64,000 nucleotides of DNA from positions 14,454,336 through 14,518,335 of the forward strand of contig OU744454.1 of the NCBI GenBank assembly GCA_916610825.1, given 5' to 3'. A model generated the notes under the pieces. The model had not been told where the DNA came from. It saw only the letters and a program-made list of their open reading frames with translations, and made no database searches. This DNA is from Haliclystus octoradiatus (taxonomy: Eukaryota; Cnidaria; Staurozoa; Stauromedusae; Haliclystidae). Below are positions 1 to 64,000 of this stretch, in pieces. Each line of letters begins with the position of its first letter. The stretch's first letter is position 1. The translations under genes were made by a program, and so were the position numbers.

Positions 1-119
1 AGACAAAGACGAGACAGAACCTTTCTCCGTTACTTTTAATTTCACGCGTTTAATTGCGATCTTCAGACCCGGCTAATAATTCCGAGTAACGGGGAAATTC
101 TTTGCCTCGTCTTTGTCTC
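1..119. repeat. Short hairpin MITE at the window edge
   Basis: The two ends are inverted copies: the left end begins AGACAAAGACGAG and the right end reads CTCGTCTTTGTCTC. Each is followed inward by a CCGTTACT / AGTAACGG motif. Related sequence, with ends like GGAAACAAAGATGAGG and CTTTCCCGTTACT, lies in intron 1 of the RP genes (near 11730, 21590, 28800, 35415, 39280, 47270, 62500). The bases just after this copy (AACATTGAGC near 154) also match intron 1 flanks. It could therefore be a relic of another RP copy mostly outside the window, or just a dispersed MITE. Confidence 0.6.
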
Positions 120-120
120 T

Positions 121-1529
121 TATTATATATAATACCCCGTTTTACCCAACATTGAGCATTTTCACAATATTATGAATCTGAATTTACCACTGTAAATTTT
201 TTATTTATTTATTATCATTCCATTGATCAGAATATTAGTAGAATTAGAATTAATTGTATAACTATCTATCCATTATGTTATAATGTATTGTTGAACCACT
301 AACCCGATTGGAATCGATTCTATGATATATTTTACACGCCTGTCAGCTGTGTCACGTCCAATTGGCCCATGACCATGACCATATTTGTCTACCCAATCAT
401 GCTTCAGAAAATGACCTGTGGAAATAAATACTTCCATTCATTCTTTCTTTAAAGAAAAATGCAAGAAAGCAATGAAAAATCATATGATGTTCCAATTAAG
501 CTGTTCAGCTCTTACTGATGAAACAGAAGTTGAAGAGTTTACCAGGATGGTATATTATATGATATTTACCAATCACAGCAAAATTAATCTAAGGTCCATT
601 CTAAATTGTTTTCCAAGACAGAAGAAACGCAACGAACCATGCAAGATGACATAAAATAATTTGAAGTTGTCCAGGGGGTCGTCTTCATTCCAAATTCGTT
701 TTTGGAAACATGGCTTGCAATTTAGACATGATTTATTTAAACGATTTAAATTTGGTTTCATGATCATCAGCTAACTATTTAGAACTGTCGAAAATATTAT
801 AACTAGAAAATATGCTGTTGTTCTTGCTTCAACAAACTGATTCTGGCAAGTTGTTGTTCCTCTTTAAAATGCTGAAAACTTTCTCAGTTTTGAATGATCA
901 TTGTAGTGGCGAGGAAAGCCATATATTTATTCCTGTAGTCAATGTATTAGTGAGTCTGATCAAAAGTCAGGCAAGCATTAAAAAGAAATTGTATACACTC
1001 TTTCAAGGTAGATGTTTTTTATCGATAACTTGACTCCATGTGAACCCACGACTATTTCATCTTTCGAAGACGTAAAAATTTATGAAAACAATGAGATCAG
1101 ACAAGTCGGCGTTTGGCAGAACCCTGTCCAACATTTGACAAAGGACACAAGACCCCTTACCAACCATCAAAGTAAGCAGGACTTGGAGCCAGTCAATCTA
1201 AGGATCAGTCCTTACTTAATAGTTATTTTGTTGATTTACATATGACGTTCCACAACACCCATCACACTGTGTAACTTTCACATGCCGTATGCAGATTACG
1301 CAACCTTATATTTATCAGATTGATCTATTATAGATTATTTCAAAAGGAGGATTGCAGAAGGGCTCAAATCCAGCTTCTAATTGGTTGTATATAAATAGAA
1401 TGGAATTTATCCCAAATAAAGCAAATATAATGCTCGATAAATTGAAAATTAGGCTCAATGTTTTGCAGTCTGATATGAACACACTGGGTGCGTAATGAGA
1501 CATAAAGAAGCTTAAAATATCACAACCAG
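121..1529. other. AT-rich stretch without a supported gene
   Basis: Several reading frames of 60-95 codons occur here on both strands. None shows a recognisable domain, credible splice borders or a strong start context. I see no RNA gene or terminal repeat beyond the edge hairpin. Confidence 0.5.
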
Positions 1530-1804
1530 TCAGGAGAGTGATTTTTGCCTCTTGAGTGTCCCATAGCACCCAAAATGCTCGTATCAGGGTACTTAACACG
1601 GAAACTGTTTATCTAATGACATTTAAAAGCTCCCTTCGTTGTAATCGTAGAAATTTTCTCCATCAAATTCCTGTCGATAGCCAGCTGCACAATGCTTGCA
1701 AAGTATGAATATGATCGGAAGAAAGAAGGTCCAAGGCTCCAGTTAAGTATCCTATTTTGGCAGACCAAATGTTTTTTTGTTTTTGATAATTCGACTAATG
1801 TCAT
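1530..1804 (-). pseudogene. Possible decayed 3' part of the PAN/ILEI gene
   Basis: On the minus strand one frame reads FRSYSYFASIVQLAIDRN, then ISTITTKGAFKCH, then a TAG stop at 1613-1615. In the same frame it continues KYPDTSILGAMGHSRG and SPDW. The order (F-x-S/T-Y, a helix, a TI-T-KG strand, then a Y-x-D-S-x-LGA-GH strand) resembles the second half of ILEI/FAM3-type domains. It lies just downstream of the ILEI-like exon at 2063-2185. The in-frame TAG suggests that the gene is broken here. The match is by eye and could be chance; the acceptor is weak. Confidence 0.35.
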
Positions 1805-2062
1805 TTTTTCTATTTGACTTAATATATCTTCTTTTTCAATACTTAATTAATATCCAAATAATGATAGGATCGGGAGTAACGATGATGATAGTAAAAAGAA
1901 AGCAATGGGAGGCTATACAATACTATACGAGAAAAATATTCCAAATGGGTAAATCCTGTTGTTATGAACAACGTATTTCATATAAAACTAAGACCTAAAA
2001 CGTAGTCGACAAAACGTAACGCATTGTAACGCATGCGCAGAATATGAATACATAACACGTAC

Positions 2063-3465
2063 CATTGTTTCGATCCAATTGTATAATGTTTATTCCACGT
2101 TCGTAGTGACGGTCAAGTCTTTTTCCATTAACTGTGATTGATACATTCCATTCTTTACATCTGAATGTTATGTTGAAATATGTACCTGCAAACAGCATTT
2201 ATAAACATCATTTAGCTTTTAGATTGTCAAATAGTGGCAAATCATGTTTGAATTGATTCAACCTGATTTCTACATCGCTCAAGTATCAATGAGCAAATGC
2301 GTTGATACAAAAATAAATAAATAAAAAAATAATAATAATAATAAAATAAAAATAAAAATTATATTATATTATTAATACTATTATCCTTATCATTATTTCT
2401 ACTAATTTACAATATTATAATTAATAACTTACTTTTAAATTCGTATCAATGTATAAACGAGCATTTGCTCATTTTGGTTACGAATCGAAATAAAATTATA
2501 CACACACACACACACTAATGTCACTATACTTCGGTAGTTTGAGGATTATGGTATGACACAGTTATTCATTATTATTATCTGAGGCATTCCACAAAGATTT
2601 CAAAACTACTCATTTGTATACAATGAAGACCATATAGATCACACCTAGATAGATTGAAAAATATTAACCATATTGAAAAAACTCAACAATTCAATTGAAA
2701 AACTTTAAAACCCGCTGGAGAAGCAGGTTATAATCAATTACTACATCAATATATCATAAAAAAATTTTTTAAAAAGACATCTGTCGTAAAATTTTATAAA
2801 TTTAGCAAAAATTGATTAAAATATGTAGGTAACCTAAGAAATAAAATGTAGTAGATGTTAGTATAGCAGAATAAATGTTAAGTATGCACCTATTATAAGA
2901 AGGATTTAACAGCAAGACTCGTGCAAACACATATATTGTCATTTGGAATACTTTTGAAAAATGTGTGTTCGATATGGCTATATAATAAGATTTGATAGTA
3001 AAACATAATATTCATGTTGGTATGCAAAGGATATAAACTTTCATATAACGAAAAAAAAGTACGTTGTCAATGAAAATGGAGGAATGCATTTAGTATAGTA
3101 TACATAGTTATTATTAGTTATACAAATAAGAACATTACGTAGTGTCTGTACATACTTTTCGCTTGAAAGATTTCTCCACCGTTAACAAAATCTTTTTTCA
3201 AAGATCCAACTATTCCAGAGAATAAAGAACAATTGAATACTCCATTTTTGTTTGAAATTTTGAATGTGAAACAATTTCTCATCATTAAACAATTGATTTG
3301 ACATTCTGCCTTTGTGCGAGTTACCATGTTTTGACTTGCGGTATCAGACAACGAAGCATTCTCTCCTCGAAGATAAAATATTTGTGTATGTTGACAAGAT
3401 ATTGCAAGTAAGAAAACTGAGATAATGCTGTAGCATAATAATTGGGAAGCTATGAGATAGACCAT
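2063..3465 (-). CDS. Secreted PAN/apple plus ILEI-like domain protein (5' exons)
   Basis: Two exons fit together. Exon 1 (3465 to 3156) encodes a signal peptide (MVYLIASQLLCYSIIS followed by VFLLAISC) and then a PAN/apple-like domain with the usual spaced cysteines (AECQINCLMMRNCFTF, then FNCSLFSG). It ends at a GTATGT donor in phase 1. Exon 2 (2185 to 2063) follows a TTTGCAG acceptor in the matching phase and ends at a GTACGT donor. It encodes a beta-rich segment with WNVSITVNGKRL and YERGINIIQLDRNNG, like the start of an ILEI/FAM3-type domain. PAN domains bind proteins or sugars outside the cell. The rest of the domain may be the decayed segment at 1530-1804. The gene shares a ~200-bp divergent promoter region with the frame at 3672. 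The exon pairing is well supported; the ILEI label is by eye. Confidence 0.55.
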
Positions 3466-3671
3466 CTTTATCTATTGTCCCGTTCTCGATTGCCGTAATG
3501 ATTTAACTACTGACAAATTCCAATACTACGCATATTTCACAACGAATACTTATGACTTTCACCTGTGCAATAGTAATGACAATAGTTACTATAGTTACAG
3601 TAACAGAGGACTTGCAGTCACGTGACGATTTGAGCGCGAAATTTGTTTCGTAGGGCGTTTCATTTGAAGCC
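3466..3671. promoter_or_regulatory. Putative bidirectional promoter with E-box palindrome
   Basis: About 200 bp separate the start of the minus-strand PAN gene from the plus-strand ATG at 3672. The segment has the palindrome GTCACGTGAC at 3617-3626 (an E-box) and is richer in CG dinucleotides than its surroundings. The promoter role is inferred from position only. Confidence 0.35.
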
Positions 3672-3893
3672 ATGTCTACAGCGGACCACAAGTATCTTCA
3701 AAAAATGATTACTATATATAGCAAAATTTGGAAGATATTGGGCATCGACGTAAACATTCCAACTGTAAGAACACGTTATATCAATTATACTGTTTCAAAA
3801 AACAATAATATTGTATGGCTATCAAATGTTATTTCTCATTTGGGATTCAAACAACAGAAATTGAATAATATCCTGAATAGGATGAGAATATAC
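3672..3893 (+). CDS. Possible first coding exon of an unrecognised gene
   Basis: The frame starts with ATG in a good context (GAAGCCATGT) and runs about 74 codons to a clean donor (ATATACA|GTAAGA) at 3893/3894. It continues open only briefly beyond that. The peptide (MSTADHKYLQKMITIYSKIW...) is basic and helical; its end (SHLGFKQQKLNNILNRM) looks like a helical repeat of the mTERF type, but this is not strong enough for a name. I cannot see the next exon. It stands head to head with the PAN gene. Confidence 0.3.
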
Positions 3894-4760
3894 AGTAAGA
3901 TCTATTTAATATGTATGCGTTCCTTTAATTCCAAAATTATGTTTAATATGTATGTGTGCATGTTATTTGGTTGATATAATTGAGATAGACATTAGAGAGA
4001 CACAAGACATAGATATAATTTGGCATAGACATATATTTGGTTCACGTGTTGACACGACGAAGGACAGAGACATAAGAGAGGTAACAAGGTGGGGCATTAC
4101 AATTTACAGTTCTACAAAAGGATATGACAAGTTGACTTCCGCGCTAACCACTGCATATGTCTCTTTGACTCCAAATGCTTACTTATTCCGAAAGCATGCC
4201 TATTCAATTTGTACTCAATACATGAATAACACTGCCGCAACGTTGTTAGTTGCTGCGAGCCCTGGCAGTACATCTCTCTAATCTCAATTTATGAAAATTC
4301 AGCGGTATCACGTAGGAGTTCTTTCGTGTCACTTCGTATGTCATTGATGCATCTTGACACCGGCATAAAATGTTCTCATTACGTCGCTGAGGTAATGTTA
4401 TACCATGTCTATACTCGCCTCTGCAGTTTCCTATAGGAATTCGTGTGACTAAAACGTTTTGATGTCTGCTAAAATTACGTCGCCGAAAGTACATCACATT
4501 GTATTCTGAGTGAAATCATGTCCATACTCAACTTTGAGTTGTCATAGGACTGTTTTTCAAAACCTTAAATGTGCACAGATACTTTTATAAAATTAAGTGA
4601 TAGACCATAGTTATTCTATGCGTTTTTCAAAAATACCACCGCATATATTAAGATCCAGTGTAGAATTCATGATCAATCAATTACAAGTGTATTAATGATC
4701 TATTATTAATGTCCTTAAACATTTTTTAATCCTCCCAATGTAGGATTTAAAAAATATATG
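3894..4760. other. No supported gene
   Basis: Reading frames at 3952-4281 (+) and 4246-4497 (-) overlap and show no domain. I see no repeat structure in this interval. Confidence 0.4.
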
Positions 4761-4763
4761 TAT

Positions 4764-4880
4764 GGAGAAGGATTAGCTCAGATGGCAGAACCGGGGCAGA
4801 GCAACCGAACTTCAATGATCTGATCGACTGTGGTTCAAATCCCCGAAGGTCAACTCAGCCTTGATTTTATCTAAAACATC
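4764..4880 (+). mobile_element. tRNA-derived SINE head
   Basis: The segment has an RNA polymerase III A box (TTAGCTCAGATGG, 4773-4785) and a B box (GGTTCAAATCC, 4832-4842), spaced as in a tRNA gene. The cloverleaf arms do not pair well and no intact acceptor stem is present. A tRNA-derived SINE is therefore more likely than a working tRNA gene. The SINE body may run on towards about 5130, but I cannot place its 3' end. Confidence 0.5.
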
Positions 4881-5285
4881 AAATGAGTACCACCTTTTGA
4901 TGGCGGATGGAATGGTCCAGAGGGAATTGCATTGTAAGTAGCTGCGGCGCATCTTTGCGCATTGACAATCGAGACCTATCTGCCAGGAAATCTGTTGAAA
5001 TTGATCTGCAGTGTCGTGGCTGAGATTAACAAAGAGCGTTTAAAATCATTCCTCTCAGCGAAAAAAGCCATTCATCTAGAAATAGAGGAGTGGTACGGGT
5101 GCCTTCGGTAGGGCGACACCGTCTACATGACATTTTTTTATGTATAAACACACACCGGGCATGCAGGTTCGGCTGTTACAGCGCACGGTATTAACTCTTT
5201 CAATTTAATTTACCAATTCATTCCATATCTTCATGATTTGCAAATATTATTTTATTTTACTAGAACAAACTATATACCTTGTATG

Positions 5286-6489
5286 TGTAGCGGGTGGAAT
5301 GTACGAAGTATTGATTAATACCACCACACATACATAGGCGTTGATAAGATATATATTTGTGTAATAGTTGTAGCTGGCCACCAACAGGGAGAGGATGAAT
5401 GAAGGGTTAATATTACCGTTGATAAACAGAGCCTCTATGAAGGTGGACCAGCTTTGCTATTATAGGTGTTGTCGCCACGAAGGGCAGACGAGAAGAGCGT
5501 GATTACATTACAGACAGTGATTTACATTTACAAGGTATACGTGATTACAAACGGAAGCTTTACAGTTAACAAAGGAAATACATTATGGATAAGACAATAG
5601 ACATAAAACAATCCACTACATAACTTCCCCCCACGGAGACGGAGTCCCGTCTGTGAGTGAAAGATATGAAATAATATGTACATAAATGAATGAATGAATA
5701 AAATATAGTTATATGATAAAAGAAATAAAAATTGTTTGTTGTGGTTAATTAAATAGGTATACTTATATGTAATCTTTTTTGCTTTCTTTGATTCTGTGAC
5801 TTGATGGTTATTATGTGTGCGACCAATTCCTGTTTATATGTAGTGATATCTTCTGACTATAGCGTGACTGACATTTGTTCTTTAGAGTTGTAGAATATTG
5901 CTGCTTTCTTGTTTGATCTTCCAAAATCACTGACAGGATTTATTGCTGGTTCGGGTTAAGCCCTAAATAATTTTGTGGTTGACTGCCAGGATCTTGGATT
6001 TGATTGGTGGAATGAGTGCATAATTTATTTTTCGTAGTGGATGTCACTCACCCGATTGGTTGTAGATTGCAGATACTGTAACATATTTCGATAGTTCTCC
6101 ATAACGACGAACAAAGTTGTAGGCTGCGATTTCAAGTCGTCGGTGTCACCAATATGTAGCGGGTGGAATGTACGAAGTATTGATTAATACCACCACACAT
6201 ACATAGGCGTTGATAAGATATATATTTGTGTAATAGTTGTAGCTGGCCACCAACAGGGAGAGGATGAATGAAGGGTTAATATTACCGTTGATAAACAGAG
6301 CCTCTATGAAGGTGGACCAGCTTTGCTATTATAGGTGTTGTCGCCACGAAGGGCAGACGCGAAAAGAGTGATTACATTACAGACAGTGATTTACATTTAC
6401 AAGGTATACGTGATTACAAACGGAAGCTTTACAGTTAACAGAGGAAATACATTATGGATAAGACAATAGACATAAAACAATCCACTACA
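5286..6489 (-). mobile_element. Complete miniature LTR retrotransposon (TRIM)
   Basis: Two nearly identical direct repeats of 335 bp (5286-5620 and 6155-6489) flank a 534-bp middle without coding capacity. On the minus strand each LTR starts TGTAGTGG and ends CCGCTACA. The right LTR is followed on the minus strand by ATTGGTGACACCGACGA, a primer-binding-site sequence. The left LTR is preceded by a G-rich tract (CCGTGGGGGGAAG). A 4-bp target duplication TATG flanks the element (5282-5285 and 6490-6493). The LTRs differ at only a few bases, so the insertion is recent. With no gag or pol it must have moved with proteins supplied by another element. Confidence 0.88.
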
Positions 6490-7288
6490 TATGTTATAAA
6501 TTCTGTGTTGTACAGTATTACAGAACAGCAAACGTAAATTTCTTTTACTCATACCTTCTTTTTTGAATTGATATTGGAGCACAACGAAAGTTTGCTTATT
6601 TAAAAAGCGGGTTGCTATAGGAGAGTGAACGTTGTTTGTTGACCCTATTCCTATACTGCTCTGCATACCTATATCGATCACTCTGGTATTTTTTTGCGGC
6701 CCTATTAAAGTTTCTTTTATTTTTTTGATAACGCTTTTGAAATCACTCTAATATTTGATAATTTTATCGTTCTTCTCTATCAAACTCCAGGCTAACGTAT
6801 CCGTGATATTTCATCTATAGTGTAAGCCGTGGATTGCTCTAGGTTACGTGAAGTTGTTTCTGCTGTTTGTTTTCCCCTCCAAGATATACGCAACAATAAA
6901 TGATAACAGCGTAAATTCAGTTGTACTTTATATTAACCAATAAACCGAATTGAACATTACTATATACACTGATATAGTGATATTTTGCTGGTTTTCTATA
7001 TGAAAATAAACGTAACTTAAATATATCCGCAATAAATACTAATTAGCGATTACAATAAAATAATTAACGATTAAATAATTACCTTCATTGAATGACTTTC
7101 TAATTACAACTTCGACCGAAACAAATAAACCGCCTTTACTCGAACTGCCAAGATTTACATAACTACAGGCACTATATTTTAATTAACTATTCAACTAATC
7201 TAATATATCTAATATATAATTAACAATTACCTGATTTGGCTTCACAGTGAATTAAATGTGTAATCCAGTAAATAAGCTAATATCATTA
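6490..7288. other. No supported gene
   Basis: AT-rich spacer between the TRIM and a small hairpin element. The minus-strand frame at 6397-6681 runs into the LTR and has no recognisable domain. Confidence 0.4.
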
Positions 7289-7401
7289 TAGCCTGCTCGC
7301 AGACTCACTGTCAAAATGTAAACTTAATAAACAATAGTTTTATTGCAGTCTACTGTTTACCAAGTTTACGTTTTGACAGTGAGTGAGTCTGAAGCAGGCT
7401 A
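7289..7401. mobile_element. Hairpin MITE
   Basis: The inverted ends pair over about 40 bp: left TAGCCTGCTCGCAGACTCAC, right the complement of TAGCCTGCTTCAGACTCACT. Both then continue inward with TGTCAAAA(T/C)GTAAACTT. There is no coding sequence. Flanks are AT-rich, so the target duplication is unclear. Confidence 0.7.
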
Positions 7402-7965
7402 AAATTATTACAAAGAAATATGTTTATACTAACTAAGTTTAACGAGCCTCGTTTAGCAAATGATATGATAGATAAATAAGATAAGCATGTGATTAAATAA
7501 CCTCGTGAGCATATAGAATGCACTATTATCAAATAATTAAGACTACGATTTTGAAAAGTCTACATTATTATATGATAAATCAAGGATATATGTAAATTAT
7601 AGCTATACATCTATGAAATCATTATTTAAAATAAGTTATAACTTTATTGCTGTACATTGTTTCCCTTTCGTTCAAAATTTTGTGTAGGATTTCTAAAGCT
7701 ACCAATCGTATACTCAGTACATTCGTACTAATATTGGTAGAGGTTCGGCTACGTACCTAGTATTGTAAATAGAAATCGATTCAATACGTTTGGAAATTAA
7801 TTACCCTATTATAATTGAAAAGGTTGGAAACAACAAATCTTTTAGTTCGTTTAATGAAAATCGGAAATAATGCAATATAAAAACTATAGCGAAAGTGCGG
7901 CCTTGTGCAGAAAATAATTTTGTTATTTAGAAAAACAGCTCATTATAGTACTATACAACAACAAG
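7402..7965. other. Spacer upstream of the GPCR
   Basis: No gene is supported. An ATAAAAACTATA stretch near 7876 is a possible TATA element for the receptor gene that starts at 7966. Confidence 0.35.
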
Positions 7966-8904
7966 ATGGCGCAATCAATTGAGTTTGTAAATTTTTTTGA
8001 AAAATTTAATTTAACTATATATATATTAATTATAATCAGTAATACATTCGTGATTGGTTTAATAATCAAGAAATTAGTATCAATGCGTTTAAAAGATAAA
8101 TGTCTTAATACTGTAGCACATGTATACATGTTGAATTTATCCACTGCTGATCTAATGGTTGGTGTTTGTTCAATTGCAACGTTGTTTATTAATAATCATC
8201 AATTAACAATGGTGTTTTATAAAGGATTTATTCGTTTCTCGCTACTTGCCTCCATATTGAATTTATTACTTTTAGCAATTGATCGAAATAGAGCAATAAC
8301 TTCACCAATACAATACAAACGGCATAGGAATGTTTGCCTATCGATTTTAAGTTGTATCGTTTGTTGGATAATTTCATTTGTCTTAACATGTTTAGCTTAT
8401 TTCATTGATGAACACAAATGGATTCAACCAACAAAATATGCCTATGTCATATACATAGCAGCGTTTTTTATACCAGCTTCTATTTACACTTTCATTGTTG
8501 TTAGATCTGTACAAACAATACGCAAACATCATTCTGAATTAAAATTCACAGAATCAAATCATTCAAATTCCCTTCTAGACATTACATACGTTGTTATACA
8601 GATTTTAATAGCATTTATTATCGCTTGGTTACCAATTAGTTTGGAATTGTTAATGTATGTTATCTATGAACCACCAATAAGTCGAACAAGAAGAAATTTC
8701 TTTACAATTTTAGCTATTAGTAATTCCTTAATCAATCCAATTATATATTTACGACCGATATATAACTTTAAAAACTTGTTAAATTGTTTGAGAAATAGAA
8801 GACGTGTTGACATTCAGAATACACATTCATCAGCTTCTAATACGTCAAATGATGTAAGCATGACTGTTAAAACTGAAAACGAATCGAAATTTCGCGAGAT
8901 TTGA
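7966..8904 (+). CDS. Rhodopsin-family (class A) G protein-coupled receptor, intronless
   Basis: One uninterrupted frame of 312 codons encodes seven hydrophobic helices with very short loops. Helix 1 carries ISNTFVIGLI (residues ~25-34); helix 2 has LSTADLMVG in place of LSxAD; helix 3 ends AIDRNRAI, a D-R version of the E/DRY motif; helix 4 contains the usual Trp; helix 6 reads AWLP (variant of CWxP); helix 7 has NPIIY (NPxxY). The helix 3 / loop 2 cysteine pair usual in this class is absent (NHQLTMVFYKGFIRFSLL and DEHKWIQPTKY have no Cys). The tail is short and polar. The ligand cannot be told. The start has an in-frame ATG (CAAGATGGCG), and two overlapping AATAAA signals follow at about 8950. 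Confidence 0.85.
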   Translation: MAQSIEFVNFFEKFNLTIYILIIISNTFVIGLIIKKLVSMRLKDKCLNTVAHVYMLNLSTADLMVGVCSIATLFINNHQLTMVFYKGFIRFSLLASILNLLLLAIDRNRAITSPIQYKRHRNVCLSILSCIVCWIISFVLTCLAYFIDEHKWIQPTKYAYVIYIAAFFIPASIYTFIVVRSVQTIRKHHSELKFTESNHSNSLLDITYVVIQILIAFIIAWLPISLELLMYVIYEPPISRTRRNFFTILAISNSLINPIIYLRPIYNFKNLLNCLRNRRRVDIQNTHSSASNTSNDVSMTVKTENESKFREI

Positions 8905-9693
8905 TCCATTGACCTACACAAGATATAGTCAGACAAAGATAAATGTTAATAAATAAAGATGAAACATGTGAAGAACTATAGTATTTAATATATATTAATT
9001 AAAAGTTTATATATACTTACAAAAATTGCTTTGAATCTTTTACAAGCCCAATTAAGAAATTCTTCGATTTAGACTTACGATATTTCACTTATATAGAGAG
9101 TATATAGGATGTTGCCATTTAATGCCAAATTGATTAGCTAGAAGTATTCATTTTCCAAGAACTTGCCACTTACATGTATGACTTCTATTTATGTGTACTG
9201 TTTCAAACGATATATCAGTTTTGTTGTAACTTAAGGGAACGGAATGACGGCCAAGCGTGATATCATTCAAGAGGGTATTTATGATACACTAAGGAATATT
9301 TTCAAATCAATGGTATTTTGATGATGAAGCAACAGAAAGAATAGATATTGACTATAAATATAGAGGATAGACGTTGACTATAGATACAAATTATGGCCGT
9401 TCAGATTGAAACAAATCTTCCTCGATTAGGACATATGATCGTATGTTTGGATTGAGAGTATCTAAGAATAAATATGCCACACATCTAGGCAATAAGGGTT
9501 GCGTTAATTGCCCATAGCCAACCCCGCCAATACGAGAAGTTGGAAGTTATAAATACAAATATCATCATATCGATTGATTTAATTTGATGATAGAAAATCA
9601 AAATAATGCAAGAAAAGTTGTTTACATGCAATATTTATAACGGTAATACAAAATAATCAAGAATAGTTGACATGAAGCCATCGAAAAGCATGT
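8905..9693. other. GPCR 3' end and RP1 3' flank
   Basis: The first ~60 bp holds the receptor's poly(A) signals. From about 9400 the sequence matches the 3' flanks of other RP genes (for example 25600-25850, 33350-33990, 60480-60800), including the shared ACACATCTAGGCAATAAGGG block. No other gene is seen. Confidence 0.6.
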
Positions 9694-12217
9694 TTATTTC
9701 TTTCCATTACGGCGACGAACCCAGATACGACGTCGACGGAGACTCCAACGGCGACGGCGTCTACCAAACCAAGGGTTTGGATCTGATTGATCTGAAACAG
9801 AAAACACTAATTAAATATTTGTGTATAAAATATATGCATACGCTTACAACTTATCCAATAGCTGTCAACTGAAATAATCAATTGTAATAATTTTATTAAG
9901 GCCACGAAGTATTCTCTATATTGAATGATTGTAAAAATTATTGTATGCATGTATTACTAATTGAAGGTGCATTAAAAGAAAGGCTATGATTTCTCATCAG
10001 TTATCGCTGAACCTGAAGTTTGAGGAAAGTATGATGCATAATGTTTCATTTTTTTTGTTTGGATTTATCATTTTCCACAAACCGGGTAAGCTTGCAGCTT
10101 TTTTTCACCGGGGTGGTTGGTTAAATTGGTTAGTAATTTGAAGCTTGTGTGCGTTTATAGCCGGATGCCCTTCCTGACGCCAACCTATAGTGCTCCGGCC
10201 AGGGATTGAACCTGAGACCCTGCGGGCCGTGGTCCAATGCTCTAACCACTACAGCAAGGCCGCAGTATGAGGCTCTTGTATAGTAAACTATTTTGTTCAA
10301 ACAAACCGTGACTTCTTTCATCTGGCATCTCATCTGAAATCAACAAGAAATTCAAAATAAAATGAGTATAGACTAAACTGATAAACAAATCTAATATACT
10401 GTGCTTGAATTTAAATAATTCCCCTATCAGTTTTGAAGGTGACTCCTCAAACTTCACAGCAGGTTTACCAATTAGTAAAAAACAAACATTAAATTAATGA
10501 ATCATTGTAAGCTATCAGATCGGTGCATGAATATTAATAATCTATTGATGATTATACTAATTGCCAGTATATAAAGTAGTAAATCTGAACTTAAGTATAG
10601 TAAAATTAAAATTGTGGTAGCAGTTATAAGATATTGCTAGATCAGTGTCTTCTGCCTGTCATAGATAATATAGAGAAGAAGATAATCATGCCGTTTAGAA
10701 GAAAGTCTTCGCACGTAGGACATCTGGACGTCTTCTATATAGACGCTATACATAGATGTGCCATTATTTTGGGGTATCATTTTGAAAGGATGAATGATAT
10801 ATTTGTCAATTGGAATTTGACAGGCAAATAAAGGAAAACTTACATACAGCCTAAATAAATTTTATTTATTGAGCTAAAGATACGCTATTAAACTAAATTT
10901 ACAAACAGCAAGTGAGGTTGCGCTAGCCACTTCCTTGGAATTTTGGCACCATTCTGGCAATGTGGGGTATCAATTTTCAATTTTGTAAATCTGCCTCGGA
11001 AACCAGAAACATTCCCGCTGCGAGACACCGAAATTGCATTTTTCATGCAAAATGCCAGGAAACGATATATATTTGCAATTTTGGGGTGCGGTATTTAGCA
11101 AAACCTGCATTTTGGGGGTATTAGTGGGATTTTCAAAATGTCATACCCCCGTACAAAAAGGTATTGAAGTATCCCTCTCCCCGGGGCGCAGAAAATAGGC
11201 ACTGAGATTTTGCTTAGTTAGCTGTTGCAATGCAAGCTTAATTTATTTAATTAAAGATTTGTATTAAGTTTCTAGGAAAAACTTTTCACATTCACACATC
11301 GGCCATGTTGGTGTGGCATAACAAGTACATGTTCAATTGTTCGTAGCTATCAAGCGTTTTTATTGCAAGTGAAAAAAAATAAATTTTACACAAAAACTCC
11401 TATTTAACAAGAAACTGTTGACTTAGAACGAGTGGAACAGAACCCGAAACAAAAAAATGCATTACCGATGAGTAAGATAAATTTGATTACCTAAATTGTC
11501 AGGGTCATCGTCAGCATCTTCGACATCCTCTTCATGTTCTCTATCATCTCGGCGATATGCTGAAATATAAATTATTTATCATGATTTAGGTGAGCATTGC
11601 TATAATCATAATAATGTTTGAATTTCTATTGAAAAGTTGAAACATGAGTAAGTTTGGATGCACACATGTTTATATATAAATGTGCTCTATGTTAGATACA
11701 ACCGAACGTAATAAGTAATAAGGAACAAAGATGAGGCAGAAGTCTTTCCCTTACGCTGAGTATGATTTGTATGTTGGCGATTTTCAGATGGTGAATGTTG
11801 TAGTACCATCATCTGAAGATCGTAATTAAAAGAGTGGAGTGAAGCTGCTAAGTAACTGTACGGTATTGTAATTTATTTCCTTTGAATGCTTCTCCGCCCG
11901 CTTCAGTTCCAATAATACAAAATTATGTTTTTGGCAAAGGGCACACATTTACCATAAAATAGGGCATTACAACGACACGATTTGATAAATAAAATGGAAA
12001 TCCTAGTTCAGAAACAAAGTCAACATTTAGAGGGATGACTTCGGAAATGGAACTCCGTTTTGAAATTAGAAAATCGGATTCCAGCTTGCACATTTATCAA
12101 TTTGGCCTACTGAAACAAGTCGATATTTGAGAAATTTCTGATATATAATAATAATGACTCACCAGCGATTGTTAACGCAACTCCGAAGAGAACCAGCATC
12201 AGTAAAGTCAGCTTCAT
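9694..12217 (-). CDS. RP1: secreted acidic-pro / Arg-Trp-rich peptide precursor (82 aa)
   Basis: The four coding exons are 12217-12163, 11559-11491, 10333-10307 and 9791-9694; all introns are phase 1. Exon 1 begins with ATG directly after TTTTCAG and encodes the signal peptide MKLTLLMLVLFGVALTIA, with donor GTGAGT. Exon 2 encodes the acidic pro part (AYRRDDREHEEDVEDADDDP). Exon 3 is a 27-nt microexon (DEMPDERSH) with donor GTTTGT. Exon 4 encodes DQSDPNPWFGRRRRR, WSLRRRRIWVRRRNGKK and then TAA: 12 Arg and 3 Trp in 32 residues, ending Gly-Lys-Lys, an amidation signal. The likely product is a secreted cationic peptide released from its acidic pro part, probably membrane-active or antimicrobial. 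The design, not proven homology, recalls the Hydra arminins. A SINE sits in intron 3. RP1 faces RP2 head to head across 8 kb. Confidence 0.82.
10105..10266 (-). mobile_element. tRNA-derived SINE in RP1 intron 3
   Basis: On the minus strand the element starts with GCGGCCTTGCTGTAGTGGTTAGAG, cut here as an A-box region (10240-10253). A B box GGTTCAATCCC follows (10203-10213), and then the tail block GTCAGGAAGGGCATCCGG (near 10163-10180), a motif I recognise from several metazoan SINE 3' ends. It lies only ~40 bp beyond the microexon donor. The frame at 10130-10333 that reads through both is an artefact. Confidence 0.7.
10900..11200. repeat. Repeat fragment in RP1 intron 2
   Basis: A GC-richer island with GGGGTATCAATTTTCAATTT and TCATACCCCC tracts sits in an otherwise AT-rich intron. 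The style recalls the GGGGTAAC / ACCCCCC repeat in intron 1 of RP4-RP6, though I cannot align them with confidence. No coding signal is visible. Confidence 0.3.
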
Positions 12218-12400
12218 CTGAAAATTGAAAAGTAAATTAAAAAATGATGAATACCTTGCATCCAGTTTCCATTATATGAATTAACTTATATCATATATGA
12301 TTAATTGGGCATGGCATATCAATCAGGAAATATCACTGTCCGATTTGAATATCAAATTCAAGTATATAATTAGCGCGAGATATTATGTAAAACATCTTAC

Positions 12401-12500
12401 CTTGAAATTTTCTGTCTTCTCAGTTCAACGAAACAACCACCTTACGGTCTTACCGCAGACTGATAATATATGTGGTATGTTTCTCTTTTTATATGCAGGA
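12401..12500 (-). promoter_or_regulatory. RP1 core promoter and non-coding first exon
   Basis: On the minus strand a TGCATATAAAAAGAG TATA box (12483-12496) is preceded by the conserved block ATGATCTCTCATCCTG. About 30 bp downstream begins a short leader that ends AAATTTCAAG at 12401 with donor GTAAGATG. The same block recurs before every RP gene. The transcription start is inferred from TATA spacing. Confidence 0.7.
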
Positions 12501-12539
12501 TGAGAGATCATCTAGTCAGATCATTGAAATGATTGTGCC

Positions 12540-13215
12540 CTATTCTACATTAAGTTTATATAGCCTTTTATTTGTCTAATACCTTTGTTCAGATCAGCTA
12601 TTCTATATAAGGTTTTGTTGTTGTCACTCCCCCAAACATTATATAATTTTGACAGGAAGACTTTTACTCATTGTTCAAAATAATATTTTCAAGGCACAGT
12701 ATTGACTGGCTTCGAGTCCCCCTTACTCTGATGTGCCGAGATTTCATAGTTGGTATGGGTCATTTACCAAACATATCAACATATTGTCATAAAAATAAGT
12801 GAGACCTGAAGCAAGTCAAGGTACAGTAGTAGGTTAACTGGATGTTAATGAAGCAAATATACAGATACATTGCACATCATTCCATCGATCCTTGCCGTGA
12901 TTATGATTCGATTGCTATAAATTATTATCTTGAACAATGTGAAAAGTCTTCCTGTCCAAAAATCTATGTTTAAAGGAGAGGCAAAAACAAAACATCATAA
13001 TGAATAGCTATTATGAACGCAAGTATGAGAGAAATAAAGCTTTATTTTTTTTGATGGAACGCGGCACAATAATTTCAATGAACGTGATCGTGATTCAATC
13101 ACTTTAAAATTATTATTATGAAAAATGTGTGAAAGTCTTCCTGTCTGAAAATTTATGTTTTAAGGGAGTACAAGGCAACAACAAAACATCACAATGAATA
13201 GCTATTGTATGAACA
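12540..13215. promoter_or_regulatory. Upstream repeat units of RP1
   Basis: Three diverged copies of the family's ~150-bp upstream unit lie here. One (about 12560-12700) has GACAGGAAGACTTTT and TTGTTCAAAATAAT. Two more, in the opposite orientation (about 12880-13030 and 13070-13210), have GTGATT...ATCAC, AAAGTCTTCCTGTC and GAATAGCTATT. The ETS-like core AGGAAG and GATA-type palindrome are shared with the other copies. Regulatory function is inferred from position and conservation. Confidence 0.5.
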
Positions 13216-13249
13216 AAGGTATAATACAAATAGAGGGTTTACAACGTGG

Positions 13250-14085
13250 CACAGTTATTTCAATAATCTGAATATATAGGTAAGCAGAATATTCAACAGG
13301 CTGCAGGGCGTCATGCGCAGTAGAACCCTGTCCCGTCTGATAATTTTGGCCACATCTGAAAACATCTCGCACTTTACTTCGTTTTGATTTGAATTTCAAA
13401 TTTTGACTTGACTTTGAGATTTCTTATGGCCAGAAAAAATGGCGGTCTTGTCGGAAATTGATGAGATTGAAGATTCAACATAAAGACTTTCGACAATCTT
13501 CATATATTATATTTTGTGTAGAAATGAAGTTCTTATCCTGCTCATCGTAGAATTCCAGTATAATTGATGTTTTCTTTGCTCGTCAACGCTGTTGATATAT
13601 AGATCTATAGCCCAATATAATGAGCTGAAAATGTAGACTTAATCATTATCAAGAGACGTTGGCTTCTTTTTATGTAGCTTGAAATTCGGACAGGGTAAGA
13701 TGTTTGAAGAATTAACATACAATAAGGTGTAACCTAACTCATCTTTCAATGGTTAGATTCCAATATCAAAAGTTTTTGATTCAAAACACGATTAGACAAA
13801 TAGCCTGACATTAAAAAGTAAGTTAGGAATTCTCAATCAACTAGGCCCAATAATGATAGTTCGCCTAATGAGTCACTGTTTATATTATAATGTGATATAT
13901 TTTGTCAACTAAAGTTGACATTGAAGGGTGAATAAAGGAAAGTTCTTGGCCTCCACTTACATTATAGACTTTTAAGTTGTAACTTGTAAGTGTAAGGCTG
14001 TAGCCTAAGCCTATAAATATTGTAGACTACAGCTGTAGTACATGATTAACTAACATGTATCTGTATGCCTCTTGCCTAGTGTGTT
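13250..14085. repeat. Left arm of a ~0.8-kb inverted repeat
   Basis: This segment matches 19455-20250 in inverted orientation over about 800 bp with scattered differences. Shared words include CAGGCTGCAGGGCGTCATGC, GTCAACGCTGTTGATATA and CCTAGTTGATTGAGAATTC. The arms enclose about 5.4 kb without genes and lie between the head-to-head RP1 and RP2 genes. They may be ends of a foldback transposon or traces of the inverted duplication that made the pair. Confidence 0.75.
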
Positions 14086-14400
14086 CATGTTCAATTCTCC
14101 AACAAAGGCCGGTGTATGTAACTTGTCTACAGGTGTGCTGCGCCAGATTGGAAAGTTTGCTGTTTGCGGGTAACATCTTGGCCGCGGCTGAAATTCCAGC
14201 TGCGCATTTCATAATTGTATCCGTATTTTGAAAGAAAATGAAATATTTTCCATGAAAATTTAGAAGTTATATTTAAAATGTGCCTACATATATCATCCAC
14301 CTGCGCAAAATTACACCACAATTTGGCTTTCAGCCGCACATTTTCCGAGAAAAAATACGATCTTGACCGCGCACAATGCATTCTTTCCAATCTGGGTGCT

Positions 14401-15084
14401 GCGTGCGTTTACAGGAAGTACTTCATAATCTATCACCTTTTTGACTACGACCTTCGCTTACGAACTTTAGCGTCTCGATGTTATGAAAAAAGTTCTTGCT
14501 TGGCTAAACTTGGCAGATTGTTGGGGACTTAATACTCAGGGCTTAATATAATATTTGATAAATATACTAATATTTTGATTATTAAACATTCATCATTTGA
14601 CCGCTAAATAATGATATTAATGACAACTATGACGTTTTATGACATTACTGTGTTATATACAGTATTAAACATATATACCAGTTTCAAATTAAAAATTTAA
14701 AACTTATTTTTACTGTATTTTTACTAATTTCAAAGCAATGTATGTGTCACATTGATGATATTGATACAGACTTAGATAAACATTTCAGGACTTTCTAACC
14801 TCTGCAAATAATTGCGTTTTTGTGTGATGGATTTCCTGCCAAATCAAGTTCAGCAATTTATGGAAAATTCTTAGCTATACGGCTCTACTTTTTAATCTGT
14901 TGATAAATTATTCAAGTCTGGAACTTGGTATCGAATAAAGTCCTTGTCAATTAAGACATGACAGCAACTGCCAAATTTAGCCAAGCCAGATCTTTTTCAT
15001 AACATCAAGACGCTAAAATTTGTAAGCGAAGGTCGTAGTCAAAAAGGTTACAGATTATGGCGTATTTCCTGTAAACGCACGCAA
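14401..15084. repeat. Inverted repeat with ~118-bp arms
   Basis: Arms 14401-14518 and 14968-15084 are inverted copies; both carry AAGTTTAGCC / GGCTAAACTT-type sequence, TAACATC(A/G)AGACGCTAAA and GTAAGCGAAGGTCGTAGTC. The ~450-bp middle is AT-rich and non-coding. A non-autonomous foldback element is likely. It is nested inside the larger inverted repeat. Confidence 0.65.
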
Positions 15085-17139
15085 GTTACAGACACCGAAT
15101 ATAGGCTATACAATAAATTTGGAAAAACAAAATTTGCCTAAATATTAACATTAATCTATGTAACAGATAAAGAGCAATTTGCCTATTTGGCAAAATTGAG
15201 CAATTTTACGTAATGTAGCATCTGAAGCAGCACCATGGTTAATTAAGGGATCACTCTTTTGGCCCACGAACAAAGAGTGATGTAATCATTTTAATAATCA
15301 TGTAACAAAACCTTTGTCTGGAACATCAATTATCTCTCATCAATTTCAAAACAACAATGATTTGTTTTCTAATTCAATGGGTCATTGCTTTTTCATTAAA
15401 TAGAATTTTAATGAAATTTGTTACGAATATCATTTAAAAATATAACGCCAAGAATTCAACATGTTTGCAATATTAGAAATATATAGTAAAAGTTACATCT
15501 AATTATAGCAAATCCCAAGCTGTTACTTTCTTTAATTTCTCAATTGAAGTTTCAATTACAGAGTATACATTTAAGTTGATTTTATGAAAAAATATTCAAT
15601 CTGTCGCAGCTCATCGCCATTTTCAAAACATATGTTCTAGTTTTTTGGCTAAAACCGTGGAGGTATATGTCTATATATAACTGCACACGTGCGGGTATAG
15701 ACCTATACCTGCACGCTTTTAGGGGTTGCCATGGAATTTTGTGGGTTGTCTTGACATAACTGCTAAACACGTGATACAAATCCACCAATCATGATACAAG
15801 TTTTTTTCAAGTGATTATTAATATGGGGTACCACAGGGCCAATTGGGGTGGAATATGTAAGGTGATTTGATGGTGTTTCGCTCTCCCTGGACTGCCCACA
15901 ACGTATTAAACTTCTATAAAATAAGGATAATTATTCAAAATAAGTCCAAAATACCAAAATATGACATTTTCATACAATGCAAATGGATGTCAAATCATTA
16001 TTTCGAAATAATATTTTTAATTTGCTGAGAATCCTTAGAAAATCAATAATAGGAAGAATTTAAACCATAAGGACTAGGTTGTCAATGTAAACCCGACCGT
16101 ACTGGCATAATGTGAACTACAGATTGCCTGAGCGTTGTGACCATCGGAAATGAAGGACCAATATACCTTCAAATTGTAGCACTTATTTCTATAACCTGTG
16201 CCTACAGGTTCAGATGTACAGGCAGGACAGGCTAAGTCTTACGTAACACTAATATTAGTTACCTCAGGAAAGCGACCACCTATAATCAATATAAGCGAGA
16301 CAACAATATTGGATCAATGTGTTACTTATACATTTACTGGTAAGCCATACATACACCAGATGAAATATCAAGTAACTATTCCTAATAAGGCGCCAGGTAT
16401 ATCTGACTATACATATCGACATTTCTATAGATTACCTCAGCAAAGTGGCCGTCTGAGATAAATATTTAATTATCAACTAGGTATCCGTAACCAAATGATA
16501 ACAAAGCAACCATTATAAGATAGCTGTATAACATATCTAGGGTTTAAGTATCCTATACACCAGACTTCAAAAGTAAAGGGACATTGTGACAACTATATGA
16601 CGCTGCACAGTATATAATGTGGGACCGCTGGTGAGATGAATACCTCAATGAATGAATATAGACATTAATTGAGTCTACGATCTGAGAAATTTCTTGTGCT
16701 GCAAATCAAACCAACGTCATTCTCACGTTTTGTTGTGGAGAGATAACATTAGAGTTTATGAGTGGGAAAACTGCTTTGGCGACGCATCAGCATTGTAATA
16801 TTGTGAGGAGCGGTAATGGCAATCCCTGCTCCCATGAGGTCAATAGACAGCTATTTTAATCAGTGTTGTTTAATAAGAAGACTTAGAGGTAGTAGCCTCT
16901 ACTGAGTCTACTCCATGGAACTGAGAGTTGCGGTAAACAGGCAAGAGAAACTTCTTACAAAAAAGTGTCCCATATTCCCAAATAGCAAAAGGTCAATCAG
17001 TTGCTAGTTTGAGTTGCGTGATTGGATTTAATTGTTCGTGCTAACTTAGTAACTCGTAAGGAGACAGTAACATGTTGCGCTGATCGAAACATGAATCACA
17101 GCTTGACAAAGATATCAAGTCCGATAACCTGCTATAAAG
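15085..17139. other. Gene-free stretch
   Basis: Only short frames without domains (for example 15582-15788 and 16198-16461). No terminal repeats are recognised. The sequence looks like old transposon-derived spacer. Confidence 0.4.
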
Positions 17140-19315
17140 GTTAATGGTTATCACTATAAAGCAGCCACCTGTCCACAGTGGTCATTCTTGGTTTGTCTAA
17201 ATAGTATTTTCTATTGAAACGACCCTGCTTATAAAGGCCACCTGCATATAGCTTTGTCAATTTATCTACCTATCATAGATGGTTGTCATATACAGGTTTC
17301 ACTGTGTAGTCAAACATTCCTGAGATAGTATTTAGTTCTTAGTTCATTTTGAAATTTATCGAGTTTCGTCAATTTACGAGAGTTGTAGTAAACAGAAGTA
17401 AATGAGAATTCCCAGTGTACTTACTTGCCTTTAGAATTACGAATTGCTAGAATTTATAGGTATAGCTGGAACAAAGTGAGAAACTGTAAAGTAAAACTCA
17501 GAATGAAATCATGATATACTTTATCATTCAAGTTTCAACTAAATATATCTTTAGATTGGATGCAGATTACAGACTGTTAGTCTCGTCAATATGTAGAAAC
17601 TCCGATCGGATGCACACCTTTACTCTTGACTGTATCTGATAAATCTGATCTGATTAAATTTGTGAAAGAGTAGGGCTATAAAATTAAAAATCTTCCTTCT
17701 TTCACCTTTTTTAAATCCAGAATAATTATACAGTGCATGTAATCATATTTAGGAAAGGTATGTTTCTTCTTCTACAAATTAGAAAAAACCTGTGCTACTG
17801 TAAAAACTTAATGCTCTGAATAAATTATGATTATTGACAATGATGATTCTACAAATTTGATGTTATTATAAATTAAATACCTGCACAGAATGTGATTGGC
17901 TGAATCCGATGCGAATATCATTATCTGATTCATGTTTGCTGAATCCTATCCAGTGATCATGAACTGAGAATAAATGTACTAGGCTCGATCTGTGCTCAAT
18001 TTTGGATTCGGACTATGAAATTATTTAGCGATGATAATGAAAAGAAGAAATTGAAAGCATAACCTGTCAAAGATATTGTGATATTCTGTTTCTACACATC
18101 TAAATAATGCCATCATCGACTCTCAATAACTGAACTATTGTGTACAAGGAAATAATTTAGCTACTGTACTTAATTAAATATGTAAATCATATCTAAATGT
18201 GTAAGTATCTTATATTATCTTTGATGAATTAGAATTTTGATATTTGTGTTACTTATGGAGAATGCTGTAGCCTCATTAGTGTGTTTGTATATAGGGTTAA
18301 CAACGTAATCATTAATTAAATATTGTATTGGTTGACACGTTTTCCCCATGCAAGACTACCAATTGATGATAATGAATAGGCATGACGGCTCTACAACATG
18401 CATCGCATGTAATTGACTGTATTCTAGTTTGTCGAAGATTCCCTTTACCCTAATCCGTATTTAGGTTATATGAAAAGGAGCAATCGTCCAATCGTCTCTT
18501 CTCGAATTGAGAAGATATAACATTGATCAGCTATACTAAAATTCTACAAATATCAGGATAAGAACTTAACACAGTCACACACACAAAATATCTTATATGA
18601 TGATTGTCCAAAGTCTTTGAGGATCTTGCTAAATCACTTTCTTGTGGCGTTGTTATTTACATTTCTGCTAAAATTCAAAGTTCGTAATTTTATGCATTGT
18701 TTATTACTCTATGCTTCATTTCGACTCTTTGTCTCGCTTAAGTAGTTTCTTCCTTGCCTCCCGCAACTTAAATTTTACCTAAATGCACCAAAGGGTTGAC
18801 CATCAATCTTTATGTTGAATCCCTCAATCAATGTCAATAAGTAAGGTCAATTAGTTCATGTTACAAGAATGAAATTTACAAAAGCATAATGTAGGCTACT
18901 ACTGTATAGAGATAGATATCCAACCAACCAAGCATCTATGTCAGGACTCATCAACGGATATACACAAAAATTAGACATCTACCTGGAAAATGTTAATATA
19001 GAGGGTCATAGCCTACTTTGAACAATGACTTCTGGTGGTCTGATATTACTGCGTGGAGTTGAGGGCCGTTATGGAATGGGGTTAATATTACTGCTCCTTC
19101 GTTTTTCTGTTTGAAACTATCATGCTACTACAGTGAAACCTGTATATAGCAGCCAACTACAAGAGGTAGATAAATTGACAATTATAGACAGGTGGCCTTT
19201 ATATACAGGGTTGATTCAATAGAAAATACTATTTTAGATATATCAAGACTGACCACTATAGACAGGTGGCCGCTATATAGAGGTGACCGTTATAACAGAT
19301 TTGACTGTATTCTAT
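17140..19315. mobile_element. Probable DNA transposon with sub-terminal repeats
   Basis: The left part (17150-17305) carries AGCAGCCACCTGTCCACAGT, ATAAAGGCCACCTGCATATA and ACAGGTTTCACTGTGTAG. The right part (19128-19315) carries the complements: ACAGTGAAACCTGTATATAG, GACAGGTGGCCTTTATATA and GACAGGTGGCCGCTATATAG. This pattern of inverted ends packed with a repeated GGTGGCC word is typical of hAT-like or related non-autonomous DNA elements. No transposase frame is visible between. Exact ends and target duplication are uncertain. Confidence 0.5.
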
Positions 19316-19454
19316 CTTAAAACCACGGTGGACCATAAATCAGAAATTTCGCAGTTACCACGTTCGCAATAGCTGTTAAACATGTTAAGCTATACTATGG
19401 TGGAACACTTTATCAGAAGACATTTGATTTGATTTAGCTCTTTAACAGTCCACA

Positions 19455-20250
19455 CACACTAGGCAGCCAGACTAGGCACATAGATCTATATGGCTCTACA
19501 GGTTAGTTAATCATGCACTACACTATTTATACACTTAGTACAAAGCTATATGTAAGTGGAGGCCAGGAAATTTATTTTATTCACCTTTCAATGTTAACTT
19601 AAGTTGACAAAATATATCACATTATAATATAGACAGTGACTCACTAGGCGAGCTATCATTATTGGGCCTAGTTGATTGAGAATTCCTTAGAACTTACTTT
19701 TTAATGTCAGGCTATTTGTCTAATTGTGTTTTGAATCAAAACCTTGTGATAATGAAATCTAACTATTAAAAGCTGAGTTAGGTTACACCTTATTGTATGT
19801 TAATTCTTCAAACATCTTCTCTTACCCTGTCCGAATTTCAGGCTACATAAAAAGGAGCCAACGTCTCTTGATAATGATTAAGTTACTCTACATTTTCAGC
19901 TCATTATTGGGCTATAGATCTATATATCAACAGCGTTGACGAGCAAAGAAAACATCAATTATACTGGGATTCTACGATGAGCAGGATAAGAACGTCATTT
20001 CTACACAAAATATATTATATGACGATTGTCGAAAGTCTTTATGTTGAATCTTCAATCTCATCAATTTCAGACAAGACCGCCATTTTTTCTGGCCATAAGA
20101 AATCTCAAAGTCAAGTCAAAATTTGAAATTCAAATCAAAACGAAGTAAAGTGCGAGATGTTTTCAGATGTGGCCAAAATTATCAGACGGGACGGGGTTCT
20201 ACTGCGCATGACGCCCTGCAGCCTGTTGAATATTCTGCTTACCGAATATA
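19455..20250. repeat. Right arm of the ~0.8-kb inverted repeat
   Basis: This is the inverted partner of 13250-14085. It stops next to the MITE at 20252, close to the RP2 core promoter. On the RP1 side, ~750 bp of upstream repeat units lie between the arm and the core promoter; they are missing here. Confidence 0.75.
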
Positions 20251-20251
20251 T

Positions 20252-20917
20252 AGCCCTTTTCACACTACACACATTTAACCCGGGTTCGACCCAGCTACGC
20301 TAACCCGGGTTAGTTTTGTTTTGTTCACACTAGCTCTTGTGAAACAAGGTCAAACTAGGGTCAGACTAATGTACATAAAAGGTTCCGAATTCACGTTAAA
20401 TTAATAATTCTTATTTCCTTCATATTAAAAACAAGATCCGATAAAAGCTTTCAAAATTTCCAGAAATGATTTACATTTCAAAAAAAGAAGCTGTTCTGTT
20501 TAGATAAAACCATTTTGAAAAATCGTGTTTACTGGCTATTTCAGCATTACTGAACTATACAACATAAATTAAAAATAATTTCAGAAATTATTGATCATGA
20601 TATTCTTTTATACTTTCTCGACTTGAAACTGTCGAAATTTGATGTTCAATAACCTGTTTTAGAATCATGTTTATATCATCTAGTGCTACTGTTCATGCGC
20701 GTGTAAAAATCTAACCCGGGTTCGACCCTAGTTAGCATTCAAACTACAACTAACCCAGGTCGAACCCACTTTAAGTAGGGCGAACCCACCTCATGAAAAT
20801 GGGTTAAAACTAACCCGGGTTAGCGCTGTTAACCCGGGTTAGTTGAATTCACACTACTCACTTGTAACCCGGGTTAGCGTTAACCCGGGTTAAAAGTGTG
20901 CAGTGTGAAAAAGGGCT
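20252..20917. mobile_element. MITE with AACCCGGGTT-rich ends
   Basis: A 666-bp element with inverted ends AGCCCTTTTCACACTACACA and the complement AGCCCTTTTTCACACTGCAC, flanked by a 3-bp TAT duplication (20249-20251 and 20918-20920). Both ends contain runs of the palindrome AACCCGGGTT or close variants. There is no coding sequence. A 3-bp T/A-rich target fits PIF/Harbinger-type MITEs. It sits within ~20 bp of the RP2 TATA region. Confidence 0.8.
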
Positions 20918-21013
20918 TATTATCTCTCATTCTGCAAATAAAAAGAGAAGCGCAATACGTAGATTATTAGTCTGTTTTTGGTTTCTTGAACTGAAAGGAC
21001 AGAAAATATCAAG
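20918..21013 (+). promoter_or_regulatory. RP2 core promoter and non-coding first exon
   Basis: The conserved block TATTATCTCTCATTCTGC is followed by a TATA-like CAAATAAAAAGAG (about 20935-20947). A leader follows that ends ATATCAAG at 21013, with donor GTAAGATG. The MITE directly upstream has replaced the usual repeat units. Confidence 0.65.
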
Positions 21014-21215
21014 GTAAGATGTTTACATAATGCCTCATGCTAAATATATACTTGAATTTGATATTCTTATTTGACAACGATACTTCTGATTGATATACCA
21101 ATTAATCAAGAAAGCTACATATTATCTTCTATTATAATGTTAGTTAATTTATATTCTTGAAAACTCAATGCAATGTTATTTATATAATTTTCTTGATTTA
21201 CTTTTCAATTTTCAG

Positions 21216-24200
21216 ATGAAGCTGACTTTATTGATGCTGGTTCTCTTCGGAGTTGCTTTAACAATCGCTGGTAGGTCATTATTATTGTATATCAGGAAAT
21301 TCTCAAAATATAGACTTCTTTCAGTAGGCCAAATCAATAAATATGCAAGCTGGAATCGTTTTTCTCTTTTCAAAACGTTTCTCATTTACCTTGCAAAGAT
21401 TTATATTTTAATCCGGTGTCATATTTGTTCATACCCAAATTTTATAGTAAAATGTTGCCCTTTGCCAGAAACTTCATGCGAAATTATGTAATATTGGAAT
21501 TGAAGCTATTGGAAAGGCATTAAAAAGAAATACGTAACAGTAGTTTATAAATTTAAACATTATATATAAAATAGCAAAAAAAAGGATGAGGCAAAAGTCT
21601 TTACAGTTACTTTGCAGTTTTAATTCTTTTAATTGCCATCTTCATCTGAAAATCGCAAGCATACAGATCATACTCAGAGTAACGGGAAAGCCTTCTGCCT
21701 CATCTTTGTTTCCTATGTTATGTTACTTGTCATGCTTGGTTGTATCTAACATTGAGCACATTTATATATTGATGTGTGTATACACGTTACACTCATTCTT
21801 TTTAACGGAAATAGAAACATTATCAGGATCATAGCACTACGTACCTAAATAGTGAAAACTAATTTCTATTTCAGCATATCGAGATGATAGAGAACATGAA
21901 GAGGATTTTGAAGATGCTGACGATGGCCCTGACAATTTAGGTAATTAAATTTAACTTTAGTCATTGTCATCGATTTCTTCCTGTTCCACTTCTTTTGATC
22001 CAACATTATTGTCGATCTGTGTTATTGATTGTTTGTGTCAATTTGTTTTCACTCAATTTTTTTCACTTGCAATAAACGCAATTGATAGCCGCGAACAACT
22101 AAACACATACAATAGATATTTCCATAGGATCCCAACAGTCCCTCGAAAATTATTTAAACAGAATATTTATAACCTGATGGATGTATTTTGAAAAGACAGT
22201 GACCCGTGGATGCCATACCGTCATAGCCAATGTATATAGCTTTGCTTAGAAAATTTATACAAATCTTGAATCAACTAAATCAATCTTGCATTGACAACAA
22301 ATAATTAAGCAAAATATCATTGCATTATTTTCTATCAACTCTGACAGGCAGATGACACTGATCTAACAATACTTTCTAGCTGCTACCACAATTTTAACGT
22401 TACTATATATACCTGAGTTTATTAATATCAAGGTACTTGTGTTGTCTTTGCTGTTTCAATAGTGCTCGATGCCATAAATGCAGAGCTGTTTAATAATTAA
22501 TAAACGAAAAAATCACCAAATGTAATCATTGTCGTATAGCTATAGCTGACTTTGCTATAGCGACATTGAGTCCCAGCGAACACAACGACGGTCAAACTGG
22601 AACTAATTTATTATTCAAACTACACATAGATAGATTACAGGAATTACATAGGGTGATGACGTCAATTACACATAGAATTACAACTTCACATATACAAGAC
22701 AGAACAGCTTGATTATTACAAATTACATTACACAACATCCCCCTTCCAACTTTAAGGAGTGGCAATCATACTGTTACAAATTTTAACAAAACAATTTCTA
22801 GCAACTTACGATAATACATTGTTAAACAAAACCTTTAATGTTTCTTGACAAATCCCTGCATGTTTCAGCAGTTTATAAAGTCCATTGCATGTTTCAGCAG
22901 TTTCCTTGCATGTTTCAGCATTCCTTGCATGTTTCAGCAGTCCTTGCATGTTTCAGCAGTCCTTGCATGTTTCAGCATTCCTCGCATGTTTCAGCATTTT
23001 CAATAGTGTCGTTGTTTCTTTTAGCAGAGATGGTTTAACTTGCCTGCTTAGTTGACTTCTGTGTTTCTTTAGGTAGATTTAATCTCCTTAATACTTCGTC
23101 TCGTTGTGTTTCTTCTTGGCCGATTTGTCTCTGCAGAGGTGATTTTAACATGCACATCCCTTTGATATCTTCTCGTGTTTCGTTTCTTTTGAGCAGACGT
23201 GATATTTAACTTGCTTTATACAGTATACTTCAGCTGTTTAGTTGAAGCCCACCCGGGGACGCCAAATTGTCGTATAGCTATAGCTGACTTTGCTATAGCG
23301 ACATTGAGTCCCAGCGAACACAACGACGGTCAAACTGGAACTAATTTATTATTCAAACTACACATAGATAGATTACAGGAATTACATAGGGTGATGACGT
23401 CAATTACACATAGAATTACAACTTCACATATACAAGACAGAACAGCTTGATTATTACAAATTACATTACACAACAATCATCAAATATAAACAATAGAAAA
23501 CTTAACATTAAAATTAGCTGCTTATATATATACCATAGAATGTATCACATATTTTTTACAGATTAAATTGCCTGATGATCGCCTTGGCGTGAAACTAATG
23601 GTAGCAAATATACCTGAGTTTATTTACTATATATACTGGCATTCAGCATATTACATTCAACAATAGATTGTTGATATTTATGTGCTGATCTGATAGTTTA
23701 ATATAATACCATGATAAATATATTGGAGAGTTATATGAAATCAAGAACATTTTAGCAGATAGGTTTATTAGTCTAATTTTAAATCTTGGCTAGATTTAAT
23801 TTTGATTTCCTGTTAATTCCAGATGAGATGCGAGATGAAGGAAATCGAGGTTTGTTTGAGCAAAATAGTTTACTACAAGAAGCTCTAAAACATAATGCAC
23901 TGTATATTTTCCTCAAACAATGTAATTGAGAAGAGGCTCTTAATATCCAATAGTAATTATTGTCTTGAAGACCTAGAAGGACTTCTCACTTCAGGCTCGG
24001 CGAGTTATTGACGATAATTGATGTTGATGATGACGAGTTACGGCATCAAAATAGTTTGATAAATTTCGTGGCACTACCAACTCCAAAGCCATGAAAGGCT
24101 ATGAAAGCTCGAAAAACTCTTGTCAGTTCAGCATCGTCAGATTGCATTTCATTGTAATGCATGCAAAAACACAGAATTTCACAGCTTTTTTTTAATGCTT

Positions 24201-24830
24201 ACTCAAGTAAAACAGGCGTCCGATAATGATAGGTATGGAAATATCAATTGAAGACCATCACACGTGTGCAATAATATTTTATATAATCAGGTGACATGGC
24301 GATTGCTCGTATAAGTAAGAGGAGTTGCTTTTTCGTATCATTTAATACACAGAATTCGTGGCCTTAATTTGGTCTAGTTATTAATATTTTTCATTTCAGT
24401 CAACATCGATTGAATGGCGATAAGAGTCTTCAGATTAATAGATTTCACAATAAATCCTAAAGCTAATGAATGTACTTTGACAACGTTTCGACTTTCACGA
24501 AAAGCCATTATCATGCCTAAAAAAATTATGGGTGCAGATTAATTATTTATACTAAAATGATTGAGTTATACAGAGTTATAACTCTATCATATTAGTATAA
24601 ATAGTTAATCTGCACCCATAATTTTTTAGGCTTGATAATGGCTTTTCGTGAAAGTGGAAACGTCTCAAAATACATTCATTAGCGTTAGCATTTATTGTAA
24701 AATCTATTGAATGAGCTGCAAATATGTATCAATTTCAAATATTTAATTAGTATATTCTGTTTCAGATCAATCAGATCCCAAACCTTGGGGCAGACGACGT
24801 CGCGGTTGGAGACGTAGATGGTTGGACTAA
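21216..24830 (+). CDS. RP2: secreted acidic-pro / Arg-Trp-rich peptide precursor (70 aa)
   Basis: The coding exons are 21216-21270, 21875-21940, 23823-23849 and 24766-24830. Exon 1 encodes the invariant MKLTLLMLVLFGVALTIA; donor GTAGGT. Exon 2 encodes AYRDDREHEEDFEDADDGP then DNL. The microexon encodes DEMRDEGNR. Exon 4 encodes DQSDPKPWGRRRR, then GWRRRWLD and TAA. This is the shortest last exon of the seven genes and it lacks the GKK end found in most copies, so the product would not be amidated. Intron 2 holds a complete TRIM (22530-23475) and intron 3 a hairpin (24437-24710). If the microexon donor is not used, the frame reads on with GLFEQNSLLQEALKHN and stops 26 codons later. The role is inferred as a secreted cationic peptide, likely antimicrobial. 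Confidence 0.8.
22530..23475 (-). mobile_element. Recent TRIM retrotransposon in RP2 intron 2
   Basis: Two direct repeats of 208 bp (22530-22737 and 23268-23475) read as identical to each other, so insertion was very recent. On the minus strand the LTR starts TGTTGTGTAATG and ends CTATACGACA. It is followed by TTTGGCGTCCCCGGGTGGG, a primer-binding-site sequence. A 5-bp duplication ATCAT flanks it (22525-22529, 23476-23480). The 530-bp middle has no gag or pol but contains a minisatellite. It inserted into sequence related to the hairpin MITE family seen at 30060-30260. Confidence 0.88.
22853..22998 (+). repeat. Minisatellite inside the TRIM
   Basis: About seven imperfect tandem copies of an ~18-bp unit (CCTTGCATGTTTCAGCAGT and variants). 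The units abut without unique spacers, so this is not a CRISPR array. Confidence 0.85.
24437..24710. mobile_element. Long hairpin MITE in RP2 intron 3
   Basis: Arms 24437-24572 and 24578-24710 are near-perfect inverted copies; both include ACTTTCACGAAAAGCCATTA and TAATCTGCACCCATAATTTT or their complements. The loop is only a few bases. A transcript through the intron would fold into a ~130-bp duplex. Confidence 0.8.
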
Positions 24831-25854
24831 TACAGAATTCTACTGTTCAGTATAACTAAATAAGTGAAAAATATATTAGTACAATAATAATATATCATTT
24901 CATGAATAGTTCTGTATGTTTTTTTTCTTTAATTTATCAGTAGCTTTTTATAATTTGCAGCTGAATTTGAATCGTAAAATGAGACAATCGCCAAATTGAA
25001 AAAAAATTATCTTGTTACGTATGGATTTATTTGTTTATTAAACTCAGAAAATCGGAAAGGCAGCCTTGCGAACTCTAACTGCTGTAGTTGAGTTGCTTTC
25101 GATTGCGAGAAACTATTTAATGTCACCTATAATCCAAGAATTATACTCCCCACCTGTAAGATTACCCACCCCCAGAATAACACCATTCGAACAGTCTGCA
25201 GTCGTAACTCCAAGAGAATGAAATTTGAGTAAATTTTAAGTTGAATTTCGTGCAACTCTAACACAAACATATTGAATGTATCGCAGTGCAGACGTTCCAT
25301 AATATGCCCAAACAGAACGGCATTACGATAATTGGAAGTACAGGCATTATAAGTACATGGACTGAACTACTCAGTGTATAGGAATTCCTATCGATTTTAA
25401 AACTATTTCTTAGATTGGAGTGTAAATGGATAATTTTACCTCAATCCTGGTTAGTTTGATTTTCTAATTATCCTTTAATCATATTAAAGGCCTGCCAAAC
25501 ACTTGCCATGTTTGCATTCGTATCATTACTCTGCATCACCAATAACTCATTTACGTATTTGATATAAATGATGGACCGAAGCATTGAACCATGTGATAGT
25601 ATATGTTCGGATTGAGAGTATCTTAGAATAAAAATGCCACACATCTAGGCAAGAAGGGTTGCGTTGATTGCCCATAACCACCCCACCCATGAGAAGTTGG
25701 AAGTTATTAAAAATGTTATCATATTGATTGCTATACATTTAATTTGATGATAGAAAAATAGAAAGAAAGCAACAAAAGTTGATTACTTGCAATACGTATA
25801 ATGGTAATACAAATAATCAAGAAGAAGTTGACACGAAGCCATGGTACAGCTTCT
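24831..25854. other. 3' flanks of RP2 and RP3 (tail to tail)
   Basis: No separate gene. The 25000-25260 part matches, inverted or direct, the blocks at 37200-37340, 45360-45540 and 59900-60110 (TAATCTTGCC / CCCCACCT / AATAACACCA words). From 25580 the RP 3' flank of RP3 begins, with ACACATCTAGGCAAGAAGGG. Confidence 0.55.
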
Positions 25855-28800
25855 TTATTTCTTCATAACACGGCGACGATGAGGCCAAATTCGCCGACGA
25901 CGGAGACTCCAACGGAGATGACTCCACATGTCTGGATCTGATTGATCTGAAACAGAATATACTAATTAAATATTTGGGTATAAAATTTATACATAGCTTC
26001 TGCTTGTTCAATAGATGAACTGCAATAATCAATTTTATTAATTATACGAAGGCTATCACGAATTCTGTATTTTGAATGATAGCAAAAACGCAACTCCTCT
26101 TAATACTTAAACCAACAATCGCCATGTCACTGAGATTTTATAAAATATTGCAGGCATACACGTGTAAATATGTCTTCAATTGATATTTCCATATCTTTCA
26201 TTATTGTACGCCTGTATTACTTGAATATGAATTAAAACGAAACTCTGTGAAATTCTGTGTTTTGGCTGTATATATAATGTTATCTGGTGAGGCTCATATG
26301 ACACGCGTTTTTCGCCATTGCCATACACAATACTGATTTCAAAACCATGTAAATAGAGTGAAAATTCTTGGCGCTTTTACATTTTAATATGAATATAATG
26401 GTTAAGACATGAAGGGAATTGTTTAAATTGTTTCCAAACTTTTTCATGTCCTACAAAAGTAGTATTTATTTGATATATTTTCATGGCGTTTTACGACGCT
26501 TTGGTTTCACGGTTTTGGTCTTGGTGGTGCCAACAGACTTATTAAACTCTTTTAATGCCGTAGCTCGTCAGTTTTTGTCGAATCTGAAGTGAGAAATCCT
26601 TCTAGGTCCTCAATTTGATAATTATTATGGATATTAAGAACTTTTTAGCAGTTACATTGTTTGAGGAAAATATAGTGCATTATGTTCAGGCTTCTTGTAT
26701 AGTAAACTATTTTGTTCAAACAAACCTCGACTTCTTTCATCTCGCATCTCGTCTGCAATCATCAAGAAATAGAAATTAAATCTAGCCAAGAATTAAAACT
26801 AGACTTACATAAACCTATCTATTAAAATGTTCTTGAATTTAACTAATTCCACTGTCAGTTTTGAAAATGACCAAGATTTCTGCAAGCAAACTAATTCCTT
26901 AAACTTCAGAGTAGGTTTGTCAACTGGTAAAACCAAAACCTTAAATTAATGAATCATTGTAAGCTATCAGATCAGTGCATAAATATTAATAATCTATTGT
27001 TGATTGTAATATAATAATTGCCAGTATATAAAGTAAATAAACTCTCAAGTATAGTAACGTCAAAATTGTGGAAACAACTATAAAATATTGCTAGATCAGT
27101 GTCTTCTGCCTGTCAGAGTTGATAGAAGCGAAGGTAATCATACTGATTAGAGGAAATCCGTCGTGCGCAATAAATATACAATGATATTTTGCTTAATTAG
27201 TTATTATAGTAGTTATTAGTTATCATCCCCGGGTCTTTTCAAACTAAATCACTCGGGTTAACAATGTTCTCTTTAAGGCCCTGTTTACAAGGAGGGCGAG
27301 TTACTCGGGTAGGCGAGTTACTCGCCTTACCGAGTTAAAATGTGTTGTGTGTTTACAAGGGTCACCTGAGTAACCAGCCTACCCGAGTTAAATAATTTGA
27401 AGCCAATCTAAGCATGCGCGCTGAAATGGAACGATTAGAGAACAAAAGATGTCTACAGCGGAAACGTTCGAAACAATAGAAAATTATAGCTACCATCTTT
27501 TAATTTTAACCCGCCTACCCGAGTTACTCGCCTATATCCGTTTACAAGTCAATAAGTGACAGAAAGTTGTCTCGGGTAGGCGAGTTACCCGGTCTGCCAA
27601 GGCGAGTAACTCGGGTAGGCGAGTTACTCGGGTGGGCGAGACAATTTTCTCACTTTGCTTGTAAACAGAACGCGCATAAACAATAGACCCGGGTAACTCG
27701 CCAACCCGAGTAACTCGCCTACCCGAGTAACTCGCCCTCCTTGTAAACAGGGCCTAAGTAACTCTCGAGTGACTCATTGGCATCCTATGAAAAAAGTCTA
27801 TTGTATGGTTAACTAGTCCAGCTAGAAATCGTTTTTCATTCAAATCAAAACAACTCCTGCAAACCACTTTAAAATTTGACACAAACAGTTCTATTCAACA
27901 AGAAAATCTTGTCTCCAAAGAAGAGGAAAAGACAAACATAAATGATGACTAAGATAAAATTGATTACCTAAGTTGTCAGGGACATCTTCAATATCTTCAA
28001 ACTCCTCTTCATGTTCTCTATGATCTCGATATGCTGAAATGGAAAATATCTTTAAATTCCAGGTGAGCATTGATAATGGTTTAAATAAAGGATTACTGCA
28101 CGGCAGCCGTGTTTGGGTTCTCTGATACCAACACGCAGGATGTTGTGAGACACGAGAAAGCATCAGAAAAACAAGAGCCCGTAGGGCGAGTGATCTTCAG
28201 CTTTCGAGTGTCCTCCCAACATCGCAAGTGTTGGTATCAGATAACCCAACGGTGGGTCTAAACAGCGGAAGCGCGGAGGAGCGCAGAAGTCATTGTTTAA
28301 AACCTGATTAAACTTCGCGGTTTTCACGTCTGTAATATCTTCGCGCGCGGTTAATTATTGTCATGCACTGCGATATATTCACACTAAAATTACAGTCAAA
28401 AGAAAAGCATCGCGCAAAAATAATTATAGGACGTTCTATAACTTAAGTCTAAGCTATGTACTTTAATAATTAACTGCCAAATGATTTTTTACAAATGCCA
28501 AACAAAATGACGCGAAAGGAAGAATGCTTTTAATAATGACATTATTATTTTCAAATTTTTATTTACAATTATTTAAAATTTTTGGGTGTTTTGTTTTTAT
28601 CTATGATGATATCCACGTTGTTTTGGCTTGCGTGATCCAAACACGGGAGTTAGCCAATCAAATTACTAGAACAGCATTCGATTGAATAGTCGAAAAATGA
28701 ATGGAACGCGGTTGCACATAATGTAATACATTTTATGTATATTTTTAAATCTGCTCAATGATAGATAAATGATAGATCGTATTATGTAATAGGAAACAAA

Positions 28801-29400
28801 GATTAGGAAGAAGGCTTTCCCGTTACTCTGAATATGTTCTGTATACTTCTGATTTTCAGATGGTGAATTTCTTGGTATCACCAGCTTCAAATTAACTGTA
28901 AAAATGTTTGCCCTATCTTTGTTTCCTATTCTATATATAATTTTGAAATTTATAATTTATTTTTATTTATTTATTTATTTGGAATGCTTTTCCACTCCCT
29001 TCAGTCCTAATTAATACAAAATTTAACATGAAGCTCCTAGCAGAGGGCACCAATTTACTATAAAAATCGGTCATGTAATAGAATAACTGGATCAAAAAGA
29101 AAAAATAATCTAAACGACTGAAGGACATCAATTGAAAATTCAGATAAAACAACATTGGGTAAATAAAATGGAAATTCTCGATCAGGAAGAAAATCAACAT
29201 TTACAAATATTTTATGACCTTTGAAATGGAACTCCGTTTTGAAAAGAGAAAAACCTATTCATTGAACAGTTATTGATTAGGCCTACTATAGCTGGAAGAA
29301 GTCGAAATTATGAGAAATTCGTTATCCACAATTATATTTACTTACCAGCGATTGTTAAAGCAACTCCGAAGAGAACCAGCATTAGTAACGTCAACTTCAT
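25855..29400 (-). CDS. RP3: secreted acidic-pro / Arg-rich peptide precursor (79 aa)
   Basis: The coding exons are 29400-29346, 28032-27967, 26752-26726 and 25946-25855. The signal exon gives MKLTLLMLVLFGVALTIA. The pro exon gives AYRDHREHEEEFEDIEDVP then DNL. The microexon (GACGAGATG...) gives DEMRDERSR. The last exon gives DQSDPDMWSHLRWS, then LRRRRIWPHRRRVMKK and TAA: 8 Arg, 2 His and 3 Trp. KPW is changed to DMW, and the end is VMKK without Gly, so amidation is not expected. Its WSLRRRRIW core is shared with RP1, pointing to a common origin. A 478-bp MITE lies in intron 2 and hairpins lie in the region of intron 1 and the leader. Confidence 0.8.
27277..27754. mobile_element. MITE with GAGTTACTCGGGTAGGC-type ends, RP3 intron 2
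   Basis: A 478-bp element with inverted ends GGCCCTGTTTACAAGGAGGG and the complement, flanked by a TAA duplication (27274-27276, 27755-27757). Ends and interior are built from repeats of CTCGGGTAGGCGAGTTACTC. It is non-coding. The TAA target fits a PIF/Harbinger-type MITE. Confidence 0.85.
28080..28800. other. RP3 intron 1, part of unknown repeat
   Basis: Contains a GC-richer block (28095-28330) with two nearly inverted words (GTTGGTATCAG...AACCCAA and TTGGGTTCTCTGATACCAAC), probably another transposon fragment. From about 28795 the intron-1 MITE of the RP family follows (GGAAACAAAGATTAGG ... CTTTGTTTCC). Confidence 0.45.
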
Positions 29401-29486
29401 CTGAAAATTGAAAAGTAAGTTAAAAAATTATATATATATATATATAATAATACTAATAATAAAGATAGATTTATCTATCGTCAGAT

Positions 29487-29637
29487 GTGATAGTGCTCAA
29501 TACCGATTAAACATTGGCAGAGCTGTAATACATAAGGATGGTGACTGAGTCAAAGAAAACACATTCTTGATTTCTGTTACTATAGTTTCACGCAGTGTGC
29601 GATCACCAGACAGTTGATACTCAATCTGATAATAAAA

Positions 29638-29676
<39 letters not shown>

Positions 29677-29893
29677 ATAAAAGAAGTCAAAGACTAGACA
29701 TTCATAATTGTTACTAATAGTTTCATGCTTACGCAATCATTAGACAAATAAACTAAAATCTTTTGGTCTAAAAGATTTTAGTTTATTTGTCTGATGATTG
29801 CGTAAGCATGAAACTATTAGTAACAATTATGAATGTCTAGTCTTTGACTTCTTTTATTATATTTAGCTCTGTCAAATGATATCGAGCACTATT
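29487..29893. mobile_element. MITE with near-perfect 91-bp hairpin
   Basis: Arms 29674-29764 and 29770-29860 differ at about one position and are separated by 5 bp. Outer ends resemble each other in inverted form (ATAGTGCTC(A/G)(A)TA). A (TA)n tract occupies 29640-29672. It lies between the RP3 leader exon and signal exon, so it would be in the RP3 5' intron. Confidence 0.75.
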
Positions 29894-30059
29894 TTTTGCT
29901 ATTAGATAATATCTAATGTATATAATATATATATAATAAAACCGTCTGAAGAGCGTCTTTACGCGAAACTAAGAGTAACGGAATAAACTCGTGATCTATG
30001 ATCTACTATTTATATACATAATGTGGTGTAAGTTGTCTTGCTGATGGAACATAGGGCTC

Positions 30060-30262
30060 AATGCTATACAGCAAAGCTTTAAATATTATATAAAATATGA
30101 AGTCAAAAATCAGATAAATCATTTTTGCTATTTAAAGTTTCACGCCAAGGCGATCTAGAATTGAATAAATTGCCTGATGATCGCTGATCGCCTTGGCGTG
30201 AAACTTTAAATAGCAAAAATGATTGTCTGATTTTTGATTTCATATCTTATATATTATATATG
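30060..30262. mobile_element. Second hairpin MITE in the RP3 5' intron
   Basis: Arms about 30099-30160 and 30186-30250 are inverted copies containing TTTCACGCCAAGGCGATC and GATCGCCTTGGCGTGAAA. The same core (GATCGCCTTGGCGTGAAACT) occurs at 23578-23597 beside the RP2 TRIM. Confidence 0.7.
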
Positions 30263-30434
30263 TCTACCACTGCGTTGAATTTTCCAGTATATGGATTAAC
30301 CAACATTTTATAGCAGTAATAAGAATCTTCCACCTTGATTAATTGGACATATTTTATCAATGAGAAATATCATTGTCTGATAAGAATCTCAAAGTCAAGT
30401 ATATATTTTACGTCAGATATGTAAAACATCTTAC

Positions 30435-30530
30435 CTTGAAATCTTCTGTCAGTGTCAGCTCAACGAAGCAGACTGTAATCTACGTGTTCAGCTTCTCGTT
30501 TTACACTGAAGAATGAGAGATTATATATAT
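30435..30530 (-). promoter_or_regulatory. RP3 core promoter (weak TATA) and leader exon
   Basis: The conserved CTCTCATTCTTCAG block is present, but the TATA segment reads TGTAAAACGAG instead of TATAAAAAGAG. The leader ends AAGATTTCAAG at 30435 with donor GTAAGATG. The weaker TATA may lower expression. Confidence 0.55.
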
Positions 30531-30544
30531 TCCGATCATTGAAA

Positions 30545-30760
30545 TGATTGTTCCTTGCACCATTAAATATAAAACCTTTATTTGTCTAGTACCTTGACTC
30601 ATAATATAGCTATTCAATATACTCTTGTGTTGTTGCCACTCACTCAAACATATATCTTTGGACAGGAAGACTTTTACACATTGTTCAAAATAGTATATTA
30701 AAAGTGATAATATCACGGTCACGGCAAAGATTAGAGAAATGTTGAATGAATGAATGAATT
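30545..30760 (-). promoter_or_regulatory. Upstream repeat unit of RP3
   Basis: One unit with GGACAGGAAGACTTTTACAC, ATTGTTCAAAATA and AAGTGATAATATCACGGTCA. This matches the unit before the other RP genes. Confidence 0.5.
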
Positions 30761-31790
30761 GTTTATTTCTGCATAACAGCATATAAATGTAAATTTGACG
30801 ATGATGTGCTGTATCTCTGCATATTTTCATCACTATACTATAAGATCTTATATCCAGTTAACCTACTATATATTGTGGTATAAGGCTTATACATTTAACG
30901 CATAATATGCTGTCATGCAAGAATTAGGTATACAGCCTTTCATAGGCCAATTGTAGCAACTACAAATTCAAATTTCTAAATTATAATTAGAAAACCAAAT
31001 TAGCCAGGAATGAGCTGAAATGATCCATTTACCCTCCAAACAAAATAACAATTTTAATATCAACAGGAATCGCAATACAGTAGGACACCGGTCATGTTGT
31101 GTTGTTTTTAACTTATTTTCGAGGTAATTAAAAAGTTCTGAATGCTATTTATTCGTTAATGAAATTTCGGAACTCTATATTTTTGATAGGACCGACTGTT
31201 TAGTATTTTTCCAAGGTTTAACATTCTCTCTTCTGGAAATTGTATCATATTTCTCCCAATTGATTGATCTTTAAAGACATGAAGACAATTAAAATACCAG
31301 GAAAGAAAATAAAATATAGATACACATCAGCCAAGTGATACATGTTCAAGGCACTTTACTCTCGACGTTTAAACGATTAATCCAACGACTACAAAAGAAT
31401 AATAGCAGAACGCAGAATGAACTTAATGTCCAAATCCAAAAATTCCAAACTGCCGAGTCCAATGGTTTACTGACTATATTAAGTTTTAGTATCAAAATAA
31501 TCGCCTTCTTTATCTATGTTTATTTTGACATATTTTTGATTGGGATATATTGTATATTCAGATTGAGAATAATTATGATACACATCTAGGCAAAAAGGGT
31601 TGTTGTTGATTGCCCATAACCACTGCACCCAGATGTCTGAAATTATGTAACAAAATATAATATCATATCGATTGAATCTACATTTAATTTGAAAGAAAGT
31701 AACAGATGTTGTTTACATGCAATAATTATGTATAACGGTAATAAAAAATAAGCAACAATTAAGTTGACATGAAGCAACGACACAGCATGA
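30761..31790. other. Spacer and RP-type 3' flank
   Basis: No gene supported. From about 31560 the RP 3' flank recurs (ACACATCTAGGCAAAAAGGG), belonging to the orphan last exon that follows. Confidence 0.5.
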
Positions 31791-31879
31791 TTATTTCTTT
31801 CCATAAGGGGTACCATTCCACTGACGGTGACCGGATGACTGATGGAGTCTTCTACCCCAAGGTTTTGGATCTGACTGAT
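31791..31879 (-). pseudogene. Orphan RP last exon (His/Gln/Ser-rich, GKK end)
   Basis: After a CTGTTTCAG acceptor the frame reads DQSDPKPWGRRLHQSSG, then HRQWNGTPYGKK and TAA. It keeps the KPW start and amidation-type end but has lost most arginines. Intron 3- and intron 2-type sequence follows up to about 33210, but no microexon, pro exon or signal exon is visible before the 3' flank of RP4 begins. It is either a 5'-truncated copy or an alternative last exon of RP4, whose upstream exons are in the right phase and strand. Confidence 0.7.
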
Positions 31880-33995
31880 CTGAAACAGAAAATACTAATT
31901 AAATATTTTCATATAAAAGATAGTTGCAAATCATTCTGTATCTTTAATGATTTCAAAAACAAAACTCTGTTTAAACAAACAATGGCATTGTTGCCCGATT
32001 CTATAAAATATTGCTGCACAAGTGTAATTATGTATTACTTGAAGAAGCTTTGAAAAGAATCGCTGCTAAATTCTGTGTTTTTGCATGTATTATAAATGTA
32101 ATGTTAAGTCTGACGAGGCTGATCCGCCGCTCAATGGCATACACAGTTACACACTTTGGACAACAAAAACCATGAAAAAGGAGTGAAAATTCATTGCGTT
32201 TTCATTGCATGATTACATTTTAATATTAATATAATTGTTAGTAAGTGAATATACCTGCTTGTATTATTTTTAAACTTTTTAAGGCCTCTAAAATTTGTAG
32301 TTTTTATTTTGATATATTTTCATGGATTTGGTGTTGGTAGTGCCAAGAGACTTATCAAATTATTTTAATGTCGTAACTCGTCAGGTATCGCCGAGCCTGA
32401 AGTGAGAAGCCCAGGTCCTCAATCTGATAATTATTATGGATATTCAAACAAACAGACTTAGTTTCTTGTGAAAAGTATAACATTTATTCGCGCGGTTCAG
32501 TTCAGATGAAGTCATGAATCCCGGTTCTGTTTGATTGATAATCTGACCCCCAGGTATTTTTTTGCATCATAACGAGATGAACTTAAAATAACTTTTGAGG
32601 CCAATTCTCGCTGATTTTGGCGTGGCAGAACAGATCGAAATGTTTGGAAATGATCGATATTGGGTCAACAAAAATAGATTTTTGAGGATGCTATTGATGT
32701 CGGACGAAGATGTCGTTTTTAAATTTGAATTATTCAATACTCGAGAATGTTAAATACATTTTATTTGGTCGATTTTCACATAGGTAAGATAATATTATAG
32801 CCTTTTTAAATTTCTTTAAAACACAAATCTCACTATCGTGGTTATATTATAATATCTTGCTCATGGTAAGCTATCAGATAAGTGGGTAAATATTAAGCAT
32901 CTATTAATGGTTGTGTTAATATAATGCATATAATGCCAGTATAATACATAAACTCAAGTATAGTTTCGTCAAAATCGTGAAAACAGCTATAAAATATTGC
33001 TAGATCAGTGTATCCTGCCTGTCAGAGTAGATAGAAATTATGCAATGATATTTTACTCAATTAATTAACTTCAATGCAAGATTAATTTATAATTGATTCA
33101 AAATTTTTATTAGGTTTCTAAGCAAAACTTTCCACATCGACCACGTTTGTGCCGCATAACCATACACAAATTGATTGTCCTTTGAAATCGTATATTCAGG
33201 TACCACTTAGTTCTTAGCTATTCCGCAGATTTAAATTTAACATTTATAACGATATCGTGATTTAAATTATGGTAATCCCTGCGTTATGTATTTATACTGA
33301 TGTATAAGTCATGACTACAGATATAAAAGTTGGTCGTATGGACTGAAACAAATTTTTCTTGATGAGGACATTTGATCGTATGATTGGATTGAGAATATCT
33401 AAGAATGAATTTGGCACACATCTAGGCAATAAGGGTTGCGTTGATTACCCATAGCCACCCCGCCCATACGAGAAGTTGGGATTTAGGAATACAAATATCA
33501 TCATATCGATTGACTTTTTCAGATAAACTTCACTTAATTTGGCCCTTATCCATTCATGTTATTCTGTGAAACATATCTTGCTCTAATGGTAAATGTTTCA
33601 TATAATCTGTACTGAACAGTAGAAAACTAGTAAATATAAATAAAGATGATGATGATGATGATGAAAGACGATAATGATGGCCCTCGCCCTTCGGACTGAA
33701 ACGAATCTCCCTTGATTGAGAAATATGATCGTGTGTTCAGATTTAGAATATCTAAGAATAATTATGTCACACAATTAGGCAAGAAGGGTTGCGTTGATTG
33801 CCCATAGTCACCCCACCACACCATGAGGTGTTGTAAATTATGCATAAAAATATCATTACATCGATTGATCTACATTTAATTTGATGATAGCAAATCAGAA
33901 TTGAAGCAACAAATGTTGTTTACATGAAATATGCATAACGGTAATACAAAACAAGCAACAATAAGAGCTGGCATGGAAGCAATGACACTGGATGC
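31880..33995. other. Truncated RP introns and RP4 3' flank
   Basis: 31880-32460 resembles intron 3. 32460-32830 is unrelated insert sequence. 32830-33210 resembles intron 2. 33290-33990 holds two overlapping RP 3'-flank segments and a short GATGAT microsatellite (33644-33664). No coding exon is found. Confidence 0.5.
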
Positions 33996-36198
33996 TTATT
34001 TCTTCCCAACGACAGGGTAAGATCGTAGGTGAGGGTTGCGGAACAACCAACGGCGACGACCACTGCGACGACGACGGCGTCTACGAAACCAAGGTTTTGG
34101 ATCTGATCGATCTGAAACAGAATATACTAATAAAATAATTGTGTATACAAACTATACATACTGAACGACAGCTTGCACACACGGACTTAATGTGAATATA
34201 ATGGTCAATAGGTGAAAATTATAGTTTTTATTGTTTCCAAACTTTTAAATGACCTTAAAAAAGAATTTGAAGTTTTTTCTTTTTTACATTTCGATGGCGT
34301 TCTACGATCTTCATAGCGTTTCATGATTTTTGTGGTGGTAGTGCAAGAGACTTAGAAACTAGTTTAATGCCGTAGCTCGTCAGATATCGCTGAGCCTGAA
34401 GTGACAAGATTAAGGTTCTCAACTTGATGATTATTAACAAACCTCGACCGCTTTCATCTCTCATCTCATCTGCAATCAACAGGAAATACAAGATAAATTA
34501 GCTAAGAAGTAAAACTAAGATGATAAAGCTATCTAATAAAATGTTCTTGCATTCATATAACCCCCTATCAGTAATCACGGTGCCCAAGAAATCTGCGTGC
34601 AAAAGAATTCCATAAAATTCACCGCAGTTTTGCCAAATAGTCAAAAACATTGAAATAAAATATAGACCCTTGGTATAAGCCTTCAGATCAGCGCAATTTA
34701 TTGATGGCTATATTATACTAAGGAATAATTTCAAGTAAGGTAACGTCAACATCATGGTAGCAGCTATAATATATTGCAGCAATCAGTGTCTTAATTAATT
34801 ATTGTCAACGCAAGATAAATTTATGGTTCATTCAAATTTTGTATTAAATTTCTAACCAAAATTTTCCACATCGTCCATGTTTTTTTGGCATAACAATTTA
34901 TCCTGGGGTCACGATCTTTTCAAAATGCAAAGCATTCGGGTTATGTATATTTCCTTTAAACAATTCTCCAGGGAATCAATGGGATCCAGTGAAAAAGCTC
35001 TATTATACATGTTGACTTGTTTAGCTATCAAGACTTTTTTTTGAAAAAGTCAAAACCCACCTGTAAGCCATTTCAAAATTTGACACAATGAATAATCTTA
35101 TTGAACGAGATAATAATGTTGGCTCAAAAGAAAGTGGAATAGACAAAAATCTCTCTGGATATAGTATCACATTAACAATGGCTTTAGATATATTTGTTTA
35201 CCTAAGTTGTCAGGGCCATCTTCAACATCTTCAAAATCATCTTCTTGTTCTCTATCATCTCGGCGATATGCTGAATTATAAAATATGTTTCATTAGGTGA
35301 GCATTGCTGTAATCATGATAACGTTTAAGTTTCTATTGAAAAGGTAGGGTGTATACACAAATGTATAATTAAATGCGCTCAATGTTAGATAAAACTGAGT
35401 ATCATATGTAAAAGGAAAAAAAGATGAGGCATAAGGCGTTCCCGTAACTATGAGTATTATATGTCTACTTTATTGTATTCTATGTGAAATGAATAGTAAA
35501 TTAGTAATGTTGAATTTATAAATTATTGTTGCTTTTTTGTTTGTAATGCCTTTCCACTCGTTTCAGTTCCAATAATACGAAAACTACATGAATTTCCAAG
35601 CAGACAGATGACACGCATTAACTATAAGATTTGACGTTTAGAAAAATTGAAATTGGATCAAAAAATATATATTTGCAATGTAAGTCCCGGGGGGGGGGGT
35701 AACATAACAAATTTCAGGGACAGGGGGGTGCCAATTTGAATTCAGAATTTTGCCCTTCAAAATTTTGTTTTTCCAAAATTGATACCTCAACAGTATTTTA
35801 TTGAGGCCAAAATGGATAACCCAAATATTTTATTATCAAAGCATATTTGAAAATTGATTACAATTTCGTGGATTTACATCAACATTTTTTTCTCATTGAA
35901 AAACAATGCCTCGAATATTTTGGAAATTCTGAAATAGATACCTCAAAAATTTTTGAAGACCGTGAAAAGCTACCCTCAATAATTAGCACGTCCCCGTATA
36001 CCAACTATTTAAAGTTGCCCCCCGGATGTAAGCCAATGACGAGTCGCTTTGGAAGGAGAAAATCCGAGCCGTTGAACATTTATTGATTACTGAGAGAAGT
36101 CGATATTTTGAGATATTTCTGATATACAATAATAATGACTTACCAGCTGTTGTTAAAGCAACTCCGAAGAGAACCAGCATCAGTAAAGTCAGCCTCAT
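33996..36198 (-). CDS. RP4: secreted acidic-pro / Arg-rich peptide precursor (88 aa)
   Basis: The coding exons are 36198-36144, 35270-35202, 34469-34443 and 34111-33996. The signal is MRLTLLMLVLFGVALTTA. The pro part is AYRRDDREQEDDFEDVEDGP then DNL. The microexon gives DEMRDESGR. The last exon gives DRSDPKPWFRRRRRRR, SGRRRWLFRNPHLR and SYPVVGKK then TAA: 13 Arg in 38 residues, the longest and most basic copy, with an amidation-type end. The KPW...VVGKK shape is the closest of the set to Hydra arminin ends, as far as I recall them. RP4 shares the intron-1 repeat (GGGGTAAC / TCAGGGACAGG) with RP5 and RP6, so these three are the youngest group. Confidence 0.83.
35683..36030. repeat. Inserted repeat in intron 1 of RP4 (also RP5, RP6)
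   Basis: The block starts with GTCCCGGGGGGGGGGGTAAC and contains TCAGGGACAGG, CCAAATATTTTATTATCAAA and TGCCTCGAATATTTTGGAAA. Inverted copies lie at about 38680-39060 in RP5 and 46660-47050 in RP6. It is absent from RP1-RP3 and RP7, so it inserted before RP4-RP6 split. Confidence 0.7.
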
Positions 36199-36383
36199 CT
36201 GAAAATTGAAAAGTAAATCAAGAAAATTATATAAATACCACAGCATTAAGTTTTCAAGTAAATAATTAACTAACATTATAATAGAATATGATTTGTAGCT
36301 TTCTTGATTAATTGGTATATCAATCAGAAATATCGTTGTCAAATAGGAATACCAAATTCGAGCAGATATGAAAATCATCTTAC

Positions 36384-36476
36384 CTTGAAATTGCCTGTCT
36401 TCTCTATTCAACGACCCAAACACACACTTATAATCTACGAGTTTTGCATCTCTTTTAATACTGCAGAGTGAGAGAT
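36384..36476 (-). promoter_or_regulatory. RP4 core promoter and leader exon
   Basis: The block TCTCTCACTCTGCAG is followed by TATTAAAAGAG (about 36450-36460) as TATA element. The leader ends AATTTCAAG at 36384 with donor GTAAGATG. Confidence 0.65.
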
Positions 36477-36519
36477 AATAGATACCCCGATCAAGGAAAT
36501 CGCTTTTCAGCCTTCATTT

Positions 36520-36990
36520 GTCTCATATTTTAGTTCATAATAGCTATTCAATATCACGTTTTGTTGTTGCCACTTCGCCAAACCTACATTTTGGACAGGA
36601 AGACTTTTACTAATTGTTGAAGAGTAATAATTTCGGGAATAATTTCAAAGGGATAGAATCACGATCAAATAAGGAATTCGTTTGTCTCATACTTTTGTTC
36701 ACAATAGCTATTCAATATAATGATTTGTCTTTGCCACTCCCCCAAACATATCTTTTTTGACAGGAAGACTTTTCCACGTTGTTCAAAATAATAATTTCAA
36801 ACTGATAGAATCACGGATCAAATGGAGTCAATATTTCATGTTATGTAATGTTTTGTTGTTGACTTTCCCCCAAACAAACTATTTTAGTGATAGAATCGCG
36901 GATCAAATCATAGTTTACTTCAAAGTGATAGAATCACGATTATTGAATTGGCGTGTTGTATCTCTGTATATAATATACAGAGATACACTG
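36520..36990 (-). promoter_or_regulatory. Tandem upstream repeat units of RP4
   Basis: Two full units and a partial one follow each other (about 36530-36680, 36682-36835, 36836-36960). Each full unit carries GACAGGAAGACTTTT and a TGATAGAATCACG-type palindrome. At 36958-36986 follows a perfect palindrome built from GTATCTCTGTATAT and its complement. Confidence 0.55.
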
Positions 36991-37349
36991 ACGCGTAGTA
37001 TGCTGTCACGCAAAAAGTGTAGCTTGTGAAAAAAAGTTTTTGTAAAACTTTTCAGGTTTCTTAATAAATGATGATGATGATGTGTTGGTCTATCGTAACA
37101 ATCACAAATACAAATTTCAAAATGATAATTAGAAAATAAAATTAGACATTAATTTGCAAAACTGAAAAAGTTGATGATACTCGAATTGGCACAAAATTAG
37201 TTTTTATTGGGAGTGGCACATTTCCTTTGGATTTACGACTGTTCGACTGGTCTTATCCGGGGACTGGGTACTGTAAGAGGTGGGTAATATAGTTATTGGC
37301 TTGAGTAGGCGAGATTATAGTATGATTCGAGATTATCGCAATCAAAAAC

Positions 37350-37859
37350 TGTTATTTATTGTTTATGAGTATTGGTAATGCACATGTCTGAAGTGAATGA
37401 CACGTGATTAGATAGCTGATTATAGATAATTATGTCATAGTTCAGTTTGGAATCATAATAAGACACGAAGCACGATTAAGCATACACTAATTTGTCCTCT
37501 GCTTATTATCAATTGTTACTTTATACTAATATATAAAGTTGGCGACGAGGATCAATTAAATAAAAAAAACGAATAACATTACAAGTATAGAGACGGATAA
37601 AAAAATGCCAAAAGAAAAGGAGTCATCTAGCAATATGGTTCAACCTTTATCGGTTCAGTTGATTGCGAAAATTCCGGAATATTCAGAGGGAGATGAATGG
37701 GATCATTTTGCAGAAAGATTGGAAAGCTATATGAACGTAAATGGAGTGACAGGAGAAAGGAGAGCTGCCATACTGATCACGGTTTTAGATGCACCAACCT
37801 ACCGCTTACTGAAAGATTTGGCATTCCCGGATGCGATTAGACAAACTGGTAGACATTGA
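37350..37859 (+). mobile_element. 5' fragment of a Ty3/gypsy-type element with gag start
   Basis: A TTGGCGACGAGGATC primer-binding-type sequence at 37539-37553 follows an LTR-like segment starting TGTTATTTATTG near 37350. A frame at 37605-37859 encodes MPKEKESSSNMVQPLS and then IPEYSEGDEWDHFAERLESY, the usual start of gypsy/Mag-type Gag. It ends at a junction (37850-37860) after only 84 codons. The rest of the element is missing. Confidence 0.65.
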
Positions 37860-38039
37860 GACCACCTGCGCGTGCATGTGCCGTAACATATCTAAAGCGG
37901 TCACTGTTCTCTCATTGTGCGGCCAAGGCCTAACACGCAAGTTATCTGAACAAAATGGCGATTAGAGGCAGACGTAAAACGAAAGAACCATCTGATTTAT
38001 GTAGCAGAAAACTCCACATTTTCTATATCTTCGTGAACA

Positions 38040-38285
38040 TTGAATTGAATTGAATGGTATTGAATAGCTATTGTGAACAAAAATATGAGACAAACGAATT
38101 CCTTATTTGATCGTGATTCTATCCCTTTGAAATTATTCCCGAAATTATTACTCTTCAACAATTAGTAAAAGTCTTCCTGTCCAAAATTTAGGTTTGGTGA
38201 AGTGTCAACAACAAAACGTGATATTGAATAGCTATTATGAACTAAAATATGAGACAAATGAAGGCTGAAAAGCGATTTCCTTGAT
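38040..38285 (+). promoter_or_regulatory. Upstream repeat units of RP5
   Basis: One full unit and part of a second, with GATCGTGATTCTATCCCTTT, AAAAGTCTTCCTGTCC and two GAATAGCTATT words. Gypsy-fragment sequence abuts it on the left. Confidence 0.5.
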
Positions 38286-38299
38286 CGGGGTATCTATTA

Positions 38300-38391
38300 T
38301 CTCTCACTCTGCAGTATTAAAAGAGAAGCAAAACTCGTAGATTATCAGTGTGTGTTTGGGTCGTTGAACTGAGAAGACAGGCAATTTCAAG
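38300..38391 (+). promoter_or_regulatory. RP5 core promoter and leader exon
   Basis: CTATTATCTCTCACTCTGCA is followed by TATTAAAAGAG (38315-38325). The leader ends GCAATTTCAAG at 38391 with donor GTAAGATG. Confidence 0.65.
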
Positions 38392-38576
38392 GTAAGATGA
38401 TTTTCATATCTGCTCGAATTTGATATTCTTATTTGACAACGATATTTCTGATTGATATACCAATTAATCAAGAAAGCTACATATTATCTTCTATTATAAT
38501 GTTAGTTAATTATTTACTTGAAAACTCAATGCTGTGGTATTTATATAATTTTCTTGATTTACTTTTCAATTTTCAG

Positions 38577-41500
38577 ATGAGGCTGACTTTACTGATGCTG
38601 GTTCTCTTCGGAGTTGCTTTAACAATCGCTGGTAAGTCATTATTATTGTATAGGATTTTCTCCTTCCAAAGCGACTCGTCATTGGTTTACATCCGGGGGG
38701 TAACTTTAAATAGTTGGTATACGGGGACGTGCTAATTATTGAGGGTAGCTTTTCACGGTCTTCGAAAATTTTTTAGGTATCTATTTCAGAATTTCCAAAA
38801 TATTCGAGGCATTGTTTTTCAATGAGAAAAAAATGTTGATGTAAATCCTCGAAATTGTAATCAATTTTCAAATATGCTTTGATAATAAAATATTTGGGTT
38901 ATCCATTTTGGCCTCAATAAAATACTGTTGAGGTACCAATTTTAGAAAAACAAAATTTTGAAGGGCAAAATTCTGAATTCAAATTGGCACCCCCCCTGTC
39001 CCTGAAATTTCTTATGTTACCCCCCCCTCCCGATGCTTACATTGCAAATATATTTTTTTGATCCTGTTTCAATTTTTCTAAACGTCAAATCTTATAGTTA
39101 ATGCGTGTCATCTGTCTGCTTGGAAATTCATGTAGTTTTATAATTATTGGAACTGAAATGAGTGGAAAGGCATTACAAACAAAAAAGCAACAATAATTTA
39201 TAAATTTCAACATTACTAATTTACTATTCATTTCACATAGAATACAATAAAGTAGACATATAATACTCATAGTAATGGAAACGCCTTATGCCTCATCTAT
39301 TTTTCCTTTTACATATGATGCTCAGTTGTATCTAACATTGAGCGCATTATTAAGAAAGTAATATTAATATGGTAAATAATGATAAAGTAGTTTCAAGAAG
39401 GTAAACGGATCCAATCAATAAGTCATTGTATACAAACTTGAATATATAATATAAATGATCAAAATGGTCAAGGAGAGCACTCAATCTAAAACAGCTACTC
39501 CAGACTATCATTAAACTCCAAAACTGCCCTCATATCCGACCTCCTTTACATATACATAAAACTATAGATGTGAAACATGAAAGTGAGGCTAATAGAGATA
39601 TAAGGTTATTAACGTTTGCATAACATTTCCTCCCGTTTTGGAAAGCGTTAGCAGTAATCTAAAATATTAATTAAAAAATAGTAAAATGTTTAATCTAAGT
39701 ATTAACTAAAGTAGTGGCATGTAAGCTTTAAATTGAAGATAATTTAAAATTTTATACAGTATTAGCATTATGAAAGTCTTTCAATAATAACTGTAACGGT
39801 GGACTTTTTAAATAGCTTCCTGGCTCCCACGTTGCATCTGCTTCGGAGTAGCCCTTCCATTTAACTAAATACGAATATCCTTTACCACGCTTCTTACAAT
39901 CTAAAATTCTTTTAACAGGAAAATAACCATCTGGAAGGGTCTCTTCAGGTTTAGTGTTGCACAAAATATCTTTTAGATTATCATCACGTTTATTCCATGG
40001 TTCCAAATTACGTACATGTGCTGATTGAGGAGCGTACTTGTAAACTTTAGAAACACGTTCTATTAAGTAGCTATCATTGTCTCGAGCTTCAGTTACTTCA
40101 AATGGACCATCAAACATAGGTTGCAGTTTACGCGATATACCGACTTCAAAGTTATTATTTCTTTTCCGTACAAAATCTCCAATTGCGAATTTTAATGATC
40201 GATGCTTTTTTTGATTCTTTGATCTGTTGGTCATTTCTTTGGCTAATTTTTTATTGTAGCGGCGAACTACACTTTGAGCTGATAAGGCTAATTCGGCAAA
40301 ACGATGGATAGATGATTCAACTTTCTCTTCTTCAGACGGTTTTGAAGAAGATTCCTTCCAAGCGTCTAACGGTGTATTTGGCTCTCGGCCATATAGCGCA
40401 TAAAAAGGAGCAACCTTCGTTTCTGCATGTGGAGTAGTGTTATATGCATATGCAACATGCTGAGCAAATATATGCCAATCATTGTAATTTTCATTCACAT
40501 AATGTCTAAGCATAGCCATAATGTCACTATTTCTTCTTTCACACCACCCATTACATTGCGGATTATAAGGGCTAGTGAAACGTTGATCTATTTTCATACG
40601 TGAAGAGATAGAGAACATTAGTTTATTTCTGAATGCTTTCCCTCTATCCGTTAAAATTTCAAGAGGAGTACCATGAACTAGAAATACTTTATCTACTAGG
40701 AAGCTAGCTACAGTTAAAGCATCAGTAGATTTTGTAGGTTCAATAATAGTCAAACGTGTAAAATGATCAACAAATACCAATAAATGTCTATGGCCTTCAG
40801 CTGAAGGTGTCAAAGGTCCAATGTAATCTAGACTAATTCGATCGAAAGGCTTTAATGATATAAGTGGGTGTATCTCTCCACCCTTTGGCTTCCTAGATAC
40901 TTTATTACGTTGATAAGTAGTACACGACGTAACATAATCAACCACATCTTGATATGAACCTTTCCAATAGTATTTACCAACTAATCTTGCCCATGTTCGT
41001 TTTATACCTAAATGGCCTGATAATGGCATATCATGAAGTTCCTTTAATATTGGTATTCGTAATTGATTAGGAACACATAATTGGAATCTACCTTCAAATT
41101 TACCACCAGGAATTCTATTTAATAAACCAGAGATAATAGCATAATTATGATACTGATTCATATCATTTTGTTTTGTAATATTATCATCATTTGTATGTTC
41201 TATTGTATTAGATAAATATTCAATTCCCGGCCGAGCCCCCAATTATTAAGAAAGTAATATTAATATGGTAAATAATGATAAAGTAGTTTCAAGAAGGTAA
41301 CCGGATCCAATCAATAAGTCATTGTATACAAACTTGAATATATAATATAAATGATCAAAATGGTCAAGGAGAGCACTCAATCTAAAACAGCTACTCCAGA
41401 CTATCATTAAACTCCAAAAATGCCCTTTTATCCGACCTCCTTTACATATACATAAAACTATAGATGTAAAACATGAAAGTGAGGCTAATAGAGATATAAG

Positions 41501-43030
41501 GTTTTTAACGTTTGCATAACAGCATTTAATTATATATTTGTGTATATACCCTACCTTTTCAATAGAAATTTAAACGTTATCATGATTACAGCAATGCTCA
41601 CCTAATGAAACATATTTTATATTTCAGCATATCGCCGAGATAGAGAACATGAAGATGATTTTGAAGATGTTGAAGATGGCCCTGACAGCTTAGGTAAACA
41701 AATATATCTAAAGCCATTGTTTATGTGATACTATATCCAGAGACATTTTTGTCTCTTCCACTCCTTTTGAGCCAACATTATTGTCTCGTTTAATACGATA
41801 TTTTATTTGTGTCAAATTTTGAAATGGCTTACAGGTGGGCTTTGACTTGCAAGAAGAATTCTTAATAGCTAAACAAGTCAACATGTATAATAGAGCTTTT
41901 TCACTGGATCCCATTGATTCCCTGGAGAATTGTTTAAAGGAAATATACATAACCCGAATGTTTTGCATTTTGAAAAGATCGTAAAGCCAGGATAAATTGT
42001 TATGCCTAAAACAGTTAAACATGGACGATGTGAAAAAGTTTGGTTAGAAATTTATTTGAATGAACTATAACTTTATCTTGCGTTGACAATAATTAATTAA
42101 TACACTGATTGCTGCAATATATTATAGCTGCTACCATGATGTTGACGTTACCTTACTTGAAATTATTCCTTAGTATAATATAGCCATCAATAAATTGCGC
42201 TGATCTGAAGGCTTATACCAAGGGTCTATATTTTATTTCAATGTTTTTGACTGTTTGGCAAAACTGCGCTGAATTTTATGGAATTCTTTTGCACGCAGAT
42301 TTCTTGGGCACCGTGATTACTGATAGGGGGTTATATGAATGCAAGAACATTTTATTAGATAGCTTTATCATCTTAGTTTTACTTCTTAGCTAATTTATTT
42401 TGAATTTCCTGTTGATTGCAGATGAGATGAGAGATGAAAGCGGTCGAGGTTTGTTTGAACAAAATAGTTTTATAAAAAAAGCTTGTATATGATGCATTAT
42501 AATTTTCTCAAACAATGTAACTGAAAAAGGGCTCTAAATATCCGTAATAAGTATTAAGTTGAGAACCTAAAATTTCTCACTTCAGGCTCAGCGATATCTG
42601 ACGAGCCTCGGCATTAAACGAATTGCTAAGTCTCTTTGCACTATCACCACAAAATTCATGAAACGCTATGAAGATGTCGTAGAACGCCATCGGAATGTAA
42701 AAAAGAAAAAACTAGAAATCGTTTTTTAAGGTCATTAAAAAGTTTGAAGACAATAAAAACTATAATTTTCACCTATTGACAATTATATTCACATTAAGAT
42801 GTGAAAATGACATGAAACGCCATGAATTTTCACTCTTTTTACATTTTATGCGTCCGTGTGTGCAAGCCTTCGTTCAGTATGTATATATTGTATACACAAT
42901 TATTTTATTAGTATATTCTGTTTCAGATCGATCAGATCCAAAACCTTGGTTTGGTAGACGCCGCCGTAGCAGTGGTCGTCGTCGTCGGTGGTTCGGCAGC
43001 AGCCCTCACTCTGGCATTGGGAAGAAATAA
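38577..43030 (+). CDS. RP5: secreted acidic-pro / Arg-rich peptide precursor (83 aa)
   Basis: The coding exons are 38577-38631, 41628-41693, 42422-42448 and 42927-43030. The signal is MRLTLLMLVLFGVALTIA. The pro part is AYRRDREHEDDFEDVEDGP then DSL. The microexon gives DEMRDESGR. The last exon gives DRSDPKPWFGRRRR, SSGRRRRWFG and SSPHSGIGKK then TAA. Intron 1 is about 3 kb because a chromovirus derivative inserted in antisense. RP5 and RP6 are direct tandem copies: their last exons share DRSDPKPW and PH-x-GIGKK. The microexon donor GTTTGT is retained. Confidence 0.82.
39349..41521 (-). mobile_element. Internally deleted Ty3/gypsy chromovirus in RP5 intron 1
   Basis: Two near-identical 277-bp LTRs (39349-39625 and 41245-41521) start TGTTATGCAAACG on the minus strand. 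A GCATT duplication flanks the element; the uninterrupted site GAGCGCATTTAATTAT is visible in the RP6 intron near 47320. The right (5') LTR is followed by a primer-site sequence TTGGGGGCTCGGCCGGGA. A purine tract (AACGGGAGGAAA) precedes the left (3') LTR. Gag, protease, reverse transcriptase and RNase H are missing: the primer site is joined almost directly to integrase. Recent and non-autonomous. Confidence 0.88.
39752..41242 (-). CDS. Chromovirus integrase with C-terminal chromodomain
   Basis: The 496-codon frame contains an N-terminal zinc-binding region (ELHDMPLSGHLG ... YVTSCTTYQRNK) in which the last of the HHCC ligands is Tyr instead of Cys. The catalytic core has the three acidic residues in FDRISLDYIGPL, LEILTDRGKAF and NGWCERRNSDI. 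A chromodomain follows near the end (VKRILDCKKR, YLVKWKGYSEADATWEP). It would normally be the end of a Pol polyprotein; here it begins in the primer-binding site and has no proper start before MNQYHNYA. The changed zinc ligand and missing partners make activity unlikely. Confidence 0.85.
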   Translation of the reverse strand: MGARPGIEYLSNTIEHTNDDNITKQNDMNQYHNYAIISGLLNRIPGGKFEGRFQLCVPNQLRIPILKELHDMPLSGHLGIKRTWARLVGKYYWKGSYQDVVDYVTSCTTYQRNKVSRKPKGGEIHPLISLKPFDRISLDYIGPLTPSAEGHRHLLVFVDHFTRLTIIEPTKSTDALTVASFLVDKVFLVHGTPLEILTDRGKAFRNKLMFSISSRMKIDQRFTSPYNPQCNGWCERRNSDIMAMLRHYVNENYNDWHIFAQHVAYAYNTTPHAETKVAPFYALYGREPNTPLDAWKESSSKPSEEEKVESSIHRFAELALSAQSVVRRYNKKLAKEMTNRSKNQKKHRSLKFAIGDFVRKRNNNFEVGISRKLQPMFDGPFEVTEARDNDSYLIERVSKVYKYAPQSAHVRNLEPWNKRDDNLKDILCNTKPEETLPDGYFPVKRILDCKKRGKGYSYLVKWKGYSEADATWEPGSYLKSPPLQLLLKDFHNANTV

Positions 43031-44471
43031 GCATCCGGTGACATTGCTTCCATGTCAGCTCTTGTTGCTTGTTTTGTATTACCGTTATACATATTGCATG
43101 TAAACAACATTTGTTGCTTCAATTCTTCATTTTGCTATCATCAAATTAAATGTAGATCAATCGATGTAATGCTATTTTTATTCATAATTTACAACACCTC
43201 ATGGGTGGTGTGGGGTGACTATGGGCAATCAACGCAACTCTTCTTGCCTAAAAGTGTGACACATTTATTCTTAGATATTATAGATCCGAACACACGATCA
43301 TATTTCTTAATCAAGGGAGATTCGTTTCAGTCCGAAGGGCAAGGGCCATCATTATCGTCTTTCATCATCATCATCTTTATTTATATTTACTAGTTTTCTA
43401 CTGTTCAGTACAAATTATATGAAACACTTAATGAAACACTTACCATTAGAGCAAATTAGAGCAAGATATGTTTCACAGAATAGCATGGATGGATATGGTC
43501 CAAATCAAGTGAAATTTATCTGAACAAATTTTCCGTTATTCTTTCTGATGTCAATTGGGGTCTAAAAAAAATTCCATGCAAAGCTTCATTCTAATAAGAC
43601 AACGTTTCGGGGTGGTGCATCCCTGTTTAAATATACATCGTTCCGTTTTGTTTTCTTTACCTTCTCCACAGTCTAGCAGCGTTAAATCAAACAGTTTGCC
43701 TCTCTAAAAGCAATTAATTTCGTACACGTCAAAAGGTTTGTGTGATTAAATTTGACTCAAACAGGAAGTATCAAGTACATGAAAAAAGTCATATATCTTT
43801 GCAGTAGGAAAAAGTCGTTCATCTATAATTAAAATATGGATTACAAATATAGTTATTAATAGTTACTTTGCATTCGCAAGTTATTAAGTTGAATAATTTA
43901 AATCATTTATCCATAATCTAAGCCGCACTGTTTAGTTAAGGACATGAGGACTTTCTCAGTTCAGGCTCGGCGATAACTGACAAGCTACGAGATGAATTGC
44001 TAATGCTATGAAATCGTCGTAAAATACCATCGAAATGTAAACAAGTTAAACAACGAAATTTAAGGCCATGAAAAAGTTTGAAAACAGTACAAACAATTGT
44101 ATTCATGTATTAACAATCATATTCATAATAAAATGTCATAATGCCATGAAATAGTGTGCAACATAATTTTATCAAATCTGTTGACATGGGAATTGTTGGA
44201 AGGAGAAGTTGTGTTGTTGTGCCTCATTTCTATTCTTATTGTTAACTTAGCCTCTTAATTAAATATGAATAGGATGTTTTATTTTAAGATTAGAATGTGG
44301 AGTATGCAGTGTGAAGAACATGCGAGACTATATGATTGTAAACATCTTAATTAAAGTTATTATGAAACATTTCTATTCTCTTTGTCATTATCTATGATCT
44401 ATCATACAAACCATTTGGATTGAGACTTGAAGCTCAATACACAAATATTTAATTAGTATTTTCTCTTTCAG
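43031..44471. other. RP5 3' flank, P-element empty site and truncated RP intron
   Basis: 43031-43560 is RP-type 3' flank. At 43661-43667 lies CTTCTCC, the uninterrupted counterpart of the P-type element's target at 49693 / 55224. From about 43930 the sequence matches RP intron 3 (TTCAGGCTCGGCGATAACTG), leading to the orphan exon. No microexon, pro or signal exon is present here. Confidence 0.65.
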
Positions 44472-44542
44472 ATCAATCAGATCCAAACGGTTGGGATAGA
44501 GATCGCCCACGGTGGGGACTGGGCCGTCGCCGCACATTATAG
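44472..44542 (+). pseudogene. Orphan RP last exon with early stop
   Basis: After a CTCTTTCAG acceptor the frame reads DQSDPNGWDRDRPRWG, then LGRRRTL and TAG at 44540-44542. The nucleotides after the stop (CATATAAAAAGAAATAA) still show the ancestral lysine-stop end out of frame. KPW is changed to NGW. It has no upstream exons of its own but could serve as an alternative last exon of RP5 (same strand and phase). Its 3' flank up to ~45500 matches, inverted, the flank of RP7. Confidence 0.65.
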
Positions 44543-45690
44543 CATATAAAAAGAAATAACGAAAAGCTGTGCCATGGCTTCAAGTCAATTCTTGTTGCAC
44601 ATTTTGTATTACTGTTATTAATATTGCATGTAAACAACTTTTCTTGCATTCGTTTTGATTTTCTATCATCAAATTAAATCAATCGGTATGATGCTAATAC
44701 TTGTATTCATAACTTCCAACTTTTCGTATGGGCGGGGCGGCTATGGGCAATCAACGCAACCCTTATTGCCTAGATATGTGGCGTATTTATTCTTAGATAC
44801 TTTTAATACAAACATACGATCATATGTCCTAATCAAGGAAGATTTGTTTCAGTCCATAGGGCCATCATTATTATCTGAAGCTACATATACATTAGCATAA
44901 ATACATAAAACATTCACAATTTGAAGAACTAATCTAGTACCACGCTTTTCAATAAATATATACATCTTGGGCCATGATTGGGAAATGTATTGGATTTAGT
45001 TGTCGGGAAGTTAATGATATGTTTCATCTAATGACGAGTATGTCCATGTCCAAACAATTAAATGCTAAAAATGCGGAATAGGTAAGAACTTGAAATGGCA
45101 TTTGAATGAGATTTAATTAAAAGGTTGACATATGTGGAACATTAAAAATTGGATGGGAACTAAATTAATAATTTCATCAATATCTCAGTATTATTTTGTT
45201 TTGAATTTATCAAACCGTTTATTTTATAATTTCCAGCTGAATTTAAATCGTAAAATGAGACAATCACCGATGTGAAATAGGTATCTGTTCCGTTACGTAG
45301 GAATTATTTGAAAAACCATGTAAATCAGAAAGGCAGCCTTCAAATTTGACTAATTGAGTGGTTTTCGATTGCGATAATCTCGAATCATACTATAATCTTG
45401 CCTACTTAAGCCAATAACTATATTCCCCACCTCTTACAGTACCCAGTCCCCGGATAACACCAGTCGTAAATCCAAAGGAAATGTGCTACTCCCAATAAAA
45501 ACTTAAGTAAAATTTTGTACCAATTCGAGTTTCATCAACTTTTTCAGTTTTGAAATTATTGTCTAATTTTATTTTATAATTATCATTTTGAAATTAGTAT
45601 TTGTGATTGTTACGATAGGCCAACACATCATCATCATCATCATTTATTCAGAAACCTGATAAGTTTTACAAAAGCTTTTTTTCACAAGCT
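44543..45690. other. RP-type flanks, no gene
   Basis: 44580-45300 matches 60000-60780 in inverted orientation; 45340-45690 matches 37040-37340 inverted. Small frames here are fragments of repeated flank sequence. Confidence 0.6.
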
Positions 45691-46220
45691 ATATTTTTTG
45701 CGTGACAGCATACTACGCGTCAGTGTATCTCTGTATATTATATACAGAGATACAACACGCCATTTCAATAATCGTGATTCTATCACTTTGAAATAAACTA
45801 TGATTTGATCCGCGATTCTATCACTACAATAGTATGTTTGGGGGAAAGTCAACAACAAAACATTACATAACATGAAATATTGACTTCATTTGTTCCGTGA
45901 TTCTATCAGTTTGAAATTATTATTTTGAACAACGTGGAAAAGTCTTCCTGTCAAAAAAGATATGTTTGGGGGAGTGGCAAAGACAAATCATTATATTGAA
46001 TAGCTATTGTGAACAAAAGTATGAGACAAACGAATTCCTTATTTGATCGTGATTCCATCCCTTTGAAATTATTCCCTAAATTATTACTCTTCAACCTGTC
46101 AAAGTCTTCCTGTCCAAAATTTAGGTTTGGTGAAGGATCAACAACAAAACATGATATTGAATAGCTATTATGAACGAAAACATGAGAGAAATGAAGGCTG
46201 AAAACCATTTCCTTGATCGG
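45690..46220 (+). promoter_or_regulatory. Tandem upstream repeat units of RP6
   Basis: A perfect palindrome at 45724-45752 (GTATCTCTGTATAT and complement) is followed by three units. These contain GTGATTCTATCAC-type palindromes (near 45773, 45816, 45898) and AAAAGTCTTCCTGTC words (near 45938 and 46105). This is the inverted counterpart of the RP4 upstream region. Confidence 0.55.
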
Positions 46221-46224
46221 GGTA

Positions 46225-46323
46225 TCTATTATCTCTCATTCTGCAGTATTAAAATAGAAGCAAAACTCGTAGATTATAAGTGTGTGTTTGGGTCGTTGAA
46301 CAGAGAAGACAGGAAATTTCAAG
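46225..46323 (+). promoter_or_regulatory. RP6 core promoter and leader exon
   Basis: CTATTATCTCTCATTCTGCA is followed by GTATTAAAATAGAAG as TATA element (46243-46256). The leader ends GGAAATTTCAAG at 46323. The donor is GTACGATG, one base off the GTAAGATG of the other copies. Confidence 0.6.
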
Positions 46324-46509
46324 GTACGATGATTTTCATATCTGCTCGAATTTGATACTCCTATTTGACAACGATATTTCTGATTGATATACCAATTAAT
46401 CAAGAAAGCTACATATCATCTTCTATTATAATGTTAGTTAATTTATTTACTTGAAAACTCAATGCAATGGTCTTTATATAATTTTCTTGATTTACTTTTC
46501 AATTTTCAG

Positions 46510-48926
46510 ATGAAGCTGACTTTACTAATGCTGGTTCTCTTCGGAGTTGCTTTAACAATCGCTGGTAAGTCATTATTATTGTATATCAGGAATATTTCAA
46601 AATATCGACTTCTCTCAGTAATCAATAAATGTTCAACGGCTCGGATTTTCTCCTTCCAAAACGACTCGTCCTTGGCTTACATCAGGGGGTAACTTTAAAT
46701 GGTTGGTATAAGGGGACATACTAATTATTGAGGGTAGCCTTTCACTGTCTTCGAAAATTTTTGAGGTATCTATTTCAGAATTTCCAAAATATTCGAGGCA
46801 TTGTTTTTCAATGAGAAAAAAATGTTGATGTAAATCCACGAAATTGTAATCAATTTTCAAATATGCTTCGATAATAAAATATTTGGGTTATCCATTTTGG
46901 CTTCAATAAAATACATGAGGTATCAATTTTGGAAAAACAAAATTTTGAAGGGCAAAATTCTGAATTCAAATTGGCACCCCCCTGTCCCTGAAATTTCTTA
47001 TGTTACTCCCCTCCAGGGGCTTACATTGCAAATATATTTTTTTGATCCTGTTTCAATTTTTCTAAAAGTCCAATCTTATAGTAAATGCGTGTCATCTGCT
47101 TGGAAATTCATGTAGTTTTCGTATTATTGGAACTGAAACGAGTGGAAAGGCATTACAAACAAAAAAGCAACAATAATTTATAAATTCAACATTACTAATT
47201 TACTATTCATTTCACAAAGAATACAATAAAGTAGACATATAATACTCATAGTAATGGAAACGCCTTATGCCTCATCTTTTTTTCCTTTTACATATGATGC
47301 TCAGTTGTATCTAACATTGAGCGCATTTAATTATACATTTGTGTATACACACTACCTTTTCAATAGAAATTTAAACGTTATCATGATTACAGCAATGCTC
47401 ACCTAATGAAAAATATTTTATAATTCAGCATATCGCCGAGATGATAGAGAACAAGAAGATGATTTTGAAGATGTTGAAGATGGCCCTGACAACTTAGGTA
47501 AACAAATATATCTAAAGCCATTGTTAATGTGATACTATATCCAGAGACATTTTTGTCTCTTCCACTCCTTTTGAGCCAACATTATTTTCTCGTTTAATAC
47601 GATATTTTATTTGTATCAAATTTTGAAATGGCTTACAGGTGGGTTTTGACTTGCAAGAAAACTCTTAATAGCTAAACAAGTCAACATGTATAATAGAGCT
47701 TTTCCACTGGATCCCATTGATTCCCTGGAGAATTGTTTAAAGGAAATATACATAACCCGAATGCTTTGCATTTTGAAAAGATCGTGAACCCAGGATAAAT
47801 TGTTATGCCGAAAACAGTTAAACATGGACGATGTGAAAAATTTTGGTTAGAAATTTATTTGAATGAACTATAACTTTATCTTGCGTTGACAATAATTAAT
47901 TAAGACACTGATTGCTGCAATATATTATAGCTGCTACCATGATGTTGACGTTACCTTACTTGAAATTATTCCTTAGTATAATATAGCCATCAATAAATTG
48001 CGCTGATCTGAAGGCTTATACCAAGGGTCTATATTTTATTTCAATATTTTTGACTATTTGGCAAAACTGCGCTGAATTTTATGGAATTCTTTCGCACGCA
48101 GATTTCTTGGGCACCGTGATTACTGATAGGGGGTTATATGAATGCAAGAACATTTTACTATTAGATAGCTTTATCATCTTAGTTTTACTTCTTAGCTAAT
48201 TTATTTGAATTTCCTGTTTATTGAAGGTGAGATTTTTTTAATTTCATTTATTTTGTCAAAATTGACAGGCAAAACAAAGGAGAGTCACATAATATGATCT
48301 CTCACTAAAATGTAGCCTAGTTATGAGAGATGAGAGATGAAAGAGGTCGAGGTTTGTTTGAACAAAATAGTTTTATACAAAAACCTTGTAAATGATGCAT
48401 TATAATTTTCTCAAACAATGTAACTGAAAAAGGGCTCTAAATATCCGTAATAAGTATCAAGTTGAGAACCTAAAATTTCTCACTTCAGGCTCAGCGATAT
48501 CTGACGAGCTTCGGCATTAAACGAATTGCTAAGTCTCTTTGCACTCTTACCACAAAATTCATGAAACGCTATGAAGATGTCGTAGAACGCCTTCGAAATG
48601 TAAAAAGAACAAACTAGATATCATTTTTTAAGGTCATTAAAAAGTTTGAAGACAATAAAAACTATAATTTTCACCTATTGACAATTATATTCACATTAAG
48701 ATGTGAAAATGACATGAAACGCCATGAATTTTCACTCTTTTTACATTTTATGCGTCCGTGTGTCTAAGCTGTCGTTCAGTATGTATATATTGTATACACA
48801 ATTATTTTATTAGTATATTCTGTTTCAGATCGATCAGATCCAAAACCTTGGTCTGGTAGACGCCGTCGCAGTAGTCGTCGCCGTCGGTGGTTCCGCAGCC
48901 CTCACCCTGGCATTGGGAAGAAATAA
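46510..48926 (+). CDS. RP6: secreted acidic-pro / Arg-rich peptide precursor, microexon lost (73 aa)
   Basis: The coding exons are 46510-46564, 47429-47497 and 48829-48926. The signal is MKLTLLMLVLFGVALTIA. The pro part is AYRRDDREQEDDFEDVEDGP then DNL. The last exon gives DRSDPKPWSGRRRRSS, RRRRWFRSPHP and GIGKK then TAA. In place of the microexon acceptor there is an insertion of ~90 bp (48226-48322) directly before a microexon-like sequence (to 48350). I find no acceptor there that gives the right phase without a stop. Because the flanking introns are both phase 1, skipping the microexon keeps the frame. The 3' flank is interrupted by the P-type element at 49700. Confidence 0.8.
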
Positions 48927-49699
48927 GCATCCGGTGACATTGCTTCCATGTCAGCTCTTGTTGCTTGTTTTGTATTACCGTTATGAATATTGCATGTAAA
49001 CAACATTTGTTGCTTCAATTCTGATTTTGTATCATCAAATTAAATGTAGATCAATCCATGTAATGATATTTTTATTCATAATTTACAACACCTCATGAGT
49101 TGGGTGACTGTAATAGATGACCTATAGTGTAATAACTACCCCCTACGTAGTTGTATTAATCATGCTGTTTGCAGGGATTTAGCCAAAATGAGATTTCAGT
49201 TGTTGTTAGTTGGCGTGTGATCGCTTTAACTTGTTGTCTCATGATTTACCTTGTTTTGGTTTATTTATGTAACTGTTAATGTTACATGGCTATATGCAAT
49301 CAACGCAACTCTTCTTGCCTAAAAGTGTGACACATTTATTCTTAGATATTATAGATCCGAACACACGATCATATTTCTTAATCAAGGGAGATTCGTTTCA
49401 GTCTGAATGGCGAGGGCCATCATCATCATCTTTATTTATATTTACTAGTTTTCTACTGTTCAGTACCAATTATATGAAACACTTACCATTAGAGCAAGAT
49501 ATGTTTCACAGAATAGCATGCATGGATATGGTCCAAATCAAGTGAAATTTATCTGAACAAATTTTCCGTTATTCTTTCTGATGTCAATTAGGGTCTAAAA
49601 AAATTCCATGCAAAGCTTCATTCTAATAAGACAACGTTTCGGGGTGGTGCATCGCTGTTTAAATATACATCGTTCCGTTTTGTTTTCTTTACCTTCTCC
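48927..49699. other. RP6 3' flank
   Basis: Matches the RP5 3' flank (43031-43660) except for an extra segment of about 170 bp around 49100-49285. Ends at the P-type element's target duplication. No gene. Confidence 0.65.
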
Positions 49700-49817
49700 C
49701 ATAGTTTGTATAAGGGAATGGTTATGAAGGCCGGCTTACATCAGAAGAAACAAACAATAGAAGATATTTGATGTCTAATTGTCTCATCACGTGATTTCAC
49801 CCTGCAATCCTCAAATC

Positions 49818-51616
49818 ATGCTCAAATCGAACATTTCAGAAATGGCGGCCGCTAATACAATATCAGAGAATCTTTTTATATTTGGAGATGATATGGACGC
49901 AATTTTAGACATTTTACAGGCTGATGAATTAATGGAAAACAACTTTTCTTCTGCAGTGAATGAGGTAATAGGTTTTTTTAATACTTGAACTTGTGTGTAG
50001 CATCGAAGACATGGTTCAAACATCAACAAAAATAACGAAATTCGAAGGCCTATAAATCTATGATTATTCTTGCTTATTTTGTGTTTTAACATTCTTTAAA
50101 TTGAATCTTATGCTATGGTTTGTTTGCTACCATACTAGACACAATTTCTTGCAGGGATTCTGTGGCATTCATAGCCTACTTTTAACTATCTAAGCTAACG
50201 TTGATTTTGAGAATATAGGCCTATCTATTGCTCCAAGCAGTTTACAAATTCAAGTTATAGTGGACCAGCACTGACATCTACTTGACTGGCATCATGTCCA
50301 TTTTATCTGTGTTTAATTTAGACCATTCTTTAACTTGTTTGCCATTATGATAAATATTTATTAAATATTATTAAGCATTCAATATTTTAGCTTGGACTTG
50401 GTGGACTATAGGATCAAAAATATGTGATTCTGGAGACTATTACGTTAACCTTATACCCTTTTCATGCATGATAACTACACAGGACCCACAGTGGTATCCC
50501 TCAATTTAATAATAGACTATAAGTAAAGTTTAAGTCTCTTTTATTGCATATCATCTTTCATGAAACAGATATTTATAATCCTTTTTCCTATTTTTAAAGG
50601 TTCAGCTGACAAACATCGAATGCCCAGTATGTGGCAAGAGATACAAAACTGATGGTGGTCTCAAACGACACACAACTGCAAAACACACCAGCAGTACCAG
50701 ACAGCAACCAGTTTTGACATGCGAAATTTTCACAAATGCCATAGAAAGTGCTGCTCAAAATATCACTACTTCATGTTTATATCCAGAGGTTTTGAAGAAT
50801 GAGCTGAAAAGCCACACATTTGAGAACTGTAGTAGTATCGATACTGAATTTGGAGAAATAAAAACATTATTTAATGGAATGGCTAGAAGCGGAAACATTG
50901 AAAAGTTTTATTCTATGTATTATTCCACTGTACCATTCAACCCAGCTTTTCAGAGGTTTATCTCAAAATTGTGCAACGTTACTATCTATGAAAGTTGCTG
51001 ATTCTTTAGTTTCACACTGTAAGCGTCTCAAATCTGTTGATACAATTGCATCAGATACATGTGTATCACCATTTGATCTATGTGACAGAGAGCGTGCTGG
51101 TTTACAGTACATTGGTGGATATGTTTTTCACAATCTTCACAAAAAACTTTATCGAAAAACGTCCGACGAAAGTATGATGGCTATGGCAATTTTAAAAGCT
51201 GGAAAGTGCGACAAGGATTCTGCTGAAGCTCATGCTCAAACACTTACTGGAGGATTAGATAGAGGTGGACTATGGTACATTACAAATCATGCTGAGGGAT
51301 ATTTTTGAAAGTGGAGCAGTACTTTAGAATTTATACCACCAAGGATAAGAACTCCATCGATATGAACAGTATCACAGAAAAATCCCTCAGAAATGACGAA
51401 GTGGTTTCGCTATATAATAGTCTGTTATGCAATGTTGAAATTGATATAGAAGGACATGTGAGCAAAGACGTACTGCAGAATATTATATTTTTATATGTTA
51501 AAGTAAGATCATTTTCTTTTGCGAAAAATATGATTCAAAAATACAAAATAAAATCAAAACAACTGAAATCAAAATCACTTCGCAAGGAACTTGAACGAAG
51601 TTATGAGAATGAATGA
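49818..51616 (+). pseudogene. C2H2-finger accessory gene of the P-type element (frameshifted)
   Basis: Exon 1 (49818-49964) starts at ATG or at the better-placed ATG at 49842, is acidic, and ends at donor GTAATA in phase 0. Exon 2 begins at 50600 after TTTTTAAAG. It encodes a classical C2H2 finger (CPVCGKRYKTDGGLKRHTTA followed by KH; spacing 2-12-4). A ~250-residue region follows with DLCDRERAGLQYIGGYVFHN, resembling the L-x-Y-x-GGY motif at the C-terminal end of THAP9/P-type transposases. The frame shifts near 50955-50962 and again near 51300, so the protein is interrupted twice. Function is unknown; a DNA-binding partner or regulator of transposition is a guess. Confidence 0.6.
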
Positions 51617-51866
51617 TTTTAGCAAGAAACTAAACGATATTCTAAATACTATTAATACTAAATAAACTATATACTATAAACTAAATACCAATAAATATTA
51701 ACATAGCTAACTTGTAGCTCTATCATAATATTATATTTTATTGTGAATATGATTTTGTTGTGGTTTCTTTGACAAATTGTTATTCACATACCTATTTACA
51801 TAAAAAATTGACTTGCTTATGAAATAAAGTTCGTATTGCGTCTATTGACATATTCATCAGTGATAA

Positions 51867-54800
51867 TTAGGCATTTACATGTTTTATTTTTTTTCGACAT
51901 GAAACTGGTTCATCTGTCACATTTTCCCATGCTTTTGTTTTATCCTTTCTGCTTCTTGTATTTCCACTTTGGCAGGATATCACTTTCTGGATGCGAATGG
52001 TGTTGTTGTTGTATCCAAACATTCGTACATCTGGGTTGTCATTTCTTCTTCCCAGTTTTCTTTGATTTCCAAAGAACTCCTCGACAGTGTCCTGACAAAA
52101 TCTTTCAGTAAGTACAAAGTCCTGCCCTTCTGCTAGTAAAAACTTAGTAACTTCAATTGTAGAATAAACAGTTATTTTGAAGCCCTCATATGTTTGTGAT
52201 GAAAGGAACATTCTGTTCTTTTCTTCTTGCGTAAATTTTTCAGGTCTATCATCAATGCTCCTTTTCCAATCAGTTAAATATTTAATAAAATTAAGCAGCC
52301 ATTGGAATCGCTCGTCATCGCATGATCGATATGGAGCAAGAAATGGTTTTCTTTTTCTTTGATGTTCACTGGTGCTGCGTACATTCAAGCAATCGAAAAA
52401 CCCATCAATTTGTTCACAGAGCTTGGCTGTTGCCGCAGCATCTGATGGACCAAACAGTTTAAGTGAAGTGGCCATAGAGGAACTCAGGATTTGAGCAGCA
52501 AATTCACTCTCATCATAGAATACGAGTTTAAGTTAATATGGTCAAACGTAATCTTTGGCAATAATTTCAAATCACATTCAATGTCCTTGTAAACCATTTG
52601 ACTAACATGTTGCCAAAGAATTGCTTCACCATTGTTCCACATATTTCTTGTGCAAGTTCCAGAGCCAGAATGCAGTAAACAATTTCTAGTAGTCTTTATA
52701 AGATGTGGAGCATCAGAAAAGAAGTAGATAAATCTATGTGTAGCATACAAGTTAATAGTGCGATGGCAGACATCTTTGTCAGATCCTCCATCAAGTAGTC
52801 TATGTAATTTATAAAATCGACGATTGGGGGAAGCACCATCTGATGTTGTTGCAATTACATGCAAATTACAAGTTAGTTCCAATATTCCAACAGCTTCCCA
52901 AAAGATAGGTAATAGTTGAACAGCAGTAACACCAGTTGTGGCAAAATAGGCAAGGCAGAATTTTAATTGAGTACAAACACCCCGGACAAGAAAGGCAAGA
53001 ACATGACTAGCTACTTCGTCAGCTTTCTCCAACACCCCATAATTAAGTTCTGGATCACCAAGATCAGTAAATCCAATCAGCTCTCCATTTGATTTGTCAA
53101 ATACTAAATTTGATGAGATTTTCATCTCATCAAATAAAATAATAACATTGCGCTGTGTGTCGAAATATGAGCTGGTGATTTTGTTGAGGTCTGCAATCAC
53201 TTCTTCTTGAAAACCCCTTTTCGGTCTGATTGCATTCCGGTAGTCCTTTAATCGTCTCTGGCTTGGCAAAACCAGAATGCCACTATCACGCAACTCTTCA
53301 TAGCATGATGGTGACTTTGACGCAAGCGATAAACAAAATCTAATAATCATAGGGTGGTATCTTACACCTTGTTTACTTGTTGAGAATAATTTTTTTTGCT
53401 GTTGCCAGAAGAGTGACATAAAAGGAGTTGAATTGAAATCTGCATCCTCAATGATAGACGTGAAGTCATTGCTAAGTTCATGGTCAATTTCAATATTTGA
53501 ATTTTTTATTTCTTTTTGCATTTCATGCAGTTCTCGTTCCAATTCTGCACATTTAAGCCTCTGTCCTTGCAAAGTGAGCTTCAATCGTGCAGGGTTAGTT
53601 GCCGACACTGGCGCTTTCTTATGTGCTGGTTGAAGTACAACTGCATTTTTTATGCGGACACGCCTTTCTTTGGAAATGTTGTACTTTTCACATTCATTGC
53701 ATATATCTGTGCTGTTATTTAACAATAGGCAGTAATTGGACCTCCAGTAGTGTTTGGATGAAAATCCATGATCTTCAGAAATCAATGGGTCAATTTGTAG
53801 AGGAATTACGTGATGATAAAGTCCACCATCTAGCTCAGCTGGTTTCACCCCATTACATATTTGCATACTTTCTAAATCTTTCACAAGATTTTGGGCAGCT
53901 ACATTTTGAACAGATCTTCGATACCGGTAATAAATATGATGGTCCTCAGGTAACAAAGTTCCAAATACTTTAATGGTGTAGCCTAAACTGTCATCAATAA
54001 TAATTTCTAGTTGAGGAAGTAAGTAGCACTTATCTATCTTTTTCAGAATAAGCCGATCATGATTCACTTCTACACTATAATCCTTAATACTTTTCAGCTT
54101 TGAGACTCGTTGACAGACTTCCTTAAAACTTTCATGATACCATGCCTTTGGTTTTTCATCAATTTGATTTAAATTAACAATTGATCTAGCTGGTCTTTCA
54201 ATTGATTTTGGTACATCATGACTCCTTTTTGGCATGTTAAATAATGGTAATGCACCAAACTTGGGGAATTTCTTTGTCATCTTTTCTGAAGGAACTGTAA
54301 ATGAGGAAAAGAAGAAAGCTATTTTAAAAAAGTAACTACGGTATATTAATTTCTAAAGCAGAAAATTCATACTGTGTATGGTTTTTATAAATACCCTAAA
54401 TAAATGCAACTTTTGACACAACAAACCATAATCTACATTAAATTGCATTTGATTGTTTTAAGAAACTAATAAAAGCAGGTTGCAGGCCTATCTGCAATTG
54501 TATTTGATCTTTCTTTTTGTAAATATGAAGAAATTAGTTTGATAAGGTCATCATCAACTGAGTACCACAATTCGAGTATAAGTAAGTCAATAAAATAAAA
54601 ACGTAGGTTGTATAATCGATCAATTGTTTCCCTAAACATAGGAATACAGTACTATGTATATATGATCATCGAACATCGGTCATCGGCCTTCCTCAAAGCT
54701 GTAACGTGAACAATCTAATTGGACACCGCAAAATTCGATTTTTGCTTCAACTTCAAATACCTAAAGAGCCTGGAATGAAGAAATAAAACTTACAAATTCT

Positions 54801-55025
54801 GATGTCTTCAGGAGCAAAATGTTTTTCACAAGTGTACACACGATCAGCTTTAATTCTTTCTCTAAACTTAACGTCAACATCTCGTGTTTTTGTAATTTCA
54901 TTCAACCAATTCCTTCGCCATATTTCATGCTCTTCATCTTTCGCTGTTGGCAGTTTCCATATACCAATTCCTTTCGTATTTCTACAGGTTCCACATCCAA
55001 AGACAGCACAATTTTCACCAGGCAT
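51867..55025 (-). pseudogene. THAP9/P-element-type transposase (frameshifted)
   Basis: Exon 1 (55025-54794) encodes a THAP zinc finger: [14 protein letters not shown] ... IGIWKLP ... WRRNWLNEI ... [10 protein letters not shown], the C2CH pattern. Donor GTAAGT in phase 1. Exon 2 starts at 54294 after TTTACAG in matching phase and runs ~600 codons. It carries RNase H-fold acidic motifs ([29 protein letters not shown]) and a coiled-coil-like stretch before them. At about 52510 the frame shifts by one base: the first frame stops at 52484, while the neighbouring frame continues [18 protein letters not shown] and runs to a stop at 51867. The start and borders are clear. As it stands the catalytic protein is truncated. 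Confidence 0.85.
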
Positions 55026-55230
55026 TTTTTATCAATATTTTCTCAATTTCAATCACATAAAATCACATAAAATTAAACTATTTTCAAGCAATCGACTGTC
55101 TTGTCACCATTATGAAAAAATGTGATTGCAGGGTCAAATCACGTGATCATCAATTGTTTCACACAAAAACATGGCACTTTGATGTTGGCCGGCCTTCATA
55201 ACCATTCCCTTATACAAACTATGCTTCTCC

Positions 55231-55535
55231 ACAGTCTAGCAGCGTTAAATCAAACAGTTTGCCTCTATAAGCAATTAATTTCGTACACATCAAAAGGTTT
55301 GTGTGGTTAAATTTGACTCAAACAGGAAGTATCAAGTACATGAAAAAAGTGATATATCTTTGCAGTAGGAAAAAGTCGTTCATCTATAATTACAATATGG
55401 ATTACGAATATAGTTATTAATAGTTACTTTGCATTCGCAAGTTATCAAGTTGAATAATTTAAATCATTTATCCATAATCTAAGCTGCACTGTTTAGTTAA
55501 AGACATGAGGACTTTCTGAGTTCAGGCTCGGCGAT
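55231..55535. other. Continuation of RP6 flank after the P-type element
   Basis: Matches 43668-43974 closely (GCAATTAATTTCGTACAC, AACAGGAAGTATCAAGTACA). The match breaks at CTCGGCGAT (55535), where the retroelement begins. Confidence 0.7.
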
Positions 55536-55546
55536 GCAGATTTTTA

Positions 55547-55917
55547 TTAACAAACCCATGAAGCGCATCCCTGGCCATCAAGCGCATCCCTGTCTCGTTT
55601 GCATTTGGTCTATTTGGGTGAACATGAGGCGTGATCCACCCGATCACGTGATCCACCCGTTTAGGGTTAGGGTTAGGGTCATGTCACGTGATAACCACTC
55701 GGTCGAGTATAAATTCATTTCTGTTTCATGAGTTGTCTTCGGTTGGCGTAGCTCATTCGGATCGAGTCGAGACGAAGTTGCAGGGTATGGAGAGTGCAGG
55801 GTATGCTGGTTCGAGTCCTGGTCGAGACGAAGTTTTTTCTCGAAATGTTTAAGAGTTACTGTTCGTTCATTATACGCATGCGTTGATGGCCAGGGATGCG
55901 CTCCATGGGTTTGTTAA
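55547..55917. mobile_element. TTAA-flanked MITE with Pol III boxes and TTAGGG repeats
   Basis: Inverted ends CAAACCCATGAAGCGCATCC and the complement CAAACCCATGGAGCGCATCC, flanked by TTAA on both sides (55547-55550, 55914-55917), as for piggyBac-type targets. Inside are three TTAGGG units (55661-55679), an A box (TAGCTCATTCGG, 55749-55760) and a B box (GGTTCGAGTCC, 55808-55818). It has split the start of the BEL/Pao coding region; the coding sequence resumes in frame with KKICEAAGD. Confidence 0.75.
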
Positions 55918-58140
55918 AAAAAATTTGCGAAGCCGCTGGAGACGTTATTGCCATGACAACAAAAAAACAATTCACAGCACGCGATGGTGCAGTCTGTGGG
56001 ATCAAGATTAAATCCGAATCCGGTTTAGAAGTTACAGCAAACGCTTTATTAGACACTGGGTCTTCTGTTACCTTATGCTCTAAATCATTAGCTGATTCTT
56101 TAGGACTTACAGGTTCAAAAGAAAGAATCACTATATCGACTGTTAATAGCAAGCAAATCACGCATGATGTAGAGAAGGTAAAATTGATGGCAAATTCATT
56201 CGAAAATAATAATCCCTGGATCGACTTGCCAAAGGTCATCGTAATCAATGAACTAAATGTTTTTACATCTGGAAAGGCACCTCAATTAATGACTGAAGAC
56301 TACGCTCATTTAAAGGGTATTACATTTCCGCTGGTAGAAAACAAGCCTGTGGAATTAATAATAGGAGTTGACGACCCCGAAGTTTTAATTCAGCTAGACC
56401 ATCGGAAGGGAAATAAAAACGAACCAATTGCCGTTAAAACATGTCTTGGGTGGTGCTTGATTGGTAAAGGCGGCGGGGAAGGAACGGGACTCACAGTCAA
56501 TAGTATCAATGAAGCTGATGATAATCTAAATCAGACACTAGAGAAGTTTTGGAAGATTGACAGTCAAGGCATAAGGGAAAAGGTGGAACCCTCAATAGAG
56601 GACAAAAGAGCTGTAGAAACACTCAACGCAACATGCAAATTAACTGAAGGGCATTATGAAACCGGATTACTGTGGCGTAATCAAAATATAACATTACCAA
56701 ATAACAGACAATTAGCCTTGAACAGACTGCTAAGTTTGCGTAAACGATTTGTTAGAAACCCAGAATTTCATAAATCTTATAAAGAAGCTTTGAATGGCTA
56801 CCTATTGTCTGGCCATGCCAAAAAATTATCTCAAGAAGAACTGAATTTCAAATCATCAAAAATCTGGTACTTACCTCATCACGCAGTTGTCAATCCCAAC
56901 AAAAAGAAGATCCGAGTAGTGTTCGATGCAGCCGCAAAGCATGACGGAATATCACTTAACAATCAGCTTCTGCATGGTCCTGATTTAAATAATGCACTAT
57001 TGGGTGTCCTAACAAGATTTCGCCATGAGAAAGTAGCTATCCTGGGAGACGTTAAACAGATGTTCCATCAAGTAAATGTTAGATATGAAGACACCCAATC
57101 ATTGAGATTTTTATGGTGGGAAAATGAATTCAACCACCCCCCCTAAGGACTATGCCATGCAAGTGCACATATTTGGTGCAACAGACTCTCCATGCTGTGC
57201 ATGCTATACTTTACATCGTACTGCAACGGATAATAAATCAAAATATTCCTCTGAAGCTGTTGAAACGGTTCTGAAAAATTTCTACGTCGACGATCTATTG
57301 AAGTCAGTTCCAAATGAACACACAGCAATAAATTTGATATCGGAATTGGTAAGCCTTTTGGCTAGAGGGGGTTTCAAGCTTACTAAATGGACAAGCAATT
57401 CTACTAAAGTTGTTGACTCAATTGAAGGTGCAGAACTAGCTTCAAATGCAATTGAATTACTCAAAAGCAATGATAATTCAGAAAGGGCTTTAGGTGTTAT
57501 TTGGAACGTAAAAGAAGACTCTTTCGGTTTCAAGGTTAATCGAAACATTGATGCAAGAACAAAACGTGCAATGTTTGGTTGTATCAGCTCAATGTATGAC
57601 CCATTGGGTATTGCCACACCTCTTCTTCTACCAGCCAAGCTAATGGTACAAAGGTTATGGAAACTATGCTTGGATTGGGATGACGTTGTACCTGGAATTG
57701 AACAAAAATTATGGCAATCTTGGATAAATGACATGGAACATGCTGAAAGAATAACAATTCCTCGCCTAATAAAGTTATCAGGTTCAACAGAACTAGAAAT
57801 ACACCACTTCTCGGATGCTTCAGAATACGCCTGTGCAACAGTATCATACTTACGTTCAGTTGATACAAAGGGAAAAATAAATTCTAATTTCATCATGAGC
57901 AAGACCAAGTTGGCTCCAATAAAACCTATGACGATACCTAGACTAGAACTACAAGCAGCAACCATGTCAGTCAGGGTTAATGAATTACTACAAAATGAAA
58001 TTGGTTTGAAGATATCAAATACTACATTTTGGACAGATTCAACAACAGTAATCAAATATATCAATTGTGAATCTCGAAGATTTCGTACGTATGTCGCTAC
58101 AAGAATTACAGAAATAAGAGAAAAATCAGACATTGAATAA
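55918..58140 (+). pseudogene. BEL/Pao Pol: protease, reverse transcriptase, RNase H (broken)
   Basis: The first frame (to 57146) has an aspartic protease site (ALLDTGSSVTLCSK), a linker domain, and reverse transcriptase blocks RVVFDAAAK and VAILGDVKQMFHQVNV. It stops in a run of seven C residues (about 57135-57143). The next frame picks up exactly where expected (PPKDYAMQVHIFGATDSP) and contains NFYVDDLLKS, the catalytic YVDD. RNase H-like motifs follow (HHFSDASEYACA, TFWTDSTTVIKYI). This frame stops at TAA (58138-58140), where the homologous reading goes straight on (WQYINTKENPADVASRG). One homopolymer slip and one nonsense change thus break the polyprotein; the first could be a sequencing error. 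Confidence 0.85.
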
Positions 58141-58958
58141 TGGCAATATATCAATACAAAGGAAAATCCAGCAGACGTAGCATCAAGAGGTACGACACCA
58201 GAACATTTAACAAAAAATTCACTTTGGTTTCATGGACCGGAATTTTTAAGTCAAGAAAAATCAACTTGGCCTATAAAACCTAAGATCGACACAGACCTAA
58301 AGGACGACGTGGAAATTAAAACACCTGCAATCATAGTTAATGCAACAGGAGACATTGAAAGTCCAACCGAAAGGTTCTTAAATTCATCATCAAGCTTGAA
58401 GAAGTTAATATGGCAGACAACATGGCTTAAAAGATTTTTTCAATACTTGAATAACAAGCAAGAATGTGTAACTACTCTGCCAACCCATGAAGAATTAAAG
58501 AAATCAGAATTATCTATTGTTAAATATATCCAACTACAACACTTCAAAAAAGAAATTAATACTCTACAAAACAAGAAACAATTATCAAAAACAGCAAATT
58601 ATTAAACCTACAACCATTTTTGAAGGAAGATACATTGTGCGTTGGGGGGAGACTGTTTCACGCACCTTTAAGTTTTGCAGCAAGACATTCAGTCATATTG
58701 CGAAAAGAACATCACATATCTAAATTAATTCTTCAATATCATCACATCAAATCTGGTCACGCTGGCTATCAGCATATTTTAGCAGAGTCATCGAAGCTTA
58801 CCCTGGTCAAGATGGCAAAGTCAGATCTGTTAAGGTTCAGACTGAAAATTCAACCCTGGTACGACCAATTACGAAATTATGTATACTCGAAGAAGCCAAG
58901 TGAGTATCGAGGAAGTTGGGTAAGTATATTCCCATTTACTACCATAAAAGAACATTGA
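58141..58958 (+). pseudogene. BEL/Pao RNase H tail and integrase start (frameshifted)
   Basis: After the stop the same frame continues with NPADVASRG, then 58309-58605 (STSLKKL-type linker: SSSLKKLIWQTTWLKRFFQY). A shift near 58600 moves to the frame with FLKEDTLCVGGRL and the integrase zinc region (HHISKLILQYHHIKSGHAGY). The integrase catalytic core is missing. Translation of an active integrase is impossible here. Confidence 0.7.
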
Positions 58959-59612
58959 AAATGGAACATTTATAATTTTATATGCAATATCTATAGACAT
59001 TCAATATTATTTTATCGTTAATTAGTGCAGTTACATTATATTGTCGCTTTATATTATTATAAACTTTACTGTTCAATTTACTCTCACATTGGGGAGGCCT
59101 TATGTAAGCTCCAATCAATATTACCTTAATATATTAACTAATACGCATGCGTACTGAAGCAATACAATTTGCGTGCTCATGACCAAGTGTTCAGTTGGCA
59201 ACAAAATCGAATCCATCAACATCAACATCGTTATATCGTAAATTAGTAGAAATAACATATTTACAATAAACATTTAAAGTATACTATTATTAGCCCATCA
59301 ATCATATTAACATCAACAACGAAGAACAAAACACACGGTATGACATTATAATTTATTAGTTTAGTTTAGTGTTAAATTAATCATTACGCATATAATAAAT
59401 ATAGCTAACTCATTTTACCTTTCCTATCTTATAGTTTAAAACAAGTTTCCATATCATATTGTACATATCAAAGAGATCAATGGTTATGTGTTATTGTTAA
59501 AAGCTGTGTCTATTTCTTGAGTATTCTATGTCTATCTATTCGCTTTCATCAATCTATGTATCTGTCAAGTTACCGCCAACTCATCGTTATAATCGATTTG
59601 GCAGCTACAGAC

Positions 59613-60140
59613 TTTTCCACATTGCTCAAAATCATAATTTAAAAGGGATAGAATCACGGATCAAATGAAGTCAATATTTTTCTCATACTTTTGTTCATAA
59701 TAGCTATTCAATATAATGTTTTATCTTTGCCACTCCCCAAAACATATACTTTTGACAGGAAGACATTTCCACATTGCTCAAAATCATAATTTCAAAGTGA
59801 TAGAATCACGATCATGATTATTGAAATGGCGTGTTGTATCTCTGTATATTTGACTATACATGAATTTGCAAATCTGACCAAGTTGATGAAACTCGAATTG
59901 GCACAACACTTTACTCAAGTTTTTATTGGGAGTTGCACATTCCCTTTGGATTTACAATTATTCAAGTGGTGTTATTGGGGATTGGGTACTCTTAAAGGTG
60001 GGGAATATAATTATTTTTTTTAATTATGGGCAAGATTATAGTAGGATTCAAGATTATCGCAATCGAAAATCCCTCAATCAATCAAGTAAGCAGGCTGCCT
60101 TTCTGATTTGCATATAACTTTTCAAATAATTGCTACGTTA
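59613..60140 (+). repeat. ~0.5-kb direct repeat, copy 1 (RP upstream block)
   Basis: From about 59632 to 60140 this segment is nearly identical to 63490-64000 at the window end. It holds one and a half upstream units (TTTGACAGGAAGACATTTCC; GTGATAGAATCACGATCATG), then a spacer with TTTTATTGGGAGTTGCACAT. No RP core promoter follows it, so it is a detached copy. The 60-100-codon frames it contains are repeated by duplication, not evidence of genes. Confidence 0.75.
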
Positions 60141-60802
60141 CGAAAAAAAAACCTATTTAACATCAGTGATTGTCTCACTTTACTATTTAAATTCAGCTGG
60201 AAATTATATGATAAACTGTTTGATAAATTTAACACATAATAATACTGAGATATTGATGAAATTATTAATTAAGTTCTCATCCAATTTTTAATGTTCCACA
60301 TATGTCAACCTTTAAAAAAAATCGCATTCAAATACCATTTGAAGTTCTTACCTATTCCTCATTCTTAGCATTTAATTCTTTGGACATGGACATGCTCGTC
60401 AATTTATGAAACATGTCATTCATTAAATTGTGAATATTTTATGTATTTATACTGAAGTATAAGTAATAGAAGGTAATATGTAGCTTCAGATATAAAAGTT
60501 GGCCCTTCGGACTGAAACAAATCTTCCTTTGTAAGGACATATGATCGTATGTTTGGATTGAGAGTATCTAAGAATAAATATGCCACACATCTAGGCAATA
60601 AGGATAGCGTTGATTGCCAATAGTCATCCCGCCCATACGAAAAGTTGGAAGTTATGAATACAAGTATTAGCATCATATCGATTGATTTAATTTGATGATA
60701 GCAAATCAAAATGAATGCAAGAAAAGTTGTTTACATGCAATATTTATAACGGTTATACAAAACAAGCAATAAGACTTGATATGAAGCCATCTAACAGTTT
60801 GT
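60141..60802. other. RP7 3' flank
   Basis: Matches, inverted, the flank after the orphan exon at 44543-45300, including ACACATCTAGGCAATAAGGA. No gene. Confidence 0.6.
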
Positions 60803-62817
60803 TTATTTCTTTCCATATAAAACTGAACGGCGACGACCCCGACCCCATGAGCTCCATCTACGGCGTCTTCTGCCCCAAGGTTTTGGATCAGAGTGATCTG
60901 AAATATAATATACTAATTGAATATTTATGTATAAAATATAGTAATAATAATGAGAAGGTCGAGAAAGTCACATTCTTTGGTTGTAACCCCAAGTTTCATG
61001 TTAATAAACGATCATCAGACAACAAATACTTGTTTGTATCTCTGTATATCTGACTATAATTTGCTCCCATTAGTTAACCTATTATATTGTGCTATACACG
61101 TCTTTCTTGACCTTCTTCTTATTATTACTATTTACGCTCTGCTATTCACTAGCATTGAACACTATCCAATTGCCAATATTAAGATTTAATATTTCTAATA
61201 TTATTTCTATATATATTTATATATGTATAAAATATATACATACTACAGCTTAGCTAATATCATTCAACTAAAATATATGCCATCATGATAATTATTATAT
61301 TAAATTATATTATATAATAATTATACTATAGGCCATCATGAACTACTTGTATTGAATTGTTGAAACACAATTTCTCCTTCCAACAATTGCCATGTCGCCG
61401 AATTTTATAAAATATTGTTGCATACTTCCTTACCAATCGTTATTGTACGCTTGTACTATTTTGAAGATGCCGTGAAATTCTGTGTTATTGCATGTATTAA
61501 AATAGCAATGGTATCTGACGAGGCTGTTCTGCCACACGCATTTCTGGAGCTTACCATGTGACTATAAGGACGCCATAACAATGAAAAAAAAGTGAAAACT
61601 TTTGGCGATTTCATGGCATTATCACATTTTATTATGATAAACCTAATTGTTAATACATCAATGCAACTCTTTCTATTCAAATTTTTTCATCGCCTGAAAT
61701 TTCGTTGTTTAACGTTTTCATTTTGCTATTACATTGTTTGAGGAAAATATAGTGCATTATGTTCTATCTTCTTCTATAATATGTTATTTTGTTCAAACAA
61801 ACCTCGACTTCTTTCATCTCTCATCTCATCTGCAATCAACAGGAAATTCGAAATAAAATTAGCTAAGAATTAAAACTAAACTGATAAACCTACATATTAC
61901 TTTATTTTTTGAGATCATGTAATTTCCCCTATCAGTTTCAAAGCTGCCCATGATATATGAATGGAGGCTATAGCTAATTTATTAAACTTCAGTCCAGGTT
62001 TACCAAATAGTCAAAAATATTGTTCTTGACGGTTGTATTAATAATAAGTGCCAGTAAATAAACTCCAATATAGTAACTTCAACATCGTGGAAACAGCAAT
62101 AAAATACTGCTAGATCAGTGTATTCTGACTATCAGAGTTGATGGAAACGAAGGTATGATCATGTTGATTAGAGTAAATTGGTCGTGCGCAGGAAATATGC
62201 AATAATATATGAAATATATGCAGGCAAAAATGTCTATGTATATAGTATCGCATAAATGATTACCTAAATTGTCAGGACCATCTTCAGCATCTTCAAAATC
62301 CTCATCATGTTCTCTATCATCTCGATATGCTGAAATAGAAAATATATTTCATTATTAAGGTCTGCATTCCCATAATCGTGATAATGTTTTAATTTCTATT
62401 GAAAAGTTGAAAAATGAGTATGTTTGGATGCACACATCTTTATATAAAAATGTGCTCAATGTTAGATACAACCGAGCGTAATAAGTATTATAGGAAACAA
62501 AGATAGGGCAGAAATCTTTCTGAAAAAAATCCTTTGCAAGGTATGCCACTGAAGTTCCTCAATTAATAATTAGGATATAACGAAATTGGATAAATGAAAT
62601 GGAAATTCTAGATCAGGAAGAAAGTAAACATTTACAAATATTTTATGACCATTGGAATAGAACTCCAGTTTGGAAAGAGAAAACTAGACCCCTTGAACAT
62701 ATGTTGATCACTGGAAGCCGGTATTTGAGAATCTCCTGTTATAGGCAATAAAAATGACTTACAAGCGACTGTTAAGGCAACTCCGACGAGAACCAGCATT
62801 AGTAAAGTCAGCTTCAT
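60803..62817 (-). CDS. RP7: secreted acidic-pro / Arg-Trp-rich peptide precursor (80 aa)
   Basis: The coding exons are 62817-62763, 62329-62264, 61829-61803 and 60897-60803. The signal is MKLTLLMLVLVGVALTVA. Exon 1 ends in T rather than G before GTAAGT, so the first pro residue is Ser, not Ala. The pro part is SYRDDREHDEDFEDAEDGP then DNL. The microexon gives DEMRDERSR. The last exon gives DHSDPKPWGRRRRRW, SSWGRGRRR and SVLYGKK then TAA: 9 Arg, 3 Trp and an amidation-type end. Intron 1 is shorter than in RP4-RP6 and lacks their shared insert. Confidence 0.82.
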
Positions 62818-63015
62818 CTGAAAAGTGAGATGTAAAACAAGAAAATAATGTAAATACCATTACATTGAGCCATTGAGTTTTCAAGTAGATAAATTAACGA
62901 ACATTGTATAGAAGTAAAAAGTGTCTTCCTTGATCAATTGGGCAGCTTAAATCAATCGGCAAAATCTTTCTCCGATAAGAATATCAATTTCAAGTATATT
63001 TGTATATCTTCTTAC

Positions 63016-63112
63016 CTTGAAATTTTCTGTCTTCTCTGTTCAACGAAACAAACACAGACTGATAATCTAAGTGGTCTGCTTCTCTTTTTATATGCAGAAT
63101 GAGAGATCATAT
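63016..63112 (-). promoter_or_regulatory. RP7 core promoter and leader exon
   Basis: ATGATCTCTCATTCTGCA is followed by TATAAAAAGAG (about 63082-63093), the best TATA box of the set. The leader ends AAATTTCAAG at 63016 with donor GTAAGAAG. Confidence 0.7.
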
Positions 63113-63124
63113 ACTCCGACCATT

Positions 63125-63690
63125 GAAATGATTATGCCACGTTTCATAAAATGTAAAGCCTCTATTTGTCTAATACCTTTGTTCAAACAATAGATATTCG
63201 ATTTGCACAGGAAGACTTTTCCAGATTGTTCAAAAATGTTATTTCAAAGTGATACAATCACGATGACGATGAAGATCATGCCACGATCTATTGAGTAAAG
63301 GCCTTTATGTTTCATACTTTTGTTCATAACAGCAAGTCAATATGTTCTTTTGTTTTTGCCACAAACATGTACATACTATCGGACAGGAAGACTTTTACAC
63401 ATTCTTCAAGTAATTTCAAAGTGATAATATCACGTCACGGCAGCAATCAGTGAAATGATGTGATGTGTCTCTTTATGTTTGTTAAAAATCATAATTTAAA
63501 AGTGATAGAATCACTGATCAAACGAAGTCAATATTTTTCTCATACTTTTGTTCATAATAGATATTCAATATAATGTTTTATCTTTGCCACTCCCCCAAAC
63601 ATATATTTTTGACAGGAAGACATTTCCACATTGTTCAAAACTATAATTTCAAAGTGATAGAATCACGATCATGATTATTGAAATGGCGTG
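63125..63690 (-). promoter_or_regulatory. Tandem upstream repeat units of RP7
   Basis: Three to four diverged units: GACAGGAAGACTTTTACAC (63382-63400), GACAGGAAGACATTTCC (63611-63627), and GTGATAATATCAC / GTGATAGAATCAC palindromes near 63421 and 63653. This is the densest such array in the window after RP6. Confidence 0.55.
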
Positions 63691-64000
63691 TTGTATCTCT
63701 GTATATTTGACTATACATGAATTTGCAAATCTGACCAAGTTGATGAAACTCGAATTGGCACAACACTTTACTCAAGTTTTTATTGGGAGTTGCACATTCC
63801 CTTTGGATTTACAATTATTCAAGTGGTGTTATTGGGGATTGGGTACTCTTAGAGGTGGGGAATATAATTATTTTTTTAATTATGGGCAAGATTATAGTAG
63901 GATTCAAGATTATCGCAATCGAAAATCCCTCAATCAATCAAGTAAGCAGGCTGCCTTTCTGATTTGCATATAACTTTTCAAATAATTCCTACGTTACGAA
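63490..64000 (+). repeat. ~0.5-kb direct repeat, copy 2
   Basis: Near-identical to 59632-60140; runs off the window end. It overlaps the distal upstream units of RP7. Confidence 0.75.

Follow-up and report, generated by a model that had tools for sequence, protein, structure and literature searches.

The stalked jellyfish Haliclystus octoradiatus (Staurozoa) carries a tandemly expanded gene family, whose products are probably secreted, Arg/Trp-rich cationic peptides of the host-defence type that are made behind an acidic leader and work like the arminins of Hydra. Hydra arminins are the closest described family, and homology to them is, as judged from sequence, possible and not proven. The host-defence reading is favoured because the charge pattern of the precursors, their amidation-type ends and the clustering of the genes fit it.

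Extent of the cluster and exon plan

The window, that is the whole stretch of 64,000 nt analysed here, contains seven units of one five-exon plan (5′ non-coding exon, signal-peptide exon, acidic exon, 27-nt microexon and Arg/Trp-rich last exon) and two orphan last exons (Table 1). The cluster continues beyond the window with seven further units, which brings it to 14 within 92 kb; another 6–7 units form a second cluster on the same contig (OU744454.1), and four related last exons are present on another contig. One last exon of that other contig has a diverged middle and keeps SDPKPW and GKK, and three more last exons match it at 85–88% over the full 34 residues. The first-pass annotation had proposed a cluster of genes of common precursor design between position 9694, where gene A has its stop codon, and position 62817, the site of the ATG of gene D; such a cluster was confirmed, and it is larger than had been stated. 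Near-identical pairs of units (95.4–99.3%) could be uncollapsed alleles. Transposons and recent duplications are present in the region, including a Ty3-type integrase frame in intron 2 of gene F, and at one end of the cluster only, at a distance of 0.8 kb, stands a class A GPCR gene.

Table 1. Positions in the window of the family members, the orphan last exons and the neighbouring GPCR gene
Feature	Span	Strand	Exon 1 end	Exon 2	Exon 3	Microexon	Exon 5	Last-exon product or remark
Gene A	9694–12401	−	12401	12217–12163	11559–11491	10333–10307	9791–9694	NPWFGRRRRRWSLRRRRIWVRRRNGKK; TATA-like box near 12490
Gene E	21013–24830	+	21013	21216–21270	21875–21940	23823–23849	24766–24830	shortened, KPWGRRRRGWRRRWLD; ends WLD, GKK lost
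Gene B	25855–30435	−	30435	29400–29346	28033–27968	26752–26726	25946–25855	DMW replaces KPW; MKK replaces GKK (Gly lost)
Gene C	33996–36384	−	36384	36198–36144	35270–35202	34469–34443	34111–33996	KPW...GKK
Gene F	38391–43030	+	38391	38577–38631	41628–41693	42422–42448	42927–43030	KPW...GKK
Gene G	46323–48926	+	46323	46510–46564	47429–47497	(48325–48351, no acceptor AG)	48829–48926	KPW...GKK
Gene D	60803–63016	−	63016	62817–62763	62329–62264	61829–61803	60897–60803	KPW...GKK
Orphan last exon, downstream of gene C	31794–31880	−						open to GKK end, DQSDPKPWGRRLHQSSGHRQWNGTPYGKK; alternative last exon or gene remnant
Orphan last exon, downstream of gene F	44471–44542	+						early stop, DQSDPNGWDRDRPRWGLGRRRTL
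Class A GPCR gene	7966–8904	+

The signal-peptide exon of the seven window units measures 55 nt, the acidic exon 66 or 69 nt and the microexon 27 nt, and the coding introns are in phase 1 throughout. All 14 units have the common exon plan, in-phase exon lengths and GT/AG splice sites, with the exception of the microexon acceptor of gene G, which is lost; the reading frame is kept if this microexon is left out. In all seven window units the promoter region is alignable and a TATA-like box precedes a non-coding 5′ exon with GT donor, and ATTAAA occurs 109–121 nt past the stop codon in 10 of the 14. Mean pairwise identity between the seven copies, calculated over aligned columns only, is 93, 86, 86, and 72% for exons 2–5 and 61–74% for the six intron flanks, so that exon 5 by itself does not rise above the intron range, while the coding exons overall are more alike than the introns. 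The description of seven intact-looking genes held as to the seven five-exon units and failed for genes E (GKK), G (microexon acceptor) and B (KPW and Gly). Altered or decaying copies are E, I, K, G, and B, with K frameshifted, and the 3′ flank of gene E is unlike those of the other copies (42–49% in the flank alignment).

Immune-type promoter control is unsupported, since the upstream regions of the seven genes (up to 420 bases; about 166 only for gene B) yielded no NF-κB, AP-1, CRE or IRF-type site. STAT-type (2/7), GATA-type (6/7), and ETS-type (5/7) matches are present there, but these motifs are short and come without a chance control, so no claim is made on them.

Precursor charge and selection on the basic part

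The precursors (68–88 residues in the 13 units other than K) begin with a putative signal peptide of 18 residues, called by eye, followed by an acidic pro part of 33–37 residues with a charge of −8 to −14 in the 14 units. The basic part comprises 16–33 residues in the 13 units without K (21–33 in 11 of the 14) and carries a charge of +6 to +15 in all of the 14 but the frameshifted K (+2). It starts with KPW in 12 of the 14, directly after a conserved Asp-Pro, and ends with GKK in ten (absent from B, E, I, and K); Cys is absent from the seven window precursors. The pairing of an anionic pro part with a cationic end, noted at first pass, was borne out in the seven window units, where −9 to −14 stands against +7 to +15 for the last-exon part. 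Strong basic charge is confined to the frame that is used (+5 to +15, where the two remaining frames give −4 to +3; 13/13 units, K dropped). Co-variation between the charges of the pro and basic parts was considered and dropped (r = 0.05, n = 7 copies).

Arg persists while its codons change: the six columns of the basic part that show Arg in 12 or more of 13 units use 2–5 codon types each; the Arg runs are mostly written with CGN (99 of 118 codons). The dN/dS ratio of the basic part is 0.33 for the seven genes (no dS could be calculated for 2 of the 21 pairs) and 0.27 for eight representatives, one per duplicate group, although dS is near saturation and the alignment of the Arg runs is uncertain. 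Positive selection on the basic part is not supported: synonymous sites of the basic part show raised change too, and so dN above dS, the signature of an arms race, is absent.

Arminins and other known peptide systems

The arminin precursor is described as opening with a signal peptide, after which comes an N-terminal region of negative charge and high conservation (PMC4820302, PMC12013895), an architecture also given for other Hydra antimicrobial peptides (PMC4820302, PMC10945409), with a C-terminal glycine for amidation (PMC12013895) and multiple paralogues mainly at one locus (PMC10945409). The Haliclystus family shares the signal peptide and conserved acidic region (the corresponding exons averaging 93 and 86% identity among the seven copies), the C-terminal Gly of the GKK end, and the grouping of paralogues in one locus, with the second cluster besides. 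Both hosts are medusozoan cnidarians, the cationic C-terminal part is poorly conserved in both families, and the precursors are of similar length (88 aa for arminin, UniProt D2XUU4; PMC11820242). The arminin 1a peptide as printed begins with KPW and ends with GKK (PMC12011183), as do most of the Haliclystus basic parts; these are dominated by Arg runs, and the aliphatic second half of printed arminin 1a is missing from them. Bactericidal activity and endodermal expression belong to the description of arminins. The first-pass annotation had recognized the KPW/GKK outline, which coincides with printed arminin 1a, but its statement that the family differs from arminins was too strong, given the medusozoan host, the matching precursor plan and the common ends; nor does the five-exon structure count against arminin.

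Do the two families descend from one medusozoan gene? This sharper form of the main explanation is close to evenly balanced in our judgement. The search against arminin that had been recommended gave a divided answer. Aligned end to end with the 14 basic parts, the printed mature peptide scored a mean of 26.6 against −8.9 (sd 5.5) for shuffled sequences, above 2000 of 2000 shuffles, a result that leans on the common ends. Local alignment was marginal (P = 0.026 for the best and 0.0055 for the mean score; 2000 shuffles), BLASTP of the printed peptide against gene D found nothing, and a genome search with it returned no match, not even to the Haliclystus family. The one arminin precursor compared, a provisional 88-residue sequence of arminin 1a, aligned from its signal peptide to beyond KPW and scored 23.7 bits, where 500 block shuffles gave at most 20.4; when the signal peptide was kept constant, however, 8 of 500 shuffles reached the score (best 32.0). 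GKK ends and Arg/Trp runs can also arise independently, and arminins are stated to be strictly confined to Hydra (PMC10945409), a matter of distribution and not of structure, from which a family in Haliclystus departs.

Common descent is favoured further by a 99-aa protein, P0001 (source tag lgn), the one distant match above noise in Pfam, PDB and a large protein set; in these collections the family is undescribed, as had been supposed. P0001 shares the basic motif: acidic residues and NDA are followed by KPWFGRRRRSSSRRRRWF, and the stretch NDAKPWFGRRRRSSSRRRRWF after its acidic part is close to genes F and G. It differs in having one more cationic stretch and, at the C-terminus, a part with six Cys, and has no close match in the H. 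octoradiatus genome. Its single PDB match (E 0.00017), to a designed repeat protein, is taken as composition, and its Pfam match is sub-cut-off. For the family itself the PDB search gave nothing above noise. Conotoxin (Pfam PF02950) matched four of the seven members with a best E of 0.04; gene A, at 12.2 bits over residues 1–43, is below the curated cut-off of 25.1, the seven precursors are free of Cys, and the match was rejected together with other Pfam matches, which were below cut-offs or within noise.

Other systems resemble the family in part. Trichoplax arminin-like precursors AMP1–4, compared by description, have a signal peptide, an acidic N-terminal and a basic C-terminal region with Gly (PMC12013895), but are placozoan and about 150–250 residues long. 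Myticalins of Mytilus are described as linear, Cys-free and Arg-rich, with a phase-1 intron, a 5′ non-coding exon, clusters, pseudogenes and predicted amidation of some members; they differ in having three exons, a central mature peptide and a C-terminal anionic part, and in their mussel host (PMC12294457). Their signal-cationic-anionic order is not that of our units, which run signal-anionic-cationic (strongly basic end in 13 of 14). Linear cationic peptides of the ascidian Ciona (Ci-MAM and others) combine a signal peptide, a cationic peptide and an anionic part, with cleavage proposed near acidic residues, yet follow the order signal-cationic-anionic and are alpha-helical and amphipathic (PMC7387483). 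The cited literature counts three computer-predicted antibacterial peptides from Staurozoa (PMC11820242) and, in the parts relevant here, names no staurozoan antimicrobial peptide family.

Proposed function and its alternatives

Secreted polycationic structural or packaging proteins (nematocyst matrix, adhesive, egg or sperm protein) are an unlikely identity for the family. A very high Arg content together with a relaxed sequence occurs in packaging proteins, and several copies here have degenerate ends; the recurrent KPW, GKK and Trp, however, are needless for charge alone, and the acidic leader with an amidation-type end fits a processed peptide. Quite improbable is a cnidarian neuropeptide or signalling precursor, in which a single amidated peptide, its leader cut at acidic residues in the manner of cnidarian preprohormones, would serve as receptor ligand: the GKK end and the nearby GPCR gene suit it, but the basic parts differ greatly from copy to copy in length and sequence and reach net charges of +15, which is unlike such a ligand, the tandem copies are many, and the position of the GPCR gene at one cluster end may be chance. 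An artefact of CGN triplet expansion in a transposon-rich, recently duplicated region, with no protein made, agrees with the codon usage of the Arg runs and is very hard to reconcile with the alignable promoter, splice sites, phases, ATTAAA, synonymous pattern and frame-specific charge.

Gene structure, charge pattern, copy number and conservation are shown by the sequence. For host-defence peptides of arminin type, we infer expression, secretion, cleavage, amidation and antimicrobial action. The acidic pro part would neutralize the basic peptide in transit and storage; cleavage would fall directly before KPW, after the conserved Asp-Pro; the Lys-Lys tail would be removed and Gly would then direct amidation; and the amidated linear Arg/Trp-rich peptide so released would bind and disrupt microbial membranes. 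A broader proposal, to which we give somewhat less than an even chance, is that arminin-type peptides form an old medusozoan family and are no invention of Hydra, with at least 21 promoter/signal-exon units on one Haliclystus chromosome and at least four related last exons on another. They would obey one rule: an acidic leader, with Asp-Pro as its last residues (Asp-Ala in P0001), comes before KPW, and a free-running Arg/Trp-rich middle leads on to a GKK end for amidation. On this view P0001 would be the same kind of peptide fused, in some other animal, to a Cys-rich part of defence type.

If this is true, the X-Pro/X-Ala step before KPW would point to maturation of the dipeptidyl-peptidase type. 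If the families are related, the origin of arminins would be pushed back within medusozoan evolution, and the shaping of the microbiome, a role of Hydra antimicrobial peptides, could be tested in an animal other than Hydra. The Haliclystus family supplies many natural variants of Arg/Trp-rich peptides.

Gene plan and genomic extent of the family

The first-pass annotation had described seven intact-looking genes, and the units themselves are real; the same exon plan was recovered in all seven of the window (A–G). In each unit a TATA-like box is followed by five exons: one that is 5′ non-coding, one of 55 nt for the signal peptide, an acidic one (66 or 69 nt), a microexon of 27 nt and, last, the exon encoding the Arg/Trp-rich basic part, with every coding intron in phase 1. 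The limits that had been assigned, 9694 and 62817, are the gene A stop and the gene D ATG. Calling all seven intact was somewhat generous, because gene G has lost the microexon acceptor, in gene E the basic part is shortened and the 3′ flank replaced, and gene B is without both KPW and the amidation Gly. The block ATCTCTCA stands directly before the TATA-like box, identical in 7/7 aligned window copies.

Units of the family and neighbouring features, in window coordinates
Feature	Position	Strand	Remark
Genes A, B, C, D		minus	
Genes E, F, G		plus	
Orphan last exon	31880		after gene C
Orphan last exon	44471		after gene F
Direct repeat, at least 300 bases	5283-5582 and 6152-6451		98% identical, 869 bases apart
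Class A GPCR gene, single exon	7966-8904	plus	Pfam 7tm_1, E 1.2e-29
Interspersed repeat	10049-10267		intron 4 of gene A
Ty3-type integrase with chromodomain	39752-41242	minus	inside intron 2 of gene F
TNP-like transposase (P-element-type by eye)	51867-54352	minus	
Retroelement frame encoding an aspartyl protease, assigned by eye as probably BEL/Pao	55887-58605	plus	

A gap of 0.8 kb separates the GPCR gene from gene A at its 3′ end. The intron-4 repeat of gene A looks by eye like a tRNA-type SINE; of the 40 candidates scored (out of 2355), 39 are further copies with 94–97% identity.

A stretch reaching 80 kb before the window (including 2500 N bases just before it) and 180 kb after it was scanned; 14 units were found, spanning window coordinates 9694 to 101641, of which seven (H–N) lie beyond the window end, and the rest of the scanned stretch gave no more exon matches at E < 0.05. 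KPW opens the basic part in 12/14 units (NPW in A, DMW in B), and GKK ends it in all except B, E, I and K (10/14). In J and L the acceptor AG directly precedes ATCC, so that the last exon begins at DPKPW; unit I is shortened, and K, whose G-run is not the same length as that of I, continues into a non-basic tail. Since the pairs I/K, D/H, J/L, M/N and F/G are 95.4–99.3% identical across the aligned gene body, the copy number may be inflated by uncollapsed alleles.

The genome searched comprises 262 Mb in 33 contigs, with the window at G000:C11:14454336-14518335. Whole-genome searches with gene D DNA revealed another cluster elsewhere on this contig (G000:C11:6622000-6710000), with seven promoter/signal-exon places and six last-exon places, some of them forming inverted pairs whose scores are equal. 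On contig C8 the last exon PESDPKPWFYRRRRRVTRRRRRLWWRRRHFGKK keeps SDPKPW and GKK with a different middle, and three more C8 last exons match it over 34 residues at 85–88%. Only the best candidates are scored in genome searches, so that family counts are lower bounds, and weaker matches on C1, C4, C10 and C8 (18.5 Mb) were excluded from them. Isolated signal-peptide-exon matches lie outside the clusters at G000:C11:10532727-10532833 (E 8.6e-18) and, weakly, at G000:C4:24683769-24683825 (E 0.32).

For Haliclystus octoradiatus, the available text of the genome report gives 262 Mb, 33 scaffolds, a mitochondrion of 18.3 kb, and lengths of 16.71 Mb for chromosome 9 and 21.35 Mb for chromosome 7 (PMC9975415). 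C11 (16,713,648 bases) would be chromosome 9 and C8 (21,348,345 bases) chromosome 7. In 6.5 kb read of contig C33 (18,316 bases) LSU rRNA was detected by Rfam, together with code-4 frames that we take, by eye, to be COX1, COX2, ATP6 and a DNA-polymerase-B-like protein. The latter protein is typical of medusozoan mitochondria.

Coding constraint and precursor design

Among the seven window copies, mean pairwise identity over aligned columns amounts to 93, 86, 86 and 72% in exons 2, 3, 4 and 5, respectively, to 61–74% in the six intron flanks, to 77% in the 150 bases immediately 5′ of exon 2, and to 70% in the 3′ flanks. The strong basic charge of the last exon is confined to the frame set by splicing, which carries +5 to +15, whereas the two alternative frames give −4 to +3 (13/13 units, the frameshifted K being dropped). 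The Arg residues of the basic part are kept through differing codons (118 in 13 basic parts: CGT 52, CGC 34, AGA 18, CGA 9, CGG 4, AGG 1). The dN/dS of the basic part, 0.33 for seven genes or 0.27 for eight representatives, disfavours an arms-race reading. ATTAAA is placed 109–121 nt 3′ of the stop in 10/14 units, 206 nt after it in E and 14 nt in K; J and L have none within 300 nt.

The precursor begins with a signal peptide that, by eye, has 18 residues. The pro part that follows carries −8 to −14 in the 14 units, and the charge of the basic part is +6 to +15 in all but one; such an acidic-then-basic arrangement is a standard design among linear host-defence peptides. Cleavage would take place before KPW, and removal of the two Lys would be followed by amidation at the Gly. 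Pro precedes the basic part in 14/14 units and Ala in P0001, an unnamed 99-aa protein. These residues would be compatible with a dipeptidyl step of the X-Pro/X-Ala type, as occurs in peptide precursors of cnidarians. Accessible passages of the literature note DE cleavage motifs (PMC12013895) and, for ascidian precursors, cleavage at acidic residues (PMC7387483).

Database matches and the comparison with arminins

That no described family matches was borne out in the libraries searched, save for P0001. Precursor A had no match at E ≤ 10 in the large protein set, Pfam and PDB searches with the family returned noise only, and a seven-member profile had P0001 as its sole match in the protein set (E 0.41, among 7982 candidates scored). 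P0001 contains DDELTDEEYDNEFQTNDAKPWFGRRRRSSSRRRRWFRS, with the KPW-Arg/Trp motif, joined to another cationic stretch and then to a C-terminal part with six Cys; its local score against gene F is 114 (maximum 73 in 1000 block shuffles) and its profile score 28.5 bits (maximum 22.9 in 500 shuffles). Since its best genome match, gene F, reaches just 76% over 25 residues, P0001 would very likely derive from a source other than this genome, possibly as a composite defence peptide of another animal.

Arminins, antimicrobial peptides of Hydra, combine a conserved acidic N-terminal part with a poorly conserved cationic C-terminal part (PMC4820302, PMC12013895, as far as their available text goes), and the same sources with PMC11820242 and PMC10945409 mention Gly for amidation, a length of 88 residues and clustered paralogues. 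In the portion of PMC10945409 at hand, Hydra is their sole home as described; the excerpt of PMC12011183 gives the arminin 1a peptide as KPWRFRRAIRRVRWRKVAPYIPFVVKTVGKK. The arminin-like outline noticed in the first-pass annotation held, in the KPW and GKK ends and in the end-to-end alignment of this peptide to the 14 basic parts, whose mean score of 26.6 (shuffles −8.9, sd 5.5) was reached by 0/2000 shuffles. Local alignment, however, is marginal (P 0.026 for the best, 0.0055 for the mean), BLASTP of the peptide against gene D gave no match, and a genome search with it found nothing, the Haliclystus family itself included. With a provisional arminin precursor sequence, a lead only, the alignment starts in the signal peptide and extends beyond KPW at 23.7 bits, a score reached in 0/500 full block shuffles and, with the signal peptide kept, in 8/500 (best 32.0). 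The Haliclystus family likely works like an arminin; that it is an arminin relative would be put at a little under even, an estimate lowered slightly in view of the fixed-signal control and the empty genome search, both of which speak against kinship.

The family is thus real and sizeable, its precursors are antimicrobial-type and of a known kind, its host is a stalked jellyfish, and its main interest lies in a possible arminin link beyond Hydra.
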